This document shows, piece after piece, positions 1-64,000 of a stretch of DNA of 64,000 nucleotides. The stretch covers positions 1 to 64,000 of the forward strand of contig RPFO01000929.1 in NCBI GenBank assembly GCA_009746045.1, written 5' to 3'. Numbering within the stretch: the stretch's first letter is position 1; each line of letters begins with the position of its first letter. Under the pieces are notes generated by a model that saw nothing but the letters and a program-made list of their open reading frames with translations, was not told the origin of the DNA and ran no database searches. Position numbers and translations under genes: made by a program. Source of the DNA: Mesostigma viride. Taxonomy: Eukaryota > Streptophyta > Mesostigmatophyceae > Mesostigmatales > Mesostigmataceae.

Positions 1-93
1 GGCTGTCTAGATAGATGTTGTAGTTAGAATGCTGTTAGATAGATGTAGTATGTAGCCGATGTAGATAGATTAGACCGGTAGGACTGTTTGCAC

Positions 94-197
94 CCATCCA
101 TCCATCCATCCATCGGGTAATGCTCCGTGACTCCCCAACGGGAGCACGAGTCTAATTTTATCCATCCATCCATCCATCCATCCATCCATCCATCCAT
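94..197. repeat. Left remnant of CCAT microsatellite
   Basis: CCAT repeats at 94-114 and about 160-197 are separated by a unique 38-bp motif. This is the left side of an array that resumes at about 5517; the DIRS-order element sits between the two parts. The spacer motif (115-152) recurs beside the second CCAT array at 10577-10617. Confidence 0.9.
115..152 (+). repeat. CCAT-array border motif, copy 1
   Basis: The motif runs from GGGTAATGCTCCGTG to GAGCACGAGTC and can fold with a TGCTCC/GGAGCA stem. A near-identical copy borders the right edge of the CCAT array at 10577-10617, so the motif and the microsatellite travel together. Confidence 0.7.
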
Positions 198-198
198 T

Positions 199-384
199 TG
201 GCCTTGCCTTGCTTTGCATGCATCACCACAAAACATCAAATTTATTACAATGTGTGCTAGCTCTATACGGTGGAATAACACAGACATGTCTACCAGATGG
301 CAACACGGCCATCTGTATGCTAGGGTGAGCACACTATGTGAATGTGCAGGGCCAGCCCACAGCAGCTGTGCCCCTGCTCTACCC
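199..384 (-). repeat. Split direct repeat B2 (right end of element)
   Basis: This 186-bp outer 3' repeat matches B1. It abuts the CCAT microsatellite directly at position 198. Confidence 0.92.
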
Positions 385-408
385 CTTTTGCCAGGGTGGG
401 CGGGTGGG

Positions 409-622
409 AGGCAAAAGAAAACAACCTGCTTCCCTAGAATGGAAGCCCACCCTTTATAGCAACCACCTCTCCAGCCAACCCCTACCTGGGTGGCTGGGGT
501 ACGGGTGCCAGCACAAAAAATATTTTTTCTAAAATTATTTTTTCTTTTGGTGCTATACGGCGTTGCATTCTCCGCTCAGCAGGTTAGTCATAGATAAAAT
601 GAGCATAGCTCACCAAATCCAT
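409..622 (-). repeat. Split direct repeat A2 (internal)
   Basis: This 214-bp repeat matches A1 at 5307-5521. Together with B1 it forms the internal complementary region thought to template replication of such elements through a circle. Confidence 0.92.
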
Positions 623-625
623 TTC

Positions 626-813
626 TGGCCTTGCCTTGCTTTGCATGCATCACCACAAAACATCAAATTTATTACAATATGTGTGCTAGCTCTATACGGT
701 GGAATAACACAGACATGTCTACCAGATGGCAACACGGCCATCTGTATGCTAGGGTGAGCACACTATGTGAATGTGCAGGGCCAGCCCACAGCAGCTGTGC
801 CCCTGCTCTACCC
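626..813 (-). repeat. Split direct repeat B1 (internal)
   Basis: This 188-bp repeat matches 199-384 with a 2-bp length difference. It lies directly beside A2 with only 3 bp between them, as expected for the internal B1-A2 junction of a split-direct-repeat element. Confidence 0.92.
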
Positions 814-942
814 ACATCTCCTTACATGGCTAACAGCCGAAAATACGTAGGACATGCAAAAAAGAAAACTTAAACTACCTAGCTATGGGGGTACTTTGTC
901 CCAACCCAGGTTCACCCTCGGGTTAGTTAAACCATTTCCCCC

Positions 943-970
943 CTGACCTCCCACACAAGGGTGAGGTCAG
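943..970. other. Hairpin at 3' side of the pol ORF
   Basis: CTGACCTC (943-950) and GAGGTCAG (963-970) form a perfect 8-bp stem with a 12-nt loop, just past the stop of the long ORF. It may be a 3'-end signal of the element; the function is inferred. Confidence 0.4.
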
Positions 971-977
971 TTGATAG

Positions 978-3938
978 CTAAAAGACGAGAGGTAAAAACA
1001 GGAGGACGTCAAAACTCGACGCCACCGAAGTGGCGCCGGAAAGCCGCTGGGTCAAAACCCAGGGCCTGAGCCCAGAGGGCGGGTGGGATGTCGCGCCCCA
1101 GGAGGCTGCGGTGGAGGCCAATGTAGCGCGTGACCGAGAGGGCCGAAGCCCACCGGCCGCGCAGCTGGATGGCCTCCGGCGACTCGCCAGCGATGGCGTC
1201 GTGCGTCGCCCCCCCATGCCGGAGGCTGTGAAAAGAAAACATCCCTGGGATGCCATGCGGGCCTGCACAGCCTCCCACTGCTGCCTAGCCTGGCTGTACG
1301 TTAAGCCTCGAAAGAGGAGTGCATCCGGGGGCTGGCCAGCCGTCAGACGTCGCAGGAGCCACAAAGAAAGTGGATCCCGGACGAGGACGTGCTGGGCCGC
1401 CCCCTGCGCAGTTTTGGGGTTGCGCAGCACAAGGGCACCGACCATGGGCCCTGGCTCGAGAAGGGGGTGGCCGGGATGAGCCACATCCCGAACCCGCAGC
1501 CCTAGCGCCTCGCTAATGCGTAAATACTGCTGGAAAGCAATAATAATCAACGCACTCAAATGCACCTGTCGACGTGAAACTAGCAACAGGGCAGTGAAAT
1601 AGCAAAGGCGCCAGGGCATAGGCGGAGGGCTGACAGCCGGAACAAGCCGCTGCCAACCTGCTAGCAGGCGGTCCGCCAGTACCCAATTCCGAACAATGTC
1701 GGGGTAGTACAGGTGCAGACAGGCCTTGGCATGCTGGCATAAGGTACGCCCCCGCCCGCCTCTGGCATGGTAGACAGCAGAAATCCACTCACAGAAAATG
1801 GCTTCGGCGTCAGCTGGGTCGACAGGGCCAGGTGGCGCCCACGCCACGTAGACAGCCGCCGCACGTCGGTACGCTGGCAAGGTAGACACAGGGTTGACTG
1901 TGCCCTCCAAAAGTGCCAAGTCCCGAGGGCGTCGCGCCCCCTCAGGCCCAGGGTTGGGATGCACGTCACCACACCGGGTCAAGTCAGGAACCCAAGCGCC
2001 ACGCCGACTGGCCTTGTCAGCTGGGTTGTGGTCGGTAGCCACCCAGACCCAGTGGCTCTGCATGTCGCCAGCCAGTGACAGAGCGCAGTAGCGTCGAACC
2101 AGCTGGTTGAGACGGTAGGAAGACGACCGCCCTCTGACAAACGCCCCCACCACAGCACTGGAGTCTACGAGCCGGACGACTCGCTTACCCCGACACGCCT
2201 TGGTCCGGCACGACCACTCGACCCCCTGTGTCGCAGCAATCGCCTCCTTGACGTTGATGTGGTTAGGCTGCCCCCGCCACCGGTAGGACAGTGCCGTACG
2301 CCAGTGGCCACTATCCAGCAGGCTGTAGTCCCCCTCCTCCATGCGCTCCAGGTCCCAGTCCTCCCCAGACGTTAAAGCTGTCGTCCGCCACCCCCGCGCT
2401 TCGCGCCGGGTCGCCAGCCGGGCACAATCGGCCCCAGGCAGGTCCCTGTAGACCACCCCACCGCCGGAGCCGCTCGCATCACTTGCGACGACCCGGTCAG
2501 AAAGGGGCCGGGCCCTGGCCGCCCTCAAAAAGGGGGCCAGGTCGATCGCCGCCTGAAGCTCCTGGCGGGCCCCCGCAGGGAGGCGCCAGCGGCGCCCAGG
2601 CAGGGAGGCATTCATGGCTGCTAGCAGCCGGTACGTCTCAGACCACACCGAAAGCATGGGGCGGCACAGCAGATGCATCCACACCCACTTCCCAAGCACA
2701 GAACTAAGTTCGCGGTAGTATGTAAACCCGCGATCTAAGATTCTATGAGTAGCGGCGATAACTGCCACCACACGCTCAGGAACAGGCACCACGTCACCAT
2801 CCCTTTGGTGAATGACCCCCACCGCCTGCACACCAGTCTGCTCTGCTGTCGCCCGTACCACCTTGTCAGACTTCTGCACCAGCCCAACAGCGGCGTAGGC
2901 AGCCTGAACACGATCTAGCTGCTGATTCACCCCATCCACCGACGCACAGTGGGTGAAATGGAGGTCATCGATCGTCACAGCATGCATACCTTCCAGATCC
3001 TGCCGAGATTCGAAGCACGGCGAGGGCGCCAAGGGCGCAGCAGGGTCCTCCTCCAGCCTCAGCCGGACGGTCTCCCCCGCCTCGTTGGCCTCCGCCACCA
3101 GGATCAGCGCGGACATGTTGATGCTCAGCCCACGACTAGCCTCCAACGGCGGCTTGGGGCCACAGCGGTACAACACAGACTGATGCACACACTGGGCCAC
3201 CGCGACGGCCAGCTTGTTGCCCATTGGCCAGCACAACATCCACGGCCACACCTTCCGACGAGCCCCACTCAGGCCCACCAGATCCGACCACACCGGCATC
3301 CACGCACAGTACCGCCGCATCCAAACTGGCAGGCGGAGTCTGTTGTAGTACGAATCCAAATCTGATACGCCCCCAAAAACATCCTCCCCAGCGCGCGTGG
3401 GCAAATCGCAAATCACGCCAAGGTGTGGTAAAAAAGCGGGCATAGGATCAGGTAGTGGCATGTTGCCACGCCGGTTGTCCACAATCAGCCGTATACGGCC
3501 GTCGGGCTTTCCGACCCCAAAAGTACCGTTCACCATAGGCGGCTCCTCCTCAAAAAATCCACCCAAAATCCCCCTCTCCACACACACCGTGCAAACCCGC
3601 GCGAACTCCTCCATGCTACACCCCCGCGAGATCCGCATCGACTTCTGCAAGATCCGCTCTGCTGGGCTCAGCGTCCGTACCATCCTACTCTCATCATTCA
3701 AAATTGCTCCCCAAGAGGGGGGTAGTAAGTTCAGCACATCCACTTGGCCACCTTCCCCCGGACCAGGCAAAGCCAAGCGTGCGGCCACTAACGGTTCGTA
3801 AGGGGCTCCTTCAGCATATTCACCCCCATCCACTACAGATCCTGCCATTGCCGCTACGGAACCACCGTTCCGGCGGACAAAGGACCTGCAAGCATCATCG
3901 ATCCCATCTAGGGCCGCCTGCTGCAGAGGCCCGGGCAC
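978..3938 (-). CDS. DIRS-order Pol: reverse transcriptase, RNase H, 2A-like peptide, tyrosine recombinase
   Basis: The ORF is 986 codons. The RT lies in about residues 100-370, with palm motif DLDSYYNRLRLP and catalytic TIDDLHF (IDD in place of YxDD; about 2952-2980). An RNase H region follows, with VVASDASGSGGG, NVKEAIA and WVATDHNPADKASRR. Next comes CGDVHPNPGP (about 1945-1974), a 2A-like ribosome-skipping motif that would release the recombinase from RT-RNase H. Then comes the N-terminal half of a tyrosine recombinase with the first catalytic arginine in YLRISEALGLRV (about 1518). From about residue 900 the frame leaves homology; the HxxR and Tyr motifs continue in the overlapping frame at 1009-1278. 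The frame after that point, including the final 60 residues, is therefore spurious. The start at 3938 is the first ATG and is not otherwise confirmed. Confidence 0.88.
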   Translation of the reverse strand: MPGPLQQAALDGIDDACRSFVRRNGGSVAAMAGSVVDGGEYAEGAPYEPLVAARLALPGPGEGGQVDVLNLLPPSWGAILNDESRMVRTLSPAERILQKSMRISRGCSMEEFARVCTVCVERGILGGFFEEEPPMVNGTFGVGKPDGRIRLIVDNRRGNMPLPDPMPAFLPHLGVICDLPTRAGEDVFGGVSDLDSYYNRLRLPVWMRRYCAWMPVWSDLVGLSGARRKVWPWMLCWPMGNKLAVAVAQCVHQSVLYRCGPKPPLEASRGLSINMSALILVAEANEAGETVRLRLEEDPAAPLAPSPCFESRQDLEGMHAVTIDDLHFTHCASVDGVNQQLDRVQAAYAAVGLVQKSDKVVRATAEQTGVQAVGVIHQRDGDVVPVPERVVAVIAATHRILDRGFTYYRELSSVLGKWVWMHLLCRPMLSVWSETYRLLAAMNASLPGRRWRLPAGARQELQAAIDLAPFLRAARARPLSDRVVASDASGSGGGVVYRDLPGADCARLATRREARGWRTTALTSGEDWDLERMEEGDYSLLDSGHWRTALSYRWRGQPNHINVKEAIAATQGVEWSCRTKACRGKRVVRLVDSSAVVGAFVRGRSSSYRLNQLVRRYCALSLAGDMQSHWVWVATDHNPADKASRRGAWVPDLTRCGDVHPNPGPEGARRPRDLALLEGTVNPVSTLPAYRRAAAVYVAWAPPGPVDPADAEAIFCEWISAVYHARGGRGRTLCQHAKACLHLYYPDIVRNWVLADRLLAGWQRLVPAVSPPPMPWRLCYFTALLLVSRRQVHLSALIIIAFQQYLRISEALGLRVRDVAHPGHPLLEPGPMVGALVLRNPKTAQGAAQHVLVRDPLSLWLLRRLTAGQPPDALLFRGLTYSQARQQWEAVQARMASQGCFLFTASGMGGRRTTPSLASRRRPSSCAAGGLRPSRSRATLASTAASWGATSHPPSGLRPWVLTQRLSGATSVASSFDVLLFLPLVF
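1009..1278 (-). pseudogene. C-terminal tyrosine recombinase segment, out of frame with Pol
   Basis: This frame encodes FSFHSLRHGGATHD, the HxxR box of tyrosine recombinases, then GRWASALSVTRYI with the GRW motif and a likely catalytic tyrosine. These are the active-site residues missing from the main Pol frame. The frames cross near 1238-1248, where a single-base change inside CCAGGG would join them. It may be an inactivating mutation, a sequencing error or a programmed shift; nothing at the site resembles a known slippery heptamer, so a mutation or error is the simpler reading. Confidence 0.8.
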
Positions 3939-4134
3939 ACGGGCTGAATCTACAGCAGGCGGGTCTCGCCCCCCCCCCCCATCCAGTTTAACGCCCTAAC
4001 CGTCTGACAGGCTAGTGTGCGAGCATTAAAAGCCCGACTCATCCTATCGCGCCTACGGCCTGAGCGTACCTGCTGCCACCAGTCACGAGGTGGCAGGGGT
4101 GCTGGAAGAGGTAGTGGAAGAAGGCACCGCTCCC

Positions 4135-5238
4135 TCACTTGTTGTTGTTGGACGGGCCGCCCTGCCCCTTCTTGCCGGGACCCTGCTCCAGCTTGTGCTG
4201 CAGCTTCCCCATGCTCATCGCCGCCCGCACCGCCGGAGACGCCAGCATTGCTCCACCCTCCTGGAATGGCAGCATTGCCGACGGCGTCCCCTTCCAACCC
4301 GTCGACCCCACATCCACCAGCTGGCATGCCGTGATCAGCTTTGCCAGGTACTCGGCTGCTGCCAGCTCCAGAATTACTTCGGAGCGTGGCGTGGCCCAGT
4401 AGCCAAATTCTGTCACCATCGTGTCCAGAATTCCTGCCATCTGCAGGAGCAGCATCCGCCTCTCCCCGCTGGCTGAGCTGCCGTGCATCGTCAGCATTAA
4501 CGATGCACGGATGGACTTCCCCCCCACGCTCTCCGCGTAGTCCAGCATTCCTGGCAGCACCGCCTCCAGCATGTTGCTCACCAGCACCGGCACTGCATGC
4601 CCACTCAGCGCCACCCCCTTCGTGCGCGCCAGTCTGCCAGCAGCCGTCGCTGCGGCTGGGCTTGCAGCTGCTGGAGTCTTTGCCTGGTCCAGCAGCTTCG
4701 ACATAGCCGATATTAGGTCGCCAATATCTCCGCCAGTGCGGGCGTTGCCCGGCCGGGATGGAAGCCCTCCAGCTGGCGTTGCATAGCCCGTCTCGGTCCC
4801 CAGCAGCCGACCTAGGTTTCGGTCCAGGTCCGCCACAGCCTGGTCGATCGCCCCAGGAGCGCCATCGTCCTCCCCAGCGCCCGCTCCACCATGCCCCGCC
4901 CCTCCGCTTCCACCTGCCGAAGGGGGAACACCCCCCGTTCCCACCGCACCTGCTGACACTGGTGGGTCCGGCTCTGCAATAGCCTCCCCCAGTTGCGCTG
5001 CTAGCACATCGGCCAGGGCCTCCTCCCCATCCCAGTCGCTGACAAACCCCCGTTCCTCCAGGACGTCCATGACGTTCTTGGCACGCCCCGGAGTGAGCTT
5101 CTGGATCCGCTCTAGCCAGTTCCCCTCCCCTAGGATCTTCTGAACCGCAGTGGCGGCCTCCTTTGGGGTGCATCCCTCCTTGGCTGCTTGCTTGAGTTTC
5201 GCTAGGAAATTCCGGTCTGGGGCTGTCACTGTGGACAT
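4135..5238 (-). CDS. Gag-like ORF of the DIRS-order element
   Basis: The ORF is 367 codons, starts with ATG at 5238 just inside repeat A1, and lies upstream of Pol in element orientation. That is the position of Gag in this order. The N-terminus is helical and charged (KLKQAAKEGCTPKEAATAVQ), the middle is a glycine/alanine-rich linker, and the C-terminus is basic (GKKGQGGPSNNNK). No CCHC zinc knuckle is seen; DIRS-order Gags often lack one. The identity comes from position, not sequence similarity. Confidence 0.65.
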   Translation of the reverse strand: MSTVTAPDRNFLAKLKQAAKEGCTPKEAATAVQKILGEGNWLERIQKLTPGRAKNVMDVLEERGFVSDWDGEEALADVLAAQLGEAIAEPDPPVSAGAVGTGGVPPSAGGSGGAGHGGAGAGEDDGAPGAIDQAVADLDRNLGRLLGTETGYATPAGGLPSRPGNARTGGDIGDLISAMSKLLDQAKTPAAASPAAATAAGRLARTKGVALSGHAVPVLVSNMLEAVLPGMLDYAESVGGKSIRASLMLTMHGSSASGERRMLLLQMAGILDTMVTEFGYWATPRSEVILELAAAEYLAKLITACQLVDVGSTGWKGTPSAMLPFQEGGAMLASPAVRAAMSMGKLQHKLEQGPGKKGQGGPSNNNK

Positions 5239-5306
5239 GGTAGGTTATACTGCTTGATGTGTTATCTTGCGTTTTGTTTTTTGTGTTGTGGTCACGTGAG
5301 GTTCTC

Positions 5307-5521
5307 AGGCAAAAGAAAACAACCTGCTTCCCTAGAATGGAAGCCCACCCTTTATAGCAACCACCTCTCCAGCCAACCCCTACCTGGGTGGCTGGGGTAC
5401 GGGTGCCAGCACAAAAAAATATTTTTTCTAAAATTATTTTTTCTTTTGGTGCTATACGGCGTTGCATTCTCCGCTCAGCAGGTTAGTCATAGATAAAATG
5501 AGCATAGCTCACCAAATCCAT
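5307..5521 (-). repeat. Split direct repeat A1 (left end of element)
   Basis: This 215-bp stretch matches 409-622 almost perfectly; the visible difference is one A in a homopolymer. In element orientation it is the outer 5' repeat. Confidence 0.92.
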
Positions 5522-6677
5522 CCATCCATCCATCCATCCATCCATCCATCCATCCATCCATCCATCCATCCATCCATCCATCCATCCATCCATCCATCCA
5601 TCCATCCATCCATCCATCCATCCATCCATCCATCCATCCATCCATCCATCCATCCATCCATCCATCCATCCATCCATCCATCCATCCATCCATCCATCCA
5701 TCCATCCATCCATCCATCCATCCATCCATCCATCCATCCATCCATCCATCCATCCATCCATCCATCCATCCATCCATCCATCCATCCATCCATCCATCCA
5801 TCCATCCATCCATCCATCCATCCATCCATCCATCCATCCATCCATCCATCCATCCATCCATCCATCCATCCATCCATCCATCCATCCATCCATCCATCCA
5901 TCCATCCATCCATCCATCCATCCATCCATCCATCCATCCATCCATCCATCCATCCATCCATCCATCCATCCATCCATCCATCCATCCATCCATCCATCCA
6001 TCCATCCATCCATCCATCCATCCATCCATCCATCCATCCATCCATCCATCCATCCATCCATCCATCCATCCATCCATCCATCCATCCATCCATCCATCCA
6101 TCCATCCATCCATCCATCCATCCATCCATCCATCCATCCATCCATCCATCCATCCATCCATCCATCCATCCATCCATCCATCCATCCATCCATCCATCCA
6201 TCCATCCATCCATCCATCCATCCATCCATCCATCCATCCATCCATCCATCCATCCATCCATCCATCCATCCATCCATCCATCCATCCATCCATCCATCCA
6301 TCCATCCATCCATCCATCCATCCATCCATCCATCCATCCATCCATCCATCCATCCATCCATCCATCCATCCATCCATCCATCCATCCATCCATCCATCCA
6401 TCCATCCATCCATCCATCCATCCATCCATCCATCCATCCATCCATCCATCCATCCATCCATCCATCCATCCATCCATCCATCCATCCATCCATCCATCCA
6501 TCCATCCATCCATCCATCCATCCATCCATCCATCCATCCATCCATCCATCCATCCATCCATCCATCCATCCATCCATCCATCCATCCATCCATCCATCCA
6601 TCCATCCATCCATCCATCCATCCATCCATCCATCCATCCATCCATCCATCCATCCATCCATCCATCCATCCATCCAT
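5517..6677. repeat. CCAT tetranucleotide array, about 1.16 kb
   Basis: About 290 tandem CCAT units with no visible interruption. Because 4 is coprime to 3 and the unit carries no stop, every frame is open (poly SIHP on plus, poly MDGW on minus). I do not regard these as genes. Confidence 0.97.
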
Positions 6678-6720
6678 CACATCACCTAAAATCGGTCCGT
6701 CCGGTTACATGAGATCCTGG
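6677..6720 (-). repeat. CCAT-array border motif F, copy 1 (inverted)
   Basis: Read on the minus strand, the segment contains CATGTAAC, then TTTTAGGTGATGTGAT, abutting the microsatellite. The same two blocks in the same order border the second array at 10049-10083, but there the adjoining repeat is on the opposite strand. Confidence 0.6.
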
Positions 6721-9700
6721 GAATTTTGGCGCGAACGCGTCGCGTTGAGGACGACGGGACCAGAAAAATTCCACCTCGCATGGCTGTCGACCCTATGTCC
6801 GCCGGAATATCAGTCAAAAGTCAATTATGCATGTTAAGTCGCTGCGATGGATGCAAACGACGCGTAAACTCTCCTGCTTTGCGATGATGCATGGTAGATA
6901 TTATTCGCGTATGTTCATGCGTCAAAATAATTCGCAAACTGAGACGCTGATTTTTTGTGTCGGCCAGATCTGGAATTGGCAGCGAAAATGCATGTTTATT
7001 AATTGTGGGGGAAACTTTTTTGTTGGAAGCTCACAATTCCCAAAAGGTGGAATCCGAATGGGCTTCAAGTCTACTTTCACGAGCGCTAATCAGTTTTTCG
7101 AGAAACGAATCACATTTTCCAGGCTGTCGCATTACCTGCCGGCAGGTCAGATTTTGCTGTTTTCAGTGACGTTTACGACCGTCCTTGCTTGATGCGTTTC
7201 TTCCTTTTTTTCGGCTCACGGCATGGCGGGGCTTGTTCCAACATGCCTGCGGAGGTGTAAGCTGTGTAGCCATGATTTAAAAGTCACATATTGCTCTCGC
7301 GCCACCATCTGTTACTGCTCGACACTGCAAGAAACACTGGTTGCCTGCTCGCAACGCAAGCACAAGCACGACAACGGTGCCCTAATCCACATCCAGGCGT
7401 GTATTTCCGAGAAAAACTTCAGGCTTTTGTCGCGGCATACCTTCGGTGTTCCAAGCCGTTCACCGCTCCCCGAAATAGTCTTATGACTCGCTTTTATAGC
7501 ATTGTGGGTTCGCGTCCGCCATCTCCGCCGGGTGCTGACACGAGATGTTCGCGCTGAACCTGGACTGCAAGGTCGCCCGCTACCGGTTAGCTGTACGTAT
7601 TTAGCAAGCTCTGGATGATATTGTCATGGTTTTGGTGCAGGAAGGTGCTGTGGGGGGGTCTGTCTCACATCTTTACCTAGCTTTCCTCCTCCTAGCTTGA
7701 CAGCTAAGTTTGCATCAGGAAGTCATGCTTGTTGACAAAGCTCGATGGATATAAACCTTGGGATGTGCTGTGAAGGTGTTAGCATGCTTGCTTGAAGAAT
7801 TGAATGCGTATTTGTGCAAGCCCTGGACATTTTTTATTAAGGGCAGTAGGTAGCAGCCACGTTCTTATTCAATTGTCTTTATTTTCAGGACGTCTATGTT
7901 GCCTTTACTGCACTCTGTCCTAGAGGAGTTTGATGCCACTGTAGATGACTATGACCAGTGGGGTGGTGAGGATGGGCCGGTGTGCTGGGGTGAGCCTGAA
8001 GGGCACCTTGGATCACGTGACCCTTAGGCAATCATGCCAGGCTGTGCAGTTTATGGCTTGTGATGTATGGATGCAGCGGGTGAGGCAGGTTGTCGTTGCC
8101 GTGGCCTGTGTTAGTGAACTCTATCATCTTTTAACTTACCCAAAGCCCCCCTAGACCTAAACTGCCTCGCCTTCTTTGAGGGGTTGCCTTCTTTGAGGAG
8201 TGCCATGTCTTGAAAGGTTTGTTGGGGCCCTGGCATTTCAGAGTAGGTTGAGGTGGAGAGGGGTGGCACACTGCTAGGTGATGGCAGGGCCATCCATGTG
8301 ATGCACCTTACGTTGGGATGGGGACCATGCATTTGTTCTTGTTGCTAGCATGGGCAGGGTGAGCGGCTGGGAGTAAGGTGTAAGTGCTACTTGCGCCACT
8401 GTCCGAAAGGGGAGCTCCATGCGGTGGGCAAACAGCGTTGCAAGCGTACACTTAACACAAATGTGGTCTGATGCACTCAGCTGACCTGCCATTTCTCTTG
8501 ATGCACCAAACCACACTAAAGGCTTGATATAGCCGGTAGGAAATGCATGTGCATGCAGTGTCAAAAGCAGAGAGGGACACTGTTAGCACATGAGTGTGAT
8601 TGTAAACCGATGAGTGTGAGCCTCCCCGTGCCATCCCATGCATTTTACACCTATTTTTGGCAAGCCCCCATCATGCCGCAGTTATGCACCGCCTATGCAA
8701 GGGGGATGAATAGACAGTTCTAGGTGTGTTGAGGGATGAGATAAGGGTAAACATGAGGAGCCATGCAGGCAAAAACGGAAGGGCGATGTCAACAGTGTGT
8801 TTGCCCAGATTTTGATGTCAGGAGGGGCTGAAAGATCAGTGGCCACGATAAACCTAGGTGGATTTCATGAGAGATGACACGACCATGAGAGGGTGGTAGA
8901 TGAGTTCAACTGAGAAGAGCTAGCATTACATGCACAGATTCTTAATGACCTATGGACTGTCCAAGGGTTGGAGTTCAGTGCACGTTCCAAAGACTATGAT
9001 GAGCATGACGATGATGGCAAGGGGGCGGGGGGGCGCAATTAGGACAGGCACTGATGCAGAATTATGTTGTACAGCAGCTAGGTGCTGAGCTCAATTGAAT
9101 AGCAGCCCAAGCCACTGCTGTCCTTGATTGCGCTTTGTATTTCCATGTAGCAGAGAGGCACCTGGCAGATATATATTTGGATTAGCTGCTATAAGACACG
9201 CACAGCAGGGGTGCCCAGCAGAGTGGGCCAAGTACTGCAAAGGAGATTGTGTGTGCTGCCGAGCGGGGCCCGTTTAGAAAAGAGACTGGTCAGCCGACAG
9301 GCACGACTGGTCAGCCAAGCTCCCCTTCTTGAGGCTTGTAGGCACTATGGTGCTTGTTCCGAATGCCAGCATCTACTGTGATTGATGGTGATTTTATCCC
9401 TTGATGATCGCTTTTTTAGTCTGTGTTGGCTAATGTATCCAGCCCCAGTGGCATGTATATGAATCCCATGACAGCCATGACGATAATTGAGTGAAGAATG
9501 CAAAGTTTTCCAAGACAATGGCGCAGAATCTGGAGTATTTTTGCAAAAATCACTCTATTTCTGCTTGCATCCGTCACTTTTAGTGGGCCGGCAGTGGTCC
9601 TAATATGTCCAACTTGTGTTCTAGTGTAAATTCAAGTATTGTGCTATTAATGTGACGAATTCTGGCATGATTGGGCCGCATATGTGCTGGCAGGGGCTTC

Positions 9701-10040
9701 ATAAGTTTGAAAATAATGCACTAAAACGGTGTTTTGGCTCATGTATGCCAGAATTATAGCACATAGTTTGGTCCTACATTGCATACTTAAGGGCGGTTTT
9801 TGTCTTTGGATATAAATTAATAAGCATGACCATTTCCAGCTGAATTGGACTACATTTACTACTTGCGTGTGGCTGCTATGCCTCCTTATGCCTGGAAAAC
9901 ATCGTTTTTTGCACTTTTCCACGTCACGGTTTGATGCTAAAAATAGGTCAGTTGGCCCCCCAATTTATGTGATGTGAACAGGGTCCTAGGGGGACCTTAA
10001 GTCCAGAAAGGCACCCCGATCTGACTATATGTGTGGGAGA
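6721..10040. other. Unassigned sequence between two CCAT arrays
   Basis: About 3.3 kb of mixed-composition sequence with only short open frames (at most 121 codons) and no recognisable domains. Frames at 6827-7192 and 7223-7557 were inspected and show nothing convincing. I see no RNA gene and no mobile-element terminus. I leave it unassigned. Confidence 0.6.
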
Positions 10041-10083
10041 TATGACCCCATGTAACAAAAAAGGCCGTTTTTAGGTGATGTGA
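10041..10083 (+). repeat. CCAT-array border motif F, copy 2
   Basis: CATGTAAC and TTTTAGGTGATGTGAT directly precede the CCAT array. The motif matches the inverted copy at 6677-6720. Confidence 0.6.
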
Positions 10084-10577
10084 TCCATCCATCCATCCAT
10101 CCATCCATCCATCCATCCATCCATCCATCCATCCATCCATCCATCCATCCGGCCATCCATCCATCCATCCATCCATCCATCCATCCATCCATCCATCCAT
10201 CCATCCATCCATCCATCCATCCATCCATCCATCCATCCATCCATCCATCCATCCATCCATCCATCCATCCATCCATCCATCCATCCATCCATCCATCCAT
10301 CCATCCATCCATCCATCCATCCATCCATCCATCCATCCATCCATCCATCCATCCATCCATCCATCCATCCATCCATCCATCCATCCATCCATCCATCCAT
10401 CCATCCATCCATCCATCCATCCATCCATCCATCCATCCATCCATCCATCCATCCATCCATCCATCCATCCATCCATCCATCCATCCATCCATCCATCCAT
10501 CCATCCATCCATCCATCCATCCATCCATCCATCCATCCATCCATCCATCCATCCATCCATCCATCCATCCATCCATC
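10084..10577. repeat. Second CCAT tetranucleotide array, about 0.5 kb
   Basis: About 123 CCAT units with one variant (GGCCAT near 10150). The right border is the TGCTCC/GGAGCA hairpin motif (10577-10617) also found at 115-152. Confidence 0.97.
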
Positions 10578-10617
10578 GGGGTTAATGCTCCGTGACTCCC
10601 CAACGGGAGCATGAGTC
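10577..10617 (+). repeat. CCAT-array border motif, copy 2
   Basis: It is nearly identical to 115-152, including the TGCTCC...GGAGCA stem and the following GAGTC. It marks the right end of the microsatellite in both places. Confidence 0.7.
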
Positions 10618-11392
10618 GAATTAATTAATCAATCAATTAATTAACTAATTAATTAATTAATTATGATGACAGGTAGCCACGTGCCTGGGCCCTAGCGCGG
10701 GGGCCTCCTGACCTGGGGAGCTAGGCGCCCCGGAGATCCCCATGCAGTGTGATGCACATAGCGCGGTATCGAGGGCCGCATACAAATGTAAGTGAGTGTA
10801 GCTTGCGTGTCCGGTGTCATGCGCATGGGCTTGTGTAACGACTAAAAATGATCCTCAACATCATCCATAGTCTAAATATGAAAGATCTTTAGGGGGGGCC
10901 CACAATCAATCTACAATACCCATGCCAAATTTTATTACTTGAGGAGACGCCATTTCAACAAATACATGACAATTGATGCTCATTGTGAATGCGTTTCCAC
11001 ATGAAATCATTACCATTTCATGCAATTTGGTCACTGGTGCGCTTTCCGCGTGCACTTTTCATTACTAGATTGCTTAAATTTATTAAAATTTATTAACATT
11101 TATTAAAATTTATTCAAGTCGGGGTAAAATTGGCTGTTTTTGTCATAGTGTCATGCACTCGGAGGGTAAGCAAGTGAGACAAGTTGTAGATTATTTACAA
11201 TTGCACAACCCTCTCCACGACCCCGCTAGTTCTATTTATAGAACGAATTATAATTATTGCCAAAATTGTGCACAAGCCTGTGCACAACCCAACCAGTAAT
11301 TCCCACTTGAACTTTGAATATTCAAGTGAATGCTCTGGAGACAGATGTACAGATCGATCTTTACAAATGTACACGAGTTCAGATCAAGCTAT
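10618..11392. other. AT-rich intergenic stretch
   Basis: It begins with an AATT-rich low-complexity run (10618-10665) and has ATTTATTAAA-type repeats near 11078-11115. I see no gene. It lies downstream of the large minus-strand gene. Confidence 0.6.
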
Positions 11393-12209
11393 CTAACTAC
11401 CTACTAACAGGCGTTTCTTTACACCCCGTCCGCTGGGCTTCTTTACACCCCCCTCCCGCACATCTGCGCCAGCCTTCCCTTGAGGTTTTCGTTTGCCCTG
11501 CCCTGCGGCTTGGTCTCCCCCCTTCTCTTGGAGTCGTGGGGAAGATCTGGTCGCTGGGGAAGATCTGGTCGCCAGGTACCCCTTGTCCATCCACCACTCC
11601 AAATACGTTCCCTCAGGTGGCTTGAAACAGTTCCGCATCTCGTCTTGTTGTACCTTGAAAATTGCCGCGGGCATCGTCCCCTGCTCCCCATTAATCCAGA
11701 TTCCCTTTTCGTCACACCCTTCTGCCCAAAATTTAACGTACCACACGCCCGTTTTATCCACCTTTCGAACGACTCCATGCACCAGGAACGTGTCGACGTG
11801 GAAATCAGGCATGTGTGCCAGCTTCATTGGGTCTGCATTGAGTTTAGCCACCGAATCAGCAGCCCACGTGGGCTTCCACAACGTATCAAGGCGCTGGGAT
11901 TGGTTCTTCCGATACTGGCAAAATTCACCGCCGTGCTTGCACAATACCGAAACCGGACATCCAACAGGCGAGCGGGGCACGACCCGTTTCCCCCCCCCCC
12001 ACCTTCCAGATTCTCCATCCACGTCTGCCAACTTGGTGGTGGCACTTTCTTGTCTAGTGGCTTGGGCTGGGTTGCGGTAACTGTGACACGTCTTTGTGGC
12101 GCTTCCTCCTCAGGTTCCGATTCTTCCGATTCTTCCGAATCTTCCTCAAACCCTTTGGGTGGGCCGCCATGCGCGTCATCCTTTGGCGGCTCCTCTTCAG
12201 ACTCGTCAC
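11393..12209 (-). CDS. Putative terminal exon of large minus-strand gene
   Basis: The exon opens after a good acceptor (CCCACCCACAG|GT) and keeps phase 0 with the donor at 12329. It encodes an acidic Ser/Glu-rich stretch (SEESEESEPEEE), then WQTWMENLEGG. There the frame breaks at an 11-C run on plus (11990-12000). The continuing frame gives HGGEFCQYRKNQSQ and VHGVVRKVDKTGVWYVKFW, which looks like a small beta-barrel of chromo/Tudor/BAH type, and a Lys/Arg-rich tail ending in a stop at 11393. The domain name is a guess from the pattern VxRxVDxxGxWYVKFW. Joining the frames needs one indel in the homopolymer. Confidence 0.55.
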
Positions 12210-12328
12210 CTGTGGGTGGGACAAGCAATGACGAGCGGCGCAATTAGTTATCATTACAATCGCAAATCAAACTTGGGAATATGCAAACATCATAATTTAA
12301 CCGACCATATTCACTCAGATTAACTTAC

Positions 12329-14622
12329 CCTTTGACAGATGACTAGCCGTTGCTCTTGATCGAACGTGCCCGCCAGGCGAAAGGAGCTTTTTGCAGTAGT
12401 CGACGGCACGCCCCAACATCCCCCCCCAGACGCCCCCGAATTCCCCTTCGAGCCTCCCTCCCCTCCCCCCCCTCCTTCCCCCCTTCCCCCGATGCGCCGG
12501 TCGACCCGCCCCCCTCTCCGCCCTTCTCTCCGCCCCCCTCTCCGCCCTTTGACCCGCCCCCCTCTCCGCCCTTCGACCCGCCCCCCTCTCCGTCCTTCGA
12601 CCCCCCCCCTCTCCGCCCTTCGACCCCCCCCCTCTCCGCCCTTCGACCCGCCCCCCTCTCCGTCCTTCGACCCCCCCCCTCTCCGCCCTTCGACCCGCCC
12701 CCCTCTCCGCCCTTTGACCCGCCCCCCTCTCCGTCCTTCGACCCCCCCCCTCTCCGCCCTTCGACCCGCCCCCCTCTCCGCCCTTCGAACCCCCCCCTCT
12801 CCGTCCTTCGACCCGCCCCCCTTATCACCACCCTCATTCCCGCCCCCCTCATCATCGCCGGCACCATCATCACCAACCTCCTCCCCATCATCACCCCCAT
12901 GTGACCCGACATCCTCATCATCCCCCATTGAGACGTCTTCGGCCGAGGGGGTCTCCGAGGCGGCGCGCTTCCGGCGTTTCTTTTTGGTGCCAGCGCCTGC
13001 CGTCTCCAGCGGACGCTTCTGGGCTGCACCCGCAATTTCCTTGCCCGAACGGCCGTTGGGATTGGAAATATCCTCCCCCTCAGGCCGCTTCCCAAGTACC
13101 TTCAGAAGGACCTTAAACCCATCCACCTGCTCCTTTGACCCAATGAAGATCACGGGTGGGTTGAAGAATCCCGTGAAATCGCCTAGGTACGACGACCAGG
13201 CGTCCTTCACACCATTGAAATCTCCACAATCCTTCGCCGCCTTCCAGTCCCTTTTCTCCACCCACGCACCCGTTCGACCCTTCAACAATTCCTCATCATT
13301 CCACAGCTTCGCGTGGTGTTCCAAATTCAGCAGCCATATCCCATTCTTGATATCCGGCTGGTTCACCCCCCCCTTCCTCTTCACAACAAATTCGAACCCC
13401 TCCATTGCATTAAGTACCACTTGAGCCAACCGTGTCGGCCCATCGCTTTTCTCCCACGCGAAAGTCTTCATCATGAACTCACAGGTCGTTTCCCCGTCAG
13501 ACCCGTAAATTTTCTTAGAAATCCACGGGCCCTGCTGCTCGATTTCGGATGCCAGCTCCTCCGACCCAAACTTCCGCGGGGGTTCCCGCTTCTCCCCCAC
13601 CTTTTTTTGGCGACCCGACTGGACGTCCTCTGCCTCGGCATGTTCGGCTTGGCCTTCCTCCGGCACAGCCCCCGTCACCACCACAGCCCCCGCCACAGGC
13701 TGTACGGGTTGGGGCACCACAGCCTGTTCGGTTGGGGGTTCGGGCGCAATCAGGACCCACCATTTCGTTTCCTCCTTGTGGGTCGTCCCAAAATCCGTCC
13801 TCTCCAGCAGTGCAAGTGGGAAGGTGGAATCGTCCCTCCCCGTTGGCCTGATAACCGCCCTTAGTCTCTTGGCAGCTACAGCGACCGTATCGGCCACCCT
13901 CTGAAGGGCGCTGTCGGATTCCGAAGGCTGCATCGGCAACCAGCCGAGGTCGCGTGGTTCGGGGTATTTCCCCAAATCGCGGTTGTAGATCATGAAAAGC
14001 TGGACCATCACCTCGCAGAAGATCTTGGCCATGTATGTCAGGTCATACAAGCACTGAGGAGGAACGTGTTTGGCCTTCACGGTTGCCATGATAGACGGCC
14101 AGAATCGAAAGCGGGCTAGACTCCTCCACCCTTCCTGTTTGATCCCCCCCCCTTCCTCATCACCCTTCCCTCCCCGTCCAGCTTGTCCGCTGCCACGATG
14201 TCCAGAAACTCTGCAAGCTCCTTGGCCAGCTTGTCCTCAATCGGCATTCCACATCTACTGTCGTCGTTCGGAGCGACCGTTTCATCCTTCACAGCCGAGA
14301 TGAAGTCGTAGACTTGGGTTTTCTCCGATTCGGACAACCCACCCTCGTTCAATCGCCCTCCAACCCGCTCCTCACCACCCTCCTCCCCCTCCCCGTCCTT
14401 CCTTGCCTTCTCAGTGCTGCTTGAAACCCCATGAATCAAATTCCATATTTCTTTCTGGTCCTGAAGGGGCACCTCCGGCTTATCCCAGGATTCCTCCATG
14501 TGCGTCTTGAAATAGTTGTGCACTTCCAGCAGCGCCGTCCCCCTCGACTTTTTGGAAACGGCCTCGTCTTCTGCATTCAGCCCCCCTCCGATCAGGGCAA
14601 CCCTCCGATGCGCCTCTCTCCC
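12329..14622 (-). CDS. Putative internal exon of large minus-strand gene
   Basis: It opens after the acceptor GCATGCAG|GGG and ends with CAAAGG|GTAAGT, both in phase 0. The first part (GREAHRRVALIGGG onward) breaks frame at a 9-C run on plus (14144-14152). A one-base change joins it to the long frame containing MATVKAKHVPPQ. The middle carries a globular stretch (WISKKIYGSDGE, EFMMKTFAWEKSDG, DAWSSYLGDFTGFF). A basic segment (KKKRRKRA) that resembles a nuclear localisation signal follows. The rest is low-complexity: acidic, then Arg/Gly-rich repeats from the minisatellite at 12490-12830. I recognise no family. Confidence 0.55.
12490..12830 (-). repeat. Coding minisatellite (RGG/GGS-rich)
   Basis: Tandem units of about 18-24 bp, of the form C-run, TCTCCG, CCCTTCGACC on the plus strand, sit inside the exon. 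On minus they give RRGGRVEG and GGSKDGEG repeats in alternative frames. C-runs of 6-9 make this stretch slippage-prone, so the true reading frame is uncertain. Confidence 0.75.
13046..13059. repeat. Palindrome variant inside an exon
   Basis: CGAACGGCCGTTGG differs from the common palindrome at one base and lies in coding sequence (reads NPNGRSGKE on minus). Chance is not excluded for a single copy. Confidence 0.5.
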
Positions 14623-14752
14623 CTGCATGCATGAAATGTGAATCAGTGTTTGAGACAAAAAACGGTCATACAACACACGACCTGACATTTTGTCCTTACA
14701 CTTTGGAAGATCGGCCGTTCCCGAACAAAAATCACACCCTAATTTCCAGTTT

Positions 14753-15272
14753 CCAACGGCCGTTGGCGCAAGAAAAATCACACCCTAATTTCCAGGTTCC
14801 AACGGCCGTTGGCGCAAGAAAAATGTCGACCGAATTTCCAGGTTCCAACGGCCGTTGGCGCAAGAAAAGTATCAACCAAATTTCCAGGTTCCAACGGCCG
14901 TTGGCGAAAGAAAAATCACACACTAATTTCCAGGTTCCAACGGCCGTTGGCGCGAGAAAAATGACACCCTAATTTCCAGGTTCCAACGGCCGTTGGCGCA
15001 AGAAAAATCACACACTAATTTCCAGGTTCCAACGGCCGTTGGCGCAAGAAAAATCACACCCTAATATCCAGGTTCCAACGGCCGTTGGCGCAAGAAAAAT
15101 CACACCCTAATTTCCAGGTTCCAACGGCCGTTGGCGCAAGAAAAATGTCGACCGAATTTCCAGGTTCCAACGGCCGTTGGCGCAAGAAAAATATCAACAA
15201 AATTTCCAGGTTCCAACGGCCGTTGGCGAAAGAAAAATCACACACTAATTTCCAGGTTCCAACGGCCGTTGG
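14753..15272. repeat. 46-bp tandem array built on the palindrome, 12 copies
   Basis: CCAACGGCCGTTGG starts at 14753 and then every 46 bp exactly to 15259. The spacer is of the type CGCAAGAAAAATCACAC, CCTAATTTCCAGGTT with scattered substitutions. The variant GTCGACCGAATT recurs seven units apart, so a block of units was duplicated. The array fills most of a 708-bp intron (14623-15330) of the minus-strand gene. Confidence 0.95.
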
Positions 15273-15330
15273 CGAACAAAAATCACATCTAGTGCCTACA
15301 ACGTTCCCACACCCGATCCGTTATATTTAC

Positions 15331-16452
15331 CTTTTGCGTCCGCATGTCCTTCATGGGCGGGATCAGTGCTTCCCCCTCCACCTCCCAGCCCTTGAGCACG
15401 TCCAGATTGGTGTACATGAACTTGTCCGCGTCCCTCACCAACCCCCTCCACAAATCAAACGCCTCCTCGGTTGTCTCCACGTACTTGCCCTTTTGTTTAC
15501 CGGCAATCTCGCCAGCTATCGCAGTCCTCACTTGCTCGTCTGAGCCCTCAAAAATCACGGACTTCAACATCTGCGTGTAGTGGTTGCCGTCCAGCACGGC
15601 AAACTGCGCAAACACGAAAGGCTTGTCGTACGCGAGCATGTAGCCCAACGCGGTGTTCGTGAGCTCAAGTACTGCCTCACGGTCAGATGCATCTGACCAC
15701 TCGGACGTATTCAAGTCCATGGTGATCAAATCCTGCGAGCACGCGGCCGCCATATCCTTCTTGGAGTGCGTCCGGAGAATGGCCCTCCCTTCCTCGGCCG
15801 TTGGCGAACGAAAGTATCCGAACCTCTGCACGGCACGGTCACTGTCCTCCCCCGTCAGTTTTTTAATTTTGTCAGAAAACCCTGGATTCTCTTCCAGCCA
15901 GGCATTGTAAGAATCGGGCTCCTGGTCTGCCAGCACCTGCCACGCAAACCGGAAGATCAGCACGGCACATTTTGCCTTCGTCAGACTTGTGCCGGCCCCC
16001 ACGAACCACGGCGCGAGCCCCTTACAATTCCGCACCGTCACCGTCCGATGCCTCATTAGTTCCGGGAGTTGGCACAAGTTGTCCGTAAAGACCCGTACTT
16101 GAGTCGCAATCGCGGACCCCCCCACGATGTCGACATCGTCTGGCACTAGACGAAACTTCTGCCGCAGATGAAACGCCGCCTGTATGCTGTCAGTTAGGTT
16201 CTTGTCGTGCACATGAGAGGATGGCGCTGGCTCCCAGGAGTCCAAAATGCTGGGCTTCGCATTTCCAGCACGTGTCGTCAGCAGCCCCTTCCTCTCAAAG
16301 GTCTTCACAATCCCCGACCATAAGTCGGTGCCCGGAGCTCGTTGGCGCCAGTCCTCAAAAAATGTTGTGAGATGCCTTTCCGCCACCCCATGTTCAATCT
16401 TGTAAGCCCACCTCCTCCGCTCTTCCTCCGTTCTCTGCCTTGACGGACGCCC
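15331..16452 (-). CDS. Putative internal exon of large minus-strand gene (374 codons)
   Basis: It is an open frame without interruption from the acceptor GTGATCAG|GGG to the donor CAAAAG|GTAAAT, both phase 0. It is the best-behaved exon of the gene, with normal amino-acid composition: EERRRWAYKIEHGVAERHL near the start, LIFRFAWQVLADQEPDSYNAW in the middle, FAQFAVLDGNHYTQMLKS near the end. I do not recognise a family. A half copy of the palindrome (CGGCCGTTGGCGAACGAAAG, about 15797-15816) is read through as coding sequence. Confidence 0.65.
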
Positions 16453-16502
16453 CTGATCACATGCAAAAAACATACAGATAGCCGGAAGGTCAGTACTATG
16501 TT

Positions 16503-17061
16503 CCAACGGCCGTCGCCGGAAAAATAACACCCTAATTTCCAGGTTCCAACGGCCGTTGGCGCATGAAAATCACACCCTAATTTACAGGTTCCAACGGCCG
16601 TTGGCGCATGAAAATCACACCCTAATTTCCAGGTTCCAACGGCCGTTGGCGAAAGAAAAATCACACCCTAATTTCCAGGTTCCAACGGCCGTTGGCGCGA
16701 GAAAAATGACACCCTAATTTCCAGGTTCCAACGGCCGTTGGCGCGAGAAAAATCACACCCTAATTTCCAGGTTCCAACGGCCGTTGGCGCAAGAAAAATG
16801 ACACCCTAATTTCCAGGTTCCAACGGCCGTTGGCGACAGAAAAATCACACCCTAATTTCCAGGTTCCAACGGCCGTTGGCGCATGAAAATCACACCCTAA
16901 TTTACAGGTTCCAACGGCCGTTGGCGCATGAAAATCACACCCTAATTTACAGGTTCCAACGGCCGTTGGCGCATGAAAATCACACCCTAATTTCAAGGTT
17001 CCGACGGCCGTTGGGCAAAAAAAAAATAACACCCTAATTTCCAAATTGCAACGGCCGTTGG
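16503..17061. repeat. Second 45-46-bp palindrome array, 13 copies
   Basis: Copies start at 16503, 16546, 16591, 16636, 16682, 16728, 16774, 16820, 16866, 16911, 16956, 17001 and 17048. Those at 16503, 17001 and 17048 are one- or two-base variants, so decay is concentrated at the edges. The spacer is the same family as in 14753-15272. The array lies in the large intron 16453-21617. Confidence 0.95.
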
Positions 17062-17082
17062 CGCAAGAAAATCAAGCAAGAA

Positions 17083-21579
<4,497 letters not shown>

Positions 21580-21617
21580 TGGCGCAAGAAAATCCCATCT
21601 TTGTGCGTAACACCTAC

Positions 21618-21917
21618 CCGGGCAGCTGGCAGTGTCTTGTGGGTTGCTTTTCCAGTTGCTGCCGTCGCGGCATCGGAACCCGATGACCCAGAAGCCGCCG
21701 ATTTCCTCCGCTCCTTCGCCGACTTTGCTGCATGAACGCCGCGCGCCTCTTGCCCCGACGATGGTGCGGGGGGAGGGGGCATTTGCTGTGCTGCCGCTGC
21801 AGCTTCCGACGGCGCGGAAGGGCCGGCGGCCGCAGGGGGCAACACCGGTGGCGGCGGAGAGCCCGGCGGCGGGGGCGCCGGCGGAGGGGAAGGCGGGTGG
21901 TTGTGCGTACAAGCACG
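21618..21917 (-). CDS. Putative proline-rich exon of large minus-strand gene
   Basis: It is flanked by a strong acceptor (pyrimidine tract then TGTCACAG|CG) and the donor GCCCGG|GTAGGT, phase 0. It encodes RACTHNHPPSPPPAPPPP, then an Ala/Pro linker and a basic Ser/Ala stretch (SAKERRKSAASGSSG). It reads on directly into the exon at 16452 if the 5.2-kb intron with the satellite is spliced. A disordered linker is likely. Confidence 0.5.
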
Positions 21918-22017
21918 CTGTGACACGCAGACGACAAAGAAAAAATCCGCCGAATATGTTAGCAAGCGGTGCGGTGCAGCACACACATCTGACAAAGCTC
22001 ATAGGTCAACCCTTAAA

Positions 22018-22463
22018 ACCGTGTCCAACTGCCCGCTATAAAAACCGGGCAATTGTCACTTTCCATGATAATGTCCACAAACCAACCTAATAGTTAGTTA
22101 TGGTCCATTATAGGACACAAGCACACACATATATTCACCACCTTGGGGGTCATGTCATTGGTCATATTGCAATGTCCTATGGGTGCCAAATATAGCACCC
22201 CCTGACAGAAAGGAAGCTAGTAAAGGGCTCATGAACACCAAGGTTGCATGTGGAGGAGCAGGGACCCAGCTGCAAGCTCTAACAATAAATGCCCACTACA
22301 AATAGCGGACAGTTTGGTTTGTGACACCTGTTAGCATTACAAAGCTCAATTCTCATCCCGTAGCAACAAAAATGTAATGTCCGCTGTAAATATCACTCAA
22401 AACGGCTAAAGGGTTAAAACGAAGTTGTAGTTGTTTTGCGGCATCAAGTTTCAAAGTACGTAC
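22018..22463. other. Non-coding stretch with a recurrent short motif
   Basis: Three related segments, TGCCCGCTATAAAAACCGGGCA (about 22029-22050), GCCCACTACAAATAGCGGAC (about 22291) and GTCCGCTGTAAATA (about 22379), recur. The first is an inverted repeat. No gene is seen. Confidence 0.4.
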
Positions 22464-22559
22464 TGGGATACCCTTCGCCAGCCTGCTTGGCATCCAGTAG
22501 GATAAGATCTTGGAACCAGTAAGGGGGCTTCGCTTGCTGCGGCAGATGGTGCAATCCAT
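22464..22559 (-). CDS. Possible first exon of large minus-strand gene
   Basis: A 32-codon frame begins with ATG at 22559 (MDCTICRSKRSPLTG) and ends at the donor ATCCCA|GTACGT in phase 0. An AG acceptor (GCGCAG) lies just before it, so it could be internal. The CxxC pair could bind zinc. It is included because its boundaries and phase match the downstream exons, but nothing else supports it. Confidence 0.3.
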
Positions 22560-22566
22560 TGTGATC

Positions 22567-22850
22567 TGCGCGCAAAACATACACAAACGAACAACCCTCA
22601 TAGGTTGAGCAATCCACAAAATCATGCCATTACTGTAACAACATGGGCAAAGCATACACAAACGAACAACCATCATAGATTGAGCTAGCAATCCACAACA
22701 TCATGCCATTACTGTAACAACATGGGCAAAGCATACACAAACGAACAACCATCATAGATAGAGCTAGCAATCCACAACATCATGCCATTAATGTAATAAC
22801 ATGGGCAAAACATACACAAACAAATAGCCATGATAGGGCATTAAGAGAAT
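22567..22850. repeat. About 79-bp tandem repeat, 3-4 copies
   Basis: Units contain ACATGGGCAAAGCATACACA, AACGAACAACCATCATAGA and CCACAACATCATGCCATTA in that order. Later copies drift and become truncated. No coding potential is seen. Confidence 0.8.
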
Positions 22851-22897
22851 AGCCATGATTGGGGCAATAAGAGAATTTTTTTTGTTCAATTCAATGA

Positions 22898-23421
<524 letters not shown>

Positions 23422-23643
23422 GACACCAAGGTTGAGACTTACATGCATCGTTGCAAGGGTTGAAACAATAACGAAATTGTATGACCACAGACACATAAAA
23501 TGGAAGGCTTGCTCAGTATTATTATTTACCCATCAATCAATTTTAAAGGCAAGGAAATGTTGAAATACGGACGACCGTCCCAAGTTCGCCAGCATTAACA
23601 AAAGCATTTCTGTGACAAGAACAGTGGGCGACCATTCCCATTA
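23422..23643. other. Intergenic, nothing recognised
   Basis: This stretch lies between the rpoB fragment and the stop codon of the next minus-strand gene. No ORF, palindrome or repeat was noted. Confidence 0.5.
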
Positions 23644-24432
23644 TTATCTTTTCCTCGTTTGTTTCTTCCCCTTCCCGGACTCGTATTCATAAGCGACGTC
23701 CGCCATCCCCAAACGATGCAAAATTTTGTTGGAGCTCTGCATCTTCTCCAACAGTTCTTGATCCGATTCCTCCTTTGCACGACGCGCTTCCTCTGCCTTC
23801 GCCTTTGCGGCCTCCACATCTGCATCTATATCCGCCTTCACCACCATCCTGATCAAACGGTCCCGCTCCTCAGGCCTCGGGAGCGTCGGCAGTCTCACCG
23901 GCTCTGCGGCAAGAAGAGCCTCCAAAATATCCTTGTGCAGTCTTTGTGCTTCCACAAATCCATTATTCATCATCAAGGTGTACGCGCATTCACGCGCCAC
24001 ACCCTGCAAGGAATCCCCCATGGTAACGTTTTGCCCATGAGCAAACCCGTACGCGCTGTCCCCCTCTGCCGAAATCTCGAGTCCCTGCCTGTCGAGGCGC
24101 ACCAGCTCAACTTTCCGTTCCCCAGTGTGCGTTGCCGTGAAGTGGAGGACCGAGCGTGTCATTCCGGTCTTCCCCATCAACATCTGCAAACTTGCTACGT
24201 ATGCGATCCCACGAGCGCACACGTCCTCCAACTTCTCGGCAAAAGGTAGATGTGTCTTGCAATACACATCCAATCCCTCCAGTGGTCTATCACATCTAAG
24301 AAATCCACACCCCCCGTATGGATCCTTGGCATTTTGGTACTCGAGGTCGTGCGCTTGTAGGAACTTGTAATGTTCCGCGCACAGTCCCTCGACCCTTACG
24401 GGCTCCGTACAGATTTTGCATTTCGTTGCCAT
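23644..24432 (-). CDS. CX4C/CX2H zinc-finger family protein (paralogue 1)
   Basis: Start chosen at ATG 24432 (GCGCAG ATG GCA ACG), which aligns with the start of the paralogue at 26631 (MATKC versus MAVKC); the open frame runs further upstream without an ATG-specific reason. The N-terminus has two finger-like motifs, CKICTEPVRVEGLCAEH and CGFLRCDRPLEGLDVYCKTH (the second is CX4CX10CX2H). A globular middle follows (VLHFTATHTGERKVELVRL), then a long charged helix rich in Glu/Lys/Ala (EAAKAKAEEARRAKEES) and a basic tail. Function unknown; zinc binding is inferred from spacing. CAG precedes the ATG, so it could also be an exon start after a 5' intron. Confidence 0.65.
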   Translation of the reverse strand: MATKCKICTEPVRVEGLCAEHYKFLQAHDLEYQNAKDPYGGCGFLRCDRPLEGLDVYCKTHLPFAEKLEDVCARGIAYVASLQMLMGKTGMTRSVLHFTATHTGERKVELVRLDRQGLEISAEGDSAYGFAHGQNVTMGDSLQGVARECAYTLMMNNGFVEAQRLHKDILEALLAAEPVRLPTLPRPEERDRLIRMVVKADIDADVEAAKAKAEEARRAKEESDQELLEKMQSSNKILHRLGMADVAYEYESGKGKKQTRKR

Positions 24433-24655
24433 CTGCGCAATTGCCATGAGTCCCATACAGCAGCCATTGTATAACAGGGGCAATAAGGACCGTCAGAACC
24501 CCCTCTGGCGTCTTTCTCACACAATTCTCAATCTAGTCTTGTTGTGCAATAATTGTTGGTTCAAAGGTCCGTTCAAAGAAGTTTTATGAGACAAAATAAA
24601 TTAGTTTCAATTACACGCATCAGATTAATCAAATCATATTTTCTCCCTCTCTTTC

Positions 24656-25237
24656 TTACTGAGCAATTCTGTCCATCCTGCCCCTCTTTGCCGGCTTCTC
24701 ATCAATCTCCTCATCAAAATCACACACACGTCTAATCTGCTGTCTAATCTGCTCTACCAACCCCCCCTTGCGCATCAGGTCTTTCACCTCCCCCTTCAAG
24801 AGCGCTGTCACGAGTCGCGCGCACTCATACGCGGACTCCGTGGCCAGGTCCCTTCCCATATCATGCCACACTTTGGCCGTTGGACAGTCGGGATGGTCTC
24901 CCATGTAAGCCCACACATGCCTTGGCGGCTTGTCCTTACCGCCTATCCCCTCTCCAGGTCGCATCTGTCCCACCTCCTCTATCACCCACTCTGCATCACG
25001 CAGCATGAATCGAGGCTTCTTGTCAACATAGTACAAGACCAAAACCATGTTGTTGGGCCAAGGCTTCCACTTTTTCGTCACGATGTGACGGTCAATCGTC
25101 ATCAGCCCGCTCTCGATTTCGGCAAACAACGCCCCCCATACGTCAGAATGCTTGGGACAGAACCACTCGCTTTCCGTCGGCACTCCTTCCCATTGACAAT
25201 CCGGATGTTCGCATCGAATGGGGTCATCGAATGAGGT
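24656..25237 (-). CDS. CX4C/CX2H zinc-finger family protein (paralogue 2)
   Basis: Start chosen at ATG 25237 (CACAG ATG ACC), again with CAG directly before ATG. One finger, CEHPDCQWEGVPTESEWFCPKH (CX4CX12CX2H), is followed by a middle region with VLVLYYVDKKPRFML and ending ECARLVTALLKGEVKDL. These resemble VLHFTATHTGERKVE and ECAYTLMMNNGFVEAQ of the neighbour at 23644. The C-terminus is basic (KPAKRGRMDRIAQ). Two palindromes lie 57 and 92 bp upstream. Function unknown. Confidence 0.65.
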   Translation of the reverse strand, partial: TSFDDPIRCEHPDCQWEGVPTESEWFCPKHSDVWGALFAEIESGLMTIDRHIVTKKWKPWPNNMVLVLYYVDKKPRFMLRDAEWVIEEVGQMRPGEGIGGKDKPPRHVWAYMGDHPDCPTAKVWHDMGRDLATESAYECARLVTALLKGEVKDLMRKGGLVEQIRQQIRRVCDFDEEIDEKPAKRGRMDRIAQ

Positions 25238-25293
25238 CATCTGTGCACATCGATATTTTTTACACCACCCGCAAACGCACGCATTCAGCAGGG

Positions 25294-25342
25294 TCAACGG
25301 CCGTTGGCCCTGTTAAATTCCACACACCCCAACGGCCGTTGG
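25294..25342. promoter_or_regulatory. Two palindromes upstream of the 25237 start
   Basis: TCAACGGCCGTTGG (25294-25307; one base off the perfect dyad, on the gene side) and CCAACGGCCGTTGG (25329-25342). A regulatory role is inferred from position only. Confidence 0.5.
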
Positions 25343-25434
25343 CCTTAGACGCACAAAACTTGACACCATCAGGCGATTTTTTCCAAATGATTCTTCTTTA
25401 TTAAATAAATTTACATTCATCCTAAAATCACATT

Positions 25435-25812
25435 CTAGTCAACATCCTCCCCATCTTTAGTGGGTTGCATTCGACCCCAATTGTCGTTCATAAAACTGAC
25501 CAAAACATGAGCCGGAGTCCCCACATCCTCCTCACGCCTCAATTTACGCAATACACCTTTAGCAATTCCACCATACCCATCAACCTCCGACATCATCATG
25601 CCCACGCCATCAAGACGTTCAGCGTGCAATTGCCCGTCCTCTTCGAGAACCAGATCGGGCAGGTCTTCCAGTTCGGCCTCCACAATCTCTATCAGGTTTT
25701 CCTTTGTAGTCCCCCCCTTCCTTTCCTTCTTTTCCGCACTCCATCCTACACCCTGCCCCTGCACAACCGACGTCCATGGCAAGTTAAGAAACGGACTCAG
25801 CTCACAGGACAT
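25435..25812 (-). CDS. Small acidic protein in the zinc-finger cluster
   Basis: ATG at 25812 (MSCELSPFLNLPW) is preferred to the longer frame, whose first residues are only the translated palindrome. The protein is 125 codons and rich in Glu/Asp (EIVEAELEDLPDLVLEEDG), ending GEDVD. No finger is seen. A palindrome lies 10 bp upstream of the ATG and 14 bp after the stop of the 25849 gene. No family recognised. Confidence 0.5.
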   Translation of the reverse strand: MSCELSPFLNLPWTSVVQGQGVGWSAEKKERKGGTTKENLIEIVEAELEDLPDLVLEEDGQLHAERLDGVGMMMSEVDGYGGIAKGVLRKLRREEDVGTPAHVLVSFMNDNWGRMQPTKDGEDVD

Positions 25813-25821
25813 TTTGCAAGT

Positions 25822-25835
25822 CCAACGGCCGTTGG
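25822..25835. promoter_or_regulatory. Palindrome between two genes
   Basis: A perfect CCAACGGCCGTTGG, the only dyad between the stop at 25849 and the ATG at 25812. Confidence 0.5.
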
Positions 25836-25848
25836 CGACCAAAAACAC

Positions 25849-26631
25849 CTAGTCGCATGCATTCCTTGCTCTCTCCACCAAAGCAGAGGCCAGGACGACC
25901 CTTTCCACGACCTTTTCAATTTCCTCCCCCTCAGCATCAGCAACAACGGTCATGGCAAATCGGGCTTGGCGCTTAACCCCCGATGCCAGAACGGCAGCCA
26001 TCTCCACACGAGTTTTTGACACTTCAACAGGTACAGGCAATTCGCCGACCGCAAAAGTAAGCCTTGCGAGGTGCGGGACCCACCAATCACCTTCCAAAAA
26101 TCCGCAACCCCATCCAATCATGAAATACAACAACAGGTCTGCGCCCATGGCGCCTGCGATATCCAAGTCGTCATGCGAAACAATCGCATGCACGTCATCC
26201 TCCGAGCACAGCATCCATGTAAAAACGGCGTCCCCGAAACCTTGGCAGTAGGCATACGAGTCAAAGTCAGGGTGATTCAACATCCATTCCCGCGACCGGA
26301 CCGCCATTCTTTCCAGACTTCCAGCACCGTCCACCTCAAAACTCAGGACAAGAGGTCCTTCACCAGCACTGGACTCGCCATTCACAAACAACAAGCCTCC
26401 TTTGATCACCTCTTGCATCTCCCCTGACAACTTGGCGTGTCCATCACAAAAAGGCATGCAATCCGTCCCGAATGGAAGCTGGCAATCCCGGGCGATACAT
26501 CCCCCCTTTTTTGCAAACAAATCCTTCACCCTCCCTGCCATTCCCGTTCGCACGCTGACATGACGCACGCACAAGTCATCCCCTCCTGCTCTCGCTTCCT
26601 GGCACCACGCAACCGTGCATTTGACCGCCAT
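25849..26631 (-). CDS. CX4C/CX2H zinc-finger family protein (paralogue 3)
   Basis: Start at ATG 26631 (TCGCAG ATG GCG GTC), parallel to paralogue 1; an in-frame upstream ATG at 26661 would add MCIKRCWWSQ. Two fingers: CTVAWCQEARAGGDDLCVRH (CX4CX10CX2H) and CIARDCQLPFGTDCMPFCDGH. The following VLSFEVDGAGSLERMAVRS and DFDSYAYCQGFGD align loosely with the VLHF...ER...SAYGFAHG region of paralogue 1. A hydrophobic patch (GADLLLYFMIGWGCGF) could be a buried core or a short membrane segment. Ends NACD, like the neighbouring RLCD. Function unknown. Confidence 0.65.
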   Translation of the reverse strand: MAVKCTVAWCQEARAGGDDLCVRHVSVRTGMAGRVKDLFAKKGGCIARDCQLPFGTDCMPFCDGHAKLSGEMQEVIKGGLLFVNGESSAGEGPLVLSFEVDGAGSLERMAVRSREWMLNHPDFDSYAYCQGFGDAVFTWMLCSEDDVHAIVSHDDLDIAGAMGADLLLYFMIGWGCGFLEGDWWVPHLARLTFAVGELPVPVEVSKTRVEMAAVLASGVKRQARFAMTVVADAEGEEIEKVVERVVLASALVERARNACD

Positions 26632-26670
26632 CTGCGACCACCAACACCGTTTGATACACATTTCTCACCG

Positions 26671-26684
26671 TCAACGGCCGTTGG
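26671..26684. promoter_or_regulatory. Palindrome variant upstream of paralogue 3
   Basis: TCAACGGCCGTTGG, 40 bp before ATG 26631. It is the first of three palindromes in a segment duplicated at 27510-27765. Confidence 0.5.
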
Positions 26685-26741
26685 CTTGAAACAACAAGAA
26701 TGATTTATTACTCGCACGAAAATCACACCATTTTCCAGTCT

Positions 26742-26755
26742 CCAACGGCCGTTGG
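26742..26755. repeat. Palindrome
   Basis: Perfect CCAACGGCCGTTGG; second dyad of the duplicated leader, with flanks TTTTCCAGTCT and CGCACGAAAAA that extend the symmetry. Confidence 0.8.
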
Positions 26756-26847
26756 CGCACGAAAAATGCACGAAAAAAATTTTTATTATGCATTTATTGA
26801 TTACATCCATAGTGCCACGTGGCGAATCACACCCAACTTTCCAGCTG

Positions 26848-26861
26848 CCAACGGCCGTTGG
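26848..26861. repeat. Palindrome
   Basis: Perfect CCAACGGCCGTTGG, 26 bp beyond the stop of the 27504 gene; third dyad of the duplicated leader. Confidence 0.8.
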
Positions 26862-26886
26862 CGCAAAGAAAATCACACCCAACACT

Positions 26887-27504
26887 TCAGTCGCATAATC
26901 GATTCGCGTCAGTCACGCACTCGAACTTGTACTCCTGCCCCAACGCGTACATCACCTCACGAACCGCTTTCTCAAACTCGTCAACACCGTCGGGTCCCCA
27001 CTCATGCACGTATTCCCTCAACCAGAACATGCAATCTCCAGCAGACACGAACAGCCGGTCGATGATCAGGTCAGTGTGATGCTTGAAGTACTTGCCGTCC
27101 TTCAAGATGACCCATTCGAACCGTCCCACCTCCCCTAAACCCTTAAACCCTTCTCCCCTATCATATGGCCGCGCCATCGGTATCCAACTTTCATTACCAT
27201 CAGCATCGATCGACTGAAAACAAATTGGGCTGGGTATTGATGGATCATAGGGCCTTATAGCACCACACCTCACAAGCACCTCCTCAAATGGCTCTACGGT
27301 CGGCTTTGGGAGTCCCCGACCCTCGATATTGAAAACAAGAGCCGCGGCCTTCGCGACATCCGGTCTCAAAAGAGACCTTTCACCCTCCTTGGGCATAAAA
27401 TCCAGCTTAATGTCCGGCAGAAGCCTGAGCGCGCTCTTAACCACTCCCAGAAGCCTGTCTTCCAAGTTGATCCACTCGCCCCCCTCCGTCCTGTAGAACG
27501 TCAT
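26887..27504 (-). CDS. Unknown protein of the minus-strand cluster
   Basis: ATG at 27504 (TTGCAG ATG ACG TTC) gives MTFYRTEGGEWINLEDRLL. About 205 codons with normal composition: LVFNIEGRGLPKPTVEPFEE, then FEWVILKDGKYFKHHTDL, then a C-terminal helix EKAVREVMYALGQEY. No zinc finger is seen, but it shares with paralogue 3 the CAG-ATG context, the upstream palindrome segment and a C-terminal CD. A decayed copy of its C-terminus lies at 27780-27888. Function unknown. Confidence 0.6.
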   Translation of the reverse strand: MTFYRTEGGEWINLEDRLLGVVKSALRLLPDIKLDFMPKEGERSLLRPDVAKAAALVFNIEGRGLPKPTVEPFEEVLVRCGAIRPYDPSIPSPICFQSIDADGNESWIPMARPYDRGEGFKGLGEVGRFEWVILKDGKYFKHHTDLIIDRLFVSAGDCMFWLREYVHEWGPDGVDEFEKAVREVMYALGQEYKFECVTDANRLCD

Positions 27505-27544
27505 CTGCAACCCACCGACACCGTTTGATATACATTTCTCACCG

Positions 27545-27558
27545 TCAACGGCCGTTGG
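27545..27558. promoter_or_regulatory. Palindrome variant upstream of the 27504 gene
   Basis: TCAACGGCCGTTGG, 41 bp before the ATG. Same variant and nearly the same spacing as at 26671. Confidence 0.5.
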
Positions 27559-27623
27559 CTTGAAAAAACAACAAGAATTTTAAGATTTATTACGCGCACA
27601 AAGCACACACTAGTTTTCAGTCT

Positions 27624-27637
27624 CCAACGGCCGTTGG
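27624..27637. repeat. Palindrome
   Basis: Perfect dyad, the counterpart of 26742. Confidence 0.8.
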
Positions 27638-27746
27638 CGCACGAAAAATGTTTTATTATGCATTTATTAATTACATCCATGGTGCCACGTGGCAAACCAC
27701 ACCCTACTTCCGGGTGCGAAGAAAATCAAACGCTAATTTGCAAGTT

Positions 27747-27760
27747 CCAACGGCCGTTGG
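27747..27760. repeat. Palindrome
   Basis: Perfect dyad, the counterpart of 26848. Confidence 0.8.
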
Positions 27761-27779
27761 CGCAAGAAAATCACACCCA

Positions 27780-27888
27780 AAATGCCTTCAGTCGCAGAAT
27801 CCATTCCCCTCACGCAGTCGAACAGGGGTACTGTTCCCCCAGCGCGGACATCGCCTCACAAATCGCCCTTGGGTACGATTCAGTCCCA
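27780..27888 (-). pseudogene. Decayed C-terminal copy of the 26887 gene
   Basis: Minus-strand translation contains RAICEAMSALGEQYPCSTA, aligning with KAVREVMYALGQEYKFECV at the end of the 26887-27504 gene. The DNA around both stops is also similar (CTTCAGTCGCA). It lies directly after the stop of the MYND gene and has its own premature stop, so it is a relic of a tandem duplication. Confidence 0.6.
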
Positions 27889-28679
27889 TCAAAAAACCTT
27901 GAACATTTCACCTTTGAACTTGAAATGCACTTCACCCCCCATCCGAATTACAAGTCCGGCCAAATTGACACCAGACCAGCTGTCTGTAACGTCGCCGTGC
28001 ATAGTGCTGAGAGACTTTCTCGCCTCACGATACTTGGTACACCACTTCTTGTGTTCCTCCCAGTCCGCACGCTGGCATTCGGCAGCACAATACCGGACGT
28101 CTCGACAACCCCCGCACTTGCGGTGGACACCCTCCATCACAGAGCACGCCTGATTCGAGCAACACTTTGGAAGCGAGCCGAGCATCGGCCCTCCCACCCC
28201 CGGGAGAACGATCATCCGTGAAAACGTCAATTTCACGTACTCGGAATTCCCGAATGTAAAATGGAAACCTTCAAACCCCCCCCCTCTACTCTCGCCGATA
28301 CGGTCAATCTCGGCTGCGCCTCACTCGCGTCTGGAAATTTCCCCCACTGGTCTTTCTCCCACTGGTCCCACCCAACCTTTCCGACATACGACACCAGAAG
28401 TCGAAACTCGACGTCTCGATTGAGTGGAACCCGATCCGCCGGCGTGGGCTTGTAGAATCCGCCAGCCAAGGCGAAGTACATGTCCAGCAACTGGAGATTA
28501 ATCTGTCGTCCTACTGAGGCGAACGAGTCATACACGACCAAAACCGCAAACTGGCGACCCAGGCGCTTCTCGTGCTGCCGTACCCATCCGTGGATCTCGC
28601 GAGCCCGGTTAAGTACGTTTGCTGCCACGCAGGCAATCGCAGCGCGGGTCGAAGATTCCAGCTCGCCCGTCTCCGCCAT
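27889..28679 (-). pseudogene. MYND-finger protein (paralogue a), frameshifted at a C-run
   Basis: ATG 28679 opens a frame (MAETGELESSTRAAIACV; FAVLVVYDSFASVGRQINL; VEFRLLVSYVGKV) that breaks at nine Cs on plus (28276-28284). The continuing frame carries the MYND zinc finger, CGGCRDVRYCAAECQRADW with EEHKKWC, and ends FKVF at 27889. The whole order matches the intact paralogue at 33520-34296. MYND fingers bind proline-containing peptides in partner proteins. The break may be a sequencing error, since it is in a homopolymer. An imperfect palindrome lies 55 bp upstream. Confidence 0.75.
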
Positions 28680-28733
28680 CCCTCCCCTGCGCCAATTGGC
28701 ACGTGCGTAATACGTAAGTAATGTTTTTCAAGT

Positions 28734-31218
28734 CTAACGGCCGTTGGCTCACAACCCCCCTGTGGGAAGGGTGGATGCCTTACGAACCATTCAACCACAT
28801 CTTTATGCTCAGCTAGATTTTTGGAGGCCTTTCTTGGAAGGCACATGGTAATAACCATTACTAAGCTGCATGAAAGACAGATCCTGCCTTACTGCCACCA
28901 AATGAAAAGAATGAAATGCACATGATAATGTTTTTCCAATTCCAACGGCCGTTGGCTCACAACCCCCCTGTGGGAAGGGTGGATGCCTTACGAACCAGTC
29001 AAGCCCCATCTTTATGCTCAGCTAGATTTTTTGGAGGCCTTTCTAGGAGAAAAATGGTAAATAGCCACCACTAAGCTGCATAAAAGACACATCCTGCCTT
29101 ACTGCCACCAAATGAAACGAATGAAATGCACATGGTAATGTTTTTCAAGTCTAACGGCCGTTGGCTCACAACCCCCCTGTGGGAAGGGTGGATGCCTTAC
29201 GAACCATCCAACCACATCTTTATGCTCAGCTAGATTTTTGGAGGCCTTTCTTGGAAGGCACATGGTAATAACCATCACTAAGCTGCATGAAAGACACATC
29301 CTGCCTTACTGCCACCAAATGAAAAGAATGAAATGCACATGATAATGTTTTTCCAATTCCAACGGCCGTTGGCTCACAACCCCCCTGTGGGAAGGGTGGA
29401 TGCCTTACGAACCAGTCAAGCCCCATCTTTATGCTCAGCTAGATTTTTTGGAGGCCTTTCTAGGAGAAAAATGGTAAATAGCCACCACTAAGCTGCATAA
29501 AAGACACATCCTGCCTTATTGCCACCCAATTAAACGAATGAAATGCACATGGTAATGTTTTTCGAGTCCAACGGCCGTTGGCTCACAACCCCCCTGTGGG
29601 AAGGGTGGATGCCTTACGAACCATTCAACCACATCTTTATGCTCAGCTAGATTTTTGGAGGCCTTTCTTGGAAGAAAAATGGTAATAACAATCACTAAGC
29701 TGCATGAAAGACACATCCTGCCTTATTGCCACCAAATGAAACGAATGAAATGCACATTTTAATGTTTTTCCAATTCCAACGGCCGTTGGCTCACAACCCC
29801 CCTGTGGGAAGGGTGGATGCCTTACGAACCATTCAACCACATCTTTATGCTCAGCTAGATTTTTGGAGGCCTTTCTTGGAAGAAAAATGGTAATAGCCAC
29901 CACAAAGCTGAATGAAAGATACATCCTGGCTGATTGCCAACCCACTCAAAGGAATGAAATGCACATGTCCAACGGCCGTTGGCTCACAACCCCCCTGTGG
30001 GAAGGGTGGATGCCTTACGAACCATCCAACCACATCTTTATGCTCAGCTAGATTTTTGGAGGCCTTTCTTGGAAGGCACATGGTAATAACCATCACTAAG
30101 CTGCATGAAAGACACATCCTGCCTTACTGCCACCCAATGAAACGAATGAAATGCACATGATAATGTTTTTCCAATTCCAACGGCCGTTGGCTCACAACCC
30201 CCCTGTGGGAAGGGTGGATGCCTTACGAACCAGTCAAGCCCCATCTTTATGCTCAGCTAGATTTTTTGGAGGCCTTTCTAGGAGAAAAATGGTAAATAGC
30301 CACCACTAAGCTGCATAAAAGACACATCCTGCCTTATTGCCACCCAATTAAACGAATGAAATGCACATGGTAATGTTTTTCGAGTCCAACGGCCGTTGGC
30401 TCACAACCCCCCTGTGGGAAGGGTGGATGCCTTACGAACCATTCAACCACATCTTTATGCTCAGCTAGATTTTTGGAGGCCTTTCTTGGAAGAAAAATGG
30501 TAATAACAATCACTAAGCTGCATGAAAGACACATCCTGCATTATTGCCACCAAATGAAACGAATGAAATGCACATTTTATTGTTTTTCCAATTCCAACGG
30601 CCGTTTGCTCACAACCCCCCTGTGGGAAGGGTGGATGCCTTATGAACCATTCAACCACATCTTTATGCTCAGCTAGATTTTTGGAGGCCTTTCTTGGAAG
30701 AAAAATGGTAATAGCCACCACAAAGCTGAATGAAAGATACATCCTGGCTGATTGCCAACCCACTCAAAGGAATGAAATGCACATGTCCAACGGCCGTTGG
30801 CTCACAACCCCCCTCTGGGAAGGGTGGATGCCTTACGAACCATTCAACCACATCTTTATGCTCAGCTAGATTTTTGGAGGCCTTTCTTGGAAGAAAAATG
30901 GTAAATAGCCATCACTAAGCTGCATGAAAGACACATCCTGCCTTATTGCCACCCAATGAAACGAATGAAATGCACATGATAATGTTTTTCCAATTCCAAC
31001 GGCCGTTGGCTCACAACCCCCCTCTGGGAAGGGTGGATGCCTTACGAACCAGTGAAGCCCATGTTTATGCTCAGCTAGATTTTTTGGAGGCCTTTCTTGG
31101 AAGAAAAATGGTAATAGCCACCACTAAGCTGCATGAAAGACACATCCTGGCTGCTTGCCACCCTATCAAACGAATAAAAAGCATATGATAATGTTTTTCC
31201 AATTCCAACGGCCGTTGG
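28734..31218. repeat. About 209-bp tandem array built on the palindrome, 13 dyads
   Basis: Dyads start at 28734, 28942, 29151, 29359, 29568, 29776, 29969, 30177, 30386, 30594, 30787, 30996 and 31205. Spacing is 208-209 bp, twice 193. Outside the dyad the unit is unlike the 46- and 62-bp arrays: GGGAAGGGTGGATGCCTTAC, TTATGCTCAGCTAGATTTTT, AAGCTGCATGAAAGACACAT. Alternating unit variants show higher-order doubling. Short ORFs of 60-100 codons recur in every unit and are repeat artefacts. Confidence 0.95.
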
Positions 31219-31257
31219 CTCACAACCCCCTTCGGGTAGAGGCCTTACGGACCAGTC

Positions 31258-31435
31258 AGAAAGTGTCCACCAAGCTGTTCCCCCCACACCCACAGTTGTC
31301 CTTGTCCACATACCTTTCCAGTACAGTTGTCCTCAGCTTCTCAGCAACGGGCGACTCCTCTCCTTTCTGCCTTGACAGATATCACATAAACAAAACACGA
31401 TCACGAGAGCATCAGGATTGTTAGAGGTTTCCTCC
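31258..31435 (-). other. Possible small exon(s)
   Basis: On minus, TGTCAAGGCAG looks like an acceptor and is followed by an open stretch KGEESPVAEKLRTTVLERY ending at a stop near 31258. An alternative ATG at about 31435 opens a 34-codon frame across the same region (MEETSNNPDALVIVF). Neither is supported by homology. Confidence 0.2.
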
Positions 31436-31566
31436 ATCGCAAAACCGTAAGATACACACACCTCAAAAACCAACTTTCTTGTCCTCCCAAATAACATATG
31501 TTTTTAAATGTAAAATAAATCACATTCATATTCTGTCACTTGATTTAACCACACAAATTTTCAGGT

Positions 31567-31580
31567 CCAACGCCCGTTGG
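31567..31580. repeat. Broken palindrome
   Basis: CCAACGCCCGTTGG has one central base changed, so the dyad is disrupted. Confidence 0.7.
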
Positions 31581-31606
31581 CATTACGCCTCTTCCCGGTA
31601 AAAGAG

Positions 31607-31829
31607 TATTTATTGCTCCAACCCCACAAAAAACTCGTTCCGGACCTGATCGAAGCGAAGAGCACTGGCAGGGATCGGAGTCGAGCCAGATTTGTGTGCG
31701 GAACATGATGGCTGGCCTACCTCACTCCCCAACATCAATGTGGACCTGGGTTCGAACCCTGTCAGTGCTATTCGCTTCGAACAGTTCCGGAACGAGTTTT
31801 TTGTGGGTGTGGAGCAATAATGTCGACAT
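31607..31829. repeat. Foldback element with tRNA-like arm ends
   Basis: Two arms of about 75 bp are imperfect inverted repeats: TATTGCTCCA, CAAAAAACTCGTTCCGGA, GAAGCGAAGAGCACTG on the left, and their complement on the right up to GGAGCAATAA. The inner end of the right arm, GGGTTCGAACCCTGTCAGTGCT split around the arm turn, matches a tRNA T-arm and acceptor 3' strand. The loop is about 50 bp. It could be a foldback transposon or a tRNA-derived short element. Confidence 0.6.
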
Positions 31830-32023
31830 TTTCAGTCTGTTCAGCCTAAAAAAATCACAAGCAGATGCGACGGCCCCTCCATTAAACAAATTATCCACCA
31901 CTGTTGCGCTACACTAGCAATGTTTGTCAAGGTCCAACGCATCAAATAAATCACAACCATTGGTCACTCCATTTAACAAAATACCCACAACTTTTTAACC
32001 ACACTAGAAATGTTTTTTGAGGT

Positions 32024-32037
32024 CCAACGGCCGTTGG
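32024..32037. repeat. Palindrome
   Basis: Isolated perfect dyad in non-coding sequence downstream of the F-box-like gene. Confidence 0.8.
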
Positions 32038-32210
32038 AATCCAAAAAATGCCGAATTCATGTCAAATTTATATATATGTGACAGTTGACAGAATTCGAGA
32101 TAATTAAATTATCAAAGCCAGCTTTAGCCATCAGCCTTACCCATCAGCAAAAATTGGCGAATTTCATTCAATATTAGAATTCAAAATTTATTAATGAAAT
32201 TTATGTTTCA

Positions 32211-33158
32211 TCATTCAACCTCTTCAGAATCCTCATCCAAACACAACATCATGTCCCCTTTCCACTTGTACATACTACTCTCGGCCAAATACAGCAAGCG
32301 TGCCTTCTTCCCCCCAAAAAACTTGAGATAATCCGGTGTGAAGATTGTTCCGCTGAGGACCTGCATAGCTAACTCCACCAAAACGCTTGCCATATCCTCC
32401 TCCCTACACCTCCTCTCTAATAAGGCCTTCATGTCTGCGTTCTCATCAAATCCCATGATCAGAACTGCACATGCCATTCCTCCCCCCTCCAGAGGCAGCC
32501 CCTCCAAAAGCTTCACCCATTCTGCCTCCCTACGCGCTCTCCTCCCCGGAGGAAAAAAAATGTCCTCATCCGGGTCATAAGGAGTATCGCAGAACCAGAA
32601 AATGCTCCGTAACCCCCATAGTTCATAATTATCGTACAAGTCATCCATTTCCTTTCCCAATTGGCGTAAGCGAGCTGTCCACCCCCTCCAATTCCTCTCC
32701 AACACACGTCTCCTCTCAGCACGCTCGGACCTGAACAACCCTCCCATCGTCCTTGCTCGTGCATGTCCCTCTGGTGCTGGCTGGCGTCCTAACACCTCCT
32801 CAACTTCTTCACAATATACCTTAAAATACATTCCCCTTGTGACGAGTGTGTAGGGGGTGATATCAGCGCTTGCACACTTTACTTGCCCGCCATACAATTC
32901 TCGGAAAAGAGACTCAGTTATCAATGTACGAGGACCATCCCCGAATGCGTCCACGAACCCAGAAATTAACTTAAAGCTGAATTGGGGTTCATACCTCCCC
33001 GACACCGCTTCCCTAGCCCCTCTACAAACTGCTTCAAAGCGGGCTACGTCGGGCGCCTCCATAAAAGCTGCGACTTCGGTCCAAATTTCCCACGGCAGTG
33101 AGATATCCCCTTCCATTATCGGCCCCGACGTCAAACTTGTCCCCTCTGCACATAACAT
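32211..33158 (-). CDS. F-box-like protein
   Basis: Two candidate starts: ATG 33158 (MLCAEGTSLTSG) and ATG 33116 (MEGDISLPWEIW). The second puts the F-box at the very N-terminus, common in this family. The F-box pattern is SLPWEIWTEVAAFM followed by APDVARFEAVCRGAREAV. F-box proteins recruit substrates to SCF ubiquitin ligases through Skp1. The remaining 250 residues are of normal composition without visible repeats (no LRR, Kelch or WD), so the substrate is unknown. An imperfect palindrome lies at 33237-33250. The longer open frame to 33233 begins with TTG and is not preferred. Confidence 0.6.
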   Translation of the reverse strand: MLCAEGTSLTSGPIMEGDISLPWEIWTEVAAFMEAPDVARFEAVCRGAREAVSGRYEPQFSFKLISGFVDAFGDGPRTLITESLFRELYGGQVKCASADITPYTLVTRGMYFKVYCEEVEEVLGRQPAPEGHARARTMGGLFRSERAERRRVLERNWRGWTARLRQLGKEMDDLYDNYELWGLRSIFWFCDTPYDPDEDIFFPPGRRARREAEWVKLLEGLPLEGGGMACAVLIMGFDENADMKALLERRCREEDMASVLVELAMQVLSGTIFTPDYLKFFGGKKARLLYLAESSMYKWKGDMMLCLDEDSEEVE

Positions 33159-33236
33159 ACATCGACGTCCATCCTTAAAAAAAATGAGGTTTTGTCGGAA
33201 AGAAAATATGCAAACGTTAGGCGAGGTTTCCAATCC

Positions 33237-33250
33237 CTAACGGCCGTTGG
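33237..33250. promoter_or_regulatory. Palindrome variant upstream of the F-box-like gene
   Basis: CTAACGGCCGTTGG, the same variant as at 28734 upstream of the MYND paralogue, imperfect on the gene-facing side. Confidence 0.5.
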
Positions 33251-33289
33251 GTCACTAATTGTTGTTTAACCCACTACAGTCGCATGAGA

Positions 33290-33450
33290 GAAAACGAAAG
33301 TCAATTTTATTCCAATTTCAAAGTGAAAGGAGAATTCACTATTACACCATTTTACAACACAAATCAGGTCAATTTTATTCCAATTTCAAAGTGAAAAGAG
33401 AATTCACCATTACACCATTTTACAACACAAATCAGGACTACATACACAAA
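33290..33450. repeat. About 76-bp direct repeat, two copies
   Basis: GTCAATTTTATTCCAATTTC through CATTTTACAACACAAATCAG occurs twice in tandem with few changes between the F-box-like gene and the MYND gene. No coding role is seen. Confidence 0.8.
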
Positions 33451-33519
33451 TTTCAAACCCAAAATGCGTCCAGTTTTCCAGCCTCAAAAGCAAATTATTA
33501 CTCTACATTTCCAGTTTTT

Positions 33520-34296
33520 CTATGAGGAAGAACCGTAGTAGAAGGTGAAGGAGAAGTCAACCTCAGAGAAGTCGACCTCGGTTCCATCCAGTATGGTCGT
33601 CCTGTTTACCCCCCTTATCACCCCTGCCAGCCCCTCCCTTGCTTGCCTCAGACGTTCGCATCTATCCTTATGCCTACTCCAGTCAGCACGCTGGCACTCC
33701 TCACTGCAATATCTGGCATCCCTACATCCTCTACACCACTTCTGAGGGCCTGTGTCGCACCCACACCCCTCCTTGGAGCAATTTCGCATACCACGCATGG
33801 GAGCCCCATCCCTCACGATCGGGTCAGAGAGCAAGAAAAAGTTCATGTTGAGGGGTACTTCTGCCCCTACACACGCATCAGCCCTCACGCGCAGGGAAGA
33901 CGTAACATTCGGGTAAAATGCGCGCCCGTAGGTGCACCCAAGCTGAGCCCCTTCCTCTTCCCCCAACTCTATCTTTGGCCCCTTTGTAATGAACGACACC
34001 AAAAGGCGGAACTCCCTCGTTGGGTCTATTGGCGCTCTTAGATCCATCTGTGGTACGAAAAAACCCTCTTGAATACAGAAGTTCATATCAGCTAGCTGGG
34101 CGTACATAACCCGATCCATTTGGCTGAACGAATCAAACGCCAATAAAACGGCCAAGTGGCGGCCTGTCTTCTCCTGCGCGACACGAACTTCCTCGAATAT
34201 GACACGCGACAGAAAGCGAACTTGTTTGTAAACGTTTTGAAGGACGCTTCCGTAGACTTCATTCACGATCTCGGACTCATTCGCGATCTCGGCCAT
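33520..34296 (-). CDS. MYND-finger protein (paralogue b), intact
   Basis: Start at ATG 34296 (MAEIANESEIVNEVYG); the open frame extends to a TTG at 34320. The N-terminal half (LAVLLAFDSFSQMDRVMY; REFRLLVSFITKGPK) aligns along its length with paralogue a at 27889-28679. It is followed by a MYND finger: CRGCRDARYCSEECQRADW with SRHKDRC, preceded by an extra pair CSKEGC. The C-terminal 40 residues are acidic/aromatic. 258 codons without a frameshift make this the reference copy for the family. MYND domains mediate protein-protein contact; the N-terminal domain is not one I recognise. Confidence 0.8.
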   Translation of the reverse strand: MAEIANESEIVNEVYGSVLQNVYKQVRFLSRVIFEEVRVAQEKTGRHLAVLLAFDSFSQMDRVMYAQLADMNFCIQEGFFVPQMDLRAPIDPTREFRLLVSFITKGPKIELGEEEGAQLGCTYGRAFYPNVTSSLRVRADACVGAEVPLNMNFFLLSDPIVRDGAPMRGMRNCSKEGCGCDTGPQKWCRGCRDARYCSEECQRADWSRHKDRCERLRQAREGLAGVIRGVNRTTILDGTEVDFSEVDFSFTFYYGSSS

Positions 34297-34476
34297 CTTT
34301 TTCAGGGAAAAAACGAACAAAAAGATTTACATCGCGGCCAAAAAAACGCGTTTTCCCATTAGTGTGTTTGCCTAATTTATTGTAATCATTCATTTTTAAA
34401 ACAGTCAGGTCCTTCACAACCTCAGAAAATGATTTCATTAAATTGGCATATACATTTAAAAACATCTTAGGTCGCA

Positions 34477-34731
34477 CTACTTTTTGCGTTTCAGTTTACG
34501 TTTGTTTCCCGGTTGAATAAAGTTGACACCATCCCCTTCATCGTCGGAAATTAAGGCCGGCATTTCGTCCACTTCAGCTTGTACATCATCTTTTTTCATC
34601 ACAACCATGGCTGGAATTGAATCCCAAAATTTCTCAATCGCTCTAACAACTTCGGCTGGCAGTTTTTTGGCCCCCCGTTCAACTGCCTCTCTCTCCTGGT
34701 TCGACACCGAAACGTCCTTGTCTTTCTCCAT
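34477..34731 (-). CDS. Small protein with a lysine/arginine-rich C-terminus
   Basis: ATG 34731 (MEKDKDVSVSNQEREAVERG) gives 84 codons, ending KRKLKRKK, a good nuclear localisation signal. Acidic middle (SDDEGDGVNF). CACGTGCAG lies 10 bp upstream, so this may be the last exon of a longer gene. No family recognised. Confidence 0.4.
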   Translation of the reverse strand: MEKDKDVSVSNQEREAVERGAKKLPAEVVRAIEKFWDSIPAMVVMKKDDVQAEVDEMPALISDDEGDGVNFIQPGNKRKLKRKK

Positions 34732-34839
34732 TGAAAAAAACTGCACGTGAAGCACAACTGGCACAACCAATGTAAGTAAACCTAGTAACTTCAGGGGCGG
34801 ATTAATTCATCAGCCGGAGTACAATTTTATTTTACAACG

Positions 34840-34853
34840 CCAACGGCCGTTGG
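34840..34853. repeat. Palindrome
   Basis: Perfect CCAACGGCCGTTGG upstream of the small basic-tailed ORF. Confidence 0.8.
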
Positions 34854-34960
34854 CATTACAGCAATGAAGTTAAGATAAAAACGTCGTAATGCAACGGCTG
34901 ATAAAACTGGCGTATAATCAATAACGCAAAAAAAATTGGCAAGAACTTTTTTTTGGAGGT

Positions 34961-35034
34961 CCAACGGCCGTTGGCATCACGTAAATCACAACAGCAATGA
35001 TGGAAACTGATTTTGCAAGTCCAACGGCCGTTGG
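34961..35034. repeat. Two palindromes, 60 bp apart
   Basis: Perfect dyads at 34961-34974 and 35021-35034, both with GCATCA on the right and a T-rich arm on the left. Confidence 0.8.
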
Positions 35035-35215
35035 CATCAAGAAAATCAGAAGAGGGAGCGACTGCCCAAAAAACGCATAATAATAAAACAAGTACCTTGC
35101 AGGTGGTTGACAGACGCGAATCTTGTGTGGCGACGTGGAATCTGCAAGGAATGCGCAAAAACGTTGCAATCAGAATTACAAGGATTACATATTTTCCACA
35201 TTTAGTTTTTCAGGT

Positions 35216-35229
35216 CCAACGGCCGTTGG
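35216..35229. repeat. Palindrome, last before the satellite block
   Basis: Perfect dyad. No further copy is seen until 48286, beyond the 29-bp satellite. Confidence 0.8.
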
Positions 35230-35312
35230 CATGAGATTAATAAGAATACCACTACATGCGTGTGAGAAAATTGTGCCGGGTGACAGAATTAAATCCAAGT
35301 TGCCCAGCAGGT

Positions 35313-35467
35313 GGGAGGGAGGGAGGGAGGGAGGGAGGGAGGGAGGGAAGGAGGGAAGGAGGGAGGTAGGGAAGGAGGGAAGGAGGGAAGTAGGGAGGGA
35401 GGGAGGGAGGGAGGGAGGGAGGGAGGGAGGGAAGGAGGGAAGGAGGGAAGGAGGGAAGGAGGGAAGG
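35313..35467. repeat. GGGA/GGAA tetranucleotide repeat
   Basis: A purine-only run of GGGA with AGGA variants directly abuts the start of the 29-bp satellite. Confidence 0.95.
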
Positions 35468-38400
35468 ATAAATACCTAGGGGGGGTGCTGGCATGCATAA
35501 ATACCTAGGGGGGGTGCTGCCAAGCATAAATACGTCGGGTGGGGTGCTGGCATGCATAAATACCTAGGGGGGGATGCTGGCATGCATAAATACCTAGGGG
35601 GGGTGCTGGCATGCATAAATACCTAGGGGGGGTGCTGGCATGCATAAATACCTAGGGGGGGTGCTGGCATGCATAAATACCTAGGGGGGGTGCTGGCATG
35701 CATAAATACCTAGGGGGGGTGCTGGCATGCATAAATACCTAGGGGGGGTGCTGGCATGCATAAATACCTAGGGGGGGTGCTGGCATGCATAAATACCTAG
35801 GGGGGGTGCTGGCATGCATAAATACCTAGGGGGGGTGCTGGCATGCATAAATACCTAGGGGGGGTGCTGGCATGCATAAATACCTAGGGGGGGTGCTGGC
35901 ATGCATAAATACCTAGGGGGGTGCTGGCATGCATAAATACCTAGGGGGGTGCTGGCATGCATAAATACCTAGGGGGGGTGCTGGCATGCATAAATACCTG
36001 GGGGGTGCTGGCATGCATAAATACCTAGGGGGGGTGCTGGCATGCATAAATACCTAGGGGGGGTGCTGGCATGCATAAATACCTAGGGGGGGTGCTGGCA
36101 TGCATAAATACCTAGGGGGGGTGCTGGCATGCATAAATACCTAGGGGGGGTGCTGGCATGCATAAATACCTAGGGGGGGTGCTGGCATGCATAAATACCT
36201 AGGGGGGGTGCTGGCATGCATAAATACCTAGGGGGGGTGCTGGCATGCATAAATACCTAGGGGGGGTGCTGGCATGCATAAATACCTAGGGGGGTGCTGG
36301 CATGCATAAATACCTAGGGGGGTGCTGGCATGCATAAATACCTAGGGGGGGTGCTGGCATGCATAAATACCTAGGGGGGGTGCTGGCATGCATAAATACC
36401 TAGGGGGGGTGCTGGCATGCATAAATACCTAGGGGGGTGCTGGCATGCATAAATACCTAGGGGGGGTGCTGGCATGCATAAATACCTAGGGGGGGTGCTG
36501 GCATGCATAAATACCTAGGGGGGGTGCTGGCATGCATAAATACCTAGGGGGGGTGCTGGCATGCATAAATACCTAGGGGGGGTGCTGGCATGCATAAATA
36601 CCTAGGGGGGTGCTGGCATGCATAAATACCTAGGGGGGGTGCTGGCATGCATAAATACCTAGGGGGGGTGCTGGCATGCATAAATACCTAGGGGGGGTGC
36701 TGGCATGCATAAATACCTAGGGGGGGTGCTGGCATGCATAAATACCTAGGGGGGGTGCTGGCATGCATAAATACCTAGGGGGGGTGCTGGCATGCATAAA
36801 TACCTAGGGGGGGTGCTGGCATGCATAAATACCTGGGGGGTGCTGGCATGCATAAATACCTAGGGGGGGTGCTGGCATGCATAAATACCTAGGGGGGGTG
36901 CTGGCATGCATAAATACCTAGGGGGGGTGCTGGCATGCATAAATACCTAGGGGGGTGCTGGCATGCATAAATACCTAGGGGGGGTGCTGGCATGCATAAA
37001 TACCTAGGGGGGTGCTGGCATGCATAAATACCTAGGGGGGGTGCTGGCATGCATAAATACCTGGGGGGTGCTGGCATGCATAAATACGTCGGGGGGGTGC
37101 TGGCATGCATAAATACCTAGGGGGGTGCTGGCATGCATAAATACCTAGGGGGGTGCTGGCATGCATAAATACCGTCGGGGGGTGCTGGCATGCATAAATA
37201 CCTAGGGGGGGTGCTGGCATGCATAAATACCTAGGGGGGTGCTGGCATGCATAAATACGTCGGGGGGGTGCTGGCATGCATAAATACCTAGGGGGGGTGC
37301 TGGCATGCATAAATACCTAGGGGGGTGCTGGCATGCATAAATACCTAGGGGGGGTGCTGGCATGCATAAATACCTAGGGGGGGTGCTGGCATGCATAAAT
37401 ACCTGGGGGGTGCTGGCATGCATAAATACCTAGGGGGGGTGCTGGCATGCATAAATACCTAGGGGGGGTGCTGGCATGCATAAATACCTAGGGGGGTGCT
37501 GGCATGCATAAATACCTAGGGGGGGTGCTGGCATGCATAAATACCTAGGGGGGTGCTGGCATGCATAAATACCTAGGGGGGGTGCTGGCATGCATAAATA
37601 CCTAGGGGGGGTGCTGGCATGCATAAATACCTAGGGGGGGTGCTGGCATGCATAAATACCTAGGGGGGGTGCTGGCATGCATAAATACCTAGGGGGGGTG
37701 CTGGCATGCATAAATACCTAGGGGGGGTGCTGGCATGCATAAATACCTAGGGGGGGTGCTGGCATGCATAAATACCTAGGGGGGGTGCTGGCATGCATAA
37801 ATACCTAGGGGGGGTGCTGGCATGCATAAATACCTAGGGGGGGTGCTGGCATGCATAAATACCTAGGGGGGGTGCTGGCATGCATAAATACCTAGGGGGG
37901 GTGCTGGCATGCATAAATACCTAGGGGGGGTGCTGGCATGCATAAATACCTAGGGGGGGTGCTGGCATGCATAAATACCTAGGGGGGGTGCTGGCATGCA
38001 TAAATACCTAGGGGGGGTGCTGGCATGCATAAATACCTAGGGGGGGTGCTGGCATGCATAAATACCTAGGGGGGTGCTGGCATGCATAAATACCTAGGGG
38101 GGGTGCTGGCATGCATAAATACCTAGGGGGGGTGCTGGCATGCATAAATACCTAGGGGGGGTGCTGGCATGCATAAATACCTAGGGGGGGTGCTGGCATG
38201 CATAAATACCTAGGGGGGGTGCTGGCATGCATAAATACCTAGGGGGGGTGCTGGCATGCATAAATACCTAGGGGGGGTGCTGGCATGCATAAATACCTAG
38301 GGGGGGTGCTGGCATGCATAAATACCTAGGGGGGGTGCTGGCATGCATAAATACCTAGGGGGGGTGCTGGCATGCATAAATACCTAGGGGGGTGCTGGCA

Positions 38401-41230
38401 TGCATAAATACCTAGGGGGGGTGCTGGCATGCATAAATACCTAGGGGGGGTGCTGGCATGCATAAATACCTAGGGGGGGTGCTGGCATGCATAAATACCT
38501 AGGGGGGGTGCTGGCATGCATAAATACCTAGGGGGGGTGCTGGCATGCATAAATACCTAGGGGGGGTGCTGGCATGCATAAATACCTAGGGGGGGTGCTG
38601 GCATGCATAAATACCTAGGGGGGGTGCTGGCATGCATAAATACCTAGGGGGGGTGCTGGCATGCATAAATACCTAGGGGGGGTGCTGGCATGCATAAATA
38701 CCTAGGGGGGTGCTGGCATGCATAAATACCTAGGGGGGGTGCTGGCATGCATAAATACCTAGGGGGGTGCTGGCATGCATAAATACCTAGGGGGGGTGCT
38801 GGCATGCATAAATACCTAGGGGGGTGCTGGCATGCATAAATACCTAGGGGGGGTGCTGGCATGCATAAATACCTAGGGGGGGTGCTGGCATGCATAAATA
38901 CCTAGGGGGGGTGCTGGCATGCATAAATACCTAGGGGGGGTGCTGGCATGCATAAATACCTAGGGGGGTGCTGGCATGCATAAATACCTAGGGGGGGTGC
39001 TGGCATGCATAAATACCTAGGGGGGGTGCTGGCATGCATAAATACCTAGGGGGGTGCTGGCATGCATAAATACCTAGGGGGGGTGCTGGCATGCATAAAT
39101 ACCTAGGGGGGGTGCTGGCATGCATAAATACCGGGGGGGTGCTGGCATGCATAAATACCTAGGGGGGGTGCTGGCATGCATAAATACCTAGGGGGGGTGC
39201 TGGCATGCATAAATACCTAGGGGGGGTGCTGGCATGCATAAATACCTAGGGGGGGTGCTGGCATGCATAAATACCTGGGGGGTGCTGGCATGCATAAATA
39301 CCTAGGGGGGGTGCTGGCATGCATAAATACCTAGGGGGGGTGCTGGCATGCATAAATACCTAGGGGGGGTGCTGGCATGCATAAATACCTAGGGGGGGTG
39401 CTGGCATGCATAAATACCTAGGGGGGGTGCTGGCATGCATAAATACCTAGGGGGGGTGCTGGCATGCATAAATACCTAGGGGGGGTGCTGGCATGCATAA
39501 ATACCTAGGGGGGGTGCTGGCATGCATAAATACCTAGGGGGGGTGCTGGCATGCATAAATACCTAGGGGGGTGCTGGCATGCATAAATACCTAGGGGGGG
39601 TGCTGGCATGCATAAATACCTAGGGGGGGTGCTGGCATGCATAAATACCTAGGGGGGGTGCTGGCATGCATAAATACCTAGGGGGGGTGCTGGCATGCAT
39701 AAATACCTAGGGGGGTGCTGGCATGCATAAATACCTAGGGGGGGTGCTGGCATGCATAAATACCGAGGGGGGTGCTGGCATGCATAAATACCGAGGGGGG
39801 TGCTGGCATGCATAAATACCTAGGGGGGGTGCTGGCATGCATAAATACCTAGGGGGGGTGCTGGCATGCATAAATACCGAGGGGGGGTGCTGGCATGCAT
39901 AAATACCTAGGGGGGGTGCTGGCATGCATAAATACCTAGGGGGGTGCTGGCATGCATAAATACCTAGGGGGGGTGCTGGCATGCATAAATACCTAGGGGG
40001 GGTGCTGGCATGCATAAATACCTAGGGGGGGTGCTGGCATGCATAAATACCTAGGGGGGGTGCTGGCATGCATAAATACCTAGGGGGGGTGCTGGCATGC
40101 ATAAATACCTAGGGGGGGTGCTGGCATGCATAAATACCTAGGGGGGGTGCTGGCATGCATAAATACCTAGGGGGGTGCTGGCATGCATAAATACCTAGGG
40201 GGGGTGCTGGCATGCATAAATACCTAGGGGGGTGCTGGCATGCATAAATACCTAGGGGGGGTGCTGGCATGCATAAATACCTAGGGGGGGTGCTGGCATG
40301 CATAAAAACATGTGGGGGGTGCTGGCATGCATAAATACGTCGGGGGGGTGCTGGCATGCATAAATACCTAGGGGGGGGCTGGCATGCATAAATACCTAGA
40401 GGGGGTGCTGGCATGCATAAATACCGAGGGGGGGATGCTGGCATGCATAAATACCTAGGGGGGGTGCTGGCATGCATAAATACATGTGGGGGGTGCTGGC
40501 ATGCATAAATACCTAGGGGGGGTGCTGGCATGCATAAATACCGAGGGGGGTGCTGGCATGCATAAATACCGAGGGGGGATGCTGGCATGAATAAATACCT
40601 AGGGGGGGTGCTGGCATGCATAAATACCTAGGGGGGGTGCTGGCATGCATAAATACCTAGGGGGGGTGCTGGCATGCATAAATACCTAGGGGGGGTGCTG
40701 GCATGCATAAATACCTAGGGGGGGTGCTGGCATGCATAAATACCTAGGGGGGGTGCTGGCATGCATAAATACCTAGGGGGGGTGCTGGCATGCATAAATA
40801 CCTAGGGGGGGTGCTGGCATGCATAAATACCTATGGGGGGGTGCTGGCATGCATAAATACCTAGGGGGGGTGCTGGCATGCATAAATACCTAGGGGGGGC
40901 TGGCATGCATAAATACCTAGGGGGGTGCTGGCAAGCATAAATACGTCGGGGGGGTGCTGGCATGCATAAATACCTAGGGGGGGTGCTGGCATGCATAAAT
41001 ACCGAGGGGGGGGTGCTGGCATGCATAAATACCTAGGGGGGGGGGCTGGCATGCATAAATACATGTGGGGGGTGCTGGCATGCATAAATACCTAGGGGGG
41101 GGTGCTGGCATGCATAAATACCTAGAGGGGGTGCTGGCATGCATAAATACCTAGGGGGGGTGCTGGCATGCATAAATACCTAGGGGGGGTGCTGGCATGC
41201 ATAAATACCTAGGGGGGGTGCTGGCATGCA
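35467..41230. repeat. 29-bp minisatellite, block 1 (about 200 copies)
   Basis: The unit is CATAAATACC, TAGGGGGGG, TGCTGGCATG with 6-8 Gs in the run. Length changes in the G-run and variants such as CCGAGG, CGTCGG and CATGTGG are scattered, most densely after 40280. Each unit holds GCATGC. Frames on minus (poly ACQHPPRYLCMPAPP) come from the repeat and are not genes. Confidence 0.97.
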
Positions 41231-41520
41231 TAAATACATGTGGTGTGGTGCTGGCATGCATGGATGGGTGTAGTGGGGTGCTGGCATGCGTGGATGGGTG
41301 TCATGGGGTGCTGGCATGCATGGATGGGTGTCATGGGGTGCTGGCATGCATGGATGGGTGTCATGGGGTGCTGGCATGCATGGATGGGTGTCATGGGGTG
41401 CTGGCATGCATGGATGGATGTCATGGGTGCTGGCATGCATGGATGGGTGTCATGGGGTGCTGGCATGCGTGGATGGGTGTCATGGGGTGCTGGCATGCAT
41501 GGATGGGTGTAGTGGGGTGA
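41231..41520. repeat. 30-bp variant minisatellite, copy 1
   Basis: About ten units of GGATGGGTGTCATGGGGTGC plus TGGCATGCAT. It shares TGCTGGCATGCAT with the 29-bp unit, so it is a derived subfamily. Confidence 0.95.
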
Positions 41521-42430
41521 ACCATGAAAAAAAGCACGCAACACACCACGCGTCGTACCTTTTTATAGATGTTTCTTTTTTTTTTATGGGGCCGGCCGGG
41601 GCGGCGGTGGCGGCAAAACTGAAGCTAGTGACACCGCGCAGATGACGCCGTGAACATGTCGCGTTGTACCGTAGAAGATACGAACAAAAAACAAAACACG
41701 AAAAAAGAGAGGCGGACCGCATATGACAGGGACAAAAAAAAGTCAGACACACAGCCTGTGATATCTGGCATGCATAAATACATGTGGTGTGGTGCCGGCA
41801 TGCATAAATACATGTGCCAGCAAACCTGAGCTGCAAGGGAGCGAGAAAACCAAGAAAAAAAGCACGCAACACACCACGCGTCGTACCTTTTATAGATCGA
41901 TGTTTCTTTTTTTTAATGGGGGCGGCCGGGGGCGGCGGTGGCGGCAAAAATGAAGCTAGTGACACCGCGCAGATGACGCCGTGAACATGTCGCGTTGTAC
42001 CGTAGAAGATACGAACAAAAAACAAAACACGAAAAAAGAGAGGCGGACCGCATGTGACAGGGAAGAAAAAAAGTCAGACACACAGCCTGTGTTATCTGGC
42101 ATGCATAAATACATGTGGTGTGGTGCCGGCATGCAAAAATACATGTGCCAGCAAACCTGAGCTGCAAGGGAGCGAGAAAACCAAGAAAAAAAGCACGCAA
42201 CACACCACGCTTTGTACCTTTTATAGATAGATGTTTCTTTTTTTTAATGGGGCCGGCCGGGGCGGCGGTGGCGGCAAAAATGAAGCTAGTGACACCGCGC
42301 AGATGACGCCGTGAACATGTCGCGTTGTACCGTAGAAGATACGAACAAAAAACAAAACACGAAAAAAGAGAGGCGGACCGCATATGACAGGGAAGAAAAA
42401 AAGTCAGACACACAGCCTGTGTTATCTGGC
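41521..42430. repeat. 330-bp repeat units, block 1 (about 2.8 copies)
   Basis: Units start near 41520, 41849 and 42180 with GAAAAAAAGCACGCAACACA. Each contains a T-run, a GGCCGGCCGGGG/GGCGGCGGTGGCGGC island, ACCGCGCAGATGACGCCGTG and a terminal GGCATGCATAAATACATGTG, which links it to the 29-bp unit. Confidence 0.95.
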
Positions 42431-45400
42431 ATGCATAAATACCGAGGGGGGGATGCTGGCATGCATAAATACCTAGGGGGGGTGCTGGCATGCATAAATA
42501 CCTAGGGGGGTGCTGGCATGCATAAATACCTAGGGGGGGTGCTGGCATGCATAAATACCTAGGGGGGTGCTGGCATGCATAAATACCTAGGGGGGGTGCT
42601 GGCATGCATAAATACCTAGGGGGGGTGCTGGCATGCATAAATACCTAGGGGGGGTGCTGGCATGCATAAATACCTAGGGGGGGTGCTGGCATGCATAAAT
42701 ACCTAGGGGGGGTGCTGGCATGCATAAATACCTAGGGGGGGTGCTGGCATGCATAAATACCTAGGGGGGTGCTGGCATGCATAAATACCTAGGGGGGGTG
42801 CTGGCATGCATAAATACCGAGGGGGGGTGCTGGCATGCATAAATACCTGGGGGGGTGCTGGCATGCATAAATACCTAGGGGGGTGCTGGCATGCATAAAT
42901 ACCGAGGGGGGTGCTGGCATGCATAAATACCTAGGGGGGGTGCTGGCATGCATAAATACCTAGGGGGGGTGCTGGCATGCATAAATACCTAGGGGGGGTG
43001 CTGGCATGCATAAATACCTAGGGGGGGTGCTGGCATGCATAAATACCTAGGGGGGTGCTGGCATGCATAAATACCTAGGGGGGGTGCTGGCATGCATAAA
43101 TACCTAGGGGGGGTGCTGGCATGCATAAATACCTAGGGGGGGTGCTGGCATGCATAAATACCTAGGGGGGGTGCTGGCATGCATAAATACCTAGGGGGGG
43201 TGCTGGCATGCATAAATACCTAGGGGGGTGCTGGCATGCATAAATACCTAGGGGGGGTGCTGGCATGCATAAATACCTAGGGGGGTGCTGGCATGCATAA
43301 ATACCTAGGGGGGGTGCTGGCATGCATAAATACCTAGGGGGGGTGCTGGCATGCATAAATACGTCGGGGGGGTGCTGGCATGCATAAATACCTAGGGGGG
43401 GGCTGGCATGCATAAATACCTAGAGGGGGTGCTGGCATGCATAAATACCGAGGGGGGTGCTGGCATGCATAAATACCTAGGGGGGGTGCTGGCATGCATA
43501 AATACCGGGGGGTGCTGGCATGCATAAATACCGAGGGGGGGTGCTGGCATGCATAAATACCTAGGGGGGGTGCTGGCATGCATAAATACCGGGGGGGTGC
43601 TGGCATGCATAAATACCTAGGGGGGGTGCTGGCATGCATAAATACCTAGGGGGGGTGCTGGCATGCATAAATACCTAGGGGGGGTGCTGGCATGCATAAA
43701 TACCTAGGGGGGGTGCTGGCATGCATAAATACCGGGGGGGTGCTGGCATGCATAAATACCTAGGGGGGGTGCTGGCATGCATAAATACCTAGGGGGGGTG
43801 CTGGCATGCATAAATACCTAGGGGGGTGCTGGCATGCATAAATACCTAGGGGGGGTGCTGGCATGCATAAATACCTAGGGGGGGTGCTGGCATGCATAAA
43901 TACCTAGGGGGGGTGCTGGCATGCATAAATACCTAGGGGGGGGCTGGCATGCATAAATACCTAGGGGGGTGCTGGCATGCATAAATACCTAGGGGGGGTG
44001 CTGGCATGCATAAATACCTAGGGGGGGTGCTGGCATGCATAAATACCTGGGGGGGTGCTGGCATGCATAAATACCTAGGGGGGGTGCTGGCATGCATAAA
44101 TACCTAGGGGGGTGCTGGCATGCATAAATACCGAGGGGGGTGCTGGCATGCATAAATACCTAGGGGGGGTGCTGGCATGCATAAATACCGAGGGGGGGTG
44201 CTGGCATGCATAAATACCAGGGGGGTGCTGGCATGCATAAATACCTAGGGGGGGTGCTGGCATGCATAAATACCGAGGGGGGTGCTGGCATGCATAAATA
44301 CCTAGGGGGGGTGCTGGCATGCATAAATACCTAGGGGGGGTGCTGGCATGCATAAATACCTAGGGGGGGTGCTGGCATGCATAAATACCTAGGGGGGGTG
44401 CTGGCATGCATAAATACCTAGGGGGGGTGCTGGCATGCATAAATACCTAGGGGGGGTGCTGGCATGCATAAATACCTAGGGGGGTGCTGGCATGCATAAA
44501 TACCTAGGGGGGGTGCTGGCATGCATAAATACCTAGGGGGGGTGCTGGCATGCATAAATACCTAGGGGGGGTGCTGGCATGCATAAATACCTAGGGGGGG
44601 TGCTGGCATGCATAAATACCGAGGGGGGTGCTGGCATGCATAAATACCGAGGGGGGTGCTGGCATGCATAAATACCTAGGGGGGGTGCTGGCATGCATAA
44701 ATACCTGGGGGGTGCTGGCATGCATAAATACCGGGGGGGTGCTGGCATGCATAAATACCTAGGGGGGGGGCTGGCATGCATAAATACCTAGGGGGGTGCT
44801 GGCATGCATAAATACCTAGGGGGGGTGCTGGCATGCATAAATACCTAGGGGGGGTGCTGGCATGCATAAATACAGGGGGGTGCTGGCATGCATAAATACC
44901 TAGGGGGGGTGCTGGCATGCATAAATACCGAGGGGGGGTGCTGGCATGCATAAATACCGAGGGGGGGATGCTGGCATGAATAAATACCTAGGGGGGGTGC
45001 TGGCATGCATAAATACCTAGGGGGGGTGCTGGCATGCATAAATACCTAGGGGGGGTGCTGGCATGCATAAATACCTAGGGGGGTGCTGGCATGCATAAAT
45101 ACCTAGGGGGGGTGCTGGCATGCATAAATACCTAGGGGGGTGCTGGCATGCATAAATACCTAGGGGGGGTGCTGGCATGCATAAATACCTAGGGGGGGTG
45201 CTGGCATGCATAAATACCTATGGGGGGGTGCTGGCATGCATAAATACCTAGGGGGGGTGCTGGCATGCATAAATACCTAGGGGGGGCTGGCATGCATAAA
45301 TACCTAGGGGGGTGCTGGCAAGCATAAATACGTCGGGGGGGTGCTGGCATGCATAAATACCTAGGGGGGTGCTGGCATGCATAAATACCGAGGGGGGGTG

Positions 45401-45612
45401 CTGGCATGCATAAATACCTAGGGGGGGGGCTGGCATGCATAAATACATGTGGGGGGTGCTGGCATGCATAAATACCTAGGGGGGGTGCTGGCATGCATAA
45501 ATACCTAGAGGGGGTGCTGGCATGCATAAATACCTAGGGGGGGTGCTGGCATGCATAAATACCTAGGGGGGGTGCTGGCATGCATAAATACCTAGGGGGG
45601 TGCTGGCATGCA
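42431..45612. repeat. 29-bp minisatellite, block 2
   Basis: Same unit as block 1, about 110 copies. The last part repeats the irregular variants seen at the end of block 1 in the same order. Confidence 0.97.
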
Positions 45613-45900
45613 TAAATACATGTGGTGTGGTGCTGGCATGCATGGATGGGTGTAGTGGGGTGCTGGCATGCGTGGATGGGTGTCATGGGGTGCTGGCATG
45701 CATGGATGGGTGTCATGGGGTGCTGGCATGCATGGATGGGTGTCATGGGGTGCTGGCATGCATGGATGGGTGTCATGGGGTGCTGGCATGCATGGATGGA
45801 TGTCATGGGGTGCTGGCATGCATGGATGGGTGTCATGGGGTGCTGGCATGCGTGGATGGGTGTCATGGGGTGCTGGCATGCATGGATGGGTGTAGTGGGG
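45613..45900. repeat. 30-bp variant minisatellite, copy 2
   Basis: Near-identical to 41231-41520, including the single GGATGGATGTC unit. Confidence 0.95.
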
Positions 45901-46950
45901 TGAACCATGAAAAAAAGCACGCAACACACCACGCGTCGTACCTTTTTATAGATGTTTCTTTTTTTTTTATGGGGCCGGCCGGGGGCGGCGGTGGCGGCAA
46001 AACTGAAGCTAGTGACACCGCGCAGATGACGCCGTGAACATGTCGCGTTGTACCGTAGAAGATACGAACAAAAAACAAAACACGAAAAAAGAGAGGCGGA
46101 CCGCATATGACAGGGACAAAAAAAAGTCAGACACACAGCCTGTGATATCTGGCATGCATAAATACATGTGGTGTGGTGCCGGCATGCATAAATACATGTG
46201 CCAGCAAACCTGAGCTGCAAGGGAGCGAGAAAACCAAGAAAAAAAGCACGCAACACACCACGCGTCGTACCTTTTATAGATCGATGTTTCTTTTTTTTAA
46301 TGGGGGCGGCCGGGGGCGGCGGTGGCGGCAAAAATGAAGCTAGTGACACCGCGCAGATGACGCCGTGAACATGTCGCGTTGTACCGTAGAAGATACGAAC
46401 AAAAAACAAAACACGAAAAAAGAGAGGCGGACCGCATGTGACAGGGAAGAAAAAAAGTCAGACACACAGCCTGTGTTATCTGGCATGCATAAATACATGT
46501 GGTGTGGTGCCGGCATGCAAAAATACATGTGCCAGCAAACCTGAGCTGCAAGGGAGCGAGAAAACCAAGAAAAAAAGCACGCAACACACCACGCTTTGTA
46601 CCTTTTATAGATAGATGTTTCTTTTTTTTAATGGGGCCGGCCGGGGGCGGCGGTGGCGGCAAAAATGAAGCTAGTGACACCGCGCAGATGACGCCGTGAA
46701 CATGTCGCGTTGTACCGTAGAAGATACGAACAAAAAACAAAACACGAAAAAAGAGAGGCGGACCGCATATGACAGGGAAGAAAAAAAGTCAGACACACAG
46801 CCTGTGTTATCTGGCATGCATAAATACATGTGCCAGCAAACCTGAGCTGCAAGGGAGCGAGAAAACCAAGAAAAAAAGCACGCAACACACCACGCGTCGT
46901 ACCTTTTTATAGATGTTTCTTATTTTTTATCCTTGTCCTTCGGGGGCAGC
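45901..46950. repeat. 330-bp repeat units, block 2 (about 3.2 copies)
   Basis: Units start near 45906, 46232, 46563 and 46864. They match block 1 unit by unit until about 46826, after which an extra partial unit leads into unique sequence. Confidence 0.95.
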
Positions 46951-47370
46951 GGTGGCGGCAAAAAGAAAACTGATAGCAAACGAGAACCCTGCAACCAAAC
47001 GAGAACCACCAAAAAAACCCATTCATTTCCCCGTCAGCGACCGGCACCACGACACCAAAAAAGCGACAAAATTATCTGGCCGATTACGCCAATCATAAAA
47101 CCACTATCTGTCAAAAGCATCCATGTACATCCACCGCCATTGCTCACCTCTTTCTTAACCGTGTGTGTCGACAATGGCGTTGCTCAGTTGAATATGGCTG
47201 TCGGGTTGCTAATATCGTTGTCACTTTCGGCCGATGTCGCGAATACCCGCCGTTGATGCTCGGGTGCAAGGTGCATCCACGGTGTCGGTCTTCCAGGGAG
47301 GCTGGAAAGCGCCAACGCAGCACCAGCAAATTCAAATTCCCTGGTGCTGGTATGCCGACGCGCAAATGGA
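46951..47370. other. Unique sequence, no gene recognised
   Basis: Short frames only. Position 47163-47414 was checked on plus and 47144-47606 on minus; neither looks like a protein. Confidence 0.5.
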
Positions 47371-47600
47371 ATGGCGCGGCGCCTAAAAGGCGCCGCGCGC
47401 GGGAAAAAAATTGACGCGCCAAACGATATGGCGCGGCGCCGGGACGGCGCCGCGCTGAAAAATACTTGCAGTCGCAACTGTGACGTGGCGCTGCAGACCA
47501 CACGGTAGGGAATTCGCAGCGCCATATATGGCGCCACGCCGACTCCTGACGCCGTGTGGCGCCACATGGACGCGGCGCTGCACACAGCTCGAGCCCATTT
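47370..47600. other. GGCGCC hairpin cluster
   Basis: GGCGCGGCGCC-TAAAA-GGCGCCGCGC, GCGCGGCGCC-GGGA-CGGCGCCGCGC and the palindrome GGCGCCATATATGGCGCC-like GCGCCATATATGGCGC follow each other, with two more GGCGCC/GCGCTGC cores. This density of strong hairpins in 230 bp is unlike the surroundings. Confidence 0.7.
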
Positions 47601-47679
47601 TTTCACATTCCTGCTACCTGATTGGACGCCTGGCGGAGGAAGCTTTTCACGGCGCGACGCCGAGGGGCTTCAAAAACGT

Positions 47680-47687
47680 ATATAAGC
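47680..47687 (+). promoter_or_regulatory. TATA-like element
   Basis: GTATATAAGC lies about 60 bp before a tRNA-like segment. It is suggestive of a transcription start but unproven. Confidence 0.3.
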
Positions 47688-47744
47688 AGGCAAAATTTCT
47701 CCGAAATTTAATGAACGAGCGCGACGCGGAGACCATGCTAGTGT

Positions 47745-47855
47745 GCGGAACTGGTGAACCACACCGGTACGGGACAGATTCTTGGCTGATCCTCGTAGTA
47801 CCTCGTGAACACGTCTAGTAGGCCCGGGTTCAACTCCCGTCGTAACATTTTTTTT
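47745..47855 (+). ncRNA. tRNA-like or Pol III-type element
   Basis: GGGTTCAACTCC (about 47831-47842) is a good B-box/T-arm. It is followed by CGTCGTAAC and a T10 run (Pol III terminator type). Upstream, GCGGAACTGGT resembles an A-box/D-arm. I could not fold a standard tRNA: the acceptor 5' strand is uncertain. It may be a decayed tRNA, a tRNA-derived SINE head, or another Pol III RNA. Confidence 0.35.
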
Positions 47856-48285
47856 TGGGTTGGTGTGGCAAGCCTATAAAGCAATCCGCAAACCACTACA
47901 CGGCTGGTAAGATTTAATATAATAAGCAACCTAATAGCTATATCAAAAATGTTTATGGGCATGGAAATTTTTAATATGTTGATATTAGACTGCAATGAAA
48001 CGAATATGCAACCTGCCCCCCTATGTTTAATACAATTATTATTATTATTTGTGGCATGAATATAATAATTGTGTGAAATACAATGCTATGTGCAATATAT
48101 TGCTGGTATGCCATGCAATTGTAACCAACAGGTGCAAGACCAAAAGGCGTCTTCAGGGCCCACCTGCTGCGAACAAGAGCTATGGCGGCAAGAGGTGCGT
48201 GCAGGGTTACGGATTTACGGGGTTGTTGACCACCAAATTTGTTGTTACGTGTGTTATGGAAACATTTCAGTCGAATTTCTGGGTT
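47856..48285. other. Unassigned intergenic sequence
   Basis: AT-rich then mixed. No protein-like frame was noted; a TATAAAAAG lies at about 48303, before the 62-bp array. Confidence 0.5.
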
Positions 48286-48963
48286 CCAACGGTCGTTAAG
48301 GTTATAAAAAGTGCGTTGGGATTCGGAAATTCACATCCTGGCGTGTAAAAAATGCAGGTGTTGGCGAGTTTTCGGCCCGCTTTCAGGGGTCCAACGGCCG
48401 TTGGGTGTCTAAAATGCATGCGTTAGCGTGTTTCCGGCCCGCTTTCAGGGGCCCAACGGCCGTTGGACGTCGAAAATGCATGTGTTGGCGTGTTTTCGGC
48501 CCGCTTTCAGGGGTCCAACGGCCGTTGGGTGTCGAAAATGCATGTAAAGGGCGTGTTTCAGGCCCACTTTCAGGGGTCCAACGGCCGTTGGGTGTAGAAA
48601 ATGCATGTGTTGGCGTGTTTTCGGCCCGCTTTCAGGGGTCCAACGGCCGTTGGGTGTCGAAAATGCATGTGTTGGCGTGTTTCAGGCGTACTTTCAGGGG
48701 TCCAACGGCCGTTGGGTGTCGAAAATGCATGTGTTGGCGTGTTTCAGGCCCACTTTCAGGGGTCCAACGGCCGTTGGGTGTCGAAAATGCATGTGTTGGC
48801 GTGTTTTCGGCCCGCTTTCAGGGGTCCAACGGCCGTTGGGTGTCGAAAATGCATGTGTTGGCGTGTTTCAGGCCCACTTTCGGGGGTCCAACGGCCGTTG
48901 GGTGTCGAAAATGCATGTGTTGGCGTGTTTCAGGCGTACTTTCAGGGGTCCAACGGCCGTTGG
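48286..48963. repeat. 62-bp tandem array built on the palindrome
   Basis: Perfect dyads start at 48391 and then every 62-63 bp to 48950 (10 copies), after a decayed one at 48286 (CCAACGGTCGTTAA). The unit is GTGTTGGCGTGTTTTCGGCC, CGCTTTCAGGGGT, dyad, GTGTCGAAAATGCAT. Only the dyad is shared with the 46- and 209-bp arrays. Two sub-variants (TTTTCGGCCCGC and TTTCAGGCGTAC or TTTCAGGCCCAC) are interspersed. Confidence 0.95.
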
Positions 48964-49033
48964 GACCTACAAATTGGGTAATTGTTGGAAAGCAATAATT
49001 TGATAAAAAGTCAAAACTTCGTCTGGATTCTGT

Positions 49034-50200
49034 ATGCGCGCGGATGCAGGTGAAGCGCACAACAAAGACCTAAGTCTCAAGTACGTCGAGATCAAGGGCA
49101 ACCAACTTGCCCTCGACATGGCCAGCGCAATGGAATACTTGCTGAAGGACAACAATCACAAGACTGAAAACACGAAAACTGCAGTAGGCTTGAGGGCGCT
49201 TGAGCGGCTGCCAGGTGCGGTTGTGAAGGTTATGGGGAAACAGTACCGCCCTGCGCTGAAAAGAAAGGCGTCGGAGTCCTTCGCTCAGGAGGTTGTCGCT
49301 AATATCGTGCAAGGTTTCCAGGAATTGGGCAAGTCGGATGAGCACAGGAACGCGAAGTGCGCTGTGCTGTCAATGTGCTTGGGAAAGGACGGCATGAACA
49401 ATCAAGGGCATTGCACTCTCGCGCGGCTGCTTCACGTCACGCCCAAGGATATCCAGACCGCAAGGGGAATGAGGATGGGGGGCGACCTTCCCGCCCTGAA
49501 GGCGCCCCCTCGTGCTTTACGGTCGGACAAGTTTCCGGAGGAGGTCAAAGACATCGTCGGGAGTTACTGGTTGTCAGACCTAAACACGAGGGCGTCTCCC
49601 AACCATAAGGACGTGGTCAATGAGTTCGAAAGGAAGGGAAACGCCAGGATCCTCATTTCCTCCCAGGGCGGAAGGTACTATTTGGACTCGCTTGAAACGA
49701 TTTACAAGCGGTTCTGTTCTGACGCGTCGCCGTACAAGGGAGGTATCGTGACGACTGCGGACGGGACAAGGTACAAGGTGGGGTACACGAAGTTCGTGGA
49801 GTTCATGCCCAAGTGCGTAAAGGGCGTGTGGAAGGACCGGGACTTGTGCGCATGCGAAAAGCACGTCGTCTTCGAGTCTCTGCTCTCTGCCTTCGCCAAA
49901 GGCGTCAAGGAGTTGAAGAGCACGCTGGAGATCGAGGAGAGGGAGGGTATCCCTTCCGTGCCTGACAATGCCCATGATTTCGTTCGACGTTTCACCTGCC
50001 ACAGGGCTGAGAGGGGGGAGGGGGGGCAAGGAGGGGGGAGGACGGGCGGCCCGTTCGTTAACGTCCCAATGAACTGCTTGGAAGGGACGTGCAACGAGTG
50101 TGGGATTTCCGAGTTCATCGTGACGGACCAGATGAAGGGGTGGACAAAGAAGTACACGTGGTTCGACTTCATAAAGGAGGGCACAGCGCCCCGTGGGACG
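49034..50200 (+). CDS. Transposase-like gene, exon a
   Basis: 389 codons from ATG 49034 to the donor GGGACG|GTAAGC (phase 0). An AG (GGATGCAG at about 49048) just after the ATG leaves open that the exon starts by splicing. Content: a helical N-terminus, a basic KRKASESFAQEVV, YWLSDLNTRASPNHKDVVNE, cysteine motifs CACEKH and CLEGTCNECG (CX4CX2C), and GWTKKYTWFDFIKEGTAPRG. The cysteine cluster directly before the catalytic-type exon is typical of a family of transposase-like proteins found in animals and algae. Confidence 0.7.
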
Positions 50201-50456
50201 GTAAGCATGTATATTTGCATCGTTGAATATATATATGTAGACTTTCATACTTCCAACGGCCGTTGGCGTTGGGAAATTCCCAGCTGCTGACTTCCATTCT
50301 TCGGTCAATCCATGGTGCGCGGGCATGTATATTTGCATCGTTGAATATATATATGTAGACTTTCATACTTCCAACGGCCGTTGGCGTTGGGAAATTCCCA
50401 GCTGCTGACTTCCATTCTTCGGTCAATCCATGGTGCGCGGGTGTGTTGTGTTGCAG
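50201..50456 (+). other. Intron 1: tandemly duplicated 118-bp unit with palindrome
   Basis: GTAAGC...TTGCAG. The intron consists almost wholly of two 118-bp copies (about 50213-50330 and 50331-50448), each with a perfect dyad (50253 and 50371). Confidence 0.75.
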
Positions 50457-51212
50457 GAGGAGGATGTGGCGCCGCAAATGAACCTGCAGCAAAAACTCAT
50501 CAAGTCAACCCTCTCGGAGCTCCATGAACTCATTACGGCGCGCTTCCCGGAATTCGCCATTCACGTCCATACATGGGCCTGGCAGCACCACGCTTACAAG
50601 GAGTGCATTGACGTGATGCCGCTGGGAACGGTGGTGGTCCTGATGGACTACTCGGAGAACTATTCGGACCACCTGCAGAAACAGTTGCAGGCGCAGTACT
50701 GGTACCCAAGTAGTTACGTCCTGATGCCGGTGATCGTGATGTACCGTGATCCCGTATCGCTGGAAATCAAAAGGGTGAAGCACGATTACATGGGGAAGGA
50801 CGTACCGAGGAATGCCCAGACCCTGGAGTTCGTGATGAAGAATACCCTTAACGTGCTGAGGGAGGAGGGGGTGGAGGTGAGGAACTGGATCAGTTGGTCC
50901 GACAACTGTAAGGAGCAGTTCCAATCCCGGTATGTGTTGGCGATGGCTGCGGACCTGCTCGAGGCCGACCCCGACTTGGAATCATTGGAGTGGAACTACT
51001 CGTGTGCAGGACATGGGAAGGGGGAGTCGGACGGGGAGGGGGGGACGGTCAAAAGCATCCTCAAAAGAGCGCAGATGCAGGAGGACAATCGGAACCTGAA
51101 TACGGTGGAGGCACTGGTGGCCTACCTGAACCGGGATTGGAGAACCGGCAAAGACTCGAGTCGACCATCGGCACAATCGGACGTGGTTCGACGGGCATTT
51201 CTTCTCGATAAC
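50457..51212 (+). CDS. Transposase-like gene, exon b (DDE/RNase H-fold-like domain)
   Basis: 252 codons, phase 0 at both ends (donor GATAAC|GTAAGT). Three motif blocks occur in order: VVLMDYSENYSDHLQKQ, ISWSDNCKEQFQSRY and CAGHGKGESDGEGGTVK. From memory these match the D[FY]xENY ... SD[GN]xxxQ[FY] ... HGKGxxDGxGGTVK pattern of uncharacterised transposase-like proteins with acidic catalytic residues in the first two blocks. The fold and activity are inferred from these motifs; no search was run. A nucleic-acid cutting or joining role would follow if the acidic residues are catalytic. Confidence 0.65.
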
Positions 51213-51514
51213 GTAAGTAAAGACAGTTGCTTTCTGGTGGTCAAGTGCAGTTCTATAATTTGTCTCTGGTTACACTTTACAGAGGACAGCTTCCTTGATG
51301 CAGTTTGAAGTTTCATAAGGCCAACGGCCGTTGGAGCTGGAAAATCGTATAATTGTTGAGTGCCAACGGCCGTTGGAGTTGAGAAATGTACTTATATAAA
51401 GTTTCCAAGGGCCAACGGCCGTTGGAGTTGGGAAATCTTATAATTGTTGAGTGCCAACGGCCGTTGGAGTTGGGAAATGTGCTGTGATGTTGTTTCATGG
51501 AATTACAATTGCAG
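51213..51514 (+). other. Intron 2 with four palindromes
   Basis: GTAAGT...TTGCAG. Dyads at 51321, 51363, 51412 and 51454, with flanking GAGTTGGGAAAT or GAGCTGGAAAAT. The pair 51321/51363 repeats as 51412/51454, a 91-bp duplication. Confidence 0.75.
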
Positions 51515-52182
51515 ATTCTCACGTCCGGTAAGGAGCGAGGCCCGATCCGAGATATCTCCACGGCACACCAGTGGCGACTGGACAAAAAGGGCGAGCGGGT
51601 CGAGGTGGTAAAGCTCAGGCGTTTTTCATGCTTCAGTTGTGCGGAGTGCCGAGAGGGCAAGTGGACGACATGCCCAAACGATTGGAGCAGCTCGTCGTGG
51701 ACTGTAAAACTCCAGGCGAGTAAGTCGCGGAACCCCACGCGATATCCGGGAACCCGCCTGAACCACGTTCAAACGGCAAGAAACGAGTTGGGGCGTGGTT
51801 TGCAGGAGGGGGAGGCCGTCGCAGTCGCATCTGAGAGGGGGCACAAGGACCATGTGCCCGACCACCCGTACTGGTTGGCGAAAGTTGTTCGAGTCGCCCA
51901 CCAACTCGACAAGGATGAGTGTTTAAACAAACATACAGGGGGGGGGGCGAGGTTTTTAAGAAAGGCAACTGGGTAATGTACGTAAAATACTTCGAGAGGT
52001 GCTCCTCCTCCGGATCGGACGCCCGACGCTTCTTCTGGAACCCAGACGACCGAGAACCCTTAACTGCAATCGTGTGCTACCTGAGCGTCGCAAAGGTCAC
52101 GAAGGGCAAGTGGGAAGGACATCCGGACAACACGCGACAGGGCTGGTTCACAATTGCGAAGAAGGTGGACGCCGAAATTACG
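51515..52182 (+). CDS. Transposase-like gene, exon c (frameshift at a G-run)
   Basis: Opens after ATTGCAG|ATT in phase 0: ILTSGKERGPIRDISTAHQW, FSCFSCAECREGKWTTCPN, then DHPYWLAKVVRVAHQLD. The frame breaks at ten Gs (51938-51947); the next frame continues EVFKKGNWVMYVKYFERC and PLTAIVCYLSVAKV up to a possible donor ATTACG|GTACGT. WLAKVVR...WVMYVKYFE resembles VVRKVDKTGVWYVKFW of the other large gene, so both may end in a similar small beta-barrel. The last exon is not found before the TG repeats; the gene may be 3'-truncated. Confidence 0.6.
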
Positions 52183-52341
52183 GTACGTCATTCCAAACAT
52201 TACTGTGTAAAATTGGTGTTTGTATGTCGCATGTGTTTTTTTGTCGACGGTCGTTCACCTTACTAATGTTACATACAGGGCAATCAGCCTATACTTTAGC
52301 TTGGCTGCATGGCGCATGTCGCATATCTTAATTTCTCAAAG

Positions 52342-52355
52342 CCAACGGCCGTTGG
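52342..52355. repeat. Palindrome, last copy in the window
   Basis: Perfect dyad 160 bp after the possible donor, perhaps in a third intron. Confidence 0.7.
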
Positions 52356-52548
52356 ACTTACGAAACTGGACAAGTGCCAAGTGCGGATTAGGTACTAAAA
52401 TGGGCATTCTTGTTGAGGATGACCAGTTGTGTTTATATATTTTTGCATGGTGGCGGATGACTTGGCGTGTTGTTGCATTTTTACATACGGGTGTATGGTA
52501 GGCCTTAAACCCTAAACCCCTACACTCCTAAACCATATTTACCCTTAT

Positions 52549-53360
52549 ATGTTGGGTGTGTTGTGTGAATGTTGGGTATGTGTGTTGGGGCGTGTGTGTT
52601 GGGTGTGTGTGTTGGGTGCATTCATGAAGGTGCGGGGGCGTGTAGGGTGTGTGCAAAGTGTCTTGTGTGTTGATGTTGGGTGTGGGGGGGGGGAGGTACA
52701 TGTGTGTTGTGTGTGTGACTTAGTAGGTGTGTTGTGTGTGTGACTTAGGTGTGTGTGTTGTTTGTGTTGGATATGTGTTGTGTGTGTGTGTGTTGTGTGT
52801 GTGTAGGGTGTCTTGTGTGTTGGTTTCTTGTTTTTAGTAGGTGTTGGGTGTGTGTATGTCGGGTGCAAACATAGTGTGTGTGTGTGTGTGTTCGGTATGT
52901 GTGTTGGGTGTCTTGTGTGTGTGTGTTCGGTATGTGTGTTGAGGCGTGTGTGTGTGCTCTGTGTATGTATGTTGTGTGTGTGTGTGTTGGGGCGTGTGCG
53001 TGTGTGTGTTGTGTGCATGTTAATTGTCATGTATTGGTGTTGAGTGTGAGGGGGGGGATGGACGTGTGTGTTGTGTGTGACTTAGGTGTGTTATGTGTGT
53101 GTTGTGTGTGACTTAAGTGTGTAGTGTGTGTGTTGTGTGTGTTGGATGTGTGGTGTGGGTGTGGGTGTGGGTGTGTGGGTGGGTGGGGGGGGGGGCCAAG
53201 TGTCTTGTGTGTTGGTATTGGGTTTGTGTGGGGGGGGTGTACGTGTGTGTTGTGTGTGACTTAGGTGTGTTTTGTGTGTGTTGTGTGTGATCGACCTAGG
53301 TGTGTGTTGCGTGTGTGTGTTGGGTGTACATGTGTTCATAAAGGGTGTGGGTGTGTGTAG
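52549..53360. repeat. TG-rich minisatellite, left part
   Basis: Irregular GTGTGTTGGGTGTG-type repeats with longer recurrent phrases (GTGCAAAGTGTCTTGTGTGT, GTTGTGTGTGACTTAGGTGT). The retrotransposon interrupts it; it resumes at 60038. Confidence 0.9.
53356..53360. repeat. Target-site duplication TGTAG, left
   Basis: Matches 60038-60042 exactly. Confidence 0.9.
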
Positions 53361-53789
53361 AGTTGAATGCCCTTCGCCGCTGGCTAGCACGCCGGCGATG
53401 GAGACGGGATTTTTGTTGTTTGGGGAACCGATTGTGGGAGGCTGAGCCCGCAGCCGCCACTGATTGCTATTGAACCCTTGCAGCTGGCCAGGCCGCAAGG
53501 AGCTCAGCGGCGCGGCGCTAACCGATAAGGCATGCTCGAGCCTCTAACCCGAGACTACCGGTAGGCTACCCGATAGTGCATGCTCGAGCCTCTAACCCGA
53601 GACTACCGGCACTCAGCGGATCTGTGCTACCGAGGGCGACGGTTCTCTGACCGTCCCGGCGCGCACTGGCTTCCGTACCTTGCTTAGGCACCGACTAGCA
53701 TCTAGACACCAATCTTTGATGCCCACCTGACTAGGCGCCCAGGCCGGCGACTACCGGCCAGCGGATAGATGCCACTCGGGAGCACAACT
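53361..53789 (-). repeat. 3' LTR
   Basis: 429 bp. It contains an internal 31-bp direct repeat (about 53531-53561 and 53579-53609, CATGCTCGAGCCTCTAACCC core) 48 bp apart. Confidence 0.95.
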
Positions 53790-53806
53790 CCCATACTTTC
53801 TTTTTA
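53790..53806 (-). promoter_or_regulatory. Polypurine tract
   Basis: On minus AAAAAGAAAGTATGGG directly precedes the 3' LTR, as needed for plus-strand priming. Confidence 0.7.
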
Positions 53807-54126
53807 AATAATTATCATAAATTATTTAAAGCGAGGGGCAATAGGGTAGCACTGACCCTACGTACGTTCAAGTAGAGAAACACGTAACGGCACACTGACC
53901 GTCCCCAAATCCTAAACCCCAAGGAGGGTGCCCTACGCTGGGATCTGAGCACGCCAAAAACACCCGGGCTTTGCTCCCGGCCTCCTTTTCTACTTGGGTG
54001 CAACTGCACCACATGCATCGTTATTAGGCACACTGGCCGCCTGTCAGGTCTAGGGAAATGTATTCACAGATGAAAGAAGCGCCCATTCCCATGCAAAAAG
54101 ACGACAGGTCACACGGTAAAAAAAAC
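53807..54126. other. 3' untranslated part of the copia element
   Basis: Between the RT stop and the polypurine tract. No further ORF of note. Confidence 0.7.
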
Positions 54127-56142
54127 TCATGTCATCATGAGCTGCCGCAGCAGCTTGTACTGAGGCCCCGACAGCATCGCTGGCTTGGTCAAGGCATCGG
54201 CAATATTCTCGCTCTCGGGGATCCACCGCCGCTCATCCAACACCGTGGCGGACTCGGCCAACACAAGGTAATCTAGTTTGGTGGTGGAGGCGAGCGGGTT
54301 ATTCAGAAACTCAATTATTGACTTGCTATCTGTGCACAGCCGCATGCGGAGCGACAGCGCCACGCGGGCCTTATCCGCAATCCATTGCAAAAGATGCTGC
54401 ACATAACACGCATGGTCGACAGCGGAAATGAACGCGCGACACTCCGCGCGATTGCTGTCTACCACTACCCGCTGATGGATGCGGCTATACCAGTCGACAA
54501 TAGTGGGCTGCCCAGTGGGGCTATCAAGAAAAAAGATGGCCGCCTCCCGCGCGCGCAGCTGCGTGATGGTACGCGACTCCAGGTTCGCGTCAGAGTAGAT
54601 GGTCATTGCCACCGGGCGGGTGATATCAACCCCCCACACGCGCAGGCCCGGTGACGCCAAGACTTGCGTCCGAAGATGCTGCGCTCCCATGCCCGCAAGC
54701 ACGGCGTCGGGCGCACGCGCGTAGATGGACAGGTCGGGTCGCACCGTGCCCGCGAGCCACCCCAGCTGGCCGCGCAATTGCGGTCCCGCGGACGCATCCA
54801 GCCGCTCAGGCAGCGATTGCGCGAGCTTGTCGGCGTATTCCTGCTTGGCCGCCATGTCAATGCACCAGCCAACCGGTGTGCGGTGCAAAGTGTAGGTTAG
54901 GCCACAGAAAGGGACGGGGGTGTCGGGGTCCAGCCACAACGTGCGGCTAGTGGGCAAAAGCTTGGCCACAGCGGTTATGAACTGCCGGACCCACGCCCGG
55001 GGTCCAATAAGCCGCCAGTCATCCCCATGCCATTGCATGAACGCGGGCTCGTGTGGGTTGGGTGTGTGGATGTGAAAGAGGTTGCTATCGATGCGGGAAA
55101 ACACCGCCCCCATGCTAGCAAAGATGCGTTCAGCCGTCTTGCGAAAGATGATGGGGCTAGACTGCAGGCCCTCCACACCAAGGAGAAGCCGCAAGTACAC
55201 ACACCGCAGCTCCCCCTGCCACACCAAAGGGACCTTGACCACATACACCGTGCCACGCCACACTTCCTCGGCCACTGCCGGGTCGCTATGGAGAAAGGCC
55301 CGCTGAAAATCTGAGCAGGCCATGGCATAGTCCAACCCCCGATCCAACAGCCCCAAGAACACCGATGTTAACACCCGGCTAGTGGTCTGCGACAGCCCGG
55401 GCGTAAACAATTCCTCCTCCGACAACTCAGACGAGCCCCTAAACTCCGTGACACAGGGCCGTACATGAAATGTGACAGGGTCAGTGGGGAGGACCTGCTT
55501 ATACTTGAGCACAAACTTCAAGTTCAGCTTTACTGCCCCTTGCGGCACCTCCATCAACTCCCCATACACCCCATACATCGCCCACTCCAGCTGCGCGCGC
55601 AAGAAAGCCGCGCGCCACTTATGGAACTTGACAGGGTCACGGCAGTCCTCCTTAAACTGCGGATAACTAACAGGAGATTTAGTGGCGATGCTCCAGGGAA
55701 AAATGCCAAGACTGCTGGGGTGACACTTCTGCGGCTGCGTGACATCGGCTACCAGCGGCTCTGCCGTATATTCCGCCCCGCGAATGGCCCCTACTGCAGT
55801 GGCATAATCCTCAGGGTGATTAATAGCCTCGGGGGGACCCCGGCCCGTGAGGGCTGCAAGCGCTACATGATATTGGTATAATCCTATGCTCCCCACCCCC
55901 TCGAGGGTCACCAAGCCGCCTGACACAGAAAACCCGGGGAGGGAAACAAATGGGTTACCTATGAGGGTGATCCCCTTGTAACCCTCTAGCACTTGCACAG
56001 GGACATCTACCCCTAGGATGGGCATGAGCACCTGCCCAGCCACCTTATAAGCCCGCTGCCCGTCAAACCCCGCAACCTCCGACCAACTACTGGGCAGCAA
56101 AGGGTAATAGGCCTCGGCCGCCGCCGGGCTCGTGATAGACAC
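54127..56142 (-). CDS. Copia reverse transcriptase and RNase H
   Basis: 671 codons. The copia RT (RVT_2) region includes AVKLNLKFVLKYKQVLP, ACSDFQRAFLHSDPAV and the catalytic MQWHGDDWRLIG, where HGDD stands for the usual YVDD; both aspartates are kept. RNase H follows: TIYSDANLESRTITQLRAR, SNRAECRAFISAVDHACYV, LCTDSKSIIEFLNNP and the copia-typical NIADALTKP. The frame overlaps the integrase ORF by about 130 bp in another frame, so expression would need a frameshift, an internal start, or the upstream frame carries an indel. Confidence 0.92.
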   Translation of the reverse strand: MSITSPAAAEAYYPLLPSSWSEVAGFDGQRAYKVAGQVLMPILGVDVPVQVLEGYKGITLIGNPFVSLPGFSVSGGLVTLEGVGSIGLYQYHVALAALTGRGPPEAINHPEDYATAVGAIRGAEYTAEPLVADVTQPQKCHPSSLGIFPWSIATKSPVSYPQFKEDCRDPVKFHKWRAAFLRAQLEWAMYGVYGELMEVPQGAVKLNLKFVLKYKQVLPTDPVTFHVRPCVTEFRGSSELSEEELFTPGLSQTTSRVLTSVFLGLLDRGLDYAMACSDFQRAFLHSDPAVAEEVWRGTVYVVKVPLVWQGELRCVYLRLLLGVEGLQSSPIIFRKTAERIFASMGAVFSRIDSNLFHIHTPNPHEPAFMQWHGDDWRLIGPRAWVRQFITAVAKLLPTSRTLWLDPDTPVPFCGLTYTLHRTPVGWCIDMAAKQEYADKLAQSLPERLDASAGPQLRGQLGWLAGTVRPDLSIYARAPDAVLAGMGAQHLRTQVLASPGLRVWGVDITRPVAMTIYSDANLESRTITQLRAREAAIFFLDSPTGQPTIVDWYSRIHQRVVVDSNRAECRAFISAVDHACYVQHLLQWIADKARVALSLRMRLCTDSKSIIEFLNNPLASTTKLDYLVLAESATVLDERRWIPESENIADALTKPAMLSGPQYKLLRQLMMT

Positions 56143-57860
56143 CCTGCCATGGTATCTATGGCCGCAATATGCCTAGAGGGAACATCATGAGCTTCAGTCA
56201 CAACCGTGGGGCACTTATCTGGCATGACGCGGCTGACTTGTGCCGCACCCCCCGCTGCCGCCGCCTTGAGCTTGTCCGCCTTGAGCAGCTGTCGGAGGAC
56301 GTGGGCCAGCTGGGAGCCCACGCCCGCGCCTGACGATGTGTCCGGCGCCGCCACGGTGGGCGCTGCTGGGGTCGCGGGGAGGGGCTGAGGTAGCGCCCCC
56401 GCGTCGACCCCGGGGACTTGCTCCGGCGCGGCGCCTGCAGGGGGGTGGGCAACAAGCGCATCATGCACAGCCACCCCAAGTGGGGTGGGTAGGACAGGTT
56501 CCAGCCGGGCCCGCTTGGCTGGCCGGCTATCCACATCCCAACCGAGCTGGCGGCTGTGCTCCTTGGCCGCCTGGACCTGGGCATCGGACGCCTTGTACCG
56601 ATACACCTTATCCCACGGGATGAGATAGTCCCTATGCTCCCAGTGCACCTTCACCCGCCTATGCACCCAGTCCAAATCCACCACCATGCCTGGCCCTTGC
56701 ATCTGCCCCCGCTTGCCAAAGGAATTCTCCTTGTGAAACAAGACCAACTCCCCCAGCTCCCACTCCTGCGACAAGTCAGGCTGGGTGCGGTCTAACTGCC
56801 GCCTAACCTCAGCGGTGGTAGCGAGGTGGGCCTCCCAATGGTCTGCCACGTCCGGAGGGTAAATGCCCGACTGCAGCCCCCGCGCGGTAATAAGACCTAG
56901 TCCCTGGGGCAGCTTGAAAAGCACCTGGCTGTTGTACTTGTCCATGAGCAAGCGGCACCACAGCGCGCGTTGTGCATAAGGCTGCCCCGCGGGCTTGAAT
57001 CCTAACCCGCTGGCCTGCTGCTTGGCTGCCATGCCCTTTACGCTGCTGATGTGCCTATCAATCAGCCCCAAGTTGCCATGGTCCTGCCGCCCAGCAATAA
57101 CCACCATCTCACAGCCCTCCCGCCCCACAATGCAATCAAATTGTTGGTCCAACATGACCTCAGAAATGGGAAAGAAGTGAGACATGGCAATGCGCAGCCC
57201 CCGCCACAAGGACTCCTCTACCATGCTTGGCAGGGGCTCGATGGCTAGGAACTTGGTATAGCGATCCATCAAGACCAAATAATAGTCCCCCTCCTCCAAA
57301 TGCATGACATCCCCCACTAACCTCCCCCGGTACGGGGAAGGAGTCTTAGCATGCCAGCGCCTACGCTTCTTCCTGACACTTGCGCATGCGTGGCACTCCT
57401 CTAACTCCGCCTGAGCGACCTTCAACCCCGGCGCCCCCATAAGCCGAGTCGCCCAGTCTAGCGTTTGCCCCGCCACATGACCCACCGCAAGGTGAATCTG
57501 GTGAGCAAGCATCCGCAATCCTATGGCCGTGGGGGTGGTGCCATCCCCTTCTATGCTAGGCACCTGCCCCGCCAAGCTCTCTGCATGTGCATTCCTGTCG
57601 GCAATGTGCTCTAGTGAGGCCTTACTGAGGCGGCGACCCAACTCCACGTCTACGTGAGGGGCTACCTCGGCATCTGCCGGCACTATCTCACCTGAAGGGG
57701 TGAGCTCCGGAAGGGCGTGTTCAGGCTCTATTGCGACCACGCTGGGCACGCACTCCTGATCAGCTGCAGCACTTGCACTTCCATTCTGAACCACTGACGT
57801 GGGAACATTAGGACTACAAGGCACAGCATCCTCACGCCTAGCCGACTCACCGCGACACAC
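56013..57860 (-). CDS. Copia integrase
   Basis: 615 codons. The zinc-binding HHCC is visible as HQIHLAVGH ... ECHACASV. The catalytic core has GDVMHLEEGDYYLVLMDRY, then VMLDQQFDCIVG, then HGNLGLIDRHISSVKG. In relatives the last block reads N/HGxxER; here an Asp stands where the catalytic Glu is expected, so the DDE triad may be DDD or the alignment is shifted. The C-terminal 250 residues are a Pro/Ala-rich linker with a GKR...VVDLDWVHRRVKVHWEH stretch resembling the copia integrase C-terminal barrel. The last 40 codons, past the RT start, are probably not native. Confidence 0.88.
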   Translation of the reverse strand: MCRGESARREDAVPCSPNVPTSVVQNGSASAAADQECVPSVVAIEPEHALPELTPSGEIVPADAEVAPHVDVELGRRLSKASLEHIADRNAHAESLAGQVPSIEGDGTTPTAIGLRMLAHQIHLAVGHVAGQTLDWATRLMGAPGLKVAQAELEECHACASVRKKRRRWHAKTPSPYRGRLVGDVMHLEEGDYYLVLMDRYTKFLAIEPLPSMVEESLWRGLRIAMSHFFPISEVMLDQQFDCIVGREGCEMVVIAGRQDHGNLGLIDRHISSVKGMAAKQQASGLGFKPAGQPYAQRALWCRLLMDKYNSQVLFKLPQGLGLITARGLQSGIYPPDVADHWEAHLATTAEVRRQLDRTQPDLSQEWELGELVLFHKENSFGKRGQMQGPGMVVDLDWVHRRVKVHWEHRDYLIPWDKVYRYKASDAQVQAAKEHSRQLGWDVDSRPAKRARLEPVLPTPLGVAVHDALVAHPPAGAAPEQVPGVDAGALPQPLPATPAAPTVAAPDTSSGAGVGSQLAHVLRQLLKADKLKAAAAGGAAQVSRVMPDKCPTVVTEAHDVPSRHIAAIDTMAGCLSRARRRPRPITLCCPVVGRRLRGLTGSGLIRWLGRCSCPS

Positions 57861-58356
57861 ATCACACTACAATACGCTTCCGCGGACACCTTTTTCAGCG
57901 GGGAAAGTGCCCCCGGGCTTCCGGGGCAAATTCAGCAAGCGCTGCGGAACTTAGATACTAAAATTTCGTTTTTGGTTCGTACCGTACAGCCAATCATTTT
58001 GCGCCCGGATCAAATTGTGATCTGGGCACTGAACACAAAAATTTCAGCGGAACGTACGAAAAACCAACGCAACTACAGAAAATTTTCAGTGACGAAACTG
58101 TAGTACCGTGTACCAAGCAAAGTATAGTAGGACTTCGCTAAAATCACGTTCGGAATTTTTCCCCGCAAGATTCCCCCGCAAGATTCCCCCGCACGATTCC
58201 CCCCGCTAGGTTCAGGCTCCAGTCGATGCTCGCCAAATGGCGCAAAAAAAGAAACATATGTTAAAATCAACGGTGCAAATCCTCGTTACCGCTCGGGTAA
58301 CATTCTCACTCATTTCGCGTCTCCTACGAACCGTATTGTAGTGCACCTCGATGACG
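57861..58356. other. Gag-integrase gap without a recognisable protease
   Basis: About 500 bp where copia elements carry the aspartic protease. All minus frames contain stops and no D[ST]G motif was seen. It includes a 17-bp tandem repeat (CCCCGCAAGATTCC, about 58155-58205). Probably deleted or replaced. Confidence 0.55.
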
Positions 58357-59562
58357 TCACTTGGGCATGGCTGGCCGTGGGGCGCGGCATGTGTTGGGGT
58401 CGTGTCCAGGAAGCCGAACCGCCCAGCAGCGCCGGCACACTCGAGTCGCCTTGCCGAGGTCCAGCCGCAGAGTGCAGTTGTCCTCGGTGTGCCCCACGCC
58501 GGTGCACCGCTCGCAGACGACCTTCTCCTTGGGGACACCACCCTGCTGCTGTTGCTGCCTGCCAGTGCCGCCCTCCTGGCGAGGCTGCTTGCCCTGACCG
58601 CCTCCCGGCCCGCGTTTGCTGGACGCGTTCTGGTTGTGCCGACCACCGCGAGCTCGGCGTTTGCCACCCAACATTCGCACCACGTTGTCGGCCACCGTCG
58701 TGGACAGCTGGGTAACAAGAGTGGTCAAGTCCGACAGAGAAGCTGCTGGCGGGGTCGAGGCAGGCACAGGGTTTACCTGAGCAACTGTCGGCAGCTTGTT
58801 GTTACGCCTGGGGCCGCCACGGTCCTTGAACATCTCTCGGAGGTGCGCCATGGCTGCGTTGAACCGTTTCTGGTCGTCCGGGGTGCCCACTACCACGGAA
58901 GAAGCTAGCGCAATTTTCATGCCGAGACCGGCCTTGACATTGGCACGGCTCTCTGGCGTCAGCCCCAGCGCATCCAGAACTGCGCTGAGTAAATATTCGC
59001 TACTCATGTGCTTCAAGACACCCTTGCTCCGGACCTGGGCCGCGAATCTGGCCATGTCCGAGCTGAGGTAATTGGGGTCAAGCGACAGGTTGCGCACCAG
59101 CGCCTGCCCCTCCTTTTCCTCGTCAGGAAAGCTTGAGGTGTCGAGCACCTCTTGCAGGGCCTTCACTGTGTCGGGCCAGGTCCACGCCTCTTTGCTGGCG
59201 TTGATAATGACCCCTCGCACGTCCGCATTACCCGTAGCCTCGTTGCATACCTCTGACCGGCGCAGCTTGGTGAGGAAAACTGCGTCGGACAGTTCGTTGT
59301 AGTCCTGCCGGAGCTCGCCCAGGCTGTTAATAAACTCCTCCACGGCGGACGGCGTCAGAATTTCTGGCAGCTTACTTGGCAGCTCTTCTTTCTTGAAAAC
59401 TTTCCGGGCAGTTGGTGCTGACTGCTGCCCCGGAGCGGTGCTGACCGAGCCACCAGCTGGCTCAGTCGCCACGGTGGCTGCGCCACTCCCATCCGCCGGA
59501 GTTGATGCTTGCGTTCCCTGGTCCTGGGTTGCAGCTGCCGTTCGCTCCGCGCCACGCGCCAT
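58357..59562 (-). CDS. Copia Gag with two zinc knuckles
   Basis: 401 codons from ATG 59562, 46 bp after the LTR. The N-terminal third is low-complexity Ala/Thr/Gln, and the middle is the helical capsid region (SAVEEFINSLGELRQDYNEL; HMSSEYLLSAVLDALGL). The C-terminus is basic and Gln/Gly-rich, then CERCTGVGHTEDNC (CX2CX4HX4C) and a second, longer knuckle CRRCWAVRLPGHDPNTC (CX2CX7HX4C). It coats the element RNA. Confidence 0.9.
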   Translation of the reverse strand: MARGAERTAAATQDQGTQASTPADGSGAATVATEPAGGSVSTAPGQQSAPTARKVFKKEELPSKLPEILTPSAVEEFINSLGELRQDYNELSDAVFLTKLRRSEVCNEATGNADVRGVIINASKEAWTWPDTVKALQEVLDTSSFPDEEKEGQALVRNLSLDPNYLSSDMARFAAQVRSKGVLKHMSSEYLLSAVLDALGLTPESRANVKAGLGMKIALASSVVVGTPDDQKRFNAAMAHLREMFKDRGGPRRNNKLPTVAQVNPVPASTPPAASLSDLTTLVTQLSTTVADNVVRMLGGKRRARGGRHNQNASSKRGPGGGQGKQPRQEGGTGRQQQQQGGVPKEKVVCERCTGVGHTEDNCTLRLDLGKATRVCRRCWAVRLPGHDPNTCRAPRPAMPK

Positions 59563-59608
59563 GAGCCCAGAAAAATGGTCAACGGTAATGTTGACTGTTG
59601 TGAATACA

Positions 59609-60037
59609 AGTTGAATGCCCTTCGCCGCTGGCTAGCACGCCGGCGATGGAGACGGGATTTTTGTTGTTTGGGGAACCGATTGTGGGAGGCTGAGCCCGCA
59701 GCCGCCACTGATTGCTATTGAACCCTTGCAGCTGGCCAGGCCGCAAGGAGCTCAGCGGCGCGGCGCTAACCGATAAGGCATGCTCGAGCCTCTAACCCGA
59801 GACTACCGGTAGGCTACCCGATAGTGCATGCTCGAGCCTCTAACCCGAGACTACCGGCACTCAGCGGATCTGTGCTACCGAGGGCGACGGTTCTCTGACC
59901 GTCCCGGCGCGCACTGGCTTCCGTACCTTGCTTAGGCACCGACTAGCATCTAGACACCAATCTTTGATGCCCACCTGACTAGGCGCCCAGGCCGGCGACT
60001 ACCGGCCAGCGGATAGATGCCACTCGGGAGCACAACT
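59609..60037 (-). repeat. 5' LTR
   Basis: 429 bp, identical to 53361-53789 by eye. The sequence following it in element sense, TGTATTCACAACAGTC, is the expected primer-binding position; I cannot assign the tRNA. Confidence 0.95.
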
Positions 60038-60042
60038 TGTAG
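60038..60042. repeat. Target-site duplication TGTAG, right
   Basis: Matches 53356-53360 exactly. Confidence 0.9.
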
Positions 60043-61020
60043 GGTGTGTGCAAAGTGTCTTGTGTGTTGGTGTTGGGTGTGGGGGGGGGGGAAAGTACGT
60101 GTGTGTTGTGTGTGTGACTTAGGTGTGTTGTGTGTGTGTTGTTTGCATGTTATTGTTGGTGTTGTGGGGGGGGGGATGTACGTGTACGTGTGTTGTGTGT
60201 TGGTGTCTTATTTTTAGGTGTTGGTGTGTGTGTCGTGGGTGCAAACATTGTGTGTGTGTGTGTTGGGTGTGTGTTGGGTGTCTTGTGTGTTTGGTGTTTT
60301 TGGTAGGTGTTGTGTGTGCGTGTTTTCGGTATGTGTGTTGGGTGTCTTGTGTGTGTGTGGTATGTGTTTGGGTGTTGTTGTGTGTGCAGTGTTGGGGCAT
60401 GTGTGTGTGTGTGTTGGGGCATGTGTGTGTGTTGTGGCATGTTAATTGTCATGTGTTGGTGTTGTGTGTGGGGGGGGGGGGATGTACGTGTGTGTTGTGT
60501 GTTACTTAGGTGTGTTATGTGTGTGTTGGGTGTGGGTGTCGTGGGCCGACCGGTGCAAACATTGTGTGTGTGTGTGTGTGTTGGGTGTGTGTTGGGTGTC
60601 TTGTGTGTTGGTGTCTTGTTTTTAGTAGGTGTTGTGTGTGCGTGTTTTCGGTATGTGTGTTGGGTGTCTTTTGTGTGTGTGGTGTGTGTTTGGGTGTTGT
60701 TGTGTGTGCAGTGTTGGGGCATGTGTGTGTGTGTTGGGGCATGTGTGTGTGTGTGTTGGGGCATGTGTGTCAGTGTGTGTGTTGTGGCCTGTTAATTGTC
60801 ATGTGTTGGTGTTGTGTGTGGGGGGGGCGGGATGTACCTATGTGTTGTGTGTTATAACAACTATACTTAGGTGTGTTATGTGTGTGTTGCGTGTGTGTGT
60901 TGGGTGTGTGTTGCATGGCTGTCTTGTGTGTTGGTGTCTTGTTTTTAGGTGTTGGTGTGTGTCTTGGGTGCAAACATAGTGTGTGTGTGTGTTGGGTGTG
61001 TTGTTCGTGTGTGTATGAAA
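60043..61020. repeat. TG-rich minisatellite, right part
   Basis: Continuation of 52549-53360, with the phrase GTGCAAAGTGTCTTGTGTGT directly at the insertion point. About 200-300-bp segments recur (GCAAACATTGTGTGTGTG at about 60240 and 60554). Cysteine-rich ORFs in all frames are artefacts. Confidence 0.9.
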
Positions 61021-61136
61021 ATATAGAAAATTGTTATATTTGACGATAGTCATAGTGTACTACTAAAAACTTGTACATATTACATATGCTGGAATGATTT
61101 TCTTTTTACTATTTCATTCACTATTGCTTATTTCTT
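61021..61136. other. Short AT-rich unique spacer
   Basis: Separates the TG-rich repeat from the 40-bp minisatellite. No gene seen. Confidence 0.6.
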
Positions 61137-64000
61137 CACACATGTACATGCACGCAAGGGGCGGCTGCACATACACGTACACACACCGCGCACGCAAGGG
61201 GCGGCTGCACACACACGTACATCCACCGCGCACGCAAGGGGCAACTGCACACACACGTACATACACCGCGCACGCAAGGGGCGAGTGCGCACACACGTAC
61301 ATACACCGCGCACGCAAGGGGCGGCTGCACACACACGTACACACACCATGCACGCAAGGGCCGGCTGCACTCACATGTACATACACCATGCACGCAAGGG
61401 GCGGCTGCACACACACGTACACACACCATGCACGCAAGGGCCGGCTGCACTCACATGTACATCCACCGCGCACGCAAGGGCCGGCTGCACACACACGTAC
61501 ATACACCGCGCACGCAAGGGGCAACTGCACACACATGTACATACACCGCGCAACCACGGGGCGGCTGCACACACACGTACATACACCGCGCACGCAAGGG
61601 GCGGCTGCACACATACGTACCTACACCGCGCACGCAAGGGGCGACTGCACACACATGTACATCCACCGCGCACGCAAGGGCCGGCTGCACACACACGTAC
61701 ACACACCATGCACGCAAGGGCCGGCTGCACACACACGTACATACACCGCGCACGCAAGGGGCGGCTGCACACACACGTACCTACACCGCGCACGCAAGGG
61801 GCGGCTGCACACACACGTACACACACCATGCACGCAAGGAGCGACTTCACGCACAGGTACACACACCATGCACGCAAGGTTCGGCTGCACACACATGTAC
61901 ATCCACCGCGCACGCAAGGGGCGAGTGCAAACACATGTACATACACCGCGCACGCAAGGGGCAACTGCCCACACATGTACATCCACCGCGCACGCAAGGG
62001 CCGGCTGCACTCACATGTACACACACCGCGCACGCAAGGGCCGGCTGCACACACACGTACATACACCGCGCACGCAAGGGGCAACTGCACACACACGTAC
62101 ACACCATGCACGCAAGGGGCTGCTGCACACACACTTACACTCACCATGCACGCGAGGGGCGGCTGCACACACACGTACACACACCGCGCACGCAAGGGAC
62201 GGCTGCACACACACGTACATACACCGCGCACGCAAGGGGCGGCTGCACTTACATGTACACACACCACGCACGCAAGGGGCGGCTGCACACACACGTACAT
62301 ACACCGCGCACGCAAGGACCGGCTCCACTCACATGTACATCCACCGCGCAACCACGGGGCGGCTGCACACACACGTACATACACCGCCCACGCAAGGGGC
62401 TGCTGCACACACACTTACACACAAAATGCACGCTTGGGGCGACGGCACTCACATGTACATACACCGCTCACGAAAGGGGTGGCTGCACACACACGTACAT
62501 CCACCGCGCACGCAAGGGGCGGCTGCACACACACATACATACATGCACCATGCACGCAAGGGGCGAGTGCACACACATGTACATACACCGCGCACGCTTG
62601 GGGCGGCTGCACACACACGTACCTACACCGCGCACGCAAGGGGCGGCTGCACACACACTTACACACAAAATGCACGCTTGGGGCGACGGCACTCACATGT
62701 ACACACACCGCGCACGCAAGGGGCTGCTGCACACACACGTACACACACCATGCACGCAATTGCCGGCATGCACACACACGTACATCCACCGCGCACGCAA
62801 GGGGCAACTGCACACACATGTACACACACCGCGCACGCTTGGGGCGGCTGCACACACACGTACCTACACCGCGCACGCAAGGGGCGGCTGCACACACATG
62901 TACACACACCGCGCACGCAAGGGGCGGCTGCACACACACGTACACACACCATGCACGCAATTGCCGGCATGCACACACACGTACATCCACCGCGCACGCA
63001 AGGGGCAACTGCACACACACGTACACACACCGCGCACGCTTGGGGCAGCTGCACTCACATGTACACACACCGCGCACGCTTGGGGCGGCTGCACACACAC
63101 GTACCTACACCGCGCACGCAAGGGGCGGCTGCACACACACGTACATACACCGCGCACGCAAGGGGCGGCTGCACACATACGTACACACACCGCGCACGCA
63201 AGGGGCGGCTGCACACACACGTACATACACCATGCACGCAAGGGGCTGCACACACACTTACACACACCATGCACGCAAGGGCCGGCATGCACACACACTG
63301 GCATACACCGCGCACGCAAGGGGCGGCTGCACACACACGTACATACACCGCGCACGCAAGGGGCGAGTGCACACACACGTACACACACCGCGCACGAAAG
63401 GGGCGGCTGCACACACACGTACACACACCATGCATGCAATTGCCGGCATGCACACACACGTACATCCACTGCGCACGCAAGGGGCAACTGCACACACATG
63501 TACACACGCTCGGGGCGGCTGCACACACACTTACACACACCATGCACGCAAGGGCCGGCATGCACACACACTGGCATACACCGCGCACGCAAGGGGCGGC
63601 TGCACCCACATGTACATACACCATGCACGCAAGGACAAGGATTCACACACACGTACACACACCGCGCACGCAAGGGGCGGCTGCACACAAACGTACACAC
63701 ACCATGCACGCAATTGCCGGCATGCACACACACGTACATCCACCGCGCACGCAAGGGGCAACTGCACACACATGTACACACGCTTGGGGCGGCTCCACTC
63801 ACATGTACATCCACCGCGCAACCACGGGGCGGCTGCACACACACGTACATACACCGCGCACGCAAGGGGCTGCTGCACACACACTTACACACAAAATGCA
63901 CGCTTGGGGCGACGGCACTCACATGTACATACACCGCGCACGAAAGGGGTGGCTGCACACACACGTACATCCACCGCGCACGCAAGGGGCGGCTGCACAC
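61137..64000. repeat. 40-bp minisatellite, about 70 copies, runs off the window
   Basis: The unit is GCACGCAAGGGGCGGCTG plus CACACACACGTACATACACCGC with substitutions (ATG for GCG before CACGC, CAACT for CGGCT, CTTGG for CAAGG). Some groups of units recur as blocks. All three minus frames are open because the unit is stop-free and 40 is not a multiple of 3; a Cys-rich frame reaches 378 codons. I do not call a gene. Confidence 0.95.

Follow-up and report, generated by a model that had tools for sequence, protein, structure and literature searches.

The closest described counterpart to the locus studied here is the self-targeted control of Arabidopsis VANDAL transposons by VANC anti-silencing, as set out in the available parts of Hosaka 2017 (PMC5735166) and Sasaki 2023 (PMC10398659). 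Within the available text of the former, VANC21 motifs are located in introns, in upstream and intergenic regions, and in dynamic tandem repeats; the motif, YAGTATTAY, is 9 bp long and non-palindromic, and the VANC proteins carry DUF1985/DUF287. In baculoviruses, hr palindromes of about 30 bp, repeated at several places in the genome, serve as enhancers and origins and are recognised by the dimeric regulator IE-1 (PMC6669502, partial text). Repeated forward and reverse MSA cores are found in a MYB3R-driven promoter, according to the available part of PMC8964727. Teratorn, Maverick/Polinton and Starships are transposons of tens of kilobases that carry cargo genes (PMC6431247, in its available part).

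We analyzed a 64-kb stretch of Mesostigma viride DNA (the window) in which the 14-bp palindrome CCAACGGCCGTTGG (the dyad) recurs, and found it to form the core of a longer site, a bipartite palindrome of 38 bp belonging to one giant DNA transposon. Like the VANC motif, the site is concentrated in the non-coding DNA of a single transposon family, both dispersed and in fast-changing tandem repeats. Unlike that short non-palindromic motif, it is a 38-bp bipartite palindrome, and its element is 38-65 kb long with 4-bp target duplications in five of five copies, whereas VANDAL elements, of the MULE superfamily, make a long target duplication of about 9 bp. The hr palindromes resemble the site in length, repetition and, if the proposal made below holds, a dimeric regulator, but they belong to a viral genome and involve another sequence and protein; here the site lies in an integrated transposon. 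The MYB3R/MSA system has the core AACGG, present in the dyad as two overlapping inverted copies; MSA, however, is a host promoter motif, and to our knowledge neither outer A-tracts nor confinement to a transposon is part of it.

With at most one mismatch the dyad matched at 71 places between 13046 and 52355 of the window (60 exact), compared to a mean of 0.02 and a maximum of 1 in shuffled windows. These counts agree with the first-pass annotation of this DNA, which had put the copies at about 70 and the chance expectation below one, and the genome-wide count that it had proposed returned 9,685 exact copies in the whole assembly and none of a reversed control pattern. The three tandem arrays that it had described were all present, with units of 46, ~208 and 62 bp, and comparison of coordinates within the window confirmed that sites are missing from the CCAT arrays, the 29-, 330- and 40-bp satellites and the LTR-element region. 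Neither Rfam (gathering scores) nor a tRNA scan found anything in the window. In the literature searched, the exact 14-mer did not occur, and the 10-bp core appeared only in four papers, unrelated by title.

The dyad copies that we examined all belong to the interior of one giant DNA transposon (Table 1), an element with inverted ends and 4-bp target duplications. Terminal inverted repeats (TIRs) of ~20 bp and 4-bp duplications were present in all five copies of which both ends were read. The duplications were TTTA, TGAA, TCAA, CTAC and CAGG, where CTAC and CAGG presuppose a GGGAAGG end variant and TGAA is weaker evidence because it is situated in an AATGA-type repeat. The right end of the present copy, beyond the window at contig positions 75815-75834, reads GGGGAGGCCCACACTAAATC, a near inverse of the left TIR. 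Across the assembly the TIR end pattern had 254 matches with at most one mismatch, and the base just outside the end varied. The present copy measures 64.9 kb, including a nested insertion at ~53364-60037, and holds 63 exact sites. We estimate roughly 90-200 copies in the assembly, from the ratio of exact sites (9685/63 = 154), the block counts (198, 135, 89 and 352/2 = 176) and the 254 TIR matches.

Four dyad-bearing blocks (A, B, R and T) retain a fixed order and strand across copies. In the places listed, the pairs were found at 50/62 for B-A (51/99 for A-B), 16/41 for R-B and 13/29 for R-T, none of them wrong, and at 8/24 for A-T, with one on the wrong side. On C1, the first 50 exact sites among those listed all fell inside copies of the transposon. 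Nine further 10-kb stretches chosen without regard to dyads, a small sample scanned for the 14-mer and the 10-mer core only, included seven with no dyad at all; the same giant element is present in the remaining two (L123, and L124 from the window's own contig).

Table 1. Positions of the transposon, its genes and its dyad sites
Feature	Position	Strand	Remark
Giant TIR transposon	10892..64000, running on to contig position 75834	.	Homology to C1 copies stops at 10891/75834
Left TIR GGGGGGGCCCACAATCAATC	10892..10911	+	TIR pattern
Target-site duplication TTTA	10888..10891	.	Repeated directly after right end
ORF A2, basic low-complexity tail	12320..14089	-	Contains sole coding-region site (13046, one mismatch)
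Gene A1, two exons flanking intronic 46-bp array	14118..16455	-	No family match above cut-off
46-bp array, 12 dyads	14712..15287	-	Inside GT-AG intron (~15331-14623) that preserves frame
Second 46-bp array of 13 units, two mismatches in one unit	16500..17074	-	Immediately upstream of exon starting ~16455
Isolated sites adjoining small ORFs	25294..27760	-	E.g. 25822, 26671, ATG 10 bp away from each
~208/417-bp array, 13 dyads (10 exact)	28719..31230	-	Upstream of ORF 28233-28679
Isolated sites, non-coding DNA surrounding F-box-like and MYND ORFs	31567..35229	-	
Cargo ORF, weak F-box-like	32211-33233	-	Below cut-off
Cargo ORF, MYND finger	33520-34320	-	
62-bp array, 10 dyads	48349..48964	+	Upstream of transposase-like gene
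Gene Z (transposase-like), candidate transposase	49034..52299	+	HGKG motif in exon 2 (50457-51212)
Transposase-like gene, intron 1, two dyads in two 118-bp units	50201..50456	+	
Transposase-like gene, intron 2, four dyads	51213..51514	+	
Single dyad downstream of transposase-like gene	52342..52355	+	

The genome carries exon 2 of gene Z in more than 100 nearly identical copies. The reading frame of exon 3 is broken close to a run of G, and a second family is related to the gene Z protein at 46% identity. Searches with this HGKG protein returned nothing in Pfam, nothing significant in PDB and no relatives in IMG/VR, and 'HGKG' was not found together with 'transposase' in the literature searched. 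Among the element ORFs scanned, none matched a DNA-binding family or the VANC-type Pfam domains. None of the giant transposons named above matched on the features tested, namely variable 4-bp duplications, G-rich inverted ends and a transposase-like protein without a Pfam family. Teratorn, a piggyBac-related element, duplicates TTAA, which is absent here, the five copies having five other tetranucleotides. Maverick/Polinton elements carry capsid and polB genes and make 5-6 bp duplications, as against 4 bp here and no capsid match among the scanned ORFs. Searches for a matching giant algal transposon led to reviews and to papers on Starships, Teratorn and polintons, and we do not claim that the element is unpublished.

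An endogenous giant virus, suggested by the MYND and F-box-like cargo, was considered and rejected: ten capsid loci of 3.6 kb each held no dyad and had a GC of 0.59-0.63, and 108 IMG/VR stretches with the 14-mer held just one copy each. The genome was observed to be rich in NCLDV-type capsid genes (150 of 507 candidates were scored), as were none of 14 control genomes.

Examination of the sequence around the dyads revealed that the conserved unit is 38 bp rather than 14, consisting of CCGTTGG half-sites with AAA one helical turn further out. When the half-sites of 25 flank groups were stacked, information was at most 0.18 bit past position 19, and 21 groups had AAA at exactly positions 15-17 of one side or both (mean 1.2, maximum 7 in 2000 random sets), though the groups are perhaps partly related, which makes statistics over them optimistic. 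The same held for 72 of 77 individual sites. The first-pass annotation had asked whether homology ends at the dyad; in the 25 groups little is shared outside +/-19 bp. Its description of the arrays as otherwise unlike in sequence is mostly correct, the exception being the AAA/TTT common to them at positions 15-17 from the centre.

Between element copies, with every position counted once, the core was changed at 0 of 574 positions, compared to 75 of 3511 in the near flank (p=1.5e-5). The A-tracts (3/246, p=0.49) were not measurably more conserved than the near flank, and the distant flank (61/6433) was also less variable than the near flank. Within the three arrays, variation was 0.6, 1.7 and 0% in the core and 0.7, 5.1 and 0% in the A-tracts, versus 15.7, 20 and 11.2% in the other flank. 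The ~208-bp array differs between copies, holding 13 sites in the window's copy and 11 in that of C10 (at most one mismatch).

On this copy the sites occupy introns, stretches upstream of ORFs and the neighbourhood of the right end. Coding sequence holds one of 77 sites (at most two mismatches, whole contig, hand-made gene models), or one of the 25 groups (P=3e-5), such that the earlier statement that sites occur within genes holds mostly for introns and not for coding sequence. That annotation had included neither the transposon nor the outer A-tracts nor the crowding of sites into introns and upstream DNA. Three groups are separated by 1.3-3.3 kb from the exon modelled next to them. Several sites, close to the right end (73635-75353), have no known gene nearby. 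Such distant and right-end sites are not needed by a pure promoter role.

The 38-bp symmetric site is most likely a protein-binding site. Its near-absence from coding sequence, unchanged core and chance-level spacer complementarity point to a dimeric protein and not to a hairpin. The first-pass annotation took the dyad for the functional part, a putative dimer binding site amplified in arrays. This suggestion is well supported by 25 groups that have little in common outside +/-19 bp, by a core constrained between element copies and by the constraint on core and A-tracts within arrays. For its other suggestion, a replication or cleavage hotspot seeding duplication, the evidence points neither way. 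We infer binding, the identity of the protein and its effect from sequence, and the best overall explanation, which we hold with slightly better than even confidence, is an element-specific activator or anti-silencing protein acting on the 38-bp sites of one giant transposon. Also in line with it are the polarity of the sites relative to gene strand and the distance of the sister family from exact dyads, both given below. A sequence-specific dimer, probably encoded by the element, would contact each half twice, at CGTTGG and, a helical turn further from the centre, at the A-tract. Occupancy of many clustered non-coding sites would switch on the element's own genes or keep them unsilenced, while host genes would be left untouched by a protein specific to the element. 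The 46-, 62- and ~208-bp arrays would have arisen by local tandem duplication around sites and, we propose, persisted since binding improves with the number of sites.

It is unlikely, in our judgement, that the sites instead dock the transposase or an element replication or segregation factor, in the manner of iterons or hr, thereby mobilising or copying the 38-65 kb unit. Several sites are indeed found close to the right end and, at the transposase-like gene, both within it and upstream, and the hr palindromes offer a precedent as enhancers and origins. Transposase sites are typically subterminal, however, whereas these are spread across ~62 kb and leave the leftmost ~2 kb empty, and the sister family has no exact dyad nearby, its four copies examined on C1 below 5.09 Mb all being at least ~60 kb from any listed one. 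Somewhat less probable again is recognition by a host R1R2R3-MYB, by which the element would use a G2/M activator of its host. The two inverted AACGG cores of the dyad and the repeated cores of a MYB3R-driven promoter are consistent with this, but AACGG alone leaves the conserved two-part 38-bp site unexplained, and dyads were confined to the element both in the nine unselected stretches and among the first 50 listed exact C1 sites.

We regard as improbable a role for the palindrome as a structure, be it an RNA hairpin for termination or processing or a DNA cruciform or breakage hotspot that seeds tandem duplication. The dyad is a perfect 14-bp inverted repeat around which arrays were born repeatedly, 12 of the 13 groups in which position-8 polarity can be defined agree in it with the strand of the gene, and AAA/TTT complementarity across the centre is a little above chance (0.73 versus 0.67, P=0.019). 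Nonetheless, most folds give a 5-bp stem closed by a GGCC loop, the spacers are complementary across the centre at no more than chance level (0.25 versus 0.29 expected), and five folded examples were not clearly stabler than shuffles (z +0.56 to -1.51). Least probable of all is the miniature mobile palindrome of the first-pass annotation, or a MITE, inserted repeatedly in the region. It would account for a core common to many flank groups, but the mover is the 38-65 kb transposon that carries the sites; every copy examined lies inside it, the loci examined showed neither insertion junctions nor a dyad inserted on its own, and conservation is bipartite with free spacers rather than a contiguous block.

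The preferred reading, an element-specific activator or anti-silencing protein, may extend to an element-wide regulon in which one self-encoded dimeric protein reads the ~70 sites and protects or activates all element genes at once, a plausible step that we place a little short of probable. If true, the regulon would parallel VANC anti-silencing independently and through a palindrome, and it suggests that VANDAL-type arrays of element-specific binding sites arose in another lineage. The arrays provide a clear case of tandem repeats growing around one functional site, and the motif is dense and conserved enough for direct testing by gel shift, DAP-seq and methylome analysis. The transposon looks like a selfish element with a private control switch, and it bears on how very large transposons stay active where the genome silences them.

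The 14-bp palindrome (the dyad) that the first-pass annotation had singled out was as abundant as claimed, with 71 matches in the window at up to one mismatch, 60 of them exact, where 0.02 would be expected, and the tandem arrays were found where that annotation had placed them. Genome-wide (440 Mb, 2,243 contigs), the exact 14-mer occurred 9,685 times and its reversed control not once. This count, proposed earlier as a check, revealed a clumped and not an even distribution. The first 50 exact sites among those listed all lay on C1, another contig of the same genome, within L113-L117, stretches that share homology with the window's contig. Of nine 10-kb stretches chosen without regard to dyads, seven had none; the other two held the same element, and one of them was the adjoining stretch of the contig from which the window comes. 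On the 76.4-kb contig, all 77 sites with up to two mismatches fell within this element.

Homology between the window's contig and C1 ended at 10891 and 75834, the element ends were mutually inverted (GGGGGGGCCCACAATCAATC and GGGGAGGCCCACACTAAATC), and 4-bp duplications flanked five copies of 38 to 65 kb: TTTA (window copy), TGAA (within a short simple repeat), TCAA, and CTAC and CAGG, the last two depending on the right end being read as a GGGAAGG variant observed among matches to the end pattern. These features together indicate that the window holds most of a giant TIR transposon. The end pattern had 254 matches, and the adjacent outer base could be any of A, T, G or C, which is what a genuine element boundary should show. 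Blocks around individual sites were also multicopy, namely A (site at 13046, one mismatch allowed; 198 matches), B (a pattern linking one dyad to a small-ORF start; 135 matches genome-wide, identical even at free positions among those listed), R (intron site at 51321; 89 matches) and T (a pair of sites separated by 153 bp around contig position 73.6 kb; 352 matches). Block order and strand were constant among the places listed. Within the first 100 matches listed per block, B was found with A at 50/62 places and A with B at 51/99 (none on the wrong side or strand), R with B at 16/41 and with T at 13/29 (none wrong), R with either B or T at 18/29, and A with T at 8/24, with one on the wrong side. 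Unpaired blocks are expected from short contigs, the number of matches listed or deleted copies. Dividing 9,685 by the 63 exact sites on the window's contig gives 154 copies, which fits the other counts; the haploid number may be lower, as the assembly may contain both haplotypes.

Features of the transposon and its surroundings (window positions unless a contig is named)
Feature	Position	Strand	Observation
Transposon	10892 to contig 75834
Gene A1	14118-16455	-
First 46-bp array	14712-15287		Inside gene A1 intron (GT-AG, frame-keeping)
Second 46-bp array	16500-17074
AAGGAC hexamer array	17083-21579		~750 copies; adjoins second 46-bp array, possibly sharing one long intron (by eye)
Plastid rpoB-like fragment	22960-23425		Suggests plastid-bearing host and plastid DNA inside transposon (by eye)
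~208-bp array	28719-31230		Upstream of ORF
~200-bp unit	31610-31810		Inverted ends, tRNA-like B-box; possibly SINE or MITE (by eye)
62-bp array	48349-48964		Upstream of ORF
Gene Z, candidate transposase	49034-52299	+	Six sites in two frame-keeping introns
~6.7-kb insertion	~53364-60037		Missing from copy on C1; probably the first-pass annotation's copia-like LTR element, nested here
Window-homologous pieces	C1, 2.10-2.20 and 5.08-5.10 Mb		2.9 Mb apart, beside N gaps; two copies or scaffolding error
Left end with block A	C1:3403054-3405219		No exact dyad nearby among sites listed; probably deleted copy
MULE-like transposase frame	L117 9741-10000, L137		Seems to adjoin left end of C1 copy (by eye)

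Descent of all copies from one longer repeat was not apparent. Flank similarity divided the 77 sites into 25 groups, an upper bound on independence as some are probably still related, and these groups shared little beyond a 38-bp unit. Stacked outward from the centre, the half-sites read CCGTTGG at positions 1-7 and AAA at 15-17 (in 38, 42 and 42 of 50 half-sites at the three positions). Position 8 favored C or A, position 14 was mainly purine, preferences were weak at 10-11 and for T at 18-19, positions 9 and 12-13 showed little, and information further out did not exceed 0.18 bit. The shared unit is thus this bipartite palindrome of 38 bp. The A-tract, roughly one helical turn outside the core, occupied precisely positions 15-17 on one or both sides in 21 of 25 groups, compared with a mean of 1.2 and a maximum of 7 in 2000 random sets. 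Between copies, with every position counted once, changes numbered 0/574 in the core, 5/574 in spacers, 3/246 in A-tracts, 75/3511 in near flanks and 61/6433 in farther sequence. The core is thus constrained (p=1.5e-5 against near flank, p=9e-4 against all flank), and the A-tracts gave no signal either way (p=0.49 against near flank). Within arrays of 24, 13 and 10 units, variation was 0.6%, 1.7% and 0% in the core, 0.7%, 5.1% and 0% in A-tracts, and 15.7%, 20% and 11.2% in other flank. Since the group stack and the arrays still support the A-tracts, their weaker between-copy result left our weighing of the readings unchanged.

In hand-made gene models, from which both coding fraction and site placement were taken, coding sequence made up 41% of the tested non-satellite element and held 1/77 sites and 1/25 groups (P=3e-5). 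Two single sites lay 10 bp from an ATG, and for three groups the distance to the next exon in the models was 1.3-3.3 kb. Site direction, given by the preference at position 8, could be defined for 13 groups and agreed with gene strand in 12 of them; this polarity test, like the grouping tests, assumes partial independence. The CpG observed/expected ratio was 0.88 in the element (0.85 without dyads) versus 0.58-0.82 in seven dyad-free stretches, and therefore gave no sign of CpG loss.

The genome also seems to carry a heavy load of endogenous viral elements. NCLDV-type major capsid gave 150 scored matches (507 candidates; e.g. L127-L136) and none in 14 control genomes. Ten capsid loci examined had no dyads, so these elements are apparently separate from the transposon.

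A hairpin or cruciform under selection should have pairing spacers. Spacer pairing across the centre was 25% against 29% expected, AAA/TTT positions paired at 73% against 67% (P=0.019), and five example RNAs folded with z of +0.56 to -1.51 relative to shuffles. A dimeric protein making two contacts per half would fit the site pattern better. No element ORF scanned matched a known DNA-binding family. We favor, at slightly better than even chance and from sequence pattern, an element-encoded activator or anti-silencer that would bind the dyad sites.

Exon 2 of gene Z includes DYSENY..WSDNCKEQF..HGKGESDGEGG, which we take, by resemblance, to be transposase-like; Pfam, IMG/VR and PDB gave no support for this resemblance. 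Among 150 scored matches (705 candidates), 65 were 100% identical to exon 2 over all 252 residues and at least 18 made up a distinct family that is 46% identical and has open frames of 466-1064 aa, a combination expected of a transposase. This HGKG family is multicopy (e.g. C1:1364682, C1:2258801), and none of the exact dyads listed came closer than ~60 kb to any of its four copies on C1 below 5.09 Mb. In the window copy, the reading frame of gene Z exon 3 is interrupted close to a run of G. The main rivals to the element-encoded activator or anti-silencer are that the sites are docking points for transposase or replication, which we consider unlikely, and that a host MYB recognizes them, which is more doubtful still; the AACGG core of MYB3R sites (PMC8964727) suggests such a host factor.

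For an element-encoded activator or anti-silencer there are parallels. Two reports describe VANC proteins, encoded by Arabidopsis VANDAL transposons, as binding a short motif of their own family and lifting silencing (PMC5735166; PMC10398659); the motif is concentrated in the family's own intronic, intergenic and terminal non-coding DNA and multiplies as tandem repeats (PMC5735166). Baculovirus hr palindromes, bound by IE-1 (PMC6669502), are a second functional parallel. The M. viride element resembles VANDAL in motif placement and tandem growth but differs in sequence and target duplication, and, unlike in VANDAL, no VANC-type domain was found in the ORFs scanned. By analogy, the element may function like the VANDAL/VANC system without necessarily belonging to it.
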